Positions 1-64,000 of a DNA stretch of 64,000 nucleotides are shown piece after piece. Numbering within the stretch: position 1 is the stretch's first letter; the number at the start of each line of letters is the position of its first letter. The stretch is from Sinohyriopsis cumingii (Eukaryota > Mollusca > Bivalvia > Unionida > Unionidae), in assembly GCA_028554795.2 (NCBI GenBank), contig CM068830.1, positions 49,982,355-50,046,354 of the forward strand, given 5' to 3'. Under the pieces are notes generated by a model. That model was not told the origin of the DNA. It saw only the letters and a program-made list of their open reading frames with translations, and ran no database searches. Position numbers and translations under genes: made by a program.

Positions 1-245
1 GTTTATAATGATGTCTAGCACTGGGACATGATGCCGCAGACATGTGGCATGATGTCCCACCCAGTCACATTATCCTGACACCGGGACGACCCGTCCTAAC
101 ACTAACCTCATAATGCTGAGCGCCAAGCGAGGCAGCTGTTAGTACCATTTTTGTAAGTCTTTGGTATGAATCGGCCGGGGAACGAACCCACGACCTCCCG
201 CATCCGAGGCGGACGCTCTAACCACTAGGTCACCGGAGCGGTTCT
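1..245 (-). mobile_element. tRNA-derived SINE (family B), copy 1
   Basis: Read on the minus strand the unit starts with a tRNA-like head. An A-box-like segment (TGACCTAGTGGTTAGAGCG) lies near 208-235 and a B-box-like segment (GTGGGTTCGTTCC) near 177-195, followed by a conserved body. A second diverged copy lies in the same orientation at 56034-56281, so this is a dispersed repeat and not a tRNA gene. The copy may continue beyond the left window edge. The family name is not assigned. Confidence 0.7.
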
Positions 246-2924
246 AAAGAAAAAAAAATTTTAAAAATTATGTAAGATATGTCTACGGGTTATTTTATAT
301 TGTCATGCTAAAATAGCACTGTGCATTTAAAACAATTTATCCGACCGTAGGTGAATAACCATTTGGGCAGCATTTTCAAAAATGCTTCTTATTTTGTGAA
401 AGTTAATTAATATTTTAAAAAAAATATATTACATTGATCCAAAATGAAAAGGAAAAATTGCAATGACTTTTCTCCCAGATCAAATTCGTTGTCAGAAGAC
501 GCGCAATTTTTCGTAACGGATTGGAATAAACGGCACTAATAAAATGAAACAAATTTATTATATGATTAATAAATAAAACGTTATAAATTAGACGTTAGTG
601 AAGCTTCTACCATACTATTTATATACATATTTGTTAATGTCTTTAAAAAAAATGTCATTAAAGTTTAACACATAAAACACTGTCTGTACCGTTACATGCA
701 ATGTATCTTGTTGATTTAAGAAATAACTTTTACTCACAAGATCCTTGACATGCAAGAATTTTACGTCTTTTTAAACGCCGCCATAATTGTGTTAATTCAC
801 TTTGTTCATTCTGTTAAAATTGAGAAAAAGTTATAAATTACGGCATTTTAAGTTTTTGTTTTAAATTTTGAAACATAAGTTCAAAATTGCCAAAAGGCAT
901 GTTAAGGTAGGTATGGAAAAATACTTGTTTGGAGATGCAAACGACGATTTAGTGATGACAAAAGATCTAATCATGGTCTGGAAGACTTTTGTCGAGAAGG
1001 ATATGCCTATGGCAAACCATTAGGGCCATATCGCAGAAATTCATATGTCTATGGCAAAGCATTAGGGCCATATCGCAGAAATTCACGATCTGGAGAAGAT
1101 ATTATTCAATCTCTCGTTCTATAATTATTAATAAGATACACAAAAAATATACATGATTTAGAAATTATGAATGATGTTGAGTTTGGCCGTGCTCGCATTC
1201 ATTACAGTTGTTTATCCATTGAAAAATTTCCTCATGACAGTCATTGACACAAATTTTAATAACCTGAAAATGTTATATAACCCCACTTTGTAATCTTAGG
1301 AAAGATAACATAGTTTCATTAAAGAAGGCTTAAGTTTTGTTTTTCTTTTCTAGAGATAAGCACTTTTGGAACTAAACCAAGAACTTGTTGCAGACAATAA
1401 CCACCAGATAATAACATGGCGACACATGTAATGTGCTGTCAGATTATTTAAACATTTGCTACAAAACCATGGACTTTCTGAAAGTTTAACAACGAGCCCG
1501 GAGTCCATGGAATGAATTTTAAATTTATTCCCGTAAAATGGTCATATTGGGTTCTTGTACGGGTACATCTATCCCTTCCAAAATAAACATTTAAATTTGA
1601 GAAATTTGTGAGTAAAGTATTAAAAAAGAGATCCTTTGCTCCTTTTGCTCGCTAAACATTCCACAAAAATCACTTTCAATGTATTGATAGCTAAAGAGCA
1701 ATTTTAGTCGATACATTTTAAAGGACAAACCTATGTGGTTCCAAGATTCTTAGCTGTCGGTGAGCATTTTAAACCATATTTGAAATTATATTATATCTTA
1801 TTGAGTTCAATTTACGATGAAAACAAGTAATGGTTCGCAGTTAAGAATACATAATACCACCGCATTCCATTTGTCAAGTTTTAATTTTCTTTAAATTAAG
1901 CTATAATAAATCGCATTTAAAATATAAACTTTATTCAATGTAGGATATGTAACTGTTCTGGGATGAATAATGTCGCGATCAAGAAACGAGATTTTTTGTG
2001 TGCGCTAAACATTCAACAAAAAAAAAAGGTTTTGATCGATAAAGAACAATTTCACTTACTCCATTTCAATTGACAAAACTTACTCTTATGAATGCAATCT
2101 ACGACGAATACATTAAACAATATCACTGTTTTTCATTCAGCAAGTTTTCTTTTGCTTAAAACTGCGTTCAGCTAAACGGAAATCCGTGGACCGCATTTCA
2201 AAGACATGTTAAATGTAGGATACTAATCTTAGGGTATAATCAAAAGAGGGGTCTCTAAATAGACGATACACTCTTGTTAGATACAAGTACGTCCCCATGA
2301 CAAGTTCTACTCTGTGGGACATTGAAATACCGTGACTTATTGTTGTCAGTGTATTCGCTCTGTTTGTACCGTGCTACTCGTTTTAAAAGTTCGTGCTATA
2401 TCTGAACGGCAAGAATTACTAAAATAAGTTTTTCTCCCTGATTTGCTTTCACATTTCGAATACATACTCTCAAAGTAAGTTCTTCAATTTCTGACATACG
2501 ACAACTCTTGTAGATCTAGAAATTGCTTAAATTAGCACCGTAGTCATTTTGTAAGCTGCGAGCACTGAACCCTTAGTTTTTCCTGCTTTTTTTCCTATAT
2601 TAAATAGATCCGGCCTTTGTACATGCTCATCTGAGCAATGCTTTCATAGTAGGAAATACCGTTTTTTCCCCAATAGGACTGACTCCGACATAGTTACATT
2701 ATAATCTACGGAGCTGCATATTTAGCGCACGCAAATTAACACTGTAACATTTGTGTGGAGTATGTCAGTTTATAAATTATATAGAACCTGGTCTAGACAA
2801 AAGGTTGTAAGAAAATAGGCTGTTCTTGTTATTATTTTTCTCAGTATCGTCGCAAACGAATAAAACTGACCTCATTACTGGGGAGCATTTAATAAGTTGG
2901 TGTTTCTGTTAAACTGTAATCTTT
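246..2924. other. AT-rich non-coding stretch, no gene recognised
   Basis: I see no long reading frame here. Two items stand out. One is a 42-bp perfect-length tandem duplication at 1001-1084 inside a stop-free frame (906-1124, plus strand). The other is a pair of weakly similar segments near 1600-1800 and 1960-2130, both containing GCTAAACATTC followed by similar AT-rich sequence, which may be an old tandem duplication. Confidence 0.5.
906..1124 (+). other. Short stop-free frame with repeated peptide, possible exon
   Basis: Between an upstream TAA (903-905) and a TAA at 1122-1124 one frame stays open for 72 codons. It lacks a useful ATG. Its distal half encodes two near-identical 14-residue units differing at two positions, each ending in an RRNS-type segment and each containing YGK and GPYRR. 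A peptide repeat with dibasic (RR) boundaries is the layout of a neuropeptide precursor exon, but I recognise no family. It could equally be a chance open frame over a tandem duplication. Confidence 0.2.
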
Positions 2925-3169
2925 CCGCTATCCAAAACAGAGAGAATGTCATTAACTACTTTTAGAACAGTAGTTTCAGTCCTGTGGCAAGGGCGATATG
3001 CAGATTGTACATACTTAAAAAAGACTGTTTGAATTCAGATAAGATACAAGCTGGGATAGAACAACCTTTTCTAAGATTTTTATATGAATGGGTGATTAGA
3101 AACTGGGTGGTAGTTCTTTAAATCGTTATGGTTTTGTTTTGGTTTCTTCAGCAAAGGCTTTACAACGGC
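2925..3169 (-). pseudogene. CR1/L2-like LINE reverse transcriptase, 3' part left of the Polinton
   Basis: Conceptual translation of the minus strand gives LINE reverse-transcriptase segments with several frame changes. They include AVVKPLLKKP, then a DLKNY(H)PVSN motif, then a KILEKVV-type helix, and in another frame QSAYRPCHRTETT. These are conserved N-terminal RT blocks of CR1/L2-type LINEs. Similarity stops near 2925, so the copy is truncated. The upstream half of the same LINE continues at 23372, on the far side of the Polinton. The decay (stops and frameshifts) shows this LINE is much older than the insertion. Confidence 0.75.
3164..3169. repeat. Polinton target-site duplication, left copy
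   Basis: AACGGC immediately precedes the element and is repeated exactly at 23372-23377. Six base pairs is the duplication length typical of Maverick/Polinton integration. Confidence 0.93.
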
Positions 3170-3533
3170 AGTAGTTAAGGGGGGTACTTTACGGACAATG
3201 GGAATTAGCATTACAGACCCCCCCTGGGTTAGATTACGGACAATGGAAATTTAACATGGCGAAAAATCGTGGGTCAGATTACGGACAAGGGGAATTAACA
3301 TGGCGATAAATTGTGGGTCACTCTACGGACAAGGGGAATTTAACATGGCGATAAATCGTGGGTCACTCTACGGACAAGGGGAATTTAACATGGGGAATAG
3401 TTTGGGCTTGTTTAGGGACAAGGGGAATGGAACATGGGATTTTTTTTAAAAAAAAAAATTTTAAAAAAGGGGTAGGCAATTCAAAGACTATCTCTTTTCG
3501 AGAAATATGGCTGGCCCTGAAAAGGGCCTTTGG
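3170..3533. repeat. Left terminal inverted repeat of Polinton (364 bp)
   Basis: The segment matches the reverse complement of 23007-23371. The only differences I see are one substitution (GATTACGGACA here, GATTATGGACA in the other copy) and an 11 versus 12 A-run. The outer part carries five to six ~45-bp tandem repeats (about 3186-3445), each with GGACAAGGGGAATTTAACATG-like cores. The inner end carries a histone-type stem-loop and its downstream element. Confidence 0.95.
3488..3533 (-). terminator. Histone-type 3' stem-loop and HDE of the left-most gene
   Basis: On the minus strand the order is CCCAAA, stem-loop GGCCCTTTTCAGGGCC (3513-3528), AGCCA, then a purine-rich CGAAAAGAGATAG (about 3488-3500). 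This matches the layout of replication-dependent histone mRNA ends: a 6-bp stem with a 4-nt TTTC loop, an ACCCA-like flank, and an HDE about 14 nt downstream that pairs with U7 snRNA. The stem-loop begins 17 nt after the stop of the 3545-3931 gene and lies inside the TIR. Confidence 0.75.
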
Positions 3534-3544
3534 GTTTTCTTCTT

Positions 3545-3931
3545 CTAATTTCTTCTTTTCCTCCACCAAGTTCTTATTTTATCTCCTACACTCTTCTTCT
3601 CTTTCTTTTTTTTCTTCTCCTCCTCTTCTTTCTTCTTCTCTTCCTCCTCTTCTTTCTTCCTCTTTTCATTTTCTTCTTCTTTTTCAATTTTTTCGTTCCA
3701 ATTGCGTATTCTTATTCTTTCCTCTTCATCCTCCTTCTCCTCCTTGATCTCTTTCATGACACCACTAATCTTGTCCTTTGCTTTCCTTAAGTTATTAATT
3801 TCCATCTTCACACGATGGGGACTATAGGAATAATGGTCTTCAACCAGTCTTAATAGCATCTGTTCCATTATTCCTAAGTTGTCTAAAACGTCTTGCAAGG
3901 TTTGTATTTTGTCGATTTGGTTTGACGCCAT
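3545..3931 (-). CDS. Coiled-coil protein with Glu/Lys-rich tail, Polinton left-arm gene A
   Basis: The gene encodes 128 residues from an ATG at 3929-3931. Residues 1-60 form a plausible amphipathic helical domain (IQTLQDVLDNL, then MEQMLLRLVEDH). Residues 61-115 are almost only E, K and R, predicted as a long charged helix, and the C-terminus is basic (WWRKRRN). No family is recognised. It is the outermost gene on the left and is transcribed toward the terminus. The TATA-like TATAAT (3981-3986) sits in a promoter module shared with the next two genes, and a histone-type stem-loop follows the stop by 17 nt. By layout it is related to genes B and C, although the protein sequences are barely alignable. 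Confidence 0.7.
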   Translation of the reverse strand: MASNQIDKIQTLQDVLDNLGIMEQMLLRLVEDHYSYSPHRVKMEINNLRKAKDKISGVMKEIKEEKEDEEERIRIRNWNEKIEKEEENEKRKKEEEEEKKKEEEEKKKKKEKKSVGDKIRTWWRKRRN

Positions 3932-3975
3932 CTTCTTTTTATTCTTTGCAGAATGGTTTGAACGACGAACACTGT

Positions 3976-4018
3976 GGGTTATTATAGTGAAAGCGCGGAC
4001 GTGATGGAAAACATCCCC
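3976..4018 (-). promoter_or_regulatory. Shared promoter module, gene A
   Basis: Minus-strand order is GGGGATGTTTTCC, ATCACGTCC, GCGCTTTCAC, TATAATAACC. Near-identical modules lie upstream of gene B (4781-4821) and gene C (5633-5676). A second copy of the distal part, without a TATA box, lies at 4066-4090. The TATA to ATG distance is about 50 nt, which fits a normal TATA promoter with a short leader. Confidence 0.65.
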
Positions 4019-4300
4019 CTAAAAAACATAAAATGGATCTTACCTAGATCATGACCCAACAACTCGCGAACGTGAAGGAAAACATCCCCACTTTTCTCAT
4101 TTCATATAATATAACCCTAACTATACTCTCCACATACGCTAAGAAACAATAAAGAAACCCATAATCTACTATTCACACAAACTTACTTTATTAGTTACTA
4201 ACACAAACACAAACACACAATCACATACACTTCCACTATTAATAAAGAGTTAGTGTTTATTTTCACACTACTCTACCTACACACATTGGCAAATCGATCG

Positions 4301-4346
4301 TTATTTCTTTTCTAGAGTATTGGGTAGCCCTGAAAAGGGCTGTTTT
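4301..4346 (-). terminator. Histone-type 3' stem-loop and HDE, gene B
   Basis: Minus strand: stem-loop AGCCCTTTTCAGGGCT (4326-4341), then ACCCA, then TACTCTAG, then AAAAGAAATAA. The flank is the canonical histone ACCCA and the HDE spacing is about 14 nt. The closing pair is A-T in place of G-C. A further-downstream AATAAA (in AAAATAAACAC, about 4250-4262) could act as a backup poly(A) signal, as seen in some invertebrate histone genes. Confidence 0.75.
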
Positions 4347-4370
4347 GTTTGGAACTTCATGGACACCTGG

Positions 4371-4730
4371 TTAATGGTGGCACCTTCCAGGCCTGGCGCC
4401 ACATACACATCTTATCCCCCAGTTACTTTTTACCTTTTGGGGGGAGAGAGCAGAGGCAGGATATGTCGCTTCAGAATCCCAATTTTCGCTCTCTGGGATT
4501 TTGAAATTTCTTCTCTCCTTTTCCTCCTCCTCTTCTTTGTTTCTTCTTTCCTCTTTATATCTTCTTTCTTCTTCTTTATATCTTCTCTCCTCCTCTTCTT
4601 TGTTTCTTCTTTCCTCCTCTCTTATCCTTCCCTCCTCGACAATGGCTTCCGCGGCCAGTTCATTTAATATGCGCCTGGCATATTCCAGATGCACATGAAG
4701 CTCCAACAGTTTCTCAAGTCTCGTGTTCAT
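4371..4730 (-). CDS. Coiled-coil protein with EERR repeats, Polinton left-arm gene B
   Basis: The gene encodes 119 residues from the ATG at 4728-4730; an in-frame TTG further upstream is not needed. Residues 1-35 are a leucine-rich amphipathic helix (LEKLLELHVHLEYARRIL), followed by about 45 residues of repeated EEERRYK/EERRNK units, then a less biased C-terminal part with CVCG. No known family. It sits between genes A and C with the same promoter module 50 nt upstream and a histone-type stem-loop 30 nt after the stop. The charged repeat suggests a long solvent-exposed helix. Function unknown. Confidence 0.65.
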   Translation of the reverse strand: MNTRLEKLLELHVHLEYARRILNELAAEAIVEEGRIREEERRNKEEEERRYKEEERRYKEERRNKEEEEEKERRNFKIPESENWDSEATYPASALSPQKVKSNWGIRCVCGARPGRCHH

Positions 4731-4780
4731 TTTTCGGTGTTGATCAATCAACAAGGGTAGCTGGACTGCCGAACGAGTTT

Positions 4781-4821
4781 CAATTTATACTGAAAGCGCG
4801 GACGTGAAGGAAAACATCCCC
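4781..4821 (-). promoter_or_regulatory. Shared promoter module, gene B
   Basis: Minus-strand GGGGATGTTTTCCTTCACG followed by TCCGCGCTTTCA and the TATA box GTATAAATTG. It is about 50 nt upstream of the gene B ATG and nearly identical to the modules of genes A and C. A degenerate second copy of the distal half is at about 4872-4900. Confidence 0.65.
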
Positions 4822-5156
4822 TAATAACATAAAATTCATCTTACCTAGATCATGGCCAAAAAAAAACAACAACGCGCGGACCTAAAAGAAACACTCACTC
4901 ACTTTTTATGCTACCCATCACTATTTTAAAATTTTTTTATAAATCACTTCAATAGACTATCCACATACTCAAAGCAATTCAATCTAACTCCAAATATGCA
5001 CCTCAAACACTAAGAAAAGATATCATTTTAATCTACTATCCACACCAACTTACTTTAGCACTTACAAACACACAAACACATACACTCTCACTATCAATAA
5101 AGAGTTAGTGTTTATTTTCACACTACTCTACCTACACACATTGGCAAATCGATCGT

Positions 5157-5201
5157 TATTTCTTTTCTAGAGTATTGGGTAGCCCTGAAAAGGGCTTTTT
5201 T
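5157..5201 (-). terminator. Histone-type 3' stem-loop and HDE, gene C
   Basis: Minus strand: stem-loop AGCCCTTTTCAGGGCT (5181-5196), ACCCA, short spacer, then AAAAGAAATAACG. About 100 bp around it (5095-5200) is nearly identical to 4240-4345 behind gene B, so the 3' module was copied with the cassette. It starts 27 nt after the gene C stop. Confidence 0.75.
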
Positions 5202-5222
5202 TGTTTGCTATGGCATTCTTTT

Positions 5223-5582
5223 TTAGTTTCTAAGAATGCGATGTCCTCTGAGGATAGACTTTCTGGCGATAGGTCTGCTTCTTCGGAAAGAGAAGAAGAA
5301 CTCTTTGGTGTCGATACGACAATCGACAAAGCCTCTGTCAGCTTCAGGTTGTTGCTGCTGTTGCTGTTGTTGCTGCTGTTGCTGCTGTCTCTGAAGTCTG
5401 TACTTCTCCGTCCATTCTTCTTTTTCCCTGTTCACTTCTTCTCTGAAGAGCTCTTCTATCAGGTCTTCAGTGATTTTTAACATTCTCACATTCTCTATTT
5501 CTTCTGGCTTCGGTGTCAGACTGTGTCTGACCCTATGCAAATTCACGTAGGCTTCGTTGAGCTTAGCTAGTTTGGAGCACAT
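5223..5582 (-). CDS. Helical protein with polyglutamine run, Polinton left-arm gene C
   Basis: The gene encodes 119 residues from the ATG at 5580-5582; the longer open frame to 5696 lacks an ATG and would overlap the promoter. The N-terminal 65 residues look helical (LAKLNEAYVNLHRVRHSL, then LKITEDLIEELFREEV). A run of about 13 glutamines follows, encoded by a mixed CAG/CAA repeat at about 5353-5393, then a basic tail rich in R and S. No family recognised. Promoter module and stem-loop match those of genes A and B, so the three form a tandem cassette array with diverged coding parts. Confidence 0.65.
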   Translation of the reverse strand: MCSKLAKLNEAYVNLHRVRHSLTPKPEEIENVRMLKITEDLIEELFREEVNREKEEWTEKYRLQRQQQQQQQQQQQQQPEADRGFVDCRIDTKEFFFSFRRSRPIARKSILRGHRILRN

Positions 5583-5632
5583 CTTCTTAGGAGGATGAGT
5601 CGACAATGGATGGCTAGACTGGAAACAACCCC

Positions 5633-5676
5633 GGTTATTATAGTGAAAGCGCGGACGTGAAGGAAAACATCCCCCA
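5633..5676 (-). promoter_or_regulatory. Shared promoter module, gene C
   Basis: Minus strand GGGGATGTTTTCCTTCACG, TCCGCGCTTTCACTATAATA, ACC. It is almost base-for-base the gene A module, and its TATA (CTATAATA) lies about 50 nt before the ATG. Confidence 0.65.
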
Positions 5677-5819
5677 CACGGTTTTTTGAGCCGCAACGTT
5701 CAATGAGTGTCATGAGAGGGATAGTAAGAAATGAAAGAGCATCAATTCAACATTCTATAAGAATTAACAAGCTATAAGCTAAACAAAAGACAAAAGCATT
5801 TTTTCAAAACACAACATTT

Positions 5820-5825
5820 TTTATT
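5820..5825 (-). terminator. Poly(A) signal AATAAA after the protease gene
   Basis: TTTATT on the plus strand, read as AATAAA on the minus strand, about 110 nt after the protease stop. No histone-type stem-loop is found between the protease stop and this site, unlike in the cassettes to its left. Confidence 0.55.
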
Positions 5826-5936
5826 CAAAAATCACTTAACACTAAACAACAACTCTAACATTTTTAACAATAATCCAACACTATAACATCAAACAATTTT
5901 TTTCAAATCACAAACATTTTTTTCTCAATTAACCAT

Positions 5937-6497
5937 CTACTTTAAACAGGGCTGACAACGTTGTGAATGAAATTGTGATTTCCACTGTTGGAAATCATTA
6001 GGCCATTGATGGACACTACGTTTCCTAGCTTGAGACAAAAGATAAGCATAATGGTCACAAAACCATCGATCTACTTTCACATCGTTTCTAGCAGAAGAAC
6101 GAGGATCAAAATGAGTCACTAAATGTTCTAAGGAATAGCCCAGGCTGCGATGATGCAGAAAATACACACAATATTGTCCGCACACCAAGGAATCTGTGCC
6201 TTGTAATTTCACATTATTGAATCGGGTGGTTTGAGCATTTCTTCTCATAAAGTCGATGATATCGTCTTCCAAAGGGGGCAATCCATACGAATCGAAATAT
6301 TCCACACATCCTTCTTGAGGAAAGTAGACGGCTACCCAGTGGGTTCCTGGGAGATGACTGTCGTCCGTGTTGATCACGTAAGCTTGATGGTCTTTAGGTT
6401 TGCGATGAGGGAGTTCATCTTTAGCACAGACGACGGGATTCCAAGAAGACGTATACGAACTGTGGTTCAAAAGGTAATAAAGTTCCCAGGTATCCAT
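5937..6497 (-). CDS. PRO: Adenain-like cysteine protease (PRO)
   Basis: A 186-aa Polinton maturation protease, close to the length of adenovirus adenain (about 200 aa). The catalytic set is visible in the family order: His53 in GTHWVAVYF, Asp69 in FDSYGL, Gln99 in LQGTDS and Cys106 in VCGQYC. In adenovirus and Polintons this Ulp1/C5-type enzyme is expected to cleave capsid and core precursors during virion maturation. It lies at the end of the capsid gene block, with the next gene ending 20 nt upstream of its ATG. The ATG at 6495-6497 gives the usual start (MDTWELYYLL) directly before the conserved LP-containing segment. The active-site residues look intact. Confidence 0.93.
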   Translation of the reverse strand: MDTWELYYLLNHSSYTSSWNPVVCAKDELPHRKPKDHQAYVINTDDSHLPGTHWVAVYFPQEGCVEYFDSYGLPPLEDDIIDFMRRNAQTTRFNNVKLQGTDSLVCGQYCVYFLHHRSLGYSLEHLVTHFDPRSSARNDVKVDRWFCDHYAYLLSQARKRSVHQWPNDFQQWKSQFHSQRCQPCLK

Positions 6498-6516
6498 TGT
6501 TTTGTGGTCTTCTTCT

Positions 6517-7002
6517 TCACAGGTAATAATACGTCGTCAATTCGATCCTGACTTTTTGCTTGAAAATGTCTGAGGAATAAACGGTTATTCGTTCTGTTTC
6601 CTCACTCTGATTCAGGAGAGCTTCGATACGATGGATCTCTTGAGTGGTTAATGGTGGACAAGAATGTTCACGCAAGTCTTTATACCACTGGTGCAACACG
6701 TCTTTGTTCGAGATGAGACTCCAAGCTTCGTCCAGATACTCGTCCAATTTTTCTTCTTGACTCAACATCAGGCATTTATCGTGTTGAATTTGACTGGGAT
6801 GATCGTTTTGACATCCATAACAATTTTTCTTGATCAATTCCGTCATTTTGTCGACCAAGTGTTTGGCAAAACAGGAGACTAAATGGGCTTCTTGTTCTGG
6901 CCATCTCGATTTCATCATGATCACTTCTTCTTTTTCTACGGTCTCCTTACATTCCATCTCCAAAGTTTCTCCACTAGGTAAAGAGAGATAACAGTTTTCC
7001 AT
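6517..7002 (-). CDS. Conserved small Polinton protein with putative zinc site
   Basis: A 161-aa protein from the ATG at 7000-7002. It contains a compact Cys/His cluster (C61, C64, H68, H74, C77; CYGCQNDHPSQ, then QHDKCL) that could bind one zinc ion. The flanking sequence is helical and acidic (LSQEEKLDEYLDEAW). Proteins with this CxxC-HPSQ-H-C arrangement recur next to capsid and protease genes of Polintons, as far as I recall, but have no assigned function. It lies between the major capsid protein and the protease in the same orientation with short gaps, suggesting a late or virion role (inference). Confidence 0.75.
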   Translation of the reverse strand: MENCYLSLPSGETLEMECKETVEKEEVIMMKSRWPEQEAHLVSCFAKHLVDKMTELIKKNCYGCQNDHPSQIQHDKCLMLSQEEKLDEYLDEAWSLISNKDVLHQWYKDLREHSCPPLTTQEIHRIEALLNQSEETERITVYSSDIFKQKVRIELTTYYYL

Positions 7003-7045
7003 GGTTTCTAGTAATCTAGGATGACTTCTCTCAAACTGTTGATTT

Positions 7046-8323
7046 CTATCGTATTATCAAATTTGCATATAGGATGACGTTCACTGTCGCTGGCAGAGGA
7101 TCTGCAAACTGAAGTTCCACACGAATCTGGCCAGATTTTATAGGGTGGAAATGTCCCTCGTCGCTGCCTTGGTCTGGAGTAAAATCGAAAGCCCACAAAG
7201 CATAACCTCCTGCGTAATCGTCGTACGTAATGCCGTGACTGGTGTTGGTTCCTAACTGTCCGGTGGCTTCGTACAGGGACAAGTACGATCTCAAGTAATT
7301 CTTCTTTGTGGGATCAAAGTCGGGTTCGAAAGGTCGGGTACACAAGGTCTTGCCATCGCGACTGACTTCGATTTTCTTCACGTCGAAGTGATGAAAGTTG
7401 AAAGGATTTTCAAGGAAGGCTCCGTTGAAGGCTGAATTCGAGACCATACCAAGGATTAAACGTTTGGGTAACTGTCCTTGGAACAGATGATCTTCGATCA
7501 TGGATCGCTGTCCAGTGGGAATGGTGAAGGTTTTCACTTCCACGCGTCGTATGGGATACTTGGCGGTCGTTCTGCTCAACGTCTGACTGATGTCGTTTCC
7601 CACTTTAGGTAACACTTCCACACGGCGTACGTAGAGTCTGGCTTCCTCGATTTTGCTTTTAGGATTGCCAGTCTTAGTAGCATCAGCATCAGCCAACAAA
7701 TGGAAAGCGGCACTGCTGCGATTCAGTCTCAAGCGGATATTGACCCCGTTCAGCAAATATTTCTCTTGCAACCACATGTCCAAATGCAAACGATCCATCA
7801 GTTCTAAACTCTTTCCACCTAGGATTTTCTTTTGTCTTTCCTCAAAGCCGTCATTGTCTTTTTTTAATGTGTTAAACTCATTTGCGTCGTCAGGTTCCCA
7901 CAGCACACAGGCATTGAGATGAGTATCCTTGGCATCTATTCCGTACGTCAAGAGATTTTCCAGGTAGGCACGGTAAGGGTAAGTATCCATGCTGCTGCTA
8001 ACCAGTTTGTTGTTCAAGTACAAGTCCACTGAGCTGAACAAGGAATGCATGAAATTGTTGACGGGAGCTATATTCTCAGTGTCTTCTACTGCACCATTAT
8101 CCTTATCTAGAACTTTGACTTTCAGGTACAAGTAACTGCTATTCAGATCGATGTAATCTTCGGGTTGTCCTTTGATTTCAAACTCGATGGGAGCGGAATC
8201 GGTCAGTGAGGAGACGGGATGAAATTCCACCCATTGGGATTCTTGCATCGTCATCATGGTGGGGGGCATGGCAAACAGATCCAGTTCCGTCTTGGAACAA
8301 GCGCAAGACTCTCGGTGCATCAT
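7046..8323 (-). CDS. MCP: Major capsid protein, double jelly-roll (MCP)
   Basis: A 425-aa protein of the group often annotated as F54H12.2-like, identified in published work as the Polinton double-jelly-roll major capsid protein. Recognisable blocks: the N-terminal DSAPIEFEIKG and YIDLNSSYLYLKVKV strands, the conserved NNFMHSLFSSVDLYLNNKLV and TYPYRAYLENLLTYG around residues 90-130, and C-terminal strands ending in VNVILYANLIIR. Adjacent ATG codons at 8321-8323 and 8318-8320 both fit. Trimers would form the capsomers of an icosahedral shell. It lies 13 nt after the small basic protein gene. The frame is intact with no internal stops. Confidence 0.93.
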   Translation of the reverse strand: MMHRESCACSKTELDLFAMPPTMMTMQESQWVEFHPVSSLTDSAPIEFEIKGQPEDYIDLNSSYLYLKVKVLDKDNGAVEDTENIAPVNNFMHSLFSSVDLYLNNKLVSSSMDTYPYRAYLENLLTYGIDAKDTHLNACVLWEPDDANEFNTLKKDNDGFEERQKKILGGKSLELMDRLHLDMWLQEKYLLNGVNIRLRLNRSSAAFHLLADADATKTGNPKSKIEEARLYVRRVEVLPKVGNDISQTLSRTTAKYPIRRVEVKTFTIPTGQRSMIEDHLFQGQLPKRLILGMVSNSAFNGAFLENPFNFHHFDVKKIEVSRDGKTLCTRPFEPDFDPTKKNYLRSYLSLYEATGQLGTNTSHGITYDDYAGGYALWAFDFTPDQGSDEGHFHPIKSGQIRVELQFADPLPATVNVILYANLIIR

Positions 8324-8336
8324 TTTTTTCTGTGTT

Positions 8337-8756
8337 TCAATAATCGAAAACGTCTAAGTCTCGAACGGTTCTTCTTTTCTTGGCCTTTCTCGCTTGAAGT
8401 CTGGTGAAAGGGTGTTTTCTTCTTCGTCGTCTCTTTCTGCCTTGTCCTTGCTGAATGCTTGACTCGGTAGCGTGCAGGGCATTTATAGGTGTGTCTCGTC
8501 GGCCCAAAATGTCTTTACCCGTTTGCAGCAAGACATTTTTGCCAGCCCTCATGAAGGCTTCTTTAGGGTTTTGTTTGTCGATGATGACATTTTGGAGAAA
8601 TTCTTTGCCTTGCGTCAGTGCCGCATCTTTCAAGGCGTGCAATCCGCGTGTCACCATCGGTTTCAACACAGGAGCCACCGAGCGAAAGGCTGATTTTAAC
8701 ATATCTCCTAAACCGTGTCCTCGCTGTCGTGCAACCCCTTGGTACACTGGATACAT
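8337..8756 (-). CDS. Small basic virion-like protein between MCP and penton
   Basis: A 139-aa protein. Residues 13-60 hold a Gly-rich amphipathic segment (GHGLGDMLKSAFRSVAPVL) and helices. The C-terminal third is strongly basic (KRRRRRKHPF and KAKKRRTVRD). Proteins of this size and layout regularly sit between the penton and major capsid genes of Polintons and have been compared with adenovirus core or membrane-lytic minor proteins (pVI/pX type). That comparison is by layout only here. The ATG (8754-8756) follows the penton stop by 3 nt and I see no separate TATA box, so it may be expressed from the same transcript. Confidence 0.7.
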   Translation of the reverse strand: MYPVYQGVARQRGHGLGDMLKSAFRSVAPVLKPMVTRGLHALKDAALTQGKEFLQNVIIDKQNPKEAFMRAGKNVLLQTGKDILGRRDTPINALHATESSIQQGQGRKRRRRRKHPFTRLQARKAKKRRTVRDLDVFDY

Positions 8757-8759
8757 GAC

Positions 8760-9701
8760 TTACGAATCGTGAGAGAACCGTTTTCGAAAATGGAGTTTCA
8801 CCGTGACTTTTCCTTTGGTGAATGGAATATTTTGTCCCAAATCTCCTTTTATTGTAATGTTGACCGTGTCCAAATACGACTTGCTGACCGGCAAATAGTG
8901 AGGATGAACAAATTCGCGGTGGACGTGATAAGTGTTTCCACCTTCCTCGTCAGCGGTCGTGGCAGAATCCACTTTGAAAGGAATGACACGCAGTAACGGC
9001 ACGGAGGTGTGTCCCACCACGTTGTATTCCACCACATCGGAATACACAAAGATCAAATTCAGTCCTTGGTTCAGTTCTACCGGGAAACGAAAATACTTGG
9101 CAAAAGAGTCGTTGTCATGAATGACTGATAATTCGGGACTTTTTTTTTGTTCTCCTATCTTCCTCATCTCCGTGTCACCGCCCAATATGTCAAACAATTC
9201 AAGACAAAATAAGAAAGACATGAATTTTTTGGACCCCTCAGAAAATTTCATCAGAAAGCGACGAGCTATTTTGTGGTATTCCAGGGTGACACTTTTTTGG
9301 ACATTCCCCAAAGCTTTATGGAACACGCCATTAAACCTGGAGGCTATGGCGCTGACCAAATGATGACCACTGAAATAATAGCCTGGGAGAATGAACAAGT
9401 TGTAGGTGGTTGTTTTAGTTCTGTCATCAGAGGTTTTATTGGTATATGTGCCAATCTTATCCAACTCATCTTGCAATTGTTTGTCATGAACTTCCACCTT
9501 AAACCAATTTTGCTGGGCAGTGATATTGAGGACTTGGGTTGGGTGAATCATTTCCACTAAAGCCACTTCCCAATGGGCTTCGTGATCTAAGGGGATGGCT
9601 TGAGGTAATTTGGCCGTGTAACAGCACAACGTGTTGTTGGGAAACACCTCCATGGAACTGTCACTGGGTAAGGTTAAGTAAAATTGGTTTTGGTGACTCA
9701 T
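8760..9701 (-). CDS. mCP: Minor capsid protein / penton (single jelly-roll)
   Basis: A 313-aa protein with the conserved N-terminus of Polinton pentons: FYLTLPSDSSMEVFPNNTL, then TAKLPQAIPL and EAHWEVALVEMIHP, where a strand pair leads into the jelly-roll. The length fits the family. Pentons are expected to form pentamers at the capsid vertices together with the major capsid protein. The ATG (9699-9701) overlaps the TGA of the upstream membrane-protein gene in an ATGA arrangement, so the two genes overlap by 4 nt. The frame is intact. Confidence 0.9.
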   Translation of the reverse strand: MSHQNQFYLTLPSDSSMEVFPNNTLCCYTAKLPQAIPLDHEAHWEVALVEMIHPTQVLNITAQQNWFKVEVHDKQLQDELDKIGTYTNKTSDDRTKTTTYNLFILPGYYFSGHHLVSAIASRFNGVFHKALGNVQKSVTLEYHKIARRFLMKFSEGSKKFMSFLFCLELFDILGGDTEMRKIGEQKKSPELSVIHDNDSFAKYFRFPVELNQGLNLIFVYSDVVEYNVVGHTSVPLLRVIPFKVDSATTADEEGGNTYHVHREFVHPHYLPVSKSYLDTVNITIKGDLGQNIPFTKGKVTVKLHFRKRFSHDS

Positions 9702-10108
9702 AATTCTAGAGTTCTGTGGCTGTCCGAGGGGTTAGTGGACGTCAGAGGCGTGTCTCCACCCAAAATGGGGTTCTGGTTGTGGTTGTTGGAGTGGTGACTG
9801 GCACTGGCACTGGACACAACGTTCCCGTTCGAGGAGAATTTCAGGGAGGGATTGGGAAGCAGGTAACCGATGCAACTGCTCAATAAAATGGTCCACAATT
9901 GTTTGTCTCCTTGTTGCAAACTCAAATTGGCGATGGCTGCCCCGATGACACAATACACCACGAAGATTTGGCAGAAAAAGACGATTTGCGTTTTAGGCAC
10001 ACGTTCTCCACACCACACCCACAAGGGTTGTTTTTGTAAATCTTGCACAGAAGAACTAGGGGAAGGAGGATTGGTCGACGTAGCTGCGTCTGATGTGTGA
10101 AAGGGCAT
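9698..10108 (-). CDS. Small two-helix membrane protein conserved in Polintons
   Basis: A 136-aa protein from the ATG at 10106-10108; the open frame continues to a GTG at 10117, which is not a eukaryotic start. A Ser/Thr/Pro-rich N-terminus is followed by two hydrophobic helices: about residues 41-63 (QIVFFCQIFVVYCVIGAAI) and 70-86 (LWTILLSSCIGYLLPNP). The tail is hydrophilic and rich in Ser, Asn and His. The ending GYLLPNPSL recurs in small Polinton proteins. The role is unknown; a virion or host membrane location is inferred from the helices. A TATA box lies only about 13-20 nt upstream of the ATG. Confidence 0.75.
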   Translation of the reverse strand: MPFHTSDAATSTNPPSPSSSVQDLQKQPLWVWCGERVPKTQIVFFCQIFVVYCVIGAAIANLSLQQGDKQLWTILLSSCIGYLLPNPSLKFSSNGNVVSSASASHHSNNHNQNPILGGDTPLTSTNPSDSHRTLEL

Positions 10109-10113
10109 GATGG

Positions 10114-11223
10114 TCACTTCTTTTTATAGTCGATGACTTGCGAAGCGTCGATCCAAGAATCGAAACTGGGTGGATATCCTTTCCAACGTACTTTGACTTC
10201 TTTGACACGTCGTTTGCCCACTTTACGGGTTCTGCGTTCGAGAATGCTTTCGATGTCGTACACGTCGTCTTCTTTTTTGGTGACACGTTGTAACTCGGGC
10301 AAATAAAACGTTCCTTTGAGTACTTCTCCGTTCATGTCTTCCAATTTATAGACGGCAGGATGACGACCATGCACTCGTCCAGTGACGCGAAACAATTCGG
10401 TCGTCCAGTTAGGTAAGTAACCTTTGTCGAAAGTGCGTTTGGTTTTGCCAATGCGCACCCAATCTCCTACGGCCAACTCTCCACTTTTCTTGGGGACAGC
10501 CCTCGTCGGGGACGTACCGAACAGGCGCTCAAACACCAGCACTTCGTTGTCGGGAGTCACGTCTTGCGGGGCACGTCCGATGCTTCGATGGTAAGATTGG
10601 TTGTACGCTTGCACCAGATGCGGTAAGATGTCGATGTACTTCAGAGTGTGGTGATGCGTAAAATATTTCCACATGCATTCTTTCAAAGTGCGTTGAAAAC
10701 GTTCCACGATGCTGGCTTTGGTTTCGGGATTCTCGGTGGTAAAAAAATGAATGTCACGTTTCTTTAATTCTTTTTGGAAAGCTTGGTTCAGAAATTCGGT
10801 GCCTTTGTCCGTTTGCCATCGAAGAGGGTGACGGCCACTTTGTTTCAACACTCGTTGCAGGGCTCGCACTAACTCGCTGCTGGATTTGGAAGTCAAGGGC
10901 ACGACCCAGGCAAATTTGGAAAAGACGTCGATGACACAAAACAGATATTTGTAGCCACGATTGTAGCTGGCCAAATGAGAGACATCGGCTAAATCGGCTT
11001 GCCATTGATGATCGATGTCTTCCACTCGGGTGCGACTTCTGGCAAACTTGCGTCGAATGGGTTTGTGTAAAGTGTAGGTAGCTTGTTCTTGTAACCATCG
11101 TTGCACTTGAGGTAAACGGAGACTTTTCAGTCGCGTTTTGGCAGCACGATACAATTTTTGAACTCCTGCGTAACCTGCAGGATGCGAGGGATCGTAGTAA
11201 ATGCTGGCTAAGACTTTTTCCAT
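10114..11223 (-). CDS. INT: Retrovirus-type integrase with C-terminal chromodomain (INT)
   Basis: A 369-aa integrase expected to insert the element and create the 6-bp duplication. The rve core carries the DDE set: D77 (WQADLADVSHL), D139 (QTDKGTEF) and E174 (SIVERFQRTL), with about 35 residues between the last two. The N-terminus has a short helical region without a clear HHCC zinc finger. Residues about 316-369 form a chromodomain (YDIESILERR, then VRWKGYPPSFDSW), known from Polintons and chromoviruses and thought to steer insertion through chromatin marks. The start is the ATG at 11221-11223. The stop TGA (10114-10116) lies just after an embedded TATA box for the next gene. Confidence 0.95.
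   Translation of the reverse strand: MEKVLASIYYDPSHPAGYAGVQKLYRAAKTRLKSLRLPQVQRWLQEQATYTLHKPIRRKFARSRTRVEDIDHQWQADLADVSHLASYNRGYKYLFCVIDVFSKFAWVVPLTSKSSSELVRALQRVLKQSGRHPLRWQTDKGTEFLNQAFQKELKKRDIHFFTTENPETKASIVERFQRTLKECMWKYFTHHHTLKYIDILPHLVQAYNQSYHRSIGRAPQDVTPDNEVLVFERLFGTSPTRAVPKKSGELAVGDWVRIGKTKRTFDKGYLPNWTTELFRVTGRVHGRHPAVYKLEDMNGEVLKGTFYLPELQRVTKKEDDVYDIESILERRTRKVGKRRVKEVKVRWKGYPPSFDSWIDASQVIDYKKK
10121..10128 (-). promoter_or_regulatory. TATA box in the integrase 3' end
   Basis: TATAAAAA on the minus strand overlaps the last integrase codons (D-Y-K-K-K). It lies only about 13-20 nt before the ATG of the membrane-protein gene, closer than the roughly 50 nt seen for most genes here. Real initiation from it would need an unusually short leader. 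Confidence 0.45.
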
Positions 11224-11244
11224 TTTTTATTTTGTGTTGGTGTG

Positions 11245-11949
11245 TTAATAAGTCACCCACTCTTCGGTGATGCTACTTTGGGTGGGTCGAAAGGGTGGTT
11301 TGGAAACGGATTTACGTGTCCGATGGGCTACGGGAGTAGAAGTCGAAGGTAGTGGTGGTGGTGGAGGTGGCAATGGAATGGCTTTGGTTTTCTTTTCTTT
11401 TTTCGCTTCTGGTTTCCCTTCTTTCTTTTTCACTTCTGTCGAAGGAGGCGTGGACATCATCTTTTTAACCCAAGCTTTCATTTCTTCTCGTTGGGGTGTG
11501 GGGGACGGGGTCAACAAGGATGCTGCAATCTTACTCGAAATGGGACCTGCTGACGGTGTTTGAAACACTTCGCGCATCTCTTCTTCCTCAGGTCTTTGTG
11601 GGGTAGCATCTCTGGTGACCCTTGGGGATGGTAGTGGTGGTGGGGGTAATGATGATGATGGTGCTGGACTTTTCATCAAGGTCTTAAAATCTTTTAGAGT
11701 GGGTAAAGCTGTTTCGTCTAAAGCTTTCTGGTGAAAGAGTTGCAGTCTTTGCAAGAGTTGACCGTACTTTTGCGATTTTTCTGTTTCGGACAAATCTTGG
11801 CGATCCATCAAGGATTGCAATTCGTGTTGTAACTGGGACATCTCGCTCAAATTGGGATTGGGAGGTAAATGCGGGGTGCGTTGTTCTTGCCATCGATGGT
11901 ATTACATCAATCGTTTGTAAGGCACTAAAGCTAGTTTCCGTCCTTCCAT
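11245..11949 (-). pseudogene. Pro-rich Polinton protein with one in-frame stop codon
   Basis: The frame runs from an ATG at 11947-11949 to the stop at 11245, 235 codons, but is broken by TAA at 11902-11904 (codon 16). The start is supported by a TATA-like GATAAAAAG 45-50 nt upstream and by a typical N-terminus (MEGRKLALVPYKRL). Downstream of the stop the frame is open for 219 codons. An internal ATG at 11839-11841 could give a 198-aa product. That part has a helical SEMSQLQHELQSLMDRQD segment, then Pro/Ser-rich tracts (PPPPLP, PLPPPPPPLP) with basic patches. Proteins of this kind recur beside Polinton integrases; function unknown. A sequencing error at the TAA is an alternative. Confidence 0.65.
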
Positions 11950-11993
11950 GGGTTGTCAGGGGTCGATTCTGAGATCTTGGGACTTCCGAGGGC

Positions 11994-12002
11994 CTTTTTA
12001 TC
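11994..12002 (-). promoter_or_regulatory. TATA-like box overlapping the upstream stop codon
   Basis: GATAAAAAG on the minus strand; its TAA (11998-12000) is the stop codon of the 136-aa gene. It is positioned about 47 nt before the ATG at 11949. Confidence 0.55.
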
Positions 12003-12408
12003 TTGCTCCCACCAGTCCTCCCAACATGGTTCCCAAGACTCCTTTCAGTATGGGGCCTAACAAGAGAGGTAAAATGCCTCCACGTTGGACCAACATCTTC
12101 TTTTTTTGACGAATGGGAATTTTCTTTTGAACCATTTGGCGAAGAACGTGACGATGTTTGCCTAAGCATTGTTTCTGGTGTTTGGACAAAGGGATCGTGC
12201 CTTTCAAAACGTTCAAACAACATTCGCACACGGTATCGATGACCTCTTTGGAGGCCGTTTGAATGAGTTTTTTTCGTAGGGGTGAAGAAGCTTTGGACAG
12301 GACAGATAACATGTCCCCATGTTTAGCTAAACGTGGTGGCAGTCCTTTCCTTTTCTTTCCTTGGGGTTTTCTGGAGGGTGACATTTTTTGCTTGTGGTTC
12401 CGGGACAT
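11998..12408 (-). CDS. Small basic conserved Polinton protein with QRGG motif
   Basis: A 136-aa protein from the ATG at 12406-12408 (a second ATG lies 8 codons later). It has a basic N-terminus, a conserved middle (CLNVLKGTIPLSKHQKQCL, then a KHRHVLRQM helix) and the end LVQRGGILPLLLGPILKGVLG, a Gly-rich hydrophobic tail. Small proteins of this pattern are common in Polintons. QRGG followed by a hydrophobic residue resembles the adenain consensus (M/I/L/N/Q)XGG-X, so the tail might be released by the element's protease (inference). It shares the family pattern with the 318-aa gene at 12705-13661. Confidence 0.75.
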   Translation of the reverse strand: MSRNHKQKMSPSRKPQGKKRKGLPPRLAKHGDMLSVLSKASSPLRKKLIQTASKEVIDTVCECCLNVLKGTIPLSKHQKQCLGKHRHVLRQMVQKKIPIRQKKKMLVQRGGILPLLLGPILKGVLGTMLGGLVGAR

Positions 12409-12447
12409 TCACCGAACAGACACTAACGTCGATGACTTAACGCACAC

Positions 12448-12456
12448 CCTTTTATC
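12448..12456 (-). promoter_or_regulatory. TATA-like box for the 136-aa gene
   Basis: GATAAAAGG on the minus strand, about 45 nt before the ATG at 12408, in the short gap after the 62-aa gene. Confidence 0.5.
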
Positions 12457-12468
12457 TTTTTTTTGGGA

Positions 12469-12657
12469 CTATCGCTTTGTCATAAAGGTGACAATGTTTT
12501 TCCCAAAATCACCAAGGAATCCTCCCCTTTGTTGACGCCTCTTTTTCTTGGAACGACTGTGTCTTTTCTTAGGGTAATGTCGATGCTTGGCTAAGCGCTT
12601 TGTCGGATGACGCGTCTGCCTTTGTCTCTTTCTTTTGTGGCTTCTTGGAGGTGACAT
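12469..12657 (-). CDS. Very basic 62-aa core-like protein
   Basis: The chosen ATG is at 12655-12657, giving MSPPRSHKRKRQ, parallel to MSPSRKPQGKKRKG in the neighbouring gene; the open frame continues upstream but would run through the TATA box. More than half of the first 45 residues are K, R or H. The end is QQRGGFLGDFGKN, again QRGG before a hydrophobic residue. Size, charge and the possible adenain site recall adenovirus pX/mu-like DNA-condensing peptides (analogy only). It is likely an abbreviated member of the same family as its two neighbours. Confidence 0.6.
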   Translation of the reverse strand: MSPPRSHKRKRQRQTRHPTKRLAKHRHYPKKRHSRSKKKRRQQRGGFLGDFGKNIVTFMTKR

Positions 12658-12701
12658 CTTTTTTACAAGTTCACTGATACCCCCGACTTGGTCACAGGCT
12701 C

Positions 12702-12709
12702 TTTTTATA
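12702..12709 (-). promoter_or_regulatory. TATA box containing the upstream gene's stop codon
   Basis: TATAAAAA on the minus strand. The TAA at 12705-12707 is the stop codon of the 318-aa gene. It lies about 47 nt upstream of the 12657 ATG. Confidence 0.6.
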
Positions 12710-13661
12710 CTGGAACGCGTCGCCACTGATTGTCTTTACGTTTTATCAGTTTGAGGACAGGCATGACACGTCGTGCAGGGGTACGCAACGGACTAAATCG
12801 AGCCAGTTCTTGCTTGGACAAATCCAGTAAACTTTGTAACATGCCCGATCTTTCTTGGACTTTGATTTTGGGAGAAGGTACTTTGTGAGCAGCAGCCACT
12901 GCCACTAAATTGGAGGGTCCTGCCACTGGGGAAGTTCTTTTGGGGGTCATCAACGGAGATGTTCTTGGTGTGATCAACGTCTCCAAGTACTCTTCAGTTC
13001 TGGGTGTTATCAACGGAGAAGTGGATGAACGTGAGGATGCCGGAGACGCAGTCACTGCCGTGGCAGGTCGTGGTTTGCGAGTGTAAGGTTGCGTCCTGGC
13101 CGAAGTGCCTCTCTTGCGACTAGTTTTCTTCTGTGGACTTTTCTTTTTCTGGGGACTTTTTCTCTGTTTCTTTTTCTGGGGGCTTCTTTTCTTTTTCCGG
13201 GGTGGTGGTGTCTGGTAAGAGGAGGGTCCTGCCACTGGAGAAGTTATTCTTCTTGGGGACCTGGTCTTTTTCTTTTTCTTCTTGGGGCTTCGTTGGACTT
13301 TTGTCTTGGGGATAACTTTGGGGGCATTAGGATCCCATCTTAAGAGTGAGCGAATGATGACCCCTCCTAGAGTACCGCTCCCTCCAGGTTTCAAAATGAT
13401 TTGTTTTTTGGTTTGAGTGTCAATGGGGGGATCGGCCAGTTGGACCAAAGCGACTTTGTTTCGATCGAAAAAGCGTTGGGTTTGATGAGGAATCTGAATG
13501 ATTCCTTGGAGTAATTGACGTGCCGTCACCGTGAACCATCGTAAGACTTCTTTGAGACTAGCTTCTAAGACACGGGCTCGTGATTGTGGATCTTTTTCTC
13601 GACTGATGCCATACAAGGCACGAATCAATTTGACGGGAAGATGCGACTGAAGGGACGTCAT
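12705..13661 (-). CDS. Core-like protein: conserved head plus Ser-Pro-Lys-rich tail
   Basis: A 318-aa protein from the ATG at 13659-13661, about 47 nt below a TATA box; the longer open frame to 13895 overlaps the ATPase and lacks support. Residues 1-115 match, by pattern, the small QRGG protein family: a LLQGIIQIP helix, then QTKKQIILKPGG and GTLGGVIIRSLL. The rest is low complexity with KKKK runs, SP repeats and three SPVAGPS copies. It also holds repeated TPRT segments that look like proline-directed phosphorylation sites. The composition suggests a DNA-binding core protein. Function not established. Confidence 0.7.
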   Translation of the reverse strand: MTSLQSHLPVKLIRALYGISREKDPQSRARVLEASLKEVLRWFTVTARQLLQGIIQIPHQTQRFFDRNKVALVQLADPPIDTQTKKQIILKPGGSGTLGGVIIRSLLRWDPNAPKVIPKTKVQRSPKKKKKKTRSPRRITSPVAGPSSYQTPPPRKKKRSPQKKKQRKSPQKKKSPQKKTSRKRGTSARTQPYTRKPRPATAVTASPASSRSSTSPLITPRTEEYLETLITPRTSPLMTPKRTSPVAGPSNLVAVAAAHKVPSPKIKVQERSGMLQSLLDLSKQELARFSPLRTPARRVMPVLKLIKRKDNQWRRVPV

Positions 13662-13699
13662 GTTCACACTGTGTGAGACAGACGAAAAAGGGTCTGAGG

Positions 13700-13707
13700 T
13701 TTTTATA
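13700..13707 (-). promoter_or_regulatory. TATA box for the 318-aa gene
   Basis: TATAAAAA on the minus strand, about 40-47 nt before the ATG at 13661, in the gap between the ATPase stop and this gene. Confidence 0.6.
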
Positions 13708-13804
13708 GATTTTTTGATGGGGAGTGAAATGAAGTCGAGGACGGAGACGTGTACAGGACAGGCCCTCCGTCTTGGCACCAGTGGTGAAACAAGTGGGTAC
13801 GAAA

Positions 13805-14458
13805 TCACAAATCCTCGGGGGTCGTAGGTTTCAAATCGACGAGTAAATAGGCGTGTGGCGTTTGAGTGGCATCGTCGTACGCCTGAGTCAGCCAAGGCGT
13901 CCCTAACTGTTTGGCTAAGACTTGCACTTGCGATTTATCTCGAGGGCTTTTAAACAAGACCACGTAATGCGCATTGAGACTGATGGTGCGATGGGCTTTA
14001 CTTTGTTGAAACAAATTTTGGGTGATGTAAATGACACTGGCATTACGGTGATGCCCTTTGCGCGTGAACCACAATTTAATTTCTTCTTCGTCTTCTCCTA
14101 ACATGTCGTCGAAAATGACCAAATGGGTTTGACGGGAGTCAGAGACGATGCCGTCGTCTTCTTTAGGAATGCCTTCCACAAACACGATGGAATCGCCTTG
14201 ACTTTCTCGCAAGAGGCTGTACGCCGATTGCCACTCTTTGTAACACCACACGATCCGTTGAGGGGGCCGATCGATCAAATGATGTTTATGTTCGATCAAA
14301 CGTTTGACGAATTCGGTTTTGCCTGAACCGCTAGGTCCAGCAATGAGCATGTTAAAGGGATGGCGAAGATACAAAGCCTCCCAACTGGCACGATCTAAGT
14401 GTTCGTCGATGACTTTGACAGTAGAGGAAGAGGGAGCAGAGACAGTAGAGGTAGCCAT
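13805..14458 (-). CDS. ATP: FtsK/HerA-type packaging ATPase (A32-like)
   Basis: A 217-aa ATPase from the ATG at 14456-14458 (MATSTVSAPSSS); an upstream open extension lacks support and would include the TATA box. Walker A is GPSGSGKT (residues 41-48), Walker B is LVIFDD (113-118), and a sensor segment YITQNLF lies at 145-150. Length and motifs fit the genome-packaging ATPases of Polintons, adeno-like and NCLDV viruses. It is expected to pump DNA into the capsid built from the MCP and penton encoded downstream. A TATA box (GTATATAAAC) lies about 47 nt upstream. The catalytic motifs are intact. Confidence 0.93.
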   Translation of the reverse strand: MATSTVSAPSSSTVKVIDEHLDRASWEALYLRHPFNMLIAGPSGSGKTEFVKRLIEHKHHLIDRPPQRIVWCYKEWQSAYSLLRESQGDSIVFVEGIPKEDDGIVSDSRQTHLVIFDDMLGEDEEEIKLWFTRKGHHRNASVIYITQNLFQQSKAHRTISLNAHYVVLFKSPRDKSQVQVLAKQLGTPWLTQAYDDATQTPHAYLLVDLKPTTPEDL

Positions 14459-14503
14459 GGTGTGAGAAATGTCACTTGTGACACGAAAACGAACAAGACA
14501 AGA

Positions 14504-14513
14504 GTTTATATAC
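14504..14513 (-). promoter_or_regulatory. TATA box for the packaging ATPase
   Basis: GTATATAAAC on the minus strand, about 47 nt before the ATPase ATG. Confidence 0.65.
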
Positions 14514-14527
14514 TTTTTCAGAACACG

Positions 14528-14533
14528 TTTATT
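14528..14533 (-). terminator. Poly(A) signal AATAAA ending the polymerase-side gene block
   Basis: AATAAA on the minus strand in a ~170-nt gene-free spacer after the 14689/14735 reading frames. It lies just upstream of the ATPase TATA box. It separates two transcription blocks. No stem-loop of the histone type is present here. Confidence 0.55.
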
Positions 14534-14688
14534 GAATGTTTTTTTATCAAACATGAATACGAAAGACAAAAATACATAAAAGCCAAAGGCTTAAGTACAA
14601 GGATAAAAGGCACATGATAACGATGAACGTGGAATAAACACAAGTGTCTGTAACACAATCACATCTTTTGGGTAATGTTCTAACCAGT

Positions 14689-15058
14689 TCAACAGGGGGT
14701 AAGGTCACACAAGTGTCCTCCCGAAAGGGTTCTTTCAGGTCTGTCCACGACAGTCCTGTCCTGGGTGACGGGTTCTTCTGGCACCGTCACTAACACGGGT
14801 TGAAAAGTAACTTTTTTCCTTGAACAACTCTCGTGCATACTGGGCCACTTCTTGGGTCCAAGCCTCAAAATCCCATTCTTTCCAGGCACGGACATCTGTC
14901 CAATGGGGATGTAAGTCACAAGCTACACACACATCGTCATACACGTCTTGGGTAGCTAAAAGTTGACGAATCTTTTTTTCCCGTAGAGGTCGAGAAGTAT
15001 CCAGATGAAAACGCAAGGCTTTGAGCAAAAGGAGTTTTTCGTGACCATTTAAGGCCAT
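14689..15058 (-). pseudogene. Unassigned Polinton gene, probably frameshifted at an A-run
   Basis: From the ATG at 15056-15058 one frame runs to a stop at 14735 (107 aa: LLLLKALRFHLD, then a CVACDLHPHW segment and an acidic helix). A second frame overlaps it and continues to 14689 with sequence that looks more protein-like (VTFQPVLVTVPEEPVT). The two meet at a 6-nt A-run on the minus strand (T6 at 14812-14817), so a one-base length change there would join them. Either the gene is intact with the shorter end, or it is a slippage mutant or assembly error. No family recognised. Confidence 0.5.
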
Positions 15059-15273
15059 GGAGGTGGTAAGTACTGATCGTAAAGAGTCCACAAAGAATCG
15101 GCTGGTAAACGAAATCCCAAAAAACAAGTCACTAAGACACACACCACTTGTCGTCCCAAATTGAATGGATACAGTTCTTGTAATAATCGATGGTAATGAT
15201 CCACGGTTTGAATATGGTCATTGAGTTCCTTCCACGGAATCTGTTGGATGACATGTGACATAAGTCGTGGCAT
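15049..15273 (-). CDS. Unassigned 74-aa protein overlapping its neighbours
   Basis: An ATG at 15271-15273 opens a 74-aa frame (IPWKELNDHIQTVDHYHRLL) with a hydrophobic stretch around residues 40-55 (QVVCVLVTCFLGF). It overlaps the tail of the upstream F-box-like gene by 56 nt and the start of the next gene by 10 nt. A TATA box (15283-15290) is unusually close to the ATG; the ATG at codon 5 may be used. It could be the N-terminal part of the next gene displaced by a frameshift. No family recognised. Confidence 0.45.
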   Translation of the reverse strand: MPRLMSHVIQQIPWKELNDHIQTVDHYHRLLQELYPFNLGRQVVCVLVTCFLGFRLPADSLWTLYDQYLPPPWP

Positions 15274-15736
15274 GGCAGCCTGTTTTTATAGTCTCTTTGT
15301 TTCGGAAACAATACACGTACTTTCTAGCCAGAGATCTTCGTTCTCCAGTAGGGAATCTAAATCTTGCATACTGTAACCGAAACTTCAGAGTTCGTTTAGA
15401 AGTTTCCTCTTCCTCTAAGTAGATTCCACGTAAAATACGTTGATAATCCTTTAACTTGTCTTCCTCAATGTATTGCTGTAGGTGAATCTCGAAGTAACCA
15501 AAATAATGAACATTTCGATCATTCACTAACTCAAAGTGTTGAACAAGGTCTGACCACTGAAACAATTTCTGACGAATCAGTTCTCTTATACCATTCAGGT
15601 ACCAGTGGTTAAAGATCTGGTGACGTAACGGATGCAATTGTTCTTTACGTTTCACTTGTATTTTCACCAGCTCTCGGTAAATGCGTTCTCTCAACTCCAC
15701 AGGCAAAGCACGAATGTTCTCTAGCAAAGTATCCAT
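15218..15736 (-). CDS. F-box-like protein, downstream paralog
   Basis: A 172-aa protein from the ATG at 15734-15736. Residues 5-25 (ENIRALPVELRERIYREL) resemble the first half of an F-box, the LPxELxxxI pattern that binds SKP1 in SCF ubiquitin ligases. The similarity is short and I cannot test it. The first ~40 residues are nearly identical to the paralog at 15749-16204, including at the DNA level, while the rest is strongly diverged. The last ~23 residues run through the TATA box and start of the next gene, so the ancestral stop was probably earlier. Possible adaptor for host ubiquitination (inference). Confidence 0.6.
   Translation of the reverse strand: MDTLLENIRALPVELRERIYRELVKIQVKRKEQLHPLRHQIFNHWYLNGIRELIRQKLFQWSDLVQHFELVNDRNVHYFGYFEIHLQQYIEEDKLKDYQRILRGIYLEEEETSKRTLKFRLQYARFRFPTGERRSLARKYVYCFRNKETIKTGCHATTYVTCHPTDSVEGTQ
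15283..15290 (-). promoter_or_regulatory. TATA box inside the 3' end of the F-box-like gene
   Basis: TATAAAAA on the minus strand lies within codons of the upstream gene and ends about 10 nt before the 15273 ATG. Confidence 0.4.
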
Positions 15737-15748
15737 GAATAGGTCATA

Positions 15749-16204
15749 CTAAATCCTCTTTGGTCTGACACAAGAAATGTACTCTTTGCACAAACATGGT
15801 TTCACTTCAGTGTCGAATTTAAATCGTTGAGTCACTAATCTACACATTACAATTCGTTCAGAAGTTTCCTCTTTCACTAAGTTGACATTGTGTTCAAGAT
15901 GTTGGTAATTCGTTAACTCTTCCTCTGGAATTCGATGCAGTACGTTTACAATGATGTAGGTAGAATCGTCCATACCAAACCAATCCTTTTTAAAACTAGA
16001 GGATCGTTGATCAATGTCTGTCCGATGGAACACTTTCAATTGAATCAATCCTTGTATAGTCTTCAGGTACCAGTGGTTCAAACACCGGTGACGTAACGGA
16101 TGCAATTGTTCTTTACGTTTCACTTGTATTTTGACCTTCTCTCGGTAAATGCGTTCTCTCAACTCCACAGGCAAAGCACGAATGTTCTCTTGTAAAGTAT
16201 CCAT
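15749..16204 (-). CDS. F-box-like protein, upstream paralog
   Basis: A 151-aa protein from the ATG at 16202-16204. The N-terminus shows the same F-box-like LPVELRERIY core as the next gene and nearly the same DNA over about 110 bp (16091-16204 against 15623-15736). The C-terminal 100 residues have diverged and keep only scattered matches (NHWYL, then an EE(T)SER/KR segment and an RF-F-T motif). No transmembrane segment or signal peptide. It lies 31 nt downstream of the BIR gene. A tandem duplicate with a fixed head and a variable body is the pattern of substrate adaptors. Function inferred only. Confidence 0.6.
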   Translation of the reverse strand: MDTLQENIRALPVELRERIYREKVKIQVKRKEQLHPLRHRCLNHWYLKTIQGLIQLKVFHRTDIDQRSSSFKKDWFGMDDSTYIIVNVLHRIPEEELTNYQHLEHNVNLVKEETSERIVMCRLVTQRFKFDTEVKPCLCKEYISCVRPKRI

Positions 16205-16235
16205 GAACAGATTATTATTATGGTAAGAAGTTACT

Positions 16236-16973
16236 TCAATGTCTCGGTCCCACTAAGGGTAAGTAATGACAATTCGGTGACCATCGAGCATGTTCTACGT
16301 AGGCCGAATCTTGCGGTTCCCAGTGGTGAAGTGTCACATCGCAACTGAAGCACCTGACTTTATCTCCTTCGCCCAAGTAGAAAAATCCGGCTCTGGCTAA
16401 TTCTTCGGGGGTCGGTCCTCCCAGATACTTTGGCCATTTTCCTTTGAACGATTGAAGACGATTTTCAAAGTCGCAGTATTCCGACAAACGCACAGGAAAC
16501 GAATATTCGTTTTTCACAGGTTCGTTTCGATGAGGGTTGAGTGACATGGGTAGGAGTTTGCTCAAGGCTGGATGACATCCGTAGGGGGGTAGACGTGAAG
16601 GTGAACATTCCCCTTTAAACCCGGTAAAATGTCTAAGAGGACGAGCGGCATCACTTTCGCATCCCTCAGGTTTGACACGCACAGCATCACTTTCCATGAC
16701 AGGGGCAGTGAGAACAAAGTTCCCATGATGCTTTACGGCATCGCTCAGGTCACAACGTACAGCATCGTATCCATCGCAAGGCTCACAATCGCACTCGTCT
16801 GCAAACTCCGTTACGCAATTACAATGGTAACCACATGGACAATCGCAGTTTCCTTCTGGACATTTTCCGTCGCAATGCCTGGGTCTTATCCATCCAGTAT
16901 TAGTCACACTAGAGGAAGATACAACTTTTTTACAATCCCCAAACTGGAACGATGTCTCTTTCAAAGTATTCAT
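16236..16973 (-). CDS. BIR-domain protein (IAP-like) with Cys-rich N-terminus
   Basis: A 245-aa protein from the ATG at 16971-16973. Residues about 168-237 form one BIR domain: RLQSFKGKWP, then ELARAGFFYLGEGDKVRCFSC, with zinc ligands C208, C211, H228 and C235 in the exact CX2CX16HX6C spacing, and a conserved HARW-P-C end. No RING or CARD follows. Residues 34-66 are very rich in Cys (C-x3-C-x4-C-x-C-x-C patterns) and may be a separate metal-binding region. BIR proteins of insect DNA viruses and cells block caspases or regulate ubiquitin; here a role against host cell death is inferred. A strong TATA box lies within the end of the polymerase gene. Confidence 0.85.
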   Translation of the reverse strand: MNTLKETSFQFGDCKKVVSSSSVTNTGWIRPRHCDGKCPEGNCDCPCGYHCNCVTEFADECDCEPCDGYDAVRCDLSDAVKHHGNFVLTAPVMESDAVRVKPEGCESDAARPLRHFTGFKGECSPSRLPPYGCHPALSKLLPMSLNPHRNEPVKNEYSFPVRLSEYCDFENRLQSFKGKWPKYLGGPTPEELARAGFFYLGEGDKVRCFSCDVTLHHWEPQDSAYVEHARWSPNCHYLPLVGPRH

Positions 16974-17005
16974 CTTGTTCGCTCGGTCTTGGTAGTCCCA
17001 ATGAA

Positions 17006-20000
17006 CTATCGATCTTGCCTAGGGTTCCTTTTTATATACAGACCAATACTGACGTGACCGTACGGTAAGGTGAAATGATTGGGAAGTCGCACTCGCTTCT
17101 GGTACACGATTTGATAAACTTTTTCCAAAGGTCGACTGACGATGTGGTGAGTGGGTAAACGTACAATCTTGTTCGGTTGGTAAGTGGTCACTTTAAAGTT
17201 TCCATCCTCTTCCGATTGCAAGGCTTCTTTCAATACCCCAAAGTTGACCACTCGACTGGTACGATGATTCAGAGTCAGTCCTTTCACTTTGCACGTCGTG
17301 TGCACTTCTCCTTGTTTGTCACGGTATTCGTAGCCGTAATTTTTGGGACCGCCACTGACGAAACTTAGAATCTTGTCGTCGGGATGCTCGTCTGTCCAGG
17401 CTCCTAAACGGTCTCCTTCGATGTCAGGGTGATGTTGAATCGGGTGATGGATGTAAATGCAACTGTCCGTGTCAAAGTACAGGACGCGTTCTTCTAACAG
17501 TTCTAAAGCTTCGTACAATTTTAAGCGAGCATGGGCTGTCACGTAATCCGCAATGATGACATTTCCAAAGGGGTCGTCTTGTACAAAGTCCAGATCTTCT
17601 TCGTAATTGACTAAGATCAAATCCTCGCGAACGACGTCCACGTGTTTCATGAATTTGGTCTTGTCGTGAATCATCTGAAAGTAGCGGGAAGGTTCTGTCA
17701 AATATTCCGTCTTGGATAAACACGGGCGTTGTGCCATTTTACCCCACAAGCAATTTAACATCACTTTGGCAAACGATCGCCTGCCTTCGTTTTTCTCGAT
17801 GTGGTCTAAAGTGATGCCTTCTTGTTCGTAATATTTCTCTTTGAATTGTATTTGGTCTTCGGGAGTGTGACACCAGGAAGGATAGCCGCTGGCTTCTTGC
17901 TTCAGTTTCAAAAAGGCATCCACGTAGTCGGCGAAAATGCCTTTCTGAGTAGGGTCACCCTTGTGGTAATGTTGTGTCTTGGGAAAGTGGCAAATTTCGT
18001 ATACTTCTAACAGTTGGTATCCCATGTCCAGAGCTTTGAACAATTCTACGCTGACCCAGGTTCCCGTCAAGGCCCGTTCTTCCTGGCTGTGCTGACAAGG
18101 TTGGTCTTGGTTGCACGTTTCGGCACAAGTACGGCACAAGGGAAACATCAGTTTGCCTTGACAATGGTGAGGTAAGACGGGATGGTATAGGTTCGTGGGA
18201 GGCAAAACTTTGCACTTGATCAAGCCTTCGTATTGTCGAATGTTTTTCAGGTCGATGTGTTCCGTCAGCAATTGCGGGTGCCCTACAGGAAAGCGACAAT
18301 ATTTGCACACGTAGGGATACAGCGAACACACGTCCAAGTATTTGATTTCTTCTCCTTTCTCTTCGTCGGCTTGGTACAGCAAACAGGTGGCATTGGTCCT
18401 TCCTCCGTACAAACTATCCCTCGGGTTCAGCGGGTCCATGAACTGGTAACTTTCCACGAGGCGTTTAAACTCGGGATCGGTTTTCAAACGGTGATCGTAT
18501 TCGTGTTCCCACATTTCCACCACTTGGTATCCTTGCTGTTCTAACTTTAGGCGCCGCTGACAAGTGTCCTGGTACAAGTCTTCCATGGTTCGTTGCAAAA
18601 ACTGATTTTTAGTGCCACGGTCAGGGTAACAGACGGGACATCCGTGAAATAAGCAACCGTTAAACTCGTACACGATCTTGGGGTTTTCTAAGTCCCAGCC
18701 ATCGACCGAATACGTTCCGATGGTCTTTTCGCCCCCTCCGTTGCGAGCATGCTGAATCCACTTGTCTTCCTTGTCACACAAGTAATGTAACCAGCGTAAG
18801 GCTTTGACCGAGTATTGACGTTTGACAAAGTGGGTCGTTTGAGGGCTGATGACAGCCACGGTGTTTTCAGGCATGAATCGTTGGCGGTACACTAAGGAAC
18901 ACGCTTTGGCAATGGTGCAAGCTTCTTTCAAAGGATCGACCCCTCCGTGTTCCATGAACAGTTCTCGAAATTTTCCACAGCAACGCCGTAAAATGTCCAC
19001 GTCGGAACGACAATACTTTAACATTTCTTCCTGAAAGTCGAAAGGGTCCGAGGCGTGAGCCTGGTACCAAGCGTAGAAAGCTTCTCGTTGTTCGGTACGC
19101 ATGTTGTCGGGGTCGTAATAGTGAGCCTCAGGTAAATGGGGTAGAACGGCGTGTTGATTGGCTTCCGTATTGAAAAAGTGTGGAAAGTACCCTTTAGCCA
19201 TTTCTGTCATTCCAAACGTTTTAGGCATTCGACTCAAAGGCATGGCCAAGTAACTCATCGAATCTTTAAACTGTACTTGTCCCACTTGCATGAAAATGAT
19301 TTTGGCTCCGTTCAAAGTCACTTTAGGACGCTCGGTGCCTTGTTCCGTATAGTACCTCAAAAGAAACTGTCCATCGTATCCGGAGAAATTGTGAGCCATC
19401 ACCGTGGCATGACGATGACAATCTCCGTAACGTTCGATATCCTCTTGGCTCCACGTCTTGTCGACGGGGTCTAAGACCCATTGGGCAAAATCGGCTAACG
19501 TGTTTGGCCCCCGAAAGATTTTTTCACGTCCTCCGGGAATCTTGCTGCAGTGAGGGCAATGACTGAAGATAGGTTCTTGAATGCACTTCTCGCACGCTCG
19601 ATGAGCCACGCAGAAATTAGGAATGTGAATGCCGGTCTCTTGCATGCATTCGAAATCGAAAAAGATGAAATTGCCTTTCTTCTTGTGACCGTCCTCTTTC
19701 TCTGGTGGGGGTTGGTATTTTTGCACGTAACATTGGTGTTCCAAGTCCACGATGTGGTGACAAATGTGACATTTTTTCTTTCCTGAACATACGTGTGCCT
19801 TGGTATTATTGGTACGTATGCCTTGTCCACACGTAGGGCACAATCTCAGCAGTTGACAAGCGCATTTCTTCTGTGAACCTTGCGTCTTCAAATGTTGTTG
19901 GTAACAGGTAGGGCTGACAAACGTGCGCAGACAAGTTGAACAAGGCACTGGTTCTTCGCTCAGACAGGGTGGAGAGGCCAAACATCCTGTGCATTTCAAT

Positions 20001-21073
20001 CCGCAATGCTTGTGTTGCTCTCGATTGTTATAACCATGGTCACATTTCTCACAGTAATAACTGTATCCCAGGAATCCAGTGATAGTGGTAATCGTATCGA
20101 AATGGTCATCGTGATAATAGACATGAATGTATTTTCCGTCCTTAAAGTCTTGCCCTCGAAACAACAGAGGTCCACGCACTTCTTGAGGGTGCACTTTCAA
20201 GGTGTATCGTGGAGCTAGGACATCTTGCAATTTTTGCATCTCAGGAATGCCGCAGGGTGTGTCTTTGAGCAGTCCGGCTTGTTGTAACAGGAGTTCTGCT
20301 TCATTTCGTTGTTTGGCTCGGTCGGAACGTTGAATAGTGTCCCAGGTTCTTTTCCATTCTACCGTGTCGTTCTTGTTGGCATAGGTTCGTCCCACCACGA
20401 TGGCACGGGCTAAGCACATCTGGTCATGAGGGTTGTCAATTCGGACGAGACTTGTTTTGGTGTTGCGAAGGTCGTCCACCAATAACATCTTTTTGTGTCC
20501 TGTCCCTTGAGGAGGAGAGACGTGGGTCATGTCCAGTGTGGCTTTACCATCGGTGATGTCAAACTGATCATTAGATTGTTGCACGTGTTGAATCTTGTCC
20601 ATGACTTTGGAAGCGGTCAATTCTGCAGGGGTGCTAAACTCGATCCAAACAGGGGATTTCAAACCGTCGTGTTGTATGGAAAGTCTCAAGCGATCGTCTT
20701 CTTTGGGTTGACATTGTCGCTTAAGTGCAGTGAGCAGAGAATCCCACACTCCGGTGATGAACCCTTCTGCTTTCTCTAACGGCACTTCGGACTTGAAATC
20801 TTTAAACTCCACCGTGTATTTGTAAGCCGTGGTTCTAAATTTTCTAGAGGAGCGCTTTTCCGTCTCTCGAATGGAATAGTATTTTTCAGGATTAACTAAG
20901 GGTGGTGAACTTGGTTTAGAGGTTTCAAATTCTGGTTCACTCATGTCCTCTTCAAAATCACTGGCATGAATTTGTGCCAAGATTTCAGCCCTGGTACGAG
21001 GCGATAGATCACGTTTCTGCCTCTTACTTCTTTCTTCTTCTTCTTTCTTCTCGAATGAATGGGATCGTTTCAT
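17006..21073 (-). CDS. POLB: Protein-primed family B DNA polymerase (pPolB)
   Basis: A 1355-aa replicative polymerase. The proofreading exonuclease shows Exo I FFDFEC (D473, E475), Exo II HNFSGYDGQF (561-570) and Exo III YCRSDVD (687-693). The polymerase motifs are A, DVCSLYP (914-920); B, KVMLNCLWGK (1103-1112); and C, FDTDS (1200-1204). The long insert between A and B fits the TPR regions of protein-primed enzymes. Residues 340-450 hold a dense Cys/His cluster (several CxxC pairs), likely zinc-binding. Residues 200-325 (DQMCLARAIV, then a late YYHDDH) form a conserved Polinton N-terminal domain, possibly of papain or OTU fold (uncertain). The frame is fully open. It is divergent from the zinc-knuckle gene, 134 nt apart. 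Confidence 0.97.
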   Translation of the reverse strand: MKRSHSFEKKEEEERSKRQKRDLSPRTRAEILAQIHASDFEEDMSEPEFETSKPSSPPLVNPEKYYSIRETEKRSSRKFRTTAYKYTVEFKDFKSEVPLEKAEGFITGVWDSLLTALKRQCQPKEDDRLRLSIQHDGLKSPVWIEFSTPAELTASKVMDKIQHVQQSNDQFDITDGKATLDMTHVSPPQGTGHKKMLLVDDLRNTKTSLVRIDNPHDQMCLARAIVVGRTYANKNDTVEWKRTWDTIQRSDRAKQRNEAELLLQQAGLLKDTPCGIPEMQKLQDVLAPRYTLKVHPQEVRGPLLFRGQDFKDGKYIHVYYHDDHFDTITTITGFLGYSYYCEKCDHGYNNREQHKHCGLKCTGCLASPPCLSEEPVPCSTCLRTFVSPTCYQQHLKTQGSQKKCACQLLRLCPTCGQGIRTNNTKAHVCSGKKKCHICHHIVDLEHQCYVQKYQPPPEKEDGHKKKGNFIFFDFECMQETGIHIPNFCVAHRACEKCIQEPIFSHCPHCSKIPGGREKIFRGPNTLADFAQWVLDPVDKTWSQEDIERYGDCHRHATVMAHNFSGYDGQFLLRYYTEQGTERPKVTLNGAKIIFMQVGQVQFKDSMSYLAMPLSRMPKTFGMTEMAKGYFPHFFNTEANQHAVLPHLPEAHYYDPDNMRTEQREAFYAWYQAHASDPFDFQEEMLKYCRSDVDILRRCCGKFRELFMEHGGVDPLKEACTIAKACSLVYRQRFMPENTVAVISPQTTHFVKRQYSVKALRWLHYLCDKEDKWIQHARNGGGEKTIGTYSVDGWDLENPKIVYEFNGCLFHGCPVCYPDRGTKNQFLQRTMEDLYQDTCQRRLKLEQQGYQVVEMWEHEYDHRLKTDPEFKRLVESYQFMDPLNPRDSLYGGRTNATCLLYQADEEKGEEIKYLDVCSLYPYVCKYCRFPVGHPQLLTEHIDLKNIRQYEGLIKCKVLPPTNLYHPVLPHHCQGKLMFPLCRTCAETCNQDQPCQHSQEERALTGTWVSVELFKALDMGYQLLEVYEICHFPKTQHYHKGDPTQKGIFADYVDAFLKLKQEASGYPSWCHTPEDQIQFKEKYYEQEGITLDHIEKNEGRRSFAKVMLNCLWGKMAQRPCLSKTEYLTEPSRYFQMIHDKTKFMKHVDVVREDLILVNYEEDLDFVQDDPFGNVIIADYVTAHARLKLYEALELLEERVLYFDTDSCIYIHHPIQHHPDIEGDRLGAWTDEHPDDKILSFVSGGPKNYGYEYRDKQGEVHTTCKVKGLTLNHRTSRVVNFGVLKEALQSEEDGNFKVTTYQPNKIVRLPTHHIVSRPLEKVYQIVYQKRVRLPNHFTLPYGHVSIGLYIKRNPRQDR
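17029..17038 (-). promoter_or_regulatory. TATA box inside the polymerase 3' coding end
   Basis: TATATAAAAA on the minus strand overlaps polymerase codons for Y-I-K, about 55 nt before the BIR gene ATG. Confidence 0.65.
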
Positions 21074-21120
21074 CTTGAAAGCAAAAAGTCAAATGACTCA
21101 AGTTCAAACACCATAAGCTA

Positions 21121-21153
21121 CTTTATAGTCATAGCAGACCAGCGTATATAAAA
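21121..21153. promoter_or_regulatory. Bidirectional promoter: polymerase (-) and zinc-knuckle gene (+)
   Basis: A minus-strand TATAAAG (21121-21127) lies 48 nt before the polymerase ATG. A plus-strand TATATAAAAG (21145-21154) lies about 55 nt before the ATG at 21208. The two start sites are only 134 nt apart, so the genes are probably co-regulated. Confidence 0.65.
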
Positions 21154-21207
21154 GGGTGTGTGTCTTGTCCTTTCACTATTCATTTCACTCTCAAGCCGAG
21201 CACAACG

Positions 21208-21678
21208 ATGGAAGAGACTAACCAGATGGAACGTTTCGTCAGAGCTTTGCGAGGGGTCATTAGAAAATTCTCTTCAGACCAGCCTACGGACTACTCTCCT
21301 TCCTTTAGAGATAAAAGTCAAGATACTTGCTATATCTGTCAGAAGAAAGGGCATTGGTCTTCAGAGTGTCCAGACCGTGAAAAAAGAACAAAAACAGGGA
21401 CTAAAAAAGACAAAAGTCAAGATACCTGTTATTATTGTAAAGAAAAAGGACATTGGTCTCCAGATTGCCCAAAAAAGAAACAAGAGGAGTCAGAAGAAAA
21501 GAAGGATTCTTCAGAAGAAGAGAGGAATTCTTCAGAGGAAGAGAGGGATTCTTCTGAGGAAGAAAGAAGACAGGTGAAGAAAAAGAAACAGGAGAAAAAA
21601 AGAAGAAGGGAAGAAAGCGAGGAGGAAGAAGAGGAAAAGAGTGTGACGGTGAAGAAATTCAAAAAACAGAGAGACTAA
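21208..21678 (+). CDS. Zinc-knuckle (CCHC) protein with acidic Ser/Glu tail
   Basis: A 156-aa protein from the ATG at 21208-21210; the upstream open frame starts at a GTG. Two retroviral nucleocapsid-type knuckles are visible, C41-C44-H49-C54 (CYICQKKGHWSSEC) and C74-C77-H82-C87 (CYYCKEKGHWSPDC), both CX2CX4HX4C. They are preceded by a short helix and by repeated DKSQDT. The tail alternates SSEEER repeats, good casein kinase 2 targets, with KKRRR basic blocks that could act as nuclear localisation signals. It likely binds single-stranded nucleic acid; a role in replication or regulation is inferred from the shared promoter with the polymerase. AATAAA lies 87 nt after the stop. Confidence 0.8.
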   Translation: MEETNQMERFVRALRGVIRKFSSDQPTDYSPSFRDKSQDTCYICQKKGHWSSECPDREKRTKTGTKKDKSQDTCYYCKEKGHWSPDCPKKKQEESEEKKDSSEEERNSSEEERDSSEEERRQVKKKKQEKKRRREESEEEEEEKSVTVKKFKKQRD

Positions 21679-21764
21679 ACAAGGAGAAAAGAAGAAATCA
21701 ATGAACTTTTTATTAAAGTGTTGTGTTGTGAATTGTGAATTGGATTGTAAAAAATGGAGAAAAG

Positions 21765-21770
21765 AATAAA
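21765..21770 (+). terminator. Poly(A) signal AATAAA of the zinc-knuckle gene
   Basis: AATAAA on the plus strand 87 nt after the stop; no histone-type stem-loop lies between them. Confidence 0.55.
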
Positions 21771-21905
21771 TGAATGATATAAGGTAAGAGTCTTTGAGTT
21801 TTGATTTTAAAATAAGAAGCTACACTCACGCACTCATACATAGACACGTACTATAAGGGTAAAATGGGTGGGGTTTATTTCTGAGTTATTGGCAAATTGA
21901 AATTG

Positions 21906-21950
21906 TATTTCTTTTCGAGAAATGTGGGTGGCCCTGAAAAGGGCCTTTTT
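21906..21950 (-). terminator. Histone-type 3' stem-loop and HDE, gene D
   Basis: Minus strand: AAAAAA, stem-loop GGCCCTTTTCAGGGCC (21930-21945), ACCCA, CATTTCTCG, then AAAAGAAAT. This is the best match of the five to the histone layout, with perfect 6-bp stem, TTTC loop, exact ACCCA and HDE about 14 nt downstream. The stem-loop starts 28 nt after the stop of the 21973-22539 gene. Confidence 0.8.
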
Positions 21951-21972
21951 TCTTTATGGTGCAGGGGTGAGT

Positions 21973-22539
21973 TTAAGCAATCAATTTTAACTGCCTTAAG
22001 CCTTTGCCACGGCCAAGGCCTACTTCTGGACTGCGTAATGATGATAATGATTGGGTTGAAATCACTAAGGGTGGTACGGTAGGCTTAGTCACAGGGTTGA
22101 CGTGTTTAGCTCGGGAAGGTCGTATTCTCTTCGGTCGTGATAAAGAAGTCTGATACATTTGTTTCAGACTTCTTAACTCCGCTAAAATGTCCAACAGTAC
22201 CGTGACCGTTTGATTTTCACCCTCTTGTTTCTTTGCTGCTACTTCTTCTTGCTGTTGTTTTTTTCTTACCTCTTCTTCTTGTTGCTGTTGCTGTAAGAGA
22301 AAAGCCTGTTCCGCTTCCTTTTGTCGTTGCATAAATTTCTCCAATTCTTCTTTCTGTCTCTGTCTAAAATTCTCCACTTGCGGTAATGAAGAAGGTAACG
22401 AAGGTTCCGGAACAAATTCTTGCGAGGAGAGAAAATCGACAAAATCCCAATTCACCTCTTCTGAAAGTAAGTCCGGGTTCCCTTGGGCGGTCTCCCCTGC
22501 TGGTGCACCCCATTGGATCGTTTTCTGAGTTTCCGTCAT
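21973..22539 (-). CDS. Gln/Glu-rich coiled-coil protein, Polinton right-arm gene D
   Basis: A 188-aa protein from the ATG at 22537-22539. Residues 60-115 are a long coiled coil (RQRQKEELEKFMQRQKEAEQ) running into a QQQQQEEE stretch. A second helix (VLLDILAELRSLKQMY) follows, then a basic, Ser/Pro-rich tail ending GLGRGKGLRQLKLIA. No family recognised; the helix plus low-complexity layout recalls left-arm genes A to C. A TATATA box (22588-22596) and a CRE palindrome TGACGTCA (22601-22608) lie upstream, and a histone-type stem-loop lies downstream. It is divergent from gene E with 219 bp between the start codons. Confidence 0.7.
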   Translation of the reverse strand: MTETQKTIQWGAPAGETAQGNPDLLSEEVNWDFVDFLSSQEFVPEPSLPSSLPQVENFRQRQKEELEKFMQRQKEAEQAFLLQQQQQEEEVRKKQQQEEVAAKKQEGENQTVTVLLDILAELRSLKQMYQTSLSRPKRIRPSRAKHVNPVTKPTVPPLVISTQSLSSLRSPEVGLGRGKGLRQLKLIA

Positions 22540-22587
22540 GTTGAATCACTGTCGCATAGATTGACTGCACACAAGCGCTAGCGAATC

Positions 22588-22716
22588 TATATAGACTACG
22601 TGACGTCACAGACTGCTCTCTTCGGATTGGATGCGAGCTGACTGAATTTTGTAACGCGTGTTCGGATTGGTGAATGAACTCAATCCGTTTCAATCCTTTC
22701 TGTCCCTATAAATAAG
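22588..22716. promoter_or_regulatory. Bidirectional promoter of genes D and E with CRE and CCAAT boxes
   Basis: For gene D (minus): CTATATAG (22588-22595) and a perfect CRE/ATF palindrome TGACGTCA (22601-22608). For gene E (plus): TATAAATAAG (22706-22715). Between them two copies of TTCGGATTGG (near 22619 and 22659) contain ATTGG, the reverse of CCAAT. A CCAAT plus TATA divergent arrangement is typical of metazoan core-histone gene pairs, which fits the histone-type 3' ends of both genes. Confidence 0.55.
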
Positions 22717-22758
22717 CGCAGTTCACTGCATTGATTCACCTATTGTAGGAGCCTCAAC

Positions 22759-22989
22759 ATGTGGACCGACGTTGAATCTTCAACCCTTGTGTCAACAATG
22801 ATGTTCAGGACGGACATGCTCATGTATGTCCGATCCAAGTGGACCGTTGTCCACAGGACCAGCAGCAGCCTGTGGATAAGAAGAGTCTATATAGAGAGAC
22901 AAGGTTGCCTCAAGAGGACTCTGATGTACGGCCCTGCTGTAAGACGAAGTTTGAGGACAAGAAGATGTCGCAAATGCCCTTTATGTTAA
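22759..22989 (+). CDS. Short basic protein, Polinton right-arm gene E
   Basis: A 76-aa frame from the ATG at 22759-22761, 44 nt after a TATAAATAAG box. It is rich in Arg, Met and Thr (TMMFRTDMLMYVRSKW) and ends in RTRRCRKCPLC, a possible half metal site. No family recognised. Support for expression is contextual: own TATA box, and a histone-type stem-loop on the same strand 22 nt after the stop (23012-23027). It is the outermost gene on the right and is transcribed toward the terminus, mirroring gene A on the left. A chance frame cannot be excluded. Confidence 0.55.
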   Translation: MWTDVESSTLVSTMMFRTDMLMYVRSKWTVVHRTSSSLWIRRVYIERQGCLKRTLMYGPAVRRSLRTRRCRKCPLC

Positions 22990-23004
22990 GGGCATATTAA
23001 CATA

Positions 23005-23050
23005 AACCAAAGGCCCTTTTCAGGGCCAGCCATATTTCTCGAAAAGAGAT
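23005..23050 (+). terminator. Histone-type 3' stem-loop and HDE, gene E
   Basis: Plus strand: AACCAAA (the canonical histone 5' flank), stem-loop GGCCCTTTTCAGGGCC (23012-23027), AGCCA, ATATTTCTC, then GAAAAGAGA (23041-23049). It lies within the right TIR and is the mirror copy of the one behind gene A. Confidence 0.78.
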
Positions 23051-23371
23051 AGTCTTTGAATTGCCTACCCCTTTTTTAAAATTTTTTTTTTTTAAAAAAA
23101 ATCCCATGTTCCATTCCCCTTGTCCCTAAACAAGCCCAAACTATTCCCCATGTTAAATTCCCCTTGTCCGTAGAGTGACCCACGATTTATCGCCATGTTA
23201 AATTCCCCTTGTCCGTAGAGTGACCCACAATTTATCGCCATGTTAATTCCCCTTGTCCATAATCTGACCCACGATTTTTCGCCATGTTAAATTTCCATTG
23301 TCCGTAATCTAACCCAGGGGGGGTCTGTAATGCTAATTCCCATTGTCCGTAAAGTACCCCCCTTAACTACT
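23007..23371. repeat. Right terminal inverted repeat of Polinton (365 bp)
   Basis: Reverse complement of 3170-3533 apart from one substitution and one extra base in a homopolymer. It ends in ACTACT, giving the CT terminus. Confidence 0.95.
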
Positions 23372-23377
23372 AACGGC
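23372..23377. repeat. Polinton target-site duplication, right copy
   Basis: AACGGC, identical to 3164-3169. Confidence 0.93.
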
Positions 23378-24660
23378 AGTTTTGAAAAATGATGGGAATT
23401 CCCCAGATGAGAGAGAGGTATTATTAACATCAGTTAGTGAAGGCAATACTGGATCTAAGAACTCAAGCAGCAGTGATGTTGAAATTGGATCAAGTTCGCA
23501 TGACTTTGGTGCACTCTTCATCACGATTGTACGTACGAAATCCATAGAGACAGGTTCAAATGCTGCTAATGGTTGCCGCTCAAATTATGTATCCCAACTG
23601 TATGATGACGACGAGTCAATTGAAATTGTGGTGTCAAGCTTATCTCTAATGGTGTGTACTTTGTCACGGAAGAAATTTGCAAACATGTCCGGAAGGTTGA
23701 CTGGAGAGAAGGTAGTTGGAAGTTAGCTTGTTAGTAATCTCGAAGAGCTCTTTGCAGCTGGAACTTTCCATGATCTTTGTAGTGTAATGGGCTGATTTCG
23801 CTGCATGGACTATATTTGTGATATTCTTCTTAGCGACTTCATAAATTTGCCTATGAATAGTGAGTCTGGTGGAAAGCCAAAGCCTCTCAGCTTTACGGCG
23901 GTCTCTTTTAGCAGTGCGAAGCTGGTCCCTAACACTACTATACCATGGAGAACACTTTTGAATTGATACTCTGCAATTGGTAGCTGGGGCATGTTTGTCG
24001 AGTAATGAACGCAGGCAGTTATCGAGTTGTCATGCTGTAGGGGGTAAGCAAGTTGTTATGTTTGCTTGGATGTCGTGTATTAGTTTTGTTCTATTTATCA
24101 TACGGAGGTTTCTCTTAGTAGCAGATAAAGGTGGATGGTTAGGGACTGATACGTCAAGATGGCATATAATGCATAAGTGATCTGATGCAAGTTCATGGGA
24201 TACCAGGCAGAACCGTAGAATGTTATCATCAGGTCTATGAAGGATCCTGTCTAAAATGTGACCATGTTTATGGGTGGGTTGGTTAACTGACTGTTTGAAG
24301 TTGAAAACATTAATGGAATCTATGAGTTTTGATGTGTTTGGGTTTCCGGGACAGTCAAAGTGAAAGTTGAAATCTCCAAGAATAATCAGGTTGCCACCTA
24401 TCGAATTTCCATACTCTAGAAGATTCGGAAATTGATCCAAAAAAAGAGAGTCAGTCAGCTTGTTTTTTTCTACTAGGAGGAGGGCGGTATTGGCAGAAAA
24501 AAATGGACTGACCTTTGTTCCAGTGTGAGTGTGGTTTGGACTAGTTCAAACGATGTGTGGTCAAAATTGAAAGTTGTGGTGTGGTTAAGACGTTTGATCA
24601 TGGAGTTCTTTGTGATGACAGCAATTCCACACGTGGTATATGTATTATCGAGCAAACATA
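23372..24660 (-). pseudogene. CR1/L2-like LINE: endonuclease and RT start, right of the Polinton
   Basis: On the minus strand, from 24655 down, the frames give apurinic endonuclease segments: GIAVITKNS, a LIILGDFNFHFD motif, and SDHLCIICHLDV. They are followed by a linker, then the start of the RT (KSCELDPISTSLLLEFLD and SSGEFPSFFKTAV). The order endonuclease then RT is that of CR1/L2 LINEs. The RT breaks off exactly at the Polinton duplication and resumes at 3169 on the other side. Frameshifts are present throughout. Confidence 0.8.
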
Positions 24661-24689
24661 CCTATATAATCACTTACATGATCTATATT

Positions 24690-25500
24690 ATCGTACTATT
24701 TAAGTACCACAATGTATAACTTAGTATTTAGTAACCTGCACGTCATTATTCATGTACCACGATGTATAACCGAGTGATTAGTGACCTGTATGTCATTATT
24801 CACGTACGATGTATAACCGAGTGATTTGTGACCTGTATGTCATTATTCATGTACCATGCTGTGTAACCGAGTACTTAGTAGCCTGCACGTCATTATTCAT
24901 GAACCACGATGCATAACCGAGTGTTTAGTCACCTGCACGTTATTATTTATGTACCAGGATGTATATCCGAGTGCTTAGTCACATCCACGTCATTATTAAT
25001 GTACCACGATGTATAACAGAGTGCTTAGTAACATCCACGTCATTATTCGGGTACTACGATGTGTAACTCTGCGCTTATTAAGGCACTACAATGCATAAAT
25101 ATCTGCTTAGTAACCTCCGCATCATTATTCATGTACCACAATGTATAAGTGAATTCACTGTAACCTGCATGTCATGTTAAAGATACCACAGTGTGAAAAG
25201 AAGTGCTTAGCATCCTGCACATTATTACTCGGGTACCACGATTTGCAACTATGTGCGAACACATGCACCACAATGTGTAACTATCGGCTTAGTAACCTGC
25301 ACGTCATTATTCAGGTACCACAATGTGTAACTGAGTGCTTATTCAGGATTCCACAATATGCAACTGCGTGCTTAGTAACCTGCACGTCATTATTCAGGCA
25401 CCACATTGTGTAATTATATGCCTGGCAACCTGCACGTCATTATTCAGGCACCATAATGTGTAATCATGTACTTAGTAACCTGCACATTACTATTCAGGGA
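24690..25500 (+). repeat. Minisatellite, ~50-bp unit, about 16 diverged copies
   Basis: Units share CTTAGTAACCTGCACGTCAT and ATTCATGTACCACGATGTAT cores with a period near 50 bp and many substitutions. The same family occurs in inverted orientation at 36920-37198. Confidence 0.85.
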
Positions 25501-27571
25501 CTATATCTTATTTCATTACTTATTTTAAATCTAGTCACTTCAGATGTCAAAAAATGTATTTGACTAGTGCAGAATGTCTTTGAATGAATTCACAATAATC
25601 CAAAGTGGTGTTAATCCAGCGAATGAACAATTTAGTAATGCCAATAAACGATTTAAATAATTCCTCTAGAATTATATCTGAACACAACAGTGAACAAGTT
25701 CAGACACTAAACTTAAAATGGGAATGAACAATTTTGCTTATCAGAACCTTAAATAAAGTCACAATCAGATGATCATGATGTGGGTTATATGTTCTCTTCC
25801 AGAACATTCTAAGATCAAAAGGCCATGTCAACGTGTTTACAAATTACCATTATCTTAAAGTACAATCTACAATCATGGACACAAGTTAGGTATCTAAACG
25901 TGTTGTTTGCAAATGACCGTTAGTTTAAACTACAACCTAAAATCATGGATAAAAATTAAGCACACAATATAGATAAACATAGCAATATAGGATGCTCTTA
26001 TTTCAGCAGTATCTTAACATTGAAAGATAGATAAATTCATCACCTTTATATTGTGAGGCACTTTCCAACATATCGAAATTTAGTCACCTTCCGGTTGCGA
26101 CTGGAAACATATGGCTTCATTTTCGGAACTTTATATATAATTATATTTTTGAGGGATCAATGTTAAAAGTTGTGCTAAATTAGGAGGTTTGTTTAATACC
26201 CGATAATTTCTACTTTTATAAGAATTAGAATGCTAGAATGGCAAGTGTGTATATGTTTCTCTTTCAGCCAATTGAGAAATGAAAGCGACTGCGATTACCA
26301 TAGATTATTTAGTCCTAAATCACATAACAAATTTCTGCTAAAGAAAGTTATTTAAATTGCATGTAACAGCAACGACATAGTTAACACATCATCATACAAT
26401 ATTTTACTAATATTTACGGTAACAAGTCTGAACCAAAATATAATAGCCCTGATTTTGATAAAATGTGTCGTAGGAAACCAACCAGTCTCTCCATACAACT
26501 TGTAAATATTTAAAAATAAAACTTTTCGCATGAAATACGTGGCTATAAGTGACGTGGTTATGTAAAAATGTTGTACAGTACGAAACAATATTCCAACCAT
26601 TATAAAGTTGATTTATAGAAACTCAGATAAATTAACAAAACCTTTTCTAACAAATAGCATCATGACAAAACTTGATAAATAAATATATAATCCAAGTAAT
26701 GCCAATGCTACAATCACACAAAATAATTTTAATCTACCACAAAAGATTGCTGTCAATCGTTCCTATGCCGTAAACATATCTAATTTGTCAGTTGTGTCTA
26801 TCAAAGATTCCTGGGAGAGACAGTCCATAGTACGTGTTCAAATTATCACTGCAAGTTTATTGTTCCCTTTATACAATTCTTTGAATGGTAATTCAATGGT
26901 TTTGTAAAGGAATTTGTATGGCTACGGTAACTTAACCAGTATGGTTAGCTAGCTCATACGTTTGAACTATTTTCACATGCAAAGGTAAATACATTTATGA
27001 GGAAACACAGGCCTCCTCTGAGCTCGGAACAACAACAAAAGTTGATTATGATCTGGGAACGAGAATGTGTTAATTGGACGAATATATCTTGTAAACCTTG
27101 TAAACGGTTGCAATTACTAGCACGCATTTTGAAGCATTTGTCTCTAATACAGTATCTTAATTCGTTCGTTTTCTTATTCAAAATTTGTAAGTCATATAGT
27201 TAGCGTGCATGAAAATTCCTCTCGAAATCAATCAATTTCATATACAGGACGAGCAAAATTACGATTGTCCGAGTCTTTTCCTGACAAGGCAGTGGATTAG
27301 TTTCTCATACTTGAATGTTATCAGCTTGATACGTTTTTAAAAATATTTTCAATTTTCAAAATTATCAATAGATGTACATGATACGTTCTAGATATTCAAG
27401 GTTAATTTTGGCGTAACTTTGGGTTTCATATCTTGTCAATTACATCACAGTTGGTAAAGCATATACTGGTTATTGGTTTTAAAGAAAAGTGCAAATCGAT
27501 TGAATGTATCAAGTCAAAATGACAATTTAGAACGAACATGCAATGCTTCGACGTTCCTTCATTCAACAATT
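25501..27571. other. AT-rich stretch, no gene; part shared with 37.6-38.0 kb
   Basis: No coding region is supported. About 25560-25990 is similar in the same orientation to 37610-38010 (shared GAATTCACAATAAT, AATTTTGCTTAT, GTTTACAAAT, TAGTTTAAACTACAACCT). Confidence 0.55.
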
Positions 27572-27827
27572 GGGGCCCCGAGTGACCGAGTGGTCTAAAG
27601 CGCTCTCCGTTACGGATCACTGCCATTTCATCTCTGTCTGCGTGGGTTCGAGTCTCGGATTCGGCTAATGTGGGTAGGTGAGAAAGTTTGCCAGTAGCTT
27701 CTCGAGGGTCGGTGGTTCTTTCCGGAGATTTACCGGGTTCTTCCTCCACCATTAATACTGGCCGCCATGCATAGTCTATCGTGTACTGAAAAATTGCGTT
27801 AAACCCTACAATAACAACAACAACAAC
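27572..27827 (+). mobile_element. tRNA-derived SINE (family A), full-length copy with TSD
   Basis: The head is tRNA-Leu-like: GGGGCCCCGAGTGACCGAGTG, with A box in GTGACCGAGTGGTCTAAAGC and B box GTGGGTTCGAGTC. A conserved body (CCAGTAGCTTCTCG, ACCATTAATACTGGCCGCC) and an (AAC)n tail follow. A 13-bp perfect duplication CATTCAACAATTG lies at 27560-27572 and 27827-27839, showing LINE-assisted insertion. Further copies: 40708-40870, 48468-48713 and 53160-53399. Confidence 0.88.
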
Positions 27828-27905
27828 ATTCAACAATTGATGTGCTCTATACATTTACTGCCAGCACATTGATATTGTGAATGCACTATATAACTTACAC
27901 TTACA

Positions 27906-27950
27906 TACCATCGCGAGTCCGAAACGCTAACCATTGGACCATTGCGGCTC
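27906..27950 (-). repeat. Short tRNA-like fragment (SINE head remnant)
   Basis: The minus strand reads GAGCCGCAATGGTCCAATGG, then TTAGCGTTTCGGACTCGCGA, like the 5' half of a tRNA (D-arm and anticodon arm). The 3' half and B box are absent, so it is not a functional tRNA gene. Confidence 0.45.
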
Positions 27951-30900
27951 CTAAATTCAGACCCAGACAATCATTTATTTCCAAACAAAATCACAATTAT
28001 CTACAAAATAACATAATTGTGATAGTTTACAAAAGCCCATTATAAAAAATACATGTAAAATTATGTTTCGACTTTTTCTTTGACAACAACTTGTTAAGTA
28101 TGAAATATTAAAAATTACCCTACTAATCGTTCTTACCGTAAAGCTTCGAAGTAGTTCACAATAAGCGTGCTTTGCCTGTTTGATTATAGTGTAGATAGCA
28201 GTTTTCATTTTAATTAGTATTTTTTTACCTCTAGAAGGAACATTTTATAAACAGACCATGATCTGAATTACGTTTTCTGGATTCTGACACAACCTAACAA
28301 CTTAGAGTCCAACTTGCTACTTCACCTGAACATGATGTAATATGGCTGTGACTTACATATGTAATAAGAAACTGCAGTCTGAAATCGGTCATGTGCAACA
28401 TGGCGTGCCAAGACATCATAATGTTTATACTTACATGCTGAGTTGGTATTATGTAAATCACCTGTGTGACGTGTTTAGGCTCGAATAAACATTAACACAG
28501 AAAGAGTGACAACAACAAGCTTTTTAAAATTTAGCAAATACTTTATTTTCCTGGAAAAATTATGCAAAATTTACAAAGGAGAAGAACTTACGGTTTCAAG
28601 AATCAAATCCAAAAATAATCAAAGAATAATCCACGAATTATTTTGCAAAAGTCCTAGTAACAAATGTTCTAATAATTTCAAGTTGGAATCCTGATGGAAA
28701 ATCCAAGATGGATGACGATGACGTATGATGTGGTCAGTACTGTGCTTATCTACAGTTCCTTGTAGAAATACAAATAATAGCACTCCGGTGTTGGAAAATC
28801 CAAATTAAATTTGTAAGCAATGTCTTTCCAAAATTTCTGTGTGAGCACTCCTCAAAATATTTCCAGAGGAAAAGGAATTAACCTTTTTGAAATCCAACTG
28901 ATCTGAAGGAAATTATAGCTCAAAGTCTGGCTACAACAAACTAACTTGACATCAGTGTAAAAAGTCCCAAACTGAGAGATCTCTCTCAAAAACAAAGGTT
29001 ATATTGTATTATAAGACGCAGTTTCGAAATTCCCCCAAGTTGCGAAATCAGAAGGGGGGTCACGTGATCATGTTTATATCACGTACACAGAATATGGTCT
29101 TGATTAGACCAATAATTTTCTCTAAGAAATAAAAATATAAAAAAAGTTGTTTACATCTTAAACCCAAAGCCCCATCATGACCTTGACAACAACCAGTCAT
29201 TTAAAACTAAAAACTAATTTTGAATCAAGGTCAGCATCTAGGCCAACACCTGGTGTTTATGAAAAGAATGATTCAGGTCAACCAATTTTCTGGAAAAATA
29301 TCATCTCCAGTGAATAAATTTACATTATAATAGTACATAATAGAATAAACAATTTAAAACGGACAAACAATTAGATTAAAATAAATATGAATTAAATCAT
29401 AAATACGTAACACCTGAAACTTGAATCTTTAACTTTATGCCTTTGAAATAAAACTAACTCGACTTTGATTTGTTTGTTTGTGATTTAAACCGTAAATTAT
29501 TTTCACACTGCAACTACCTTGTTTTCAGCAACTTGCCTTAAATACTGATGAAATGTATCGTATTGTATTCCATTTCATTGCATTGCATTGTATTGTATTG
29601 TATTGTATTGCATTGTAAACATGTGAATTTAATGACCAGGTAGAACTGAACAAATACATCTCATTTTGAATAAGTATTATAAAACAAATAATAAAATCAA
29701 AATAGAATACACGCAACAACAACAAAAAAAATTAGCTTGATTTATCATGAATATTATAATGATCACCTGTTTTATGGAATATGATGATAGTGTGAATTTG
29801 AACACACCTGAAATATTACAAAACATTTTTGATAAATGAGTTTATTTGTACACTCCAATTATGCAAAAGTATAGACCCACCTGGCTGCAACCTTGATGTA
29901 TGAAACAGCACTTAACAGTTTAACCTAGGAAAATGATATTCAAAATGGGACCAAATGTTTATCCTGGAAAGGGTCATGGATCCGTACAGGATTAAAGAAA
30001 ATTGACCTATTGTCAGAACTAAAATAACGCCCTACCCCCTCCCCCAATATAGCACATCATATAAAGCAAAGTATTTTATGTTGAATCTTACCTAGTGTGA
30101 ATTAGTGTTAATATTTTAGTGCCCACTGAAAACTACATGAATAATGGTTGAAATGGGGGGGGGGGTATTATGACGATTTGAATTTGTGTATTATTATATA
30201 TTAGCACAATGGCCGTCAGATAGATGACGGAGATTAGACCTTAAAGTCGATCAAGCTACAAGTCTGCTTGTAAAATCATGTGATATTTGCCAATTTACAC
30301 CTTCTTACAAATAACACATTAGTCCTGTTATGCATAAGTTTATTTATGAACTCCTTAATGTGTTTTTTTTTCTAAACAGGTTTATGAACTGTATGGAACC
30401 AACAGATGCCACCTTGCTGTGTGAAGTAACAATAAACACGTAAATAATGTATTACCTAGGGAAGGGATGATAACAATGCGACCGTTCTTTACTTCCGAAA
30501 AGGGTTGTGGATCTGACTGGGAAGAAACAAGGAACCACCATCACGTTAGTGTAACTAATCCTCGGACTTTGAACCTTTTTTGCATAACCTAGTAGTGTCT
30601 TGTTTTCATTTTGCATGATAGCGAGTGTCCATAGTCGATAACGTCCCGTCGTCTACGGTTTCCATGTTTGGGTCAATAGTTACGTGTGTACTTAGTTTGA
30701 ATCGATAGTACATCCTGTTTGTGCAAAAATGTGCTCCCTGTACATGTACAGCAACAAAATTGTATATTCCTTAGAATTAATCTTACAATACCCTCTTCAA
30801 CACGTTACCTTTTGATATAAACTTACTACACTAAACTGTATCTCTTTTCATTCCAGGATAGCTAGAACAAAAGTTGCCTATATGGAGGTCCATACTCGAG

Positions 30901-30972
30901 TCATTGATATGCACCAGATGTATAAATGTGCGTGTCCTGTGTTTCTTTCTTTGTACACACAGTGACAGAGAA
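27951..30972. other. AT-rich stretch, no gene recognised
   Basis: Only short chance frames are present. It holds an imperfect ATTGT/ATTGC pentanucleotide run at about 29568-29618. Two weakly similar segments near 29840-30000 and 30330-30530 are probably old repeats. Confidence 0.5.
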
Positions 30973-30973
30973 A

Positions 30974-31012
<39 letters not shown>
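30973..31012 (+). repeat. (GA)n microsatellite
   Basis: Uninterrupted GA dinucleotides of about 36-40 bp. Confidence 0.95.
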
Positions 31013-31014
<2 letters not shown>

Positions 31015-34000
31015 ACAGATTGAGTGAGCGAATGATTAAGTAAACGGAAGGTAAATGAGTAACTGGGTGCGTGGTAACTAGACTGGTGTGAATTCTCTCC
31101 AATGCATTGAAAACTACGCTAGTTCTATACAGAAGATTTTTTTAAATGTCATGCACCATAACGCAGCACTCGTATTTAAATTTTATTTCTTTCACTTCTT
31201 TTCAAAATATCGAAACTCGATCTTGTATTGAAGACATGCATATTTGTTTGAAGGTGTGTCGGGTGGGAGATTTGGCGCTGTATTGGTTTCAGTCAGTTTA
31301 AACTTTGTCATATTCGGTTTGAAATTGCGAAGGCTTACTACGAATCGACATTTCATATCACATTACATATGGTTCATATGGTATCACGGTACCAATTGTT
31401 TTTCCATATACCTCAATGCTAATGTTTTGTGAAATAAATATACTTTCTGTCCTACTTGGGCATGCATGTCACACACTGTCATATAGAACAATGCTAGATT
31501 GTCAATTTGACAATGACATAACCAGGTACTCCATTGCATTTAAGAGAGATAACTCTACTGGAACTAGACAGAAGTAAGAGTTATCTAGTCACAACAAGCA
31601 CATTTTCAGCCATGTGTACCATATTTTAAAAAAATCATAAAAAATACAAAATATGATCTAGATAGAAATTAACACAAACTCACATGTTGCCAAGAGGCTC
31701 AACTTTTTTTTAAGCCAAACAGAAAGTACAACTCTTACATAATGCACCAATCACAGCTAGTGTTGTTCTTTAATTCTGAATACAATGTTCCATACACCTT
31801 AAGCTCCGCCCACCTGGACTTGCGCAATTGGTACCGTTATACCATATAATGCACATGAGAGTTCAGCTAGTAATGGGAAGCTGTGTACAGGAGGCAATTG
31901 CTTTGGTACTGAGTATACCGTAACTGCTCTCTTTTAAGTCCTATTCTGACTGATATTTTAATACGTCACGGAGACGTTGTTGATTCTGGAATACAATACG
32001 TTATTTTCTGTATTAAATCCAATATCACAAAATAAATGGGTTCATTCAATGCACGAACAAATGCATACATAATTATGGATGGATAATGATGCACTCTGCT
32101 TTATCCACTGAAAGCTTCTGAAAACATGATATAGTGTTTTGTTTTATTATCAGTGTAATAATTATATTATACCAAAAGCTAATAATATGAGATTATTGAC
32201 ACGTGTTTAAACCTTGATCATGCTTGCTCTATGGCAGCACCTATATACCTATAAAATACATATATAAATACATATATATGTAGGTAGCTAGACTGATTGA
32301 CTGAATGAGTGGGTGAGTGGAAGGTAGGTACGGACGCTTTTAATTCTGAATCTTTTCAACTCAATTTTAATCCAGTATCAATGTTAGGAAATAAGAAGAC
32401 GGCACGGTAAAGACTATACTCATTGTTGCAAACCAGAACACATGCATCATCACAAAGATATCATATTTAAAATAAAACAGCTTTAAATTATGTTTCAATT
32501 GACTTTCTTGTTACATACAGAGACTTTTCAGCGAGCTTTCAGAGAGCATTGGCAAGTGACTTTATAGCTGTTATTTTACCCATTTCTTTACGCCGCCCCT
32601 GTTGGTCGAGGATTTTAGGCAACATAAATTTCCATATCCATCAAGGTCTTTTCGACCTCCGCGATGGTTGTTGCAGTCTCTTTGAAAACCTTTTGTGTAA
32701 TCCATCTATCGAAACAACGCCTGCGTTTTTAGATAGTTAGTAGCTTCTATGAGGCCTCCAGAGTTGTTATACACTATTTGGGGGTTGAGTACTTCTTTGG
32801 TAAAAAGATGTAAGTTCTAGAAATAGCTTCTTTTGAGTCAACTGCACATTCTAATCCAAATACATGCTCGTACCGTCTTCACCAAGCCTAAATTTGCTAT
32901 TATTATCAACTTCTTTGTGAGTTAGACCTTAATCTTTATTTACATAATTGTAAAACAAAGCCACTAATTTCCGAACGTCTTGGTGACGCAACCTTGTCTT
33001 GAGCTGCGCAATGTAGTCAAAATTCTAAGAGTACGATGTGCTCTTAGACCCGGCAGGAACATAAGGCATATCTAAGTGGCCAATGCAATTTGTATCGTCT
33101 TATGTTGTGTTATATATGTGATCACCCTCAGTCTGATCAGTCATTTCGTTAATAATGCGTCTCCTTATCACCACCCGGGAAAGCATTGTTCTGGTGTCCA
33201 ATTTATCACTCTGTATACACTCTGCTCATATTCGAAATCGGTCTTTCACAAGTGAACGTTAAACCGCAGTGCGTTCCATCCATATTAACAAGATGTCACT
33301 GCAATACAGATACACAAATCAAAGAGCCGCGCAAACAGAGGCTGATGAGCAAAACGGGTGAGGTTTCTATTTTGGAATTTCACGACGATCAACCAAAGAG
33401 CGTCTGTGTAAAGACTTTGTACTCGACAGTAATACGCAATCAGGAGACCTAAGAGGACGATTCCGCCTTGGAGCTAGAAGCTTTCGACGGATAGCTCGGC
33501 GACGATGAGCAGGTGGTTGTCTCGTGAAAGACTGTTAACAAGACGCTAACATAGTAGCATGACAACCTTCTCTCGCTATAAGAAAGGACTGCTGAAAACA
33601 AACCAATTAATAATAGACAATTACTCCCATAGGAAGCATGCTGAAGCTTACAAATGTGTTTGGGAAGTATTACAAACTACCTCACTCATCATTATTTTTG
33701 TTTCCTTAATATATTTTTTATGCATATATTACAATTAGATGACGGATGATCACTATCACCTTTGCGATTAAAAACATGAACCACGACAAGGTATTAGACC
33801 AATTACTTTCGAAGGAAAGTCCTAAACTTATAAGTTATAATATAGTATATTAAGAGGCGCAAATGAAAATGGAACAAAAGCAAACCCGCCTAGCTGGATA
33901 AATGAGGAGCAGCTTGCTAATACACGCAAGTCCAAAGAAAGCCCACCGTTTAAGGAAACAGCCATAGCGCCAGTATCCGTACTAATGCAAAGGAGAGCAA

Positions 34001-36919
34001 CTGCCAAGGATAATAGCAGCGATCAAAACAACTTGTATAGATGGCATATGGTTAATGTGTCTTTAGTTATAGGAGCAGCCATTGTGCTATTAAAAAAGCA
34101 CTAACTTATCCATGTGCCTCTTCGGATCAAAGTATATGTTTTCAACGTTATAAGGTAAAGATTTGGACGCAATGACAGCGAACACCGCGTTAAAGCTGTA
34201 TGAACATCTTCAAGGCTCTCAACATAAATGGCCCTGCAAAAGAATAAATCCCTTGACTGACTGGGGCAGCGAAGAGATCCGCAGTCAACCTAACGCCCAG
34301 TGTATATTTCAGGACGTCAGTGAAGCAATAGGGTAGTAAAACGTGGTCTCTAGTGAAAACACAGAGCATAAAACAAAACAACTTTGAGGTGGTCTATCTT
34401 GTCTTTACAATGTCTGTTACAGCTCTTGTCAATCACAATTTCGCCAAGTAGGCCGCCTCGCCTACCTAATTTCTCGGCGGTGGATTTTTGGGTCACGGAC
34501 TAAGGCAGTAGTAACCACTAGTGCAGGAGGAACGAACAGGACGCTGGAGATGTTCGTCCCTCCTGGGTCATTTCTTTATATATCTTCCCATCCGTCACTG
34601 TCCCTTTTCTTGATAGAGCTCTTGTATTATGTTATATAAAGTTGCTAATTGTGGACCCGTCGTTCCAACTGCTCGAAGGTTGTAGTCTTTAGAGGTCCCC
34701 ATGACACCCGTAAGCATAAAGGAGCTACACCGTTGCAACCTACAATCGCTGGCATTACAAATGACCACGGATGAGGGACGTGGGGGAGAGAGCAGAACTC
34801 CTCTTTGTAAATCTCACCCGGTTTGGGATACGACGGCCTGGTACGATGGTGGTTAGGGGCCCAATCTAGACCAGATAAGCAAGAAGAATCACAACTGCCT
34901 GATCCGCCATTCCAACCTGTCTTTGTCGCCAATTTTGGAAAGCAAATGTCCGATGTCCCGTTGTTTACGGTTATATGCCTCTATTAGTCGGAGTAAGGTG
35001 TCCACCCAGTTAATTATGCATGTGTGTACAAATCCTTAGGCTTGACCACCCGCCTCGATCGATGCCTCCGAGCCGTACTCTTAGTATCGGTTGCAAAGTG
35101 TATCAGCTCCCCTCTCAGTATATATCGTATAATGTCAAAACCGTTCGTCTCCAACTTGTGTCGTGTGTTTCGCTGGTGTGCATTTTGCTGTTGGCCAGTT
35201 AGAACTAGCGTTCTGATATCAGTGAAAGGCAATCTGGTAGTTGCTTAGATATGAGCGTGGACGCTGTTGATGCTCCATTTCTGGTCAAAGGGTCTGGTCG
35301 AGCCAGGAGCGCACATGTATCCCTGGTTACTCATATTCCTTCGGTCCCAGACGACTGCAACATAGACTTGGTTGTCACTACTTGACATCCCTGAGACATT
35401 GTCCACCGTTCTTTTTGTGACCCCAGATGAGCTTCTTTACAGCAGTCGCAAAAGGGTCGCTGTGGATGACCAGAACGACGTCCAGCATTAAGCAGCCTGT
35501 GACATCTGTATTAAGTCATGGATATACAGAGTGTACCCTGATGTCTGGACCGGGACTGCATGGCCTTGAGCTCTTTCTTTACCACCCAAGGTGAGACTTG
35601 TGAAACAAAAAGGTAAAGACAGTCTTTGTATGTGTGTCGTGCAGTCCTATCTCAAAGCGGAGATCGACGATGTATTGAAAGTCAATTGCGATGCCTGAAA
35701 GGGTCCCTTTCTGTGTTACATTCGTATTTTAAATCTGAACTTGCGCGAAGTGGAGTTGGAAGTCCCATTCTTTCCTACTGTTGTGGCAGTAGTAGTAACA
35801 CCCTGAATGCCCGACATTCTCGTATTCGATATACCCTAGTCTCGCTTTTATTTTAATTCATATTAAAAACAAAAACAGAAAAATACAAACCCTAACACGA
35901 TTCATTTGCGTATATACACTTACGCGATGCATGGGTTATCAGGCAGGAACCGCCATTTTTGTGTCCGTGATGAAGATTAGGCTCTTCATTGATCGGTGGA
36001 TCGAAGATTATTGTACAATTTGTATTTTTCTGTCCATTTCTTATGATGTAACTGAATAAATATGTCCACAAATATTTTTATAATATACTAAATAAATTAT
36101 TGAGCAAAAAATGGGTTTCATTTTCGGTACATCATAAATGTGAGGTCAATTGAACGCAACCCTACATTTTTCTAATAATTTCCATGGAATCACGCGAATT
36201 CGACCAACGCGAGGTTTCTCGGGAACGCATTATACGCGCAAATCGGGGGTTTACTGAAGTGGTAGCAGCGGTGGTTAATTGTTGTTGCTGCACCTGTTCA
36301 ACTACTTCGGACATATTCACAAAACTGCCGTTAATTATGCTGCATTGCTAAATTTATGAACAGAAAAAATGAAACACAAAATCTTGTGTACTTTTTTAAC
36401 CATTTCTACAACAGATATCACCCTTTGCCATGTAACTGATTTCTCTATAATTTTGCAACTTTGGTACTTATTTGTATGTTTCTAATGATATACATTTTAT
36501 GTTAAAATGTGATGAATTGACAAATTAGTTGATATGCATTACTCAAATTCACAAAATGAAAATAAAAATCTATAATACTTGGTAATTTTAGACAACAAAT
36601 GGCATCTTGTAATCCGAAGTTCTGCTTATTTCAATCGGATATCAATCTTCATGGTACTAGTAGATCACTGCTGTAATTTAAACTAAAGTGCTTATATGGC
36701 TCTTTTAAGTCCAGTTGCCAGTATGTTGCTCTGGCAGTCAAAGCTTGTTACGATGTTGATTTTTTGGTTGTTTGTTGTTTACTGTTGTGTTACGTTTTTT
36801 AAAGAATCGGCTGTATCATACCGAGAAAATACCCTTCCCAACAAATTTGAAATATTGTATTATCTGAGCTACGAGAGATGCAGAGCTAAAGTTGTGGTAC
36901 CTGAAATTTGAGTAAGCAT
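31013..36919. other. Stretch without recognised genes; GC-shifted part 32.5-35.8 kb
   Basis: 31440-32100 is AT-rich and similar to about 39880-40400 (shared AAGTCCTATTCT and CATTATTTTCTGTATTAA-like segments). From about 32500 to 35850 the sequence is less AT-rich and has fragments that look like decayed coding DNA on the minus strand (for example 35014-35232 and 34645-34932). I could not match these to a family. Confidence 0.4.
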
Positions 36920-37198
36920 AGAGTCATACATTGTATTACGTGAATAATGATGTGCAGGATTCTAAGGAGTTACACATTGTATTACGTGAATAATGATGTG
37001 CAGGATTCTAAGGAGTTACACATTGTATTACGTGAAAAATGATGTGCAGGATTCTAAGGAGTTGCACATTGTATTACGTGAATAATGATGTGCAGGATTC
37101 TAAGGAGTTACACATTGTATTACGTGAATAATGATGTACAGGATTCTAAGGAATTACACATTGTATTACGTGAATAATGATGTGCAGGATTCTAAGGA
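36920..37198 (-). repeat. Minisatellite, 46-bp unit, six near-identical copies
   Basis: Unit: AGTTACACATTGTATTACGT, GAATAATGATGTGCAGGATT, CTAAGG. The copies are almost identical, unlike the diverged relatives at 24690-25500, which match in the opposite orientation. Confidence 0.92.
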
Positions 37199-37609
37199 TC
37201 ATGCATATCAAGTTTTTGTATCTTCATATCTTAACATGGTCACGACACTTGCAAAGTAATATTCTTCGGTGACTTTTGAACTAATTGGAAGGTAATTACA
37301 AAAGTGAGAAAATAAGGCCAAATAAGTGAACGACAACATGCTGTTTAGACTCTTTTGTCTTAAACTAAGTAACAGAAAGAAGCAAAATCAAAAAGATTGT
37401 TAAATGTAGCAAATAAAATTAGTTCTCTAAATTACAAAGTGAAATTTTAAAAAAGAACTTACAGTATTGTGAATAAAATCCGGGATACTCCTAAATGTTC
37501 CATTGCATGTCCAAAAGAACTGAAATTCCAAGTGTTAAATATGCTGATGTACTAACCGTCTTGAATACGCCGATGTACCAGTGATCTTTATGGATCACGA
37601 TGATATAAT

Positions 37610-38015
37610 CTATAATGTCTTTAAATGAATTCACAATAATATATAATTAGTCTTTTCATCCAAAATGACAACCAGCACTTTGTAATTCCAGTAAATAATT
37701 TAAATCAATGATTCCTCTCAAATTATAACTGAACACAACAAAAAGTGATTTCACACTGATATTGAAATAGAAATGGATAATTTTGCTTATTAAGACGTTA
37801 TATAGAATTATAAGACGACCAGGATGGGGGTCGTAAGTTCGTTTCCATAACTTTCTAAGGCCAAACGGCCACGACAACATGTTTACAAATATTATCTTAA
37901 AGTACAACCCACAGTTAGCTAGCTAAACATTTGTTTATAGTGACCATTAGTTTAAACTACAACCTTTAATAACGGATAACACTTACGCACAATATATAGA
38001 TATACATAATAGTAT
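37610..38015 (+). repeat. Diverged copy of 25560-25990
   Basis: Shared blocks in the same order and orientation as at 25.6 kb. Together with the neighbouring minisatellite this points to an old duplicated or mobile segment. Confidence 0.55.
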
Positions 38016-39404
38016 CGTAATTATATAGGTATATGTGCTTGGTAATTCATATAAAAATGTGTCGACTAACTTTTCCAGAGTGCGATTATGTAACCTAAGA
38101 GAATCTACAATGACAAAAGTCACTGACTACTACAGTCAGGTTGTAAATAAAACATTTTTGCAATAATAATAAAAACAAGTGACACCAATGTGAAATCTTG
38201 AGTGATTTGCGAATGTGCATCTTAGCCACCTGTGTAGTGGAATTTTCATGACTTTTCTGTGCGTACAGCTATAGTGGTATGGAGTTAGTAATGTATACAA
38301 GTGAAGAGCATGCAGACAAGCTGCTTACGGGAAGATTTCTTTTCGAAAATAACTATTCATAAGTTTAATATTACAGAATTCTTTACATGAACTTATTTAT
38401 AAAATAAAATAAGCTAAGCATTGAAGATTTTTCATAAACCTCCAATACTCAAATACTTACGGTTATATGTTTTTTGTATTTACAATCTTGATATTGTATA
38501 CCGTGCAAAGTGTATTGTTTACAGTGCAATACACGGTGGTTTCCAGGAAGTTATAAATCGGGGTGCGCTGTCGTTGTTGGCAAGACAACTGAGGAGTACT
38601 GTGGGGGCCAGAATTAGAAATTATTCAGGAGCAAAGTGTTACGTTAGTACATTCTGAATGAAAAATAACACTATACACAGGAAACCTAAATTTATTCAAC
38701 ATTAGACTGAAACAGATGTCTACCACCATATCTTACAGCTTTCCCTCCTCCCCCAATCTAGCATAACAGAATTTCAGAAAACGAGCTTTAGTCAACAATT
38801 ATAGCTTTTTTAATTATTTAATATTTTCAATGCATTACATACTGTTAATTTGCTATGGACTCTCTGTTTATGATTCAAAACCTCCTAACCCCCGAAACAT
38901 ACACATCGTTACACTTTTGATAATTTCCAACATAACCCTAACCTTTCCTACGTTAGACTGTATGTAGGACTCATAATTGCCGGAGAGTTCTTACAATGAT
39001 ATTGGTTTCTGTTACGATGATCTACAATGTTATATTGTGAACAAGATGCTGATGAAACTGAAATTGAAGTGTATTAGGGTGGACAAATGGAGGATATTCA
39101 AAACGCAAGTTAATAATTAAGGTTGTACGTGATACTTTTAACATCTCAGTCTAATGTTTTTCAAATGAAAATGATACATTTTCACTCAATAACTTGTATG
39201 TTGGCTATTATCTGCAATATTTTACAGAGTCATTGCTGCTATTCAGCATTCTTAGTGTGAAAAAAGTTAAAACCTTACAGATGTCCAGTACAGTGGAGAT
39301 TGTGTAATCTCCATGATACTTACCCCTCTTTGATTATTTCTAACCAAATGTACATAAATTATGTTACATATCTACCTAAACTTCTGAATAACATATTTAA
39401 TTGC

Positions 39405-39405
<1 letters not shown>

Positions 39406-39435
<30 letters not shown>

Positions 39436-39626
39436 CATACATAGGGTTTGCTGTTTTACGGCATAGTCACACTTGAAGGTTATTAAGCCCTACGGCAAAA
39501 TGAAGAAAAGTACCTTGCCGAGGAACACACCATGGTATTCGACCCTGGCTGATCCCTTGGAGGGATTCGAACCCGCACTATTTATCCAGCCAATTCTGGC
39601 GTGCTAGCCACTATGCCAACGTGGCT
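39406..39626 (-). mobile_element. tRNA-derived SINE (family C) with (ACAT)n tail
   Basis: On the minus strand the element starts with a tRNA-like head: AGCCACGTTGGCATAGTGGC as A-box region and GCGGGTTCGAATCCCTCC as B-box region. A body follows, then an (ATGT)n microsatellite (39406-39443) as tail. Confidence 0.7.
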
Positions 39627-40594
39627 CATTCACATAGCTATAATAATAAAAACGTAAACAGAATAATATACAGACAGGAATCTAGTGAGTAAGCGGATGA
39701 TTCAGTAAAATACAGGTACGCAGCTGAAAAATGGCTGGATATTAGTTAAGACTTGTCTAACGCCTTTCCATTTAAAACTACACTATGTGGAAAAGATAAC
39801 ATAGGTGTAGCATAATACAAAAATCGTAATTAAATTTTAAAGCAGGTGCTGGGAAGCATACTTCGTCTGCAAATACTGTACAATCGACATTGTATTGAAT
39901 TGAATTTATGTTCTACTGTATGACTGGAGAAGGGACAGTGATTACAGACATTGTCAATTTCGATACATGTCGGTTTTAGACATTCTGTCAATTTCGTTAC
40001 ATGTCACGAAGGTTTACATAAGCGCTATTTTAGCTCTTTCTATATAAGTCACCAAGACAACTTTGTATCGACTCGGGATTCCAACACATGCCATTCTGTA
40101 CTAATACTTGATACCACAATACTAGGGGGGTAGATAATAGAATGACAATTTACCTAGTTTTGACATATGCAATCATGTCTCTGCTTGTATAAAGGGAGCA
40201 TAAAACATATTTTTAGCTATGTATACTATATAAATGTACCTGTCATAAGTCCTATTCTAAACAAATTTGTTAATAAGTCACTGAGACAATAATTAGTTAC
40301 TCTCGATTTCAATGCATTATTTTCTGTATTAAGATCAGATATGACAGCACTTGAGCGTTTATTGAATCCATGAACGAATTACACAATTCGCATTGTATAA
40401 CTGTTCCTGTATGCATTAAAAGCAGTTGTAGGAATAATATAGTAGCTCGCCTCAAAAGTACAATACTTATAGCTCATGGCATACTAGGAACAAAACAACT
40501 AGTCATGGTCGAATATTAATAATTATACGTACGTACCAAATTTGAACTAATGTTGCTCGTGCTTTCTCTATACAAACACCGAAATATCGAAATA

Positions 40595-40637
40595 TCTATC
40601 TATCTATCTATCTATCTAATATAATATAATATAATAT
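40595..40637 (+). repeat. (ATCT)n followed by (ATATA)n microsatellite
   Basis: Consecutive ATCT units, then TAATA-type pentanucleotides. Confidence 0.9.
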
Positions 40638-40707
40638 AAGTAAAAGATAGAACTGTGAAATACACGTCCAATGCATCAATATTAATGCTTATTCTCTGTA
40701 ATCTCTG

Positions 40708-40870
40708 GGCCAGTGTGGGTATGTGAGAAAGCTTGCCAGTAGCTTCTCGTGGGTCGGTGGTTCTTCCCGAGGTTTTCCCGGGTTCTTCCTCCACCATTAA
40801 TACTGGCCGCCATGCATAGCCTATCGTGTGCTGAAAAATGGCGTTAAACCCTACAACAACAACAACAACT
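40708..40870 (+). mobile_element. SINE family A, 5'-truncated copy
   Basis: Contains the body and (AAC)n tail of the 27.6-kb SINE but no tRNA-like head. Confidence 0.85.
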
Positions 40871-42760
40871 GTATTCTCTGATTTGCAACAGAAGCTTCAT
40901 CTTATTCAAATTGAGCTAACCTTCTAAATGCCCTTGTTTAGTTAAATGGAAGACGAAAAAGGTAAAAAGGATAATTAAATCAAAATTGACAGAACCTGTT
41001 GAACAGTGCAAAATAGTTAGAATTATTTGCTGAAGAAAAAAAATGGATTTTACGACACATCTTGAGACAGTGATAATTGCTGCAAATCATGTAGAAACGA
41101 GTTCCTTAAAAATGGAGGAAAGAAACAAAACAGGATCATAAAATGGAGAAAAGGAAAAAAGTGTACAAAAAAGAATGCGATACAAGTGAAAATGAAACCA
41201 GACAAGAATAGAAAACAAAGTACCTACAAAAATGCATCTAAAACATAAACAAAAACACGACAATGATGGAAATTTCAGATTACTACACATCTTAAAAAGC
41301 AGAATTAACAAGCACCAAGAAAAACAATTAGATCAGATATGACTTTAAGCACGATATGCGAACCATCAGTTGATTTTCATCGTAAACTTTACAAAACTTT
41401 TAGGCGAGACGAAGATTACCTTCATATTCATCAAGTTATTGCACATTGATCATTTTGTTTTTATGTGTATGATTCAGTTCAACAGAAAACAATGTTTTGA
41501 CTTATCCAACACAAGGTATATGATTGCAAGTGAAAATATCCTTTGATACCTATTAAGAAAAGTAAGAAGAGCGCATGATAAAATGCTGAAACATTCAAGA
41601 TGGTTAACTCATTCATTCTGGAGATTCTTAATGTGTTGAGGACTCCCTGTGAGATTATTGGATGGTAATCAACTACTCCTATAAAGTCAATTTATAAAGT
41701 CAATTTATGTAACAATTGTAGTTAAAAGTACCAATGCATAAACAGCAAAACAACTGTTAAACACGCAAATTCTATATATAAATAAATTTGTATTTTCAGA
41801 TTCATCCATGCTTTTGGCAGTTGGGATTTTGAAATATTTGACAAGTTTTTACACCACCACAAAAATGCAATTCGATGCAGCCTTAGCTTAAATGACAAAA
41901 CTCCTATGAAGAATCTAATTCCGTTTGAAATTATAGTCATATACTATATCATGTGTTCTGGCTCACTCTGGAAGGAAGCATCATTTGCGCGTGCCATGAC
42001 TTATCTCTGTGCGCTGCAAGTGAGTCCTTGAGAGCACGAACATGATTTTGCATGGTTGCTGTTCTCGACCTGGCTATGGAAGAGAGCAAGGGACGATTGT
42101 TTGACTACCGAGAGACGGAAACCTATTTTGGGCTAGGAAGCCCGATGGTATCATGAGAACCACCGAATTCTCCGATCTGAACTGAAGGAAATTCGGGTAA
42201 ACATAAAGGGACATGCAGACCTCTTGTCCTGCATGCAGAAGCTAAAGCTATCAGGAAACAATTGTCTTTATGATAGTGACTTTAAGGACGTGTAGGTTAG
42301 AAGTTCGAAGGGGCTCGAATCGAGCCATGTTAAAACCCAGGATTAGTTTCCTTTGGAGACAAAATAAGAGATATTCATCTAAGAGGCCAATATTGTCTAC
42401 AAGATCCGATAGGTCTTTATCCCGCCCAAAACCAAGTTGCCATGATGATGGAATTTATCCTATTTCATGAGGGGGTAGCCTTTGGTAGTGGCTGGGGCCC
42501 GACGGTTTCTCCTCATAAAATCGCCCAGTTGAAGGATACAGGCACGCAAAGGGACGATACAGTTTGTTACTCTCGAGATTCTCTCCACAACTGAAGGTTG
42601 GAATTGTTTGACTCGCAAGGTAAGAGCCGAGCGTGTAAAAGAAGAGGGCGGTCGATCAAAGTTGGCCGGAATATTCCTGGCTGTACTATCCTTTAGGAAA
42701 AGTGACTCAGGTCTTGTCCCCTCAAAGAGGGGCTATCAGTCATCTTTCCATTCTGACCCC
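40871..42760. other. No gene recognised
   Basis: AT-rich to about 41950, then less AT-rich sequence that is probably the distal part of the decayed DIRS-like element. No intact frame is supported. Confidence 0.45.
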
Positions 42761-43930
42761 GTAACTTTAGCACCATGGGACGCCCACAACCCCTCCTAGA
42801 TAACTGACAGTGCATCCACAGCCAACGCTTTTATGTTTGGAACTGGGGAGACGACGGTGGGTAGCTTTTGATTTCACCTCGTCACCAAGAGGTCGATCAT
42901 TGGATAGCCTTGAAGTGTGCAAATCCAAGTGAAGACCAATTGATGGAGGGGTCATTCCATGTGAAGGACATGACCACCTCTGTATTGATTCTCGGCCAAG
43001 CCACTGATGCTGCCAGAAAGTGTCTAATTTGTATATTGATAGAGAATGTTGCACACACATAGAAAATGCCGTCAGAGTACACCAGTCGAGTGGTTTGGTA
43101 CCTCACTGTTTGAAGTCATCGCCACATTGTTGTCGGACCAAAAGAGGACCGTTACTGCCTCAAAGGCGATCTTTACAGAAGTGAAAGGTACTGATGACAG
43201 CCTTCATTTCTAGGGTGTTGATTTGACTGTAGAGGACGTTCCCCAGGTGTCGCTGACGATAATTGAGATCAGCACAAGGTGGCACCCCCACAGTGCGCAC
43301 TGGCGGCTGTGCTTTTCGTTATTTCCGCCTGGGGGTTCTTCAGCCGGATTCCAATGCTCAGCCATCCTGAATTGCCACACTGACGTATCATGATCGAGTC
43401 TCAGTCTGAGTGATCCAGTCGGAGTTAAAGCCCAGGGGTTGATGTTGTGGCCAATGAGAAGAACGGTGAATTGATAACTGTGGCGGTAAGCTGAATTAAG
43501 GAACTTGCAATAGACGAAGTGGATATGGACGTGAAAGTACGTGTCTGTCAGATCGAGACTGATGGCACACTCACCTCGTCTACGGAAAGAACTGGGTGAG
43601 AAGACTCCAGTCAACGATGGGCCTCCACCTGCTGTTTTCATTCCAAAAAGAAACTCTTGAATAAAACGCTGTGGAATGTGGCCTTAGCACAAGCTGCCCC
43701 GTTCGGCTGATATCGGTGTGACAGTATTATTTGGATTCAACAGATCTATCAGTAACCCCATACGCCCGGACTTGCTTGGACATGCGGAGTGGGGGTACTT
43801 ACGCCACTTGGGCAGCCTAAAATTGGGGAATATTCTCCAATGCGTCGGTATTGTCAGCAACGAACCGATGGTTGTCTTCCCTGATTTATTCTATCTTTAC
43901 TCACGATCGCTGCGCAGGTGCATATCATGC
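42761..43930 (-). pseudogene. Decayed DIRS-like retroelement (reverse transcriptase)
   Basis: The minus-strand frame at 43641-43210 contains the DIRS/Ty3-type RT block ISLDLTDTYFHV, then a KFLNSAYRHSYQFTVLL segment and NPWALT, which match the LDLxDAYFHVPIHP, KFLRFxY, YQFxVLPFG order. Upstream, in a shifted frame, is a GGWRP-like segment followed by DLS-type residues. Downstream near 42800 a VDALS-like segment recalls the tyrosine-recombinase-element RNase H end. Stops and frameshifts are frequent. No termini were found. Confidence 0.5.
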
Positions 43931-44045
43931 ATGTAGTAAACATTCCTCCTGAAACAACACAAGAAGAGAAACACAAAGCTTAGGTTAGCAAAATAGTATT
44001 CGACTAACTAGCTAATAGCATAAATTGCCAATCAGTATATGACTA

Positions 44046-45723
44046 ATTAGCCCAGACTTCCACTGAATACGTATTATTTACGCTGCACATCAGAAGCTTC
44101 CCCTGTGGGAAGGCTCCTGGAAGCGACGGCATTCCGCCTGAAGTCCTCAAGAGCGGAACACCAGCACTGCTCCAGCCCCTACACACACTCCTCTGCCTTT
44201 GCTGGGAACAGGGATACATACCACAGGACATGCGTGATGCCAACATCGTCACTTTGTACAAAAACAAAGGAGACCGTAGCGACTGCAACAACTATCGGGG
44301 CATCTCCCTCCTCAGCATCGTCGGAAAGGCCTTTGCCCGTGTTGCCTTGGCACGCTTGCAGATCCTAGCCTCCCGCGTCTACCCAGAATCCCAGTGTGGA
44401 TTTCGAGCCGGCAGGTCAACTGTAGACATGATCTTCTCACTACGTCAGCTGCAGGAGAAGTGTCGCGAGCAGCGGATGCCCCTCTACATTGCCTTCATAG
44501 ACCTGACGAAGGCGTTTGACATGGTTAGTCGGAGTGGACTCTTCAGACTCCTGCAGAAGATCGGCTGCCCCCCACGTCTGCTTGCTGTCATTATGTCGTT
44601 CCACGAGAACATGCACAGCACAGTGTGCTTCAATGGCGCAACATCTGAAGCATTCCCAGTCGTTAGCGGAGTCAAACAAGGCTGTGTCCTTGCACCGACG
44701 CTCTTTGCCATCTTCTTCTCCATGCTTCTCCAGTACGCATTCAAGGACTGCAGCGAGGGAGTGTACATCCATACCAGGGCTGACGGCAAGCTGTTCAACA
44801 TCGCCCGTCTCCGTGCTAAGACTAAAGTCATAGAGGTACTCATCCGTGAATTGCTCTTTGCCGACGATGCAGCCTTGTCACCACACACGGAAGATGGACT
44901 TCAGCAGCTGGTATGCTGCCTCTCCCATGCATGTAAGGAATTTGGACTGTCCATCAGTTTGAAGAAAACAAATGTCATGGCACAGGACACAGACTCCCCT
45001 CCCTCTGTCTCCATCGATGGGTACAATTTGGAAGTTGTCGAGAACTTCACATACCTCGGGTCTAACATCTCCAGCTCACTCTCCATTGATTCTGAGGTGG
45101 GCGGCAGGATTGCCAAGGCAGCAGCAGTGATGGCCAGACTTAACCAGAGGGTCTGGAACAACCCCAACCTCACAGAGAAGACCAAACTGCGTGTCTACCA
45201 AGCGTGCGTGCTCAGCTCACTTCTCTACAGCAGCGAAACATGGACCACCTATGCAAGACACGAGAGGAAACTCAACAGCTTCCACCTGAGATGTCTGCGG
45301 CGCATTCTGCACATCCAGTGGCAGGACAAAGTACCCAACACAGAGGTTCTAGAGCGCGCCAACATGAACAGCATGTTCTCCATACTCAGCGAGAGGCGCC
45401 TTCGCTGGCTCGGCCATGTCAAGAGAATGGACTTAGGTCGCATTCCCAAGGACCTGTTATATGGGGAGTTAGCAGAAGGTGCACGACCAACTGGACGACC
45501 ACATCTGCGCTACGAAGATGTTTGCAAGAAGGATATGAAGACAGCAAACATCAATGTCAACGACTGGGAGAGCTGTGCAAACAACCGTTCCAGCTGGCGT
45601 CTAGCTGTCAGGCAGGGAGTTCAAAACGCAGAGGAAAAGAGAAGAATAAAGCAAGCTGAAAAGAGAGCTAAAAAGAAGGATAAGCAAAAGCGTACTTTGG
45701 AGCTATGCCATCGTCTCTCGTAG
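44046..45723 (+). CDS. Non-LTR retrotransposon reverse transcriptase, 5'-truncated
   Basis: An open frame encodes RT: GKAPGSDGIPPEVLKSG upstream of the first ATG (44230), then NNYRGISLLSIVGK, AFIDLTKAFDMV (motif A), SGVKQGCVLAPTLF (motif B), ELLFADDAAL (motif C, FADD) and FTYLGSNIS. A C-terminal RRLRWLGHVKRM and GRPHLRYEDV region follows. From the ATG it is 497 residues. The endonuclease is missing because the copy starts near 44046, a typical 5' truncation. The frame is uninterrupted, so the copy is young. Clade not assigned. No flanking duplication identified. Confidence 0.88.
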
Positions 45724-48467
45724 ACGGACGGATGCCAAGAACATATCAGAAGCAATGTATACATAATATAAACAGAATCACGGTGAACTTAGCTCTGAAG
45801 TTGCATACAGAACATTAAAATTAATTTCCTGCTGAAGCGATACAAAAAACACAAACTAAAGCAGAAACTAGTAATGAGTTGAAACTACTACGTCGCTAAA
45901 AAGAAGTGTCGTAACTACCAGATCAGTGCAAGTGTCGTATGAGAAACACGTGGCCCTATATAAACTTATGAACAAAGCTTAGTTAATAATACTTTCAAAG
46001 CTGAATAAACTAAGCACAATTATCAAGCAGCACTTCAGAATTTCGCTAATAAGAACTCTGTAGCGGATGCTGGAAGTGAATAAATGCTAAGGTACGCTAG
46101 ATCGTAATAATCTTGTACAAGGTCAACGATAGCGTGGTGGAACGATGGTCTTATAAAACGAAGACCCGACAAGTTACAGATCACTCTAAATTGGCAGAAA
46201 TTTAAAATAAAACGCACAACCTGCAGTGCATCGATATAACCGCAAAATAAATCCAAAATTAACGTTGGATGGGCCCACAGGAACACAAAAACGGGCTGGA
46301 TTGTCGGTGGCTACAGAGAAGCTAAAAACTGGCGACAACTGGTGGTATCTAGGGGAGGTAATGGACAAGATTTACTGCCCTTTGTCTTTCTAAAAATAGA
46401 GAGGATAATACGTTTTTCGTCTTTTAGTAGGGCTGGATTCACCAGGTAGCAGGCTAATATTCCTAATATAATGTGATTTTGGAACGTATCTGAAGGAGAA
46501 ATGCAATTATTTCAGGCATTCTTCATGGCCTGCAGGCTTGGATGTTCGTCATAGGTTAGGTGACTTTTGCCCATGTCATCAGCTACATTAATGAAGAAAT
46601 CATTGAAGATCTCTGCTACACAGGCCTGATCATAGAATAATCTTATCATTTTCATAAAAGAGTGAGCTTTTATGATAAATTATTATTAATCAAAAGCTTG
46701 TAAATAAGCCATTCATTAAATATTATATTTATTTGCTTTTTATCTAATAATGTGTGATCATATTCTTTGAATAAATGGTCTATAGAGTTTATTTTATATA
46801 AAATACTGAGGTTTTATTAACCAGACATGCAGCCTCACTTGTGATGCTTTAATAACAGAGACATAAAACAGTATTCTAAAGATTAGATTCACTCAAATGA
46901 TTTTCCAAGTTGAAAAATCATTATATACATGTATTTAAGTAGCCTTTGCATGACCATCATTTATCTTACTTCAAATGTCAAAATGTAGAAACAACCAGCT
47001 AAGCATAAGAAGACTGAACTATGCTTACATGGTATAATTAGTCCAATACATGAACGTGAATCCGTGCCAAAAACTACACTCAATAAACAAGAAGAAAAAT
47101 TTGGCATAGGAACAATATAAATGACACAGAGTACATAAACATTATAGATTATCATTCATAATTCTTATGAACTTGTACTACAATTACAAGAGCATCTTGT
47201 TCTTTAATTGTTTCTTGAAACAAAGCTTGTACTTCTACGTAAAACAATTTTATTCATGTGACTGGATGTGATTTTTTTAATTTTTCATTAATATAAACAA
47301 CTCTCTTAATTTGTGCACTCCTACACACACATATACAGATGTATTCCCATAATTACATTATCTCTCTGTCTCTGTCTCTCTCATAAGTTTATAAAAATTA
47401 TACTACTTTATAAAACCCTCAGTGAACTGAAAAGTTCTCAAAATAATAAAATTGAAAACATTTTTCAGTTTTGAGTGGTTTCACTTTATAAAGTTGCATG
47501 ATTCTAATTTAAACAGTACCTTAAGACACAGCATTTCAACAAGTGCACTGATGCATACCTATTGAGATGCATCTCCTCACAAAGTTTCATGATTCCACGT
47601 ATAATGGTATGCAAAACAGGAGGCAAAACAAAAACCAATGTACTCATGATCCAAAGAAACTTAACATAATCCAGGAAAATGTCTAATGTAGGCCACCCTT
47701 TTTTGTTGTAAGGATGTGGTACTAATAGATATGCATACAATCATCTGGTTTGATGATTCTACCATGAAAAAAGCTTGAGACTGAGCCCAAGCCAGTGTTG
47801 GATAAAATATGGATCTCAGTGAACTACATTTGTGATGAGTGTGTAGAACTTATCAAGATACATCCCCATAACAATTTTCATGAATCTAGGAATAACTGTT
47901 ACAGTATATATACAAGGTGCAAACAAAACTTTTAGGTCAAATACGCAAAATTATAACCAAAGCCAATAAATTGCAAAATGTAGGTGACAATGACCTTCCT
48001 TTGTTGTAAGGGTGTGGTCAGTGGCATACCAACTGCCCAAGCAACCCTCGCAACTTGGGAGGGAGGGTGCAAAATTCCCATCAAGCAAACTGCTTTATTT
48101 GAGAGTTGGCAGGGGATGAAATATCTTGCTATGCTACTGGGTACAGTACTAACAGGAGCATACAATCAAATTTGATGATTCTAGCACGAATAGAGATTGA
48201 AAAATAAACTTAAAACAAAATATTTAACCAAAGCCAGTCAAGCAAGAAACACGAATCACAGAAACCTACTTTGGATATGGGTGTATTACTTATCAAGATG
48301 TATCATCTCAACAAGTTGTAGGATTTCAGACAACAAGGACCAACATAATGTTGAAAACATTTACCAATATTTGCAAACGTTTTGCATTTGAAAGTATCCT
48401 CTTTTGTTTAAATTGATAGGAAAAGAGAATAGGCGGAAGTATCCATTACTTTGTTCATCTGTAGCTT
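45724..48467. other. AT-rich stretch with diverged tandem segments, no gene
   Basis: About 47500-48340 contains three weakly similar units around TTATCAAGATGCATC and CCAAAGCCAGT-like blocks, spaced roughly 300-440 bp apart. Nothing coding is supported. Confidence 0.45.
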
Positions 48468-48713
48468 GTTGTTGTTGTTGTGGGGTTTAACGCCATTTTT
48501 CAGCACAAGATAGGCTATACATGACAGCCAGTATCAATGGTGGAGGAAGAACCCAGGAAAACCCGGGAAAGAACCACCGACCCATGAGAAGCTACTGGCA
48601 AGCTTTATCACATACCCACATTGGCCGATCCTGAGACTCGAACCTACACAAAGGTGAGATGGCAGTGATTCGTAACAGTGAGCGCTTTAGACCAGTCAGC
48701 CACTCGGGGCCCC
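48468..48713 (-). mobile_element. SINE family A, copy 3 with tRNA head
   Basis: Complete in minus orientation: (GTT)n tail complement at the left, body, and head ending at the GGGGCCCC palindrome (48706-48713). Possible 9-bp imperfect flanking duplication around TGTAGCTTG / TGCAGCTTG. Confidence 0.85.
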
Positions 48714-49604
48714 TTTGCAGCTTGAGTGTCAGTAGATGTTCACAGGTGCCAATTCCTTTCGTGCAACTGTTCATGCAGTACTCAAAAAAAAATATTAAGC
48801 TTGAAACACAAGATCCAAGAGCAGTTTCTCAAGTATTTCATGTATACAGCCTGTTGATAAATGTACACAATAGATATACTAAAAATTAGCAGTATACGTT
48901 GTATTTGTATATGCATAGAACTTGACCACATGAAAAACAAATTATTCCCCAGACTTGAAAAATAATTTACAAAATTGAATGGTTCCAGGTACCAAAGTAT
49001 TTATAGCATGCAAAAAAATCTGAGCTTAATGCAAAAACTTATTTAAGAATGTACAGCTAATGTTCATCTATTTACAGTACATTAGCCACCTTAGCCCCTT
49101 CCCCCACCATTCCCAGTTGGTACAATCCGACCCTCTTGAAAACTGTCTACCTGGAAGGACTGGTTGAGATGCAGTGAGATTGTACATATGTAAATGCTTT
49201 ATATGTGCATATGCCAATGCCAATACAATGGGCAGTACATTAGCTCTTTTCTGCACCATAGGTGAGCTAAAATCTGTATAGTTTTCTTTTATAGACTGCA
49301 CTGCTCAAAGTAATTAACCTTACTTTTAGCATGGGGCAGTCAAGTTTGTAGCAATTTAGATTTTGTGTTCTGATTTTTGAAAATGGATTTTTCTACTGCA
49401 TATTCTAGTCAAAGTCTACACAAAACCATATCCTGATACTGCACCTGAAAAATATTTATAATGGTAACATTTTTTAAATATCTTTAAAAATAATTAATTA
49501 CCTTCCTTATATAACAAAAAGTTATTAAGCACAATCAAATTCTGACTCAAGTTCTGAGTCAAGCAGTGACACTGAAACTTAATCAACATTTTCCCAGTGT
49601 AAAC

Positions 49605-49990
49605 TGGATAAGTTTGTGGAATATGAAAAGGTGTGAGGGAATATGACATGACATGAACAAATGAAGTTTGTGGAATATTACATAATGTGTGGGGATGTGA
49701 CATGACATGATAAACAAATGAAGATTGTGGAATATGACATGATGTGTGGGTATGTGACATGACATGATAAACTAATGAAGATTGTGGAATATGACATGAT
49801 GTGTGAGGATGTGACATGACATGATGAACAAATGAAGTTTGTGGAATATGATACGATGTTATAGAATATGACAAGACATGGTCAACAAATGAAGTTTGTG
49901 GAATATGACGTGTGGGGATGTGATATGACATGACATGACATGATAAACAAATGAAGTTTGTGTAACATGACGAGGTGAGGGGATGAAACA
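49605..49990 (+). repeat. Minisatellite, ~57-bp unit, about six copies
   Basis: Units contain AATGAAGTTTGTGGAATATG, then GATGTGTGGGGATGTGACAT, GACATGATAAAC. The internal ACATG repeats vary in number. Confidence 0.88.
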
Positions 49991-51084
49991 TGATATGACA
50001 TGACGAAAAGACATTGGCAACACGTTAAAGTCTAAGATTTCTTCTGGTGGTAAACTTTCAAAAAGCTTCTTAATGGTAGCTGACATAAAAACCTCTGCCT
50101 TGCAAGGGAATTAACACTGAAGAAAACCTGACATAAAAATGACAAGAACAGAGGGTACCAGATACATCTTGTGCTTGAGCCTTCAACATATAAGCTTTGT
50201 TTTATTTTTTCCATTTTTACACTACATGATAATGCAGGTTCACTGTTACACTGTTTCAATCTCCAATACTCACAATGTCAGTAATCTGTAAGGTAGGGTG
50301 TATGTTTGGATGAAGAAAAAGTTTTAAAAAATTCCAACATAGACAATCCACTGAAGTGCCTTTCATGTCAACAAAATTTCACTATGGTTCTATGACAACT
50401 CAAAATCTCTCTATGAAACATTCTTAAAAATGATTAGGAATCTATTCTTTAAAAACTATGAGAAACAAATCCTTTTTAGATGAAAATTTATCTCTACAAG
50501 CTTAATCGTTTTAGAACATGATGTATCTGTAATAAAACCTCCAATATGTAATTAGCATGTGGATGTTCTGGATGTAAACAACAATGTGATTCTAAAAAAT
50601 CCGTTTTCATCAACCATTTTTAAAATATAAAGAATCAAACAAGAAATAAATTTTCAGCAGCAATTGGGTACAGAGGCTCCAAGGTTTAACTGCCTACAAT
50701 ATCTGTTACTGATATTTGTGCAAATAAAATTTAAAACAACCACTATACTGCTTACATCATCTCTGGGACTTAGTACAAAGGAAAGTTCCTAAAACTACTC
50801 AAAAGTCCATTTCTATCATCAATAAATTCATGCTGTGGTATCCATGAATCACGTATCCTTGTAATTATCCTTTACCTGTAGCTAATGGAAGACAACTCTC
50901 AAAAGTATGGAAAATTACAAGTCCTTGACATTATCAAATGAAATTTATAGTCTGAGAAACAATTTAAAAAACATTTTGCCTGCTTTACTCTTTATGTTCA
51001 TGTGTGTCAATCTTACACATCAAAAAACTGCCATATATGAGAATATATGACTTTAAAGCCATATGGGTTTTCATTTTTCCCATT

Positions 51085-51365
51085 TTGTTGAGAGTTCAAA
51101 CAGCAAAATAGCACTATTGCTGACAGAGAGTGCATTCAAATAGCATTATTGATGAGAGTGAGTTCAAACAGCAATAATGTTGAAAGTTCAAACAGGAATA
51201 TTGATGAGTAAGTTCAAACAGCATTATTGTTGAGAGTTCAAATAACAATACTGATGAGAGTTCAAAAAGCAATATTGATGAGAGTTCAAAAAGCAATACT
51301 GGTGAAAAATAGTTCACAAAGCAAGTATTGCTGAAAAAAGTGAGTTCAAATTGTAATACTGCTAA
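51085..51365 (+). repeat. Short-unit minisatellite (GAGTTCAAA..AGCAATATTGATGA)
   Basis: About ten units of roughly 23-30 bp with GAGAGTTCAAACAGCAATAT and TGATGA. Lengths vary. Confidence 0.85.
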
Positions 51366-52024
51366 CAGAGGGACATGGCTGACAGACAGAGAATTAAAAT
51401 AGCAATATTAAAAAGCTGTCTAGATTACTTTTACAATGGAACACTGATTATTTTTTTAATAAGATATATATTTACTTTTATCCAAGGATGTGTACAAGTA
51501 CAGAAAATATCTGATTTGGAGTCAGTTGTTTATCAACAAGCAGCCTTTATGGATGTTGTTGGACAAGTGGACTGAAATTAATATTCTGCCCACTCAGTTC
51601 CTTCAAGGACACCCTTTCTCTCTTGGTTTTGATGGGTAGGCAAAGTCTGAAACAACTATGACTGTACTGTAACAGTTGTTAATCCTCAGAAGGTTTGACT
51701 TTTTCTCCAAATAGTATTGTATGTGCATTGTAATTAATTCTGGTAAAAAGATATTTTTCACTTAATTTTTTTTTTATTTTTAGACTTACCCATCAAATTT
51801 ATCATAAATCGATATCTCTTATAAGTGTTTTAAAATCATTTTTGTGCATCTGAGCAATGTTCATAAACATTTAAAACAAAATGAAAGACATGAAACAAAA
51901 TTTGTTTAGGTCCCACAATAGATTTCTGCAATGATACACGTGATGTTTCACGTATATGGACTTGCTTATATATTTTCAAGTTTATTTATGCATATGATAC
52001 TATTATGATAAATATCAATTAGAT

Positions 52025-52027
<3 letters not shown>

Positions 52028-52081
<54 letters not shown>
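52028..52081. repeat. (TA)n microsatellite
   Basis: Uninterrupted TA dinucleotides of about 53 bp. Confidence 0.95.
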
Positions 52082-52083
<2 letters not shown>

Positions 52084-52768
52084 ATCCTGATACAACATGG
52101 CTTGTGATACCCAGCTCTAGAAACAAAATGTGTAACTATCATAGAATTTTTTTTCATACCAAACAAGTTTCCCTTTCTAACAGAAAATTTCTACATCCCA
52201 AAGTACATCTTAAATCCATGTTTGTTGGCAACTGGTGAAAGACCATTGCAACAAGAATCTGTCCTTGCACTTTAAGTAATGGTGAATATATTCGGGAACA
52301 AAAGGTGACGTCATTATTTTGTTGTATGGAACACTTTCATTTCAAGACAAACCTATGGTGCCAGTTTTATGACAAGTGAAATGCACTGACTCTACAATTA
52401 ATCAGTTCATTAATTCTTGACAATAAGTCAGTTCTGGCATCTGCTGCATTGCAATGTAATTGCAAACACACCCTGGAAAGTAGGTCACACTGACTTGATT
52501 CATCCCAAGATGCACCCACAGTGCAAGTTTAAAGTCAGTAGGTGATGTAATATAGAAGTCACAGCTTGGTCAGAAAGGAGAGAAATGATTTTTAAGCCAT
52601 TTTAAATGTTCTGCGACACTAGTTTAAAAAACCAGTTATCCCATAGCTTCAGTACAAGTTTGTAGAAATAGGTGTACTAATATAGGCATTCTGTCCCAAA
52701 CTGGATGAATGAATAAATGGATGCACATATTCAAGAGTGACACAAACAGAGGGATGGAGAAAATGAAA

Positions 52769-52957
52769 ATGGGCTGTTCCATTTAAACATATGGTACCCA
52801 GGGAAGGCAGATTTTTTAAAATATATGCCAGGATATTTTGATTTCACAGAGTTCATATTAAAATGATAAGGAAATTCTAAATTGCATCTGTGGGTGAGAA
52901 CCCCACTTTAAACGTGCCTTCTCTGGGTCCCATGTATGTTTTAATGGAACAGCTCTA
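52769..52957. mobile_element. Foldback MITE-like element
   Basis: Two ~42-bp inverted arms: left GGCTGTTCCATTTAAACATA followed by a GGTACCCAGGGAAGGCA segment, right its reverse complement with several mismatches. The loop is about 100 bp of AT-rich DNA. No coding capacity. Confidence 0.65.
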
Positions 52958-53159
52958 ATACATACCTACCCCAGAAGAGTAAAAAATAAATTCATGAAAC
53001 AAATTTGATAATCAATGTCTTTATCTTCTATATGAAAATGTACAACTATAAATACAGTATATTGCACTCAATGTCATATATCTTCAACAAAATATTTGTC
53101 ACAAATTATATGACAATATGACAAATGGTAAAGGCAGAAAAATGAATTGAAATATTAGT

Positions 53160-53399
53160 TGTTGATGTTGTTGTGAGGTTTTAACACCATTTTTCAGCAC
53201 ACGATATGCTATGCATGGCAGCCAGTATTAATGGTGGAGGAAGAACCTGGGAAAACCCCAGGAAGAACCACCGACCCACGAGAAGCTACTCGCAAGCTTT
53301 TTCACATATCCACATTGGCTGAATCCTAGACTTGAACCCACGCAGACAGAGGTGAGATGGCAGTGATCAGTAATGGACAGCACTTCAGACCACTCAGTG
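53160..53399 (-). mobile_element. SINE family A, copy 4
   Basis: Minus orientation body and most of the tRNA-like head. More diverged than the 27.6-kb copy and lacks the terminal GGGGCCCC. Confidence 0.82.
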
Positions 53400-54222
53400 A
53401 AATATCAATTGTTCAAAAAAAAAGGATTTCTCAATTACAAATAAGCCATGTCTGCTCTTTCAACTGTATGAAAAGGATAATTTTATTTTTCTACTGAAAT
53501 AATAAGAAAATTGTTCCTCCAATTTTTATTTCTTTGGTCTGTACAGATATATGTTTTAAAGGTTTCAGATTTATCAATGTTGTGATTAGATGCTCTCCCA
53601 ACCACTCTCAATCTTTCTCTCTCACACACAATTAAAACATATAATACATATTAATGGACTTACAGGTTATCTTTTTAACTCACTGTACATGGGAAATTAT
53701 TTTCATTTACACTCAGGATGAGGGTTGGAGAAAAATGTTTCTCATTACTTCAGATTGAATCCAAGCACATCTGATTCATAAAGACTTTCATATTGCTTGA
53801 TGCTATGACCTGCACACGAGCAAATGGATGAATATTGGAAATCTTGTTTTGTTTTGCTAGATTTTTTCTACCAGGCTCCTCTTTTCTCCAAATCGTAAAA
53901 TTATCCTACTTTTTCCAAATGTTCATCTATCCATGTGCCATTTGTACAGTTCTGCTTTAGATCTAACAAGTGGAAGTCGAAAAATCAGACACAAACTCCA
54001 GGCCCTGAAACTGTTAAGGTTTTACTTAATAAAGAATCTGGTCTAAAAGAATCCACTTTTTCTGCAGTACTTTATAATGCAAGTCAAACTTCTACATTAA
54101 TTAGGATCACTGTAAAGCTACCTATTTCCTTTATTCCTTAATACCAATCACTTGGAATATTATGAATATGGCAATGTCAGACCCAGAAACAAGGATACTG
54201 CCTAATGGCACAAAAATGTTTA

Positions 54223-55793
54223 CTGTATTTACCACATATATTGGGACATGTTTAAATTGCCCCATGCCCCCCCCCCGCCCGACTGCACGTTGCAATAGAA
54301 AACAAAATGCTTATTTGATAATAAAATGAAAGAAACCTTGTATTATTATCATTTATTCCTCTTTTTTTAATCATGAGTATTAAAGAATAAAATATATCCA
54401 CAAACTCCGTATATGTAGCGTAGGCATCCATACTGTAGCATGTATCACTCATGTCCAATAACACACAACACATTATTCATTGACATGAACATTGAGAAAC
54501 AGCTCATGTTTGGTTGTACTAAAAGGTTTGAATATGTTATCTGACTGAAAACTGTATCCAACAAAATTGTAGATGTGAAGGAAATAATTAACGAACTGCC
54601 TGAAGATAACTGCCATGCATGCATGACACATTGTTCGGTGCAAAATAACCAAGACTGAATTATATTCAGGTCAACTACATGACAGTATCTTGCAAATAAA
54701 AAAATTTATTTGAAAATTTGAAAATATATTCACTTGAGTGAAAATGACAAAATTTTTGCTAGCTTTGGTTACAAAAAGTATCATTAAAGCAAGTTATTGC
54801 TGTGTATACTATTTACCCGCAGACATCAATGCTTGTTTTTGTTAGTTATAACTACAGACGCCAAGCAAATTGAAGCCCAGCTGGTAAATAAACACAACTG
54901 GAAGTGAGCAGTAAACTCATTGTTTGAACTTACCAACAGGACATCAAATACAAAGGTTATTTTAATAACAAAGCAAGCTGACCTCAGAAGCCAACTTTGG
55001 ATACTTTAAGCCGATTTTTTTAAATAAGATATTTATACAATGGTTATTTTATTACCAAGCATGCCAACCTTGGAAGCAGACTTCGGATTCTTTTAAAAGT
55101 GCTGATCTTTTAGGCATATACAAAGTTGGCCGAGATATGGAAGCTAATTTATTCACAGGAATTGAAACAATGGAACAATTTTTAAAGTGACACAATATAG
55201 TGCTTTGTACATGGACATCGACGACCCAGCATCGCCCAGAAGATTTGGAGAAAATAAAATCTTTTGATGAATTCATGAAGGCCAGAAGAGAAGATGATTT
55301 TGTCAACAATATGATTATTAACATGAATGAAATTCGAGTGTACATTGATTTCATTCCTGGATGGAATGATAAGATGGGAGTTAAAAGTGTGAGAATTAGC
55401 AGGACTGGTGCAGATTTGTAAAAATCTGATTTTAGTCCTCAAAATTTCCTCTTCAGGAGATGTGTTGCCTCTAACAATAACTTTTAATGGCATGAGAAAG
55501 CTAAAAAAATATCAATGTACCAAAAGAATGGATCATATGTGTGCAGTTGAAGGTTGTGTTGACGAGATGATGCTGCAGTGGATTAATGAATTTTATCTCA
55601 ATCACACAATTTTATATACTTTAAAATAAAATTTCAGTTGGAGTACATTTTTTGACATGCAAATTTCAAATGGTTCAAAAGGTGTCCCACAACTTACAAC
55701 TCGAAAAAAATGATGTGCCAAAGAACATACACTGAACAAAAAAATTACTTTAAAAATTAATTTATGGTGTCCCAATATGTAAGGTAAATACTG
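54223..55793 (+). mobile_element. Pogo/Tigger-like DNA transposon with decayed transposase
   Basis: Ends are inverted repeats of about 28 bp: CTGTATTTACCACATATATT then GGGACA at the left, and CAGTATTTACCTTACATATT then GGGACA read from the right. They are flanked by TA on both sides (54221-54222 and 55794-55795), the Tc1/mariner/pogo target. Inside, 55200-55421 encodes PEDLEKIKSFDEFMK, then NMNEIRVYIDFIPG and KSVRISRTGADL. In another frame 55408-55629 encodes SSSGDVLPLTITFNG and DEMMLQWINEFYL. These are the DDE core segments of Tigger/jerky-type transposases. The catalytic first D is replaced by N in NMNE. It is a dead copy. Confidence 0.78.
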
Positions 55794-55839
55794 TAATTTT
55801 GGATTACTGAGTAAAAACAAACAATTGCAAGCAAACATC

Positions 55840-56033
55840 TATAATTGTTCTCAAAGACTTTGCTATCAGAATGTGACAAAGCTGGTAAATTGTAATGTCC
55901 ACTGAGGTATCATATTACATTCAATGTTGTTGGTAATTTGCTATCAGGATTTGTGTGTGTGTGCATGTGTGATTTGAATATTAATGTAGCTTTAAAAAAA
56001 ATTCAGTCATATCACTATGATGTCTGCAGTGTG
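55840..56033. other. No gene recognised
   Basis: AT-rich spacer between the pogo-like element and a SINE. Confidence 0.5.
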
Positions 56034-56281
56034 GCAGTTTATAGTGAAGTCTAGCATTGGGGCATCATGCCACAGACATGTAACATCATGTCCCACCAAG
56101 TGACATTATCCTGACACCAGGCCAACTAGTCCTAACACTAACCTCTTAATGCTGAGTGCCTAACAAGGCAGATGCTAGTACCATTTTTATAAGTCTTTGG
56201 TATGACATGGCCAGTGTTTGAACCCATGACCCCCCGCAACAAAAGCAGACGCTCTAAACACTTATGCATCTGGAACAGTGC
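56034..56281 (-). mobile_element. tRNA-derived SINE (family B), copy 2
   Basis: Diverged relative of 1-245 in the same orientation. The tRNA-like head is at the right end, with B-box remnant near 56210-56230. Confidence 0.7.
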
Positions 56282-57215
56282 TATCAGAATGGTAAAAAGC
56301 TGGTAAATATCATTGTCAACTGCAGTATGCATATTACGGTCAATGCAGTTGGTAACACTATAACCTATACATAATATATCTCTAATATTATACTTTTGCA
56401 TATTTTTTCATCCTAAAAAATATGAATAGTTTTGAATAACATTATACATTCAACATAATTACTAAAATGTACAATATACTTTCCATAATAATCTAAATTT
56501 GTAACGAATATTTACCACAATGCTTGCCTTTTTAATAGTTGCCTTTATACTCATTATCTACAACATGTATTTTAAACATCCAATATTAATCCAGAGGAGA
56601 AAAAAAATAATACATCTTTCTTAAGAAGGAAATTCAAACTTTCTGACTCAAGAATTCATGGCCAATAATTTCACACATAAAATTCATTCCTACCCAGGCT
56701 ACAAAAATTAAATGGACTAATAAAATATTTCAATTGTATTTATATGCCAGAAATGGGATATTTTCTTTCTTCTTTCTTCTACCAGAAGCATAATGAATTA
56801 TGAATATTGCTCACACACCAGATGATGGATAGCACCACATTGCTCATTATCTTGGCACTGGTAAAGAGGAAATAGTAATACAATTTTGATCATAAACATA
56901 TCTGTATCCTCTCTTATCCAAATTTTTACACCACAAATGATGCTCTAAATTTATTTTTAAGAAAAATTTACACACTAATAACCTTAATAAAAACTCCATA
57001 TTTAAACATTTTTAAATTCCAAAACAATAAAGAGGCTAAATTATGCCAACAAGATTTCAAACAATTTTCTACTGTATGTCTTCCACTAAAGATTTACTGT
57101 AAGATGTGATTCTCCCCAAAAACTGATATACATTTAAAAAATAGAATCAGAATATACATGATAAAATAGATAAAAATAAACTGATTGAATTTTTCTGGCT
57201 ACTACGAAACAGTCA

Positions 57216-57482
57216 TCACAAAAGCTGTAGTCCTTTATCTTTATCAAACTTGTAGTGAGCTCGGCGCCATGTAAGTCCATCACCCTCTGGCAAATGTGAT
57301 GATGGTAAGAGAACATGCCTAATAAAAGACCTGAAATACGAAAATAACAAGGAGTGACAATTAAACAAGTATTGTAAAACTGTAATCACAGCAGCACTAA
57401 TGTGTTTTTGACAAGGATTGTAAAGCGCATGGTAATCATCTTCAAGTTCCAAAAACAACACCTGAAATGCAAAAGAGCACAT
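57216..57482 (-). CDS. Possible 3'-terminal exons of a host gene
   Basis: On the minus strand a frame open from 57482 to a TGA at 57216 is preceded by splice-acceptor-like TTTGCATTTCAG (about 57467-57478). A second acceptor-like TTTCGTATTTCAG occurs near 57331. The end SSHLPEGDGLTWRRAHYKFD looks like genuine conserved coding sequence, and so does VLFLELEDDYHALYNPCQKH. I do not recognise the protein. Upstream exons would lie beyond the 57.5-60.9-kb repeats. It may instead be a chance frame. Confidence 0.3.
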   Translation of the reverse strand: MCSFAFQVLFLELEDDYHALYNPCQKHISAAVITVLQYLFNCHSLLFSYFRSFIRHVLLPSSHLPEGDGLTWRRAHYKFDKDKGLQLL

Positions 57483-58263
57483 TAAATGTACATCTTGTGA
57501 TCAAAACAGCACATGAGATGCTTATATCTTAATCAAAAGAGTGCTTAAGATTCACATCTCTTGACCAAATGAGCACCAGAAATGTATATTTGGTGATCAA
57601 AAGACCACCTGAAATGCATAGCTCTGGATCAAAAAAGCATCTGATATGCATTTCTCTTGATCAACAGTGTACAATAGATGTACATCTCTTAAATCAAAAG
57701 AGCATCTGAAATGCATATCTCTTGATCAAAAGAGCATTTGAAATGCATATCTCTTAATCAAAAGAGCACTTGAAATGCATATCTCTTAATCAAAAGGGAT
57801 TTTGAAATGCATATCTCTTGATCAAAAGAGCACTTGAAATGCATATCTCTTGATCAAAAGAGCATCTGAAATGCATATCTCTTGATCAAAAGAGCACTTG
57901 AAATGCATATCTATTGATCAAAAGAGCATTTGAAATGCATATCTATTAATCAAAAGAGTACCTGAACCGCATATCTTTTAATCAAACAAGTACATGAAAT
58001 GCATATTTCTTGATCAAATGAGCCCTTGAAATTCACATCTCTTGATTAAAATCAATATCTCTTAAACAAAAGAACACTTGAAATGCATATCTCTTAATTA
58101 GAAGAGCACCTGAAATGCATATCTCTTGATCAAGAGTATTTGAAATGCATATCACATTATCAAAAGAGTATTTGAAATGCATATCACATGATCAAAAGAG
58201 CACCTGAAATACACTTTTCTTGATCAAAAGATCACTGACATACATATCTCTTGGTCTAAATGA
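57483..58263 (+). repeat. Minisatellite, 32-bp unit, about 24 copies
   Basis: Unit TGAAATGCATATCTCTTGAT, CAAAAGAGCACT. It resumes for about one diverged unit at 59801-59840, after the inserted transposon. Confidence 0.92.
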
Positions 58264-58271
58264 CTTTAAAT

Positions 58272-59800
58272 CAGAGGTCTCGCTAGGATTTTAAAACTAG
58301 GAGTCCAGGACTCCCATTTTGGTAAAGATAGGGAGTCCCACCATCAAAAGTTGCAGTCCCTTCTTTCCTACAGAATCAACACAGACGTGAGTGCATCTAT
58401 TTTTAGATGGAGAGGTTTTCGTAATGTAATCACTCACTATAATATAACTTCATTACAACAGTCCATTGACAGGATCACAAATTTATGGTTTATTTATTTG
58501 TATACATATTTGTAGTAATTTTAGGCAAATAAATAGTATCTGATTTGCTGTTTTTTCCCATATTTTCACAAATACGTGTCAAGTCAGAAAACAGATTAGA
58601 CCTTAAAGCACATCTCGCGAATTCCACAATATAGCATTGTCCCATATGTTTCTGACCTACATAATTTGCATTTTAATGTTAAATCTTGAATAAAATAATA
58701 CCTAGGCTTTGGTTTCAATGATTTGTATATTTTTTCTGAATATATTTGCCCGATGATTTAAGAAAAGAGACAATCTAATAAACTGGTACATCCCAGACTG
58801 AGCAAAGTCCGCCATTATTTCCCGTTAGGCCTACTGGTTCACTTACAGTTTCAAACTAATTTTATAACAAAAAAGTGTATAAAAGGCAGTTAATATATAT
58901 CCAGATCACCGATTCTGATCTTAAGACACAAGTCTGTATGCTTTATCATCAAAGGATAGCATGCAGGAAATTGATAGCTGCTACCTTACTCGGAAAAGGG
59001 TTAATGGTCAATCAGCTATGAAAACATAATGCTTGTCAATGGGCAAGAGTCTGTCTGTCAACGTAACGGATATAAAAACTAGGCCTAGCTACTGATGCCT
59101 TGATGAATACATTTCGCTACAACACTAGAACTAACCAGGCTAAGGCGAGGGGCATTTTAAAAAAATATGGTATGGTCGGTCAATGTACCTCTTAAATAAT
59201 CACAGGGCGAAGTCATTTTCGCTTTCCTAACTGAAGAAGGCAAAGTTTACAATTTTAGGTGACTTGTCACCCACTTACAACTGGCATTTTGTCTAAGTCT
59301 CAACATGTCTTGATTCTGAGGTCACGTGCACTGCTTATTCCGCTACATTCAGAAATGAACACAATAATGAAAGCTAAAGTTGTTTATTTGAAGTACTTTT
59401 ATAAATGACCACATATGTACCTCTCTGGGTCTTTCTACCTCTGAATTCAATCACTGTAAATATCAGTACAATTTCCCACCCAGCTGCCAGTCAAAGCCTT
59501 TGAACTTGCCGCCCAGCTATTGCATCATGTTCTTTTTGATGTACTCTTACAAAATGGTAACATGTATGTACATCAAGGGGTCTTTCAGTCACTGAATTCT
59601 GTCATTGTAAATATCAGCACAGCTAACTGATCAACACATTTTCCCACAAAGCAGGTGGCAGAAGCAGGACTGGCAAGTCTTTGAATTTTGCGGCACACCT
59701 ATTACATGCGTACGAAGGACTCCCGCCTCAGTGATTTTCTGCATCCCAGATCAAAAATTGGTGTCCAAAAACGTGTAATTAAGCGTTTCTGAGATCTCTG
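58272..59800. mobile_element. hAT-like non-autonomous DNA transposon, 1.5 kb
   Basis: Short terminal inverted repeats CAGAGGTCTC (58272-58281) and CAGAGATCTC (read from 59800) are flanked by the direct repeat TTTAAAT (58265-58271 and 59801-59807). With one mismatch the repeat can be read as 8 bp, the hAT length. The surrounding minisatellite continues across the insertion. No transposase frame is visible. Confidence 0.55.
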
Positions 59801-60258
59801 TTTAAATGCATGTCTTGGGGTAAAGTGCACTTAAATTTTACATTGATTATGTCCAATAATAACGATAATAATAATTACTGAAAAATATAGGCGACACATA
59901 AGAAATTTCCTTCAATTTTATATATCACTACTGCTTTTATCCTTTTTTCTTCCTAACTTTCTTATTTTTTTTCTTCTTCTTCTTGTGCCATTCATGTACA
60001 CCATGTGTTTACCAGTTCATTTGATGAACCATGAACAACAAACTACTCCCATGACATTGTGTCAATACTCCCAAGATGATGTGTCAATAATGGAATTTTA
60101 AACACATTAAATTGCTGTCATTCAGAAAACTAATACACTATGTAATCCTGTGATCAATGAGCATTTAAAAAAATATTTGCAAATTAAAATGATGAATTCT
60201 TAAATATTCAAAAGTTTAATTCAGATAAATGTAGTAGATTTAATGGGATCTTAAAAAA

Positions 60259-60864
60259 TTGATTATGTTAAAATTTATTCTTATGCATGCTAAAATTTCA
60301 AACATGAAAACAATTGCTATTTTGAAGACTTTTTTCCTTTCTATTTACACTGTCCTTGACCTCCAGCTGTTGAGGATATTGGCAGAGATAGTGATGAATG
60401 TTAATTACTGCTTTCTGTCAGTGATATTAATTACTATCTTCTTTTTGTCTGAGTTACTGATGATATTAATTACTTTCTGTGGGATCAGTGATGATATTAA
60501 TTTCAACTTTCTTTCTGTGGGAGTCAGTGATGATATTAATTTCAACTTTCTTTCTGTGGGAGTCAGTGATGATAATAGTTACTACATTCTGTGGTTATCA
60601 GCAATGATATTAATTACTTTCTGTGGGATCAGTGATGATATTAATTTCAACTTTCTTTCTGTGGGAGTCAGTGATGATAATAGTTACTACTTTCTGTGGT
60701 TATCAGCAATGATATTAATTACTTTCTGTGGGATCAGTGATGATATTAATTTCAACTTTCTTTCTGTGGGAGTCAGTGATGATAATAGTTACTACTTTCT
60801 GTGGTTATCAGCAATGATATTAATTACTACATTCTTCTTTATGGGAGTGAGTGAATGCCATTAA
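60259..60864 (+). repeat. Minisatellite with ~105-bp higher-order unit; open frame is incidental
   Basis: Repeats of GTGATGATATTAATTACTTT and CTGTGGGAGTCA variants, with a ~105-bp higher-order period, about three copies. An uninterrupted 201-codon frame results because the unit is close to a multiple of three and lacks stops. The peptide (ISDDINFNFLSVGVSDDN repeats) has no protein-like features. The array continues at 63920-64000 after the inserted transposon. Confidence 0.8.
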
Positions 60865-60869
60865 TTACT
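60865..60869. repeat. Target-site duplication TTACT, left
   Basis: Identical to 63920-63924. Removing the element restores the minisatellite motif ATTAATTACTTTCTG. Confidence 0.75.
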
Positions 60870-63399
60870 CAGGTATCGTCCTGGACTTCGCCAATGTCGC
60901 AAATTGCGATTTTTTTTCCTTATTGGTGACAAAACATTCCATTTGGCAATTTTTGGGCAACAGCCTTTTTGGTTTTTTAACTTGTACATTCAATCATGGA
61001 TTTGGAGTGGAGAAATTCAAAGGGACAATGAAAAAAAAAGCCACAAATATGGCAACACAATGCACTGGAATATGTTACATAAACAAATCCTATGTTCGTA
61101 TTGACAAACCCATCTTTACAGTGCATTGTTACATCATAATCGGCTTATACTGACATCTGGCTTGAGTACTGTATGCTGTGACACACTCAATCATGCTATC
61201 AGACTATACCTACAATCGACCGACCTCTAAAGATGTGAACATAAACAGCTACAATTAACTGAATGGCTAATCCTTCTGTTTTTTATATAAATATACCAAT
61301 AAAATAGTTTTGCTGAAACTTCAGAGAAAACTGATTACCTCTGAAGTACCGATTGCTGTGTACAAATACAAAGCAAATGGAAAAAATCTCAATCACAACT
61401 GTATACTGTCAACAGTGCAACATTAACATGGGTAAACGTAAGTTAGACGTTGCATGTTCATCATCTCATCCTAAGAGTAAGTTTTAAAAAAATTAACAGC
61501 ATTTGGATTTTGTGCAAATTCATCAGACAACACAATCACTGAACCTGATATTAAACCTTGCAGTCCAACATCATCTACATGTAGTGATGGTAGTAATGAT
61601 TCAAGTGCAACACCACATCATGATGAATGGGTCAAAAGTTCCTGAAAATTTCTAGACAGCTGGAAACTTGGGTGTCCATGGCTGAGAAATGATACAAAGT
61701 TAAAGCAGATGTTCTGTGATATAAGTATCAAGGCACAAGTCATCAAGTCATTTACAAGTGGCTGTCATATTTTGAAGAAGGAGTGTGTCACCAAACAGGA
61801 ATCCAGGCGGGGTAAGTAACATATGCTAATTCTGCTCTTTGATCTTTCCTTGTGCCGTCAATCCCGTGTTACGACTACAGAGACTTAAACTACACAACAA
61901 GAAATTGCAAAACAAACAAGTTTTGCATAATTAAAAGTAATTTATTTCTCAAAATACAACAGCGACAGAATTAAATTAACTTAAAGCATGGTGAATGAAT
62001 TCCTAGTTCCTAAAAGTCCTATCAATTCCAATAGTTGCAAGAAATCCGAATATGTTCCAACGAACGAAAAATACATCTTCTGTGTTGAAGTTTCAAATGT
62101 ACATAAAGAAATAATTAATTTCCAAAGAATTCAAATAGTCGTTGAATAGATTTAGTTAATATCATACCGTACAGTACAGTTATTCTAGCGTGTCATGCAA
62201 AAGCCAAGTTGAGAGACTGAATCCAAAAACAGGAAGATTGGGACCTACCAGTGGGAAGTTTTTTCTGCGGCATATTTAAGCATCATTTTCACTAAATATT
62301 CTCCGCTTTTTCCAATACAAGTGAAATTTTCAAAAAGGACATGCTATTTCTCCCTGTGGAGTGCCTTATTTGCCCCCCCACAACGTATTCCAATTTCATA
62401 TTCTATACAATAGCTGAAGGTTAGACTTAAGCCTGTTCGACATACTTCAAAGAAACCGCCTGTTCTACAGTGAATGAAAGCATTTGCAACTGACTGACAA
62501 ATAAGCCATGCCCATTTTGTTATATCTAAAAATCCCTAAAATGTGTGTGAATTTATTCTTATATATACGGTGCATTAATGCCGCTTATATATATATACGG
62601 TAAATTAATGCCAGGTGTTGACTTATATAAGTTTCATTGGTGGAAATGGAGATCATATTTGCTTGTCGAGAAAAATTCTATAGCAAGCAGTGATCATTCT
62701 TGGGATTTAGGAAGCAATTCACTACAAGCAAAGCATGTAAAGCGTGGCAAAAATAAAATTTCAGAAACTCCTGGTTGACAGAGATGTACTTTGTGATGCT
62801 AGCCATGGGGGGGGGGGAATTTAATTACTGAATGCATGAAATCGACGGTCGAATTATATGTCACTTATCTTACATTGCAAAGTACGATCATAGGTTTTTT
62901 ATAATTAACATGTCATTAACTAAAGTTCCTTACAAAACTATTATTTGGAAAATAATACACACAATATAGATTTGCTTAATATCCGATGATTCTATTTTAA
63001 AAAATAAGTGAGATACTGTAGATATCAGGAATGTAGATATTTTACATTTGATAATGCATTTTTTTCAGGTGACAACAGTCATACATATGCACTAATGGTG
63101 ATGCAGGATGCAAAGACCACGGAAGTAGTGAAGATCGCTGCTATTAGTAAAAGTAAAAATGCCATTATCAGTGCCATGAGGAACACTTTCGTTGTGGCTT
63201 ACTACCACCACAATTATTCCAAAGCTGCACCAGTTGTGTATCACACACGTATTGAGAATATTATATTATTGCTTGTTAACTGTAATATTCTATGGATTTA
63301 AACAACAGTAACGTGGGGAAAAACATGTGTACAACCTTAAAATATTTATTGTAATGTTACATCTGTACAGTGATTGCAGAATTAATGCCAACTTCTTGC

Positions 63400-63479
<80 letters not shown>

Positions 63480-63919
63480 ATCAGAACATGTATAATTATA
63501 AATGAAATATTTATGGCATTAAAAATTAATGATTATCTCTATTTCAGGGCACAACCGAGCTCTCAGACCTTAGAGCAGATATGCACACATTGTATGCATT
63601 CAACAAGTGGGCAGCCCTAAAATCGTGACAAATCATCATGTGATATTCTACAACATTTTAATAGTGCAAAACAGTCATGTAATGATTTATTTTGTAATAT
63701 TATAGCTGTATTGCTTGTTGTTAATAAAGTAATAACTATCCCCTCTTTTGCAATTTTCATTGCCTATTATACTAATAGACTTTTCATCGCCTATTACATT
63801 AATAGACTTGGAAAAATATTCACTACTTGTTCTGGTGACATTTTTTTAAAATTGGCGACAAAAAATTGAGGTTGGCGATTTCTTTTGCGACTACTTTTTA
63901 AAAGCCAGGATCATCCCTG
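60870..63919 (+). mobile_element. hAT-related DNA transposon with TTF-type zinc finger, 3.05 kb
   Basis: Terminal inverted repeats CAGGTATCGTCCTGG (left) and CAGGGATGATCCTGG (from the right) match at 13 of 15 positions and are flanked by a 5-bp duplication TTACT. Inside on the plus strand, 61645-61730 encodes FLDSWKLGCPWLRNDTKL, then MFCDI, and a following SFTSGCHILKKE, like the TTF-type zinc finger of hAT-related proteins. 63069-63250 encodes KNAIISAMRNTFVVAYYHHN, like the segment after that finger. Stops and gaps separate them and no DDE core is visible, so the copy is defective or its coding is split into exons. Superfamily assignment is tentative. Confidence 0.65.
63409..63477. repeat. 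(TA)n microsatellite within the transposon
   Basis: About 69 bp of TA dinucleotides. Confidence 0.95.
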
Positions 63920-64000
63920 TTACTTTCTGCAGGAGTCAATGATGACTTTAATTACTTTCTGCAGGAGTCAGTGATGACATCAATTATTTCCTGCAGGAGT
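63920..64000 (+). repeat. Continuation of the 60.4-kb minisatellite to the window edge
   Basis: Units TTACTTTCTGCAGGAGTCAG, TGATGAC. They match the array left of the transposon. Confidence 0.8.

Follow-up and report, generated by a model that had tools for sequence, protein, structure and literature searches.

The closest described system is the 3' end of replication-dependent histone mRNAs (Rfam family RF00032), which involves SLBP, the U7 snRNP and CPSF73 and is specified by a stem-loop, a tail and a purine-rich element (HDE) at a set spacing. Histone mRNAs are described as the sole animal protein-coding mRNAs with a stem-loop end in place of poly(A) (PMC6303110), and the human H2A gene H2AC18 is described (PMC9756948) as carrying a stem-loop and HDE together with a poly(A) signal and giving both mRNA forms. 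The window, the whole stretch of 64,000 nucleotides from Sinohyriopsis cumingii analysed here, contains an element that resembles the Polinton/Maverick (adintovirus-like) elements in its family-B polymerase, rve integrase, ATPase, protease-like and capsid-like genes, terminal inverted repeats (TIRs), 6-bp target site duplication (TSD) and 20-kb size, and differs from them in having histone-type gene ends. The signal at these ends agrees with that of five host histone types in stem-loop, tail, HDE and spacing, the difference being that it follows Polinton genes and not histone-coding genes. No report of histone-type gene ends in Polintons turned up when open-access papers were searched in full text.

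The element, delimited by its inverted repeats, ends and gene content, spans 3170..23371 (20,202 bp) and is flanked by the 6-bp TSD AACGGC. The left (3170..3541) and right (22999..23371) TIRs, defined by the inverted-repeat arms, are each about 372 bp long. The core genes lie on the minus strand and include polB (17006..21073, 1355 amino acids, PF03175 with E 1.2e-41), an integrase with rve and chromo domains (10114..11223, PF00665 and PF00385) and a packaging-type ATPase (13805..14554, Pox_A32), all with profile matches over the cut-off. A probable adenovirus-type protease (5937..6497) has a PF00770 match under the cut-off (16.3 bits, E 0.0084) and is the last core gene, with an AATAAA (5820..5825, minus strand) 112 nt past its end. 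The product of 7046..8323 (minus strand), probably the major capsid protein, is 32% identical to a protein of a divergent Polinton, locus L017, and has no sequence match in Pfam, NCBIfam or the PDB. Structure models of this protein (mean pLDDT 44.5, of too low quality to assess a double-jelly-roll fold) and of the terminal gene E product (mean pLDDT 51.0) are poor and were not used. A tblastn search of phage records with the window polB gave five weak matches.

Five accessory genes, A to E, occupy the ends of the element, and each is followed by a histone-type stem-loop in sense orientation. Gene A (3545..3931, minus strand) encodes a charged, coiled-coil-like protein of 128 amino acids with a pN/pS of 0.285 over 7 ORFs; its stem-loop (3513..3528, minus strand, 35.6 bits with RF00032) has the tail AGCCA (3508-3512) and the HDE AAAAGAGAT (3490-3498). 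Genes B (4371..4730) and C (5223..5582), both on the minus strand, each encode 119 amino acids counted from the first ATG and are followed on the same strand by stem-loops at 4326..4341 (31.0 bits, E 2e-5) and 5181..5196 (31.4 bits, E 1.4e-5), with the tail ACCCA and the HDE AAAAGAAAT at 4303-4311 and 5158-5166, respectively. Gene D (21973..22539, minus strand, 188 amino acids) has 20 relatives in the protein database and a pN/pS of 0.60 (21 ORFs, including frame-shifted ones), and ends in the highest-scoring stem-loop (21930..21945, minus strand, 41.2 bits, E 9.6e-9), with ACCCA and AAAAGAAAT (21907-21915). Gene E (22759..22989, plus strand) encodes 76 amino acids with a basic C terminus, and its stem-loop (23012..23027, plus strand, 35.6 bits) is followed by AGCCA (23028-23032) and AAAAGAGAT (23042-23050). 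A spurious ORF was considered for gene E and rejected on its pN/pS of 0.197 over 22 ORFs and its relative P0141; by these sequence measures it behaves as a real gene.

The stem-loops start 17, 30, 27, 28 and 23 nt past the stops of A, B, C, D and E, and AAAAG starts 14 nt past each of the five stems. All five stem-loops lie where the earlier note had placed them; of its two tail variants, ACCCA belongs to B, C and D and AGCCA to the two TIR copies. Genes A, D and E reach the RF00032 gathering score of 34, and B and C fall just short; beyond these five, the element has no further Rfam match of any kind at E<=1. The 6-bp stem, the 4-nt pyrimidine-rich loop and the A-rich 5' flank of the family are all present, and in the B and C stems an A-U outer pair replaces G-C with pairing preserved. 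Within 250 nt of the 19 other listed ORFs of the element no stem-loop was found, and the core genes lack one. The 16-mer with up to three mismatches occurs five times in the window against 0.19 expected, a number reached in none of 100 shuffles. The five occurrences share a cassette of about 54 nt (70-87% identity); those of A and E sit in inverted-repeat arms (3440-3541 and 22999-23100), and B and C carry theirs within a 138-nt duplication with 96% identity. With A and E in the two TIRs and B and C as duplicates there are therefore about three independent placements and not five, and the earlier count of five genes with the signal stands as a count of stem-loops and not of independent events. 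For three independent placements the chance probability of sense orientation 17-30 nt past a stop is about 5.5e-6, and together with the excess over expectation and the RF00032 matches this rejects a chance origin.

The host H1, H2A, H2B, H3 and H4 genes bear the same 3' signal with AAAAG at 14-15 nt, and the HDE-like segments of the element agree with the HDEs of these five gene types in the core GAAAAG and its spacing. The takeover of the histone 3'-end signal proposed in the earlier note is well supported by the RF00032 matches and by this shared core and spacing; its further points, pairing with the host U7 and coupling to S phase, are putative. A profile search for the host U7 RNA (RF00066) gave one sub-threshold match (29.3 bits, E 0.27), at locus L024, which is without CTCTTT and unconvincing as the host U7. 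The predicted fold places part of the HDE in a second small hairpin in the window D and TIR cassettes, which could hinder U7. The AGCCA of the window TIR cassettes, departing from ACCCA, and the sub-threshold RF00032 scores of B and C likewise weigh against such processing.

The D and E stem-loops are perfect in 34/34 Polinton copies chosen by their polB, although these copies are nearly identical and their conservation alone shows little. A more diverse sample came from RF00032 itself, with at least 75 matches in the genome, from 75 scored among 589,472 candidates; the window stem-loops and the histone units are absent from these. Forty of the at least 75 loci were fetched and all 40 match the element, so host histone genes or pseudogenes are rejected as their source for the fetched loci. 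The genes upstream at these loci are A-, D- and E-like and others. Across the 67 cassettes of the 40 loci the share of minor letters is low in the stem-loop (1.4% on the E side, 0.8% on the D side, 4.3% in others), the tail (4.3, 2.7 and 2.8%) and the HDE (4.3, 4.4 and 5.7%), and much higher in the spacer (15, 15 and 25%) and the flanks (14-30%). AAAAGAG or AAAAGAA lies at +14 in 62 of the 67, the tail is ACCCA in 56, and the outer pair is kept as A-U in eight. One locus (L105) has no stem-loop at the place expected for that of C.

The signal recurs in the divergent Polinton L017, which gives no blastn match to the window element. Here a C2H2 gene, different from genes A to E, ends in an RF00032 match of 35.8 bits with an ACCCC tail and AAAAGAG at +14. 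L017 is the one contig with a match among 11 polB contigs from prokaryotic assemblies; the other ten, many being fragments, have none. In IMG/VR a polB profile search gave one distant locus without an RF00032 match, and polB alone confirmed no relatives among 12 stretches. A strict stem-loop pattern gave no stretches in this collection, a looser version found 11, none reaching RF00032, and a third gave one in a context that is phage-like by eye; the collection says little about animal Polintons. Upstream of the genes, CCAAT and CRE-like sites occur 5' of the L017 gene and in the divergent D/E promoter region (22540..22758), which as motif matches holds two CCAAT boxes, a CRE-like site and TATA boxes. 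Neither site was found 5' of A, B or C, and CCAAT is upstream of H3 alone among the five host histone genes, leaving no case for a shared histone promoter.

Judged from the DNA, in which the signal is present, lies past genes, is conserved, matches host histone genes and recurs in a divergent Polinton, host SLBP/U7 processing has very probably been taken over for genes A to E, with mRNAs that would lack poly(A) and core genes that would be polyadenylated in the ordinary way. Each terminal gene carries the full metazoan signal of 6-bp stem, 4-nt loop, ACCCA-type tail and purine HDE 14 nt on. Host SLBP would bind the stem-loop, the U7 snRNP would pair with the HDE, and cleavage would fall after the tail, giving transcripts that end like host histone mRNAs. 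Ordinary polyadenylation would be left to the core replication and capsid genes. Expression of A to E would then track S phase, when replication of the element itself would profit, and the TIR cassette may act as a ready-made gene end for any adjoining gene.

A less probable reading, which we regard as a serious possibility, is that SLBP binds the stem-loop and many A-E mRNAs are nevertheless polyadenylated at a nearby AATAAA, the histone-type end being one of two forms and S-phase coupling partial. Genes B, C and D each have an AATAAA (at 4256-4261, 5111-5116 and 21874-21879) 50-64 nt beyond the stem, or 94-110 nt beyond the stop, so that polyadenylated forms are possible, and another lies 70 nt past the L017 stem. 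The two forms made by H2AC18 (PMC9756948) offer a precedent with a histone-type signal close to a poly(A) signal; that gene, however, encodes a histone of the cell itself, and its poly(A) signal and HDE overlap. Against dual ends, A and E have no AATAAA or ATTAAA within 250 nt of the stop, and the HDE is more conserved than spacer and flanks, from which U7-dependent cutting seems to have been kept.

That the cassette is a functionless relic of a captured host histone 3' UTR, spread by duplication inside the element, is very unlikely. All window cassettes are homologous and 12 nt (CTCTAGAAAAGA) are common to the B/C cassette and the host H2B HDE region, as such a relic would have it, yet the contrast between columns that stay fixed and columns that drift, the outer pair kept in A-U form and the recurrence in L017 speak against passive descent, and blastn of three host histone units detected no DNA shared with the element. 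Hairpins are also found at giant-virus gene ends, and those that follow genes of this virus-like DNA element might be supposed to be a different viral transcription or polyadenylation signal that looks like the histone one; this is more doubtful still, as it explains neither the loop typical of histone mRNAs nor the ACCCA tail, nor an HDE at 14 nt that matches host histone HDEs, and does not fit a hairpin restricted to terminal genes. Least credible is a DNA element of the TIRs serving replication, packaging or integration and lying past genes by accident, which suits the A and E copies inside the TIRs but not the internal B, C and D copies, each in sense past a gene, nor the conserved downstream HDE.

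Histone-type processing of the terminal genes may extend beyond this element. We consider it rather likely that histone-type 3' ends on terminal, probably early, genes are an old and selected trait of animal Polintons, and that the mRNAs of these genes would form a non-histone class made by SLBP and U7, free of poly(A) and following S phase, with the TIR cassette a portable end taken up by changing accessory genes. If so, poly(A)-selected RNA-seq would miss part of Polinton activity, and a selfish DNA element would break the histone-only rule for stem-loop mRNA ends in animals (PMC6303110). A virus-like element would also gain a direct way of coupling the expression of its genes to DNA replication in the host.

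The Polinton spans window positions 3170-23371 (20,202 bp) with the flanking repeat AACGGC and terminal inverted repeats (TIRs) of ~372 bp that are 96-99% complementary. Among its genes are polB (PF03175), whose nearest named relatives are oyster proteins, and an integrase that combines an rve and a chromo domain. Others encode a Pox_A32-type ATPase, a BIR protein, a zinc-knuckle protein and probable capsid proteins, and there is a sub-threshold adenovirus-protease match. The BIR (inhibitor of apoptosis) domain gene lies at 16236-16973 (E 1.9e-23), and the adjacent ORFs 15218-15736 and 15749-16204 are paralogues (210-nt direct repeat, 85%) that have no informative Pfam match. Two small basic proteins (11998-12408 and 12469-12657) have a RGGILPLL- or RGGFLG-like stretch that may resemble the adenovirus core protein pX. 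Degenerate tandem repeats of ~50 bp are placed immediately outside the element (24659-25524). The terminal genes are A (3545-3931), B (4371-4730), C (5223-5582) and D (21973-22539) on the minus strand and E (22759-22989) on the plus strand. A 43-bp repeat situated 5' of A, B and C (3977-4019, 4780-4822 and 5633-5675; identity 81-98%) is likely a promoter element common to these three genes.

A stem-loop begins 17-30 nt past the stop codon of each terminal gene (A 3513-3528, B 4326-4341, C 5181-5196, D 21930-21945, all minus strand; E 23012-23027, plus strand), and all five positions claimed in the earlier note are borne out in the window sequence. The tail is ACCCA, or AGCCA in the TIR copies, and the purine HDE proposed at about 14 nt is present, with AAAAG beginning 14 nt after every stem-loop. 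In the proposed scan with RF00032, the Rfam histone 3' stem-loop model, D, A and E score above the gathering score of 34 and B and C reach only 31 bits (E ~1e-5); no other Rfam family matches the Polinton at E<=1. The claim of five genes holds for the presence of the signal at each but not for independence, as the stem-loops of A and E sit in the paired TIRs, which carry one sequence twice, and those of B and C in a duplication, leaving ~3 placements. With ~1.76% of strand positions falling 10-40 nt past a stop (23 ORFs used), the chance of three such placements is ~5.5e-6. No such stem-loop lies within 250 nt of the remaining 19 of the 24 listed ORFs; AATAAA is found 112 nt after the protease gene, the last core gene, and ATTAAA 34 nt and AATAAA 87 nt after the zinc-knuckle gene. 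AATAAA also occurs 50-64 nt beyond the stems of B, C and D, and none is present within 250 nt of the stop of A or E. The stems are predicted to fold as expected, and in the D and TIR cassettes a second small predicted hairpin takes in part of the HDE, which would speak against ready U7 access.

The host histone genes are arranged in tandem units of ~8.3 kb, and all 16 RF00032 matches in three units (L066-L068) score 35.0-39.4 bits and lie behind H3, H4, H2B, H2A and H1. The respective HDEs are CTAGAAAAGAGCT (H3), CTAGAAAAGATAA (H4), CTAGAAAAGATGT (H2B), CCCGAAAAGGAAT (H2A) and CTAGAAAAGATTA (H1), and AAAAG sits at a spacing of 14 or 15 nt in these genes. The host H2B HDE and the Polinton B/C cassette have CTCTAGAAAAGA in common, and GAAAAG is common to every window cassette and all five host histone HDEs. 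In mammals the HDE core AAAGAG pairs with CUCUUU of U7 (excerpt of PMC7026596); the host U7 was not found, a search with the Rfam U7 family RF00066 giving one match at 29.3 bits (E 0.27) without CTCTTT. The Polinton has no blastn match (E 1e-10) to the histone units, so the signal was not newly copied from a histone gene.

The genome (2.9 Gb, 1138 contigs) contains at least 34 polB copies that are 98-100% identical at the amino-acid level, and 31 of these 34 are free of internal stops, which makes this, judged by sequence, a young Polinton family. Right ends were compared in 33 further copies, picked by polB to avoid stem-loop selection, and the window. All 34 have a perfect stem-loop on the E side, starting 23 nt past the E frame, and all 34 a perfect one on the D side. 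The D frame stops 23-30 nt ahead of the stem-loop in 31/34 and is truncated in three (L075, L084 and L096); in L086 and L087 the normal D end is reached only by a 61-aa frame, and E of L096 has 63 aa. None of 76 columns varies among the E cassettes, and the likeness of these copies means that conservation there says little about selection. In a sample of five left ends the stem-loop starts 19-37 nt past the gene for A (4/5, the end of A in L103 lying beyond the fetched stretch), B (5/5) and C (4/5, with no stem-loop at the expected site in L105).

A genome-wide RF00032 search gives at least 75 matches, and all 40 of the 75 that were fetched match the window Polinton (blastn, >500 nt). The upstream frames, assigned by eye, are 15 E-like, 7 D-like, 7 A-like, 9 other left-end genes (including that of L050, whose start resembles the protease gene) and 2 without assignment; one signal therefore lies behind different genes. 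At eight left ends (L028, L039, L041, L043, L049, L054, L058 and L060) of related copies, non-A genes precede the same TIR stem-loop, which points to accessory-gene turnover.

These 40 loci supply 67 cassettes (23 E-side, 15 D-side and 29 other), for which the percentage of minor-letter cells is given in that order. The values are 15/15/25% for the 9-nt spacer and 4.3/4.4/5.7% for the HDE, a contrast less biased than the stem-loop figure of 1.4/0.8/4.3%, the loci having been picked by RF00032 and the cassettes by stem-loop pattern. The tail gives 4.3/2.7/2.8%, the 5' flank 21/30/29% and the 3' flank 22/14/21%. The stems are GG..CC in 48 cassettes and AG..CT in 8, the outer pair being retained via a change on each of the two sides; four keep pairing as G-U (three GGCT, one with a GCT end) and seven have one broken pair. 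AAAAGAG or AAAAGAA occupies the +14 position in 62/67. The pN/pS values are 0.197 for E (22 ORFs), 0.285 for A (7 ORFs) and 0.60 for D (21 ORFs), the last pushed up by frame-shifted members.

A polB profile finds 11 polB-bearing contigs in prokaryotic assemblies (L013-L023), for example five in a Limnohabitans MAG, which are apparently eukaryotic carry-over. L017, an 8.9-kb contig catalogued as part of a Bacteroidia MAG, is the sole one with an RF00032 match (35.8 bits); neither the other ten nor the one IMG/VR locus has a match that reaches the gathering score, and searching seven of these loci at E<=0.05 adds none. L017 encodes polB frames, an integrase and a capsid-like protein that is 32% identical to the probable major capsid protein of the window Polinton. 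Its C2H2 zinc-finger gene (8042-8311) is followed, 29 nt past the stop, by GGCCCTTATCAGGGCC, then ACCCC, with AAAAGAG at +14; AATAAA lies 70 nt beyond the stem, then repeats of CCCATTGTCC close to the contig end. By blastn, nothing in L017 matches the window Polinton, and L017 therefore represents the same gene end on a different terminal gene of a divergent Polinton. Database proteins related to D number 20, and E has one relative (P0141); P0141 and the D relative P0008 each come from a 1455-nt contig with identical sources, which suggests a D/E pair on one contig.

A genuine, selected histone-type 3'-end signal at A-E is strongly supported. Full-text searches of open-access papers turned up no title or opening of an abstract that describes a histone-type 3' end for a Polinton gene or any other viral gene, and none of the papers searched pairs 'Polinton' with 'histone stem-loop'. 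The AATAAA motifs may provide a back-up poly(A) site for B, C and D, comparable to a human H2A gene that yields both mRNA forms (excerpt of PMC9756948). Because the signal matches that of the host histone genes, SLBP and U7 would be expected to act on the Polinton cassettes, and the mRNAs of A-E would be without poly(A) and track S phase.
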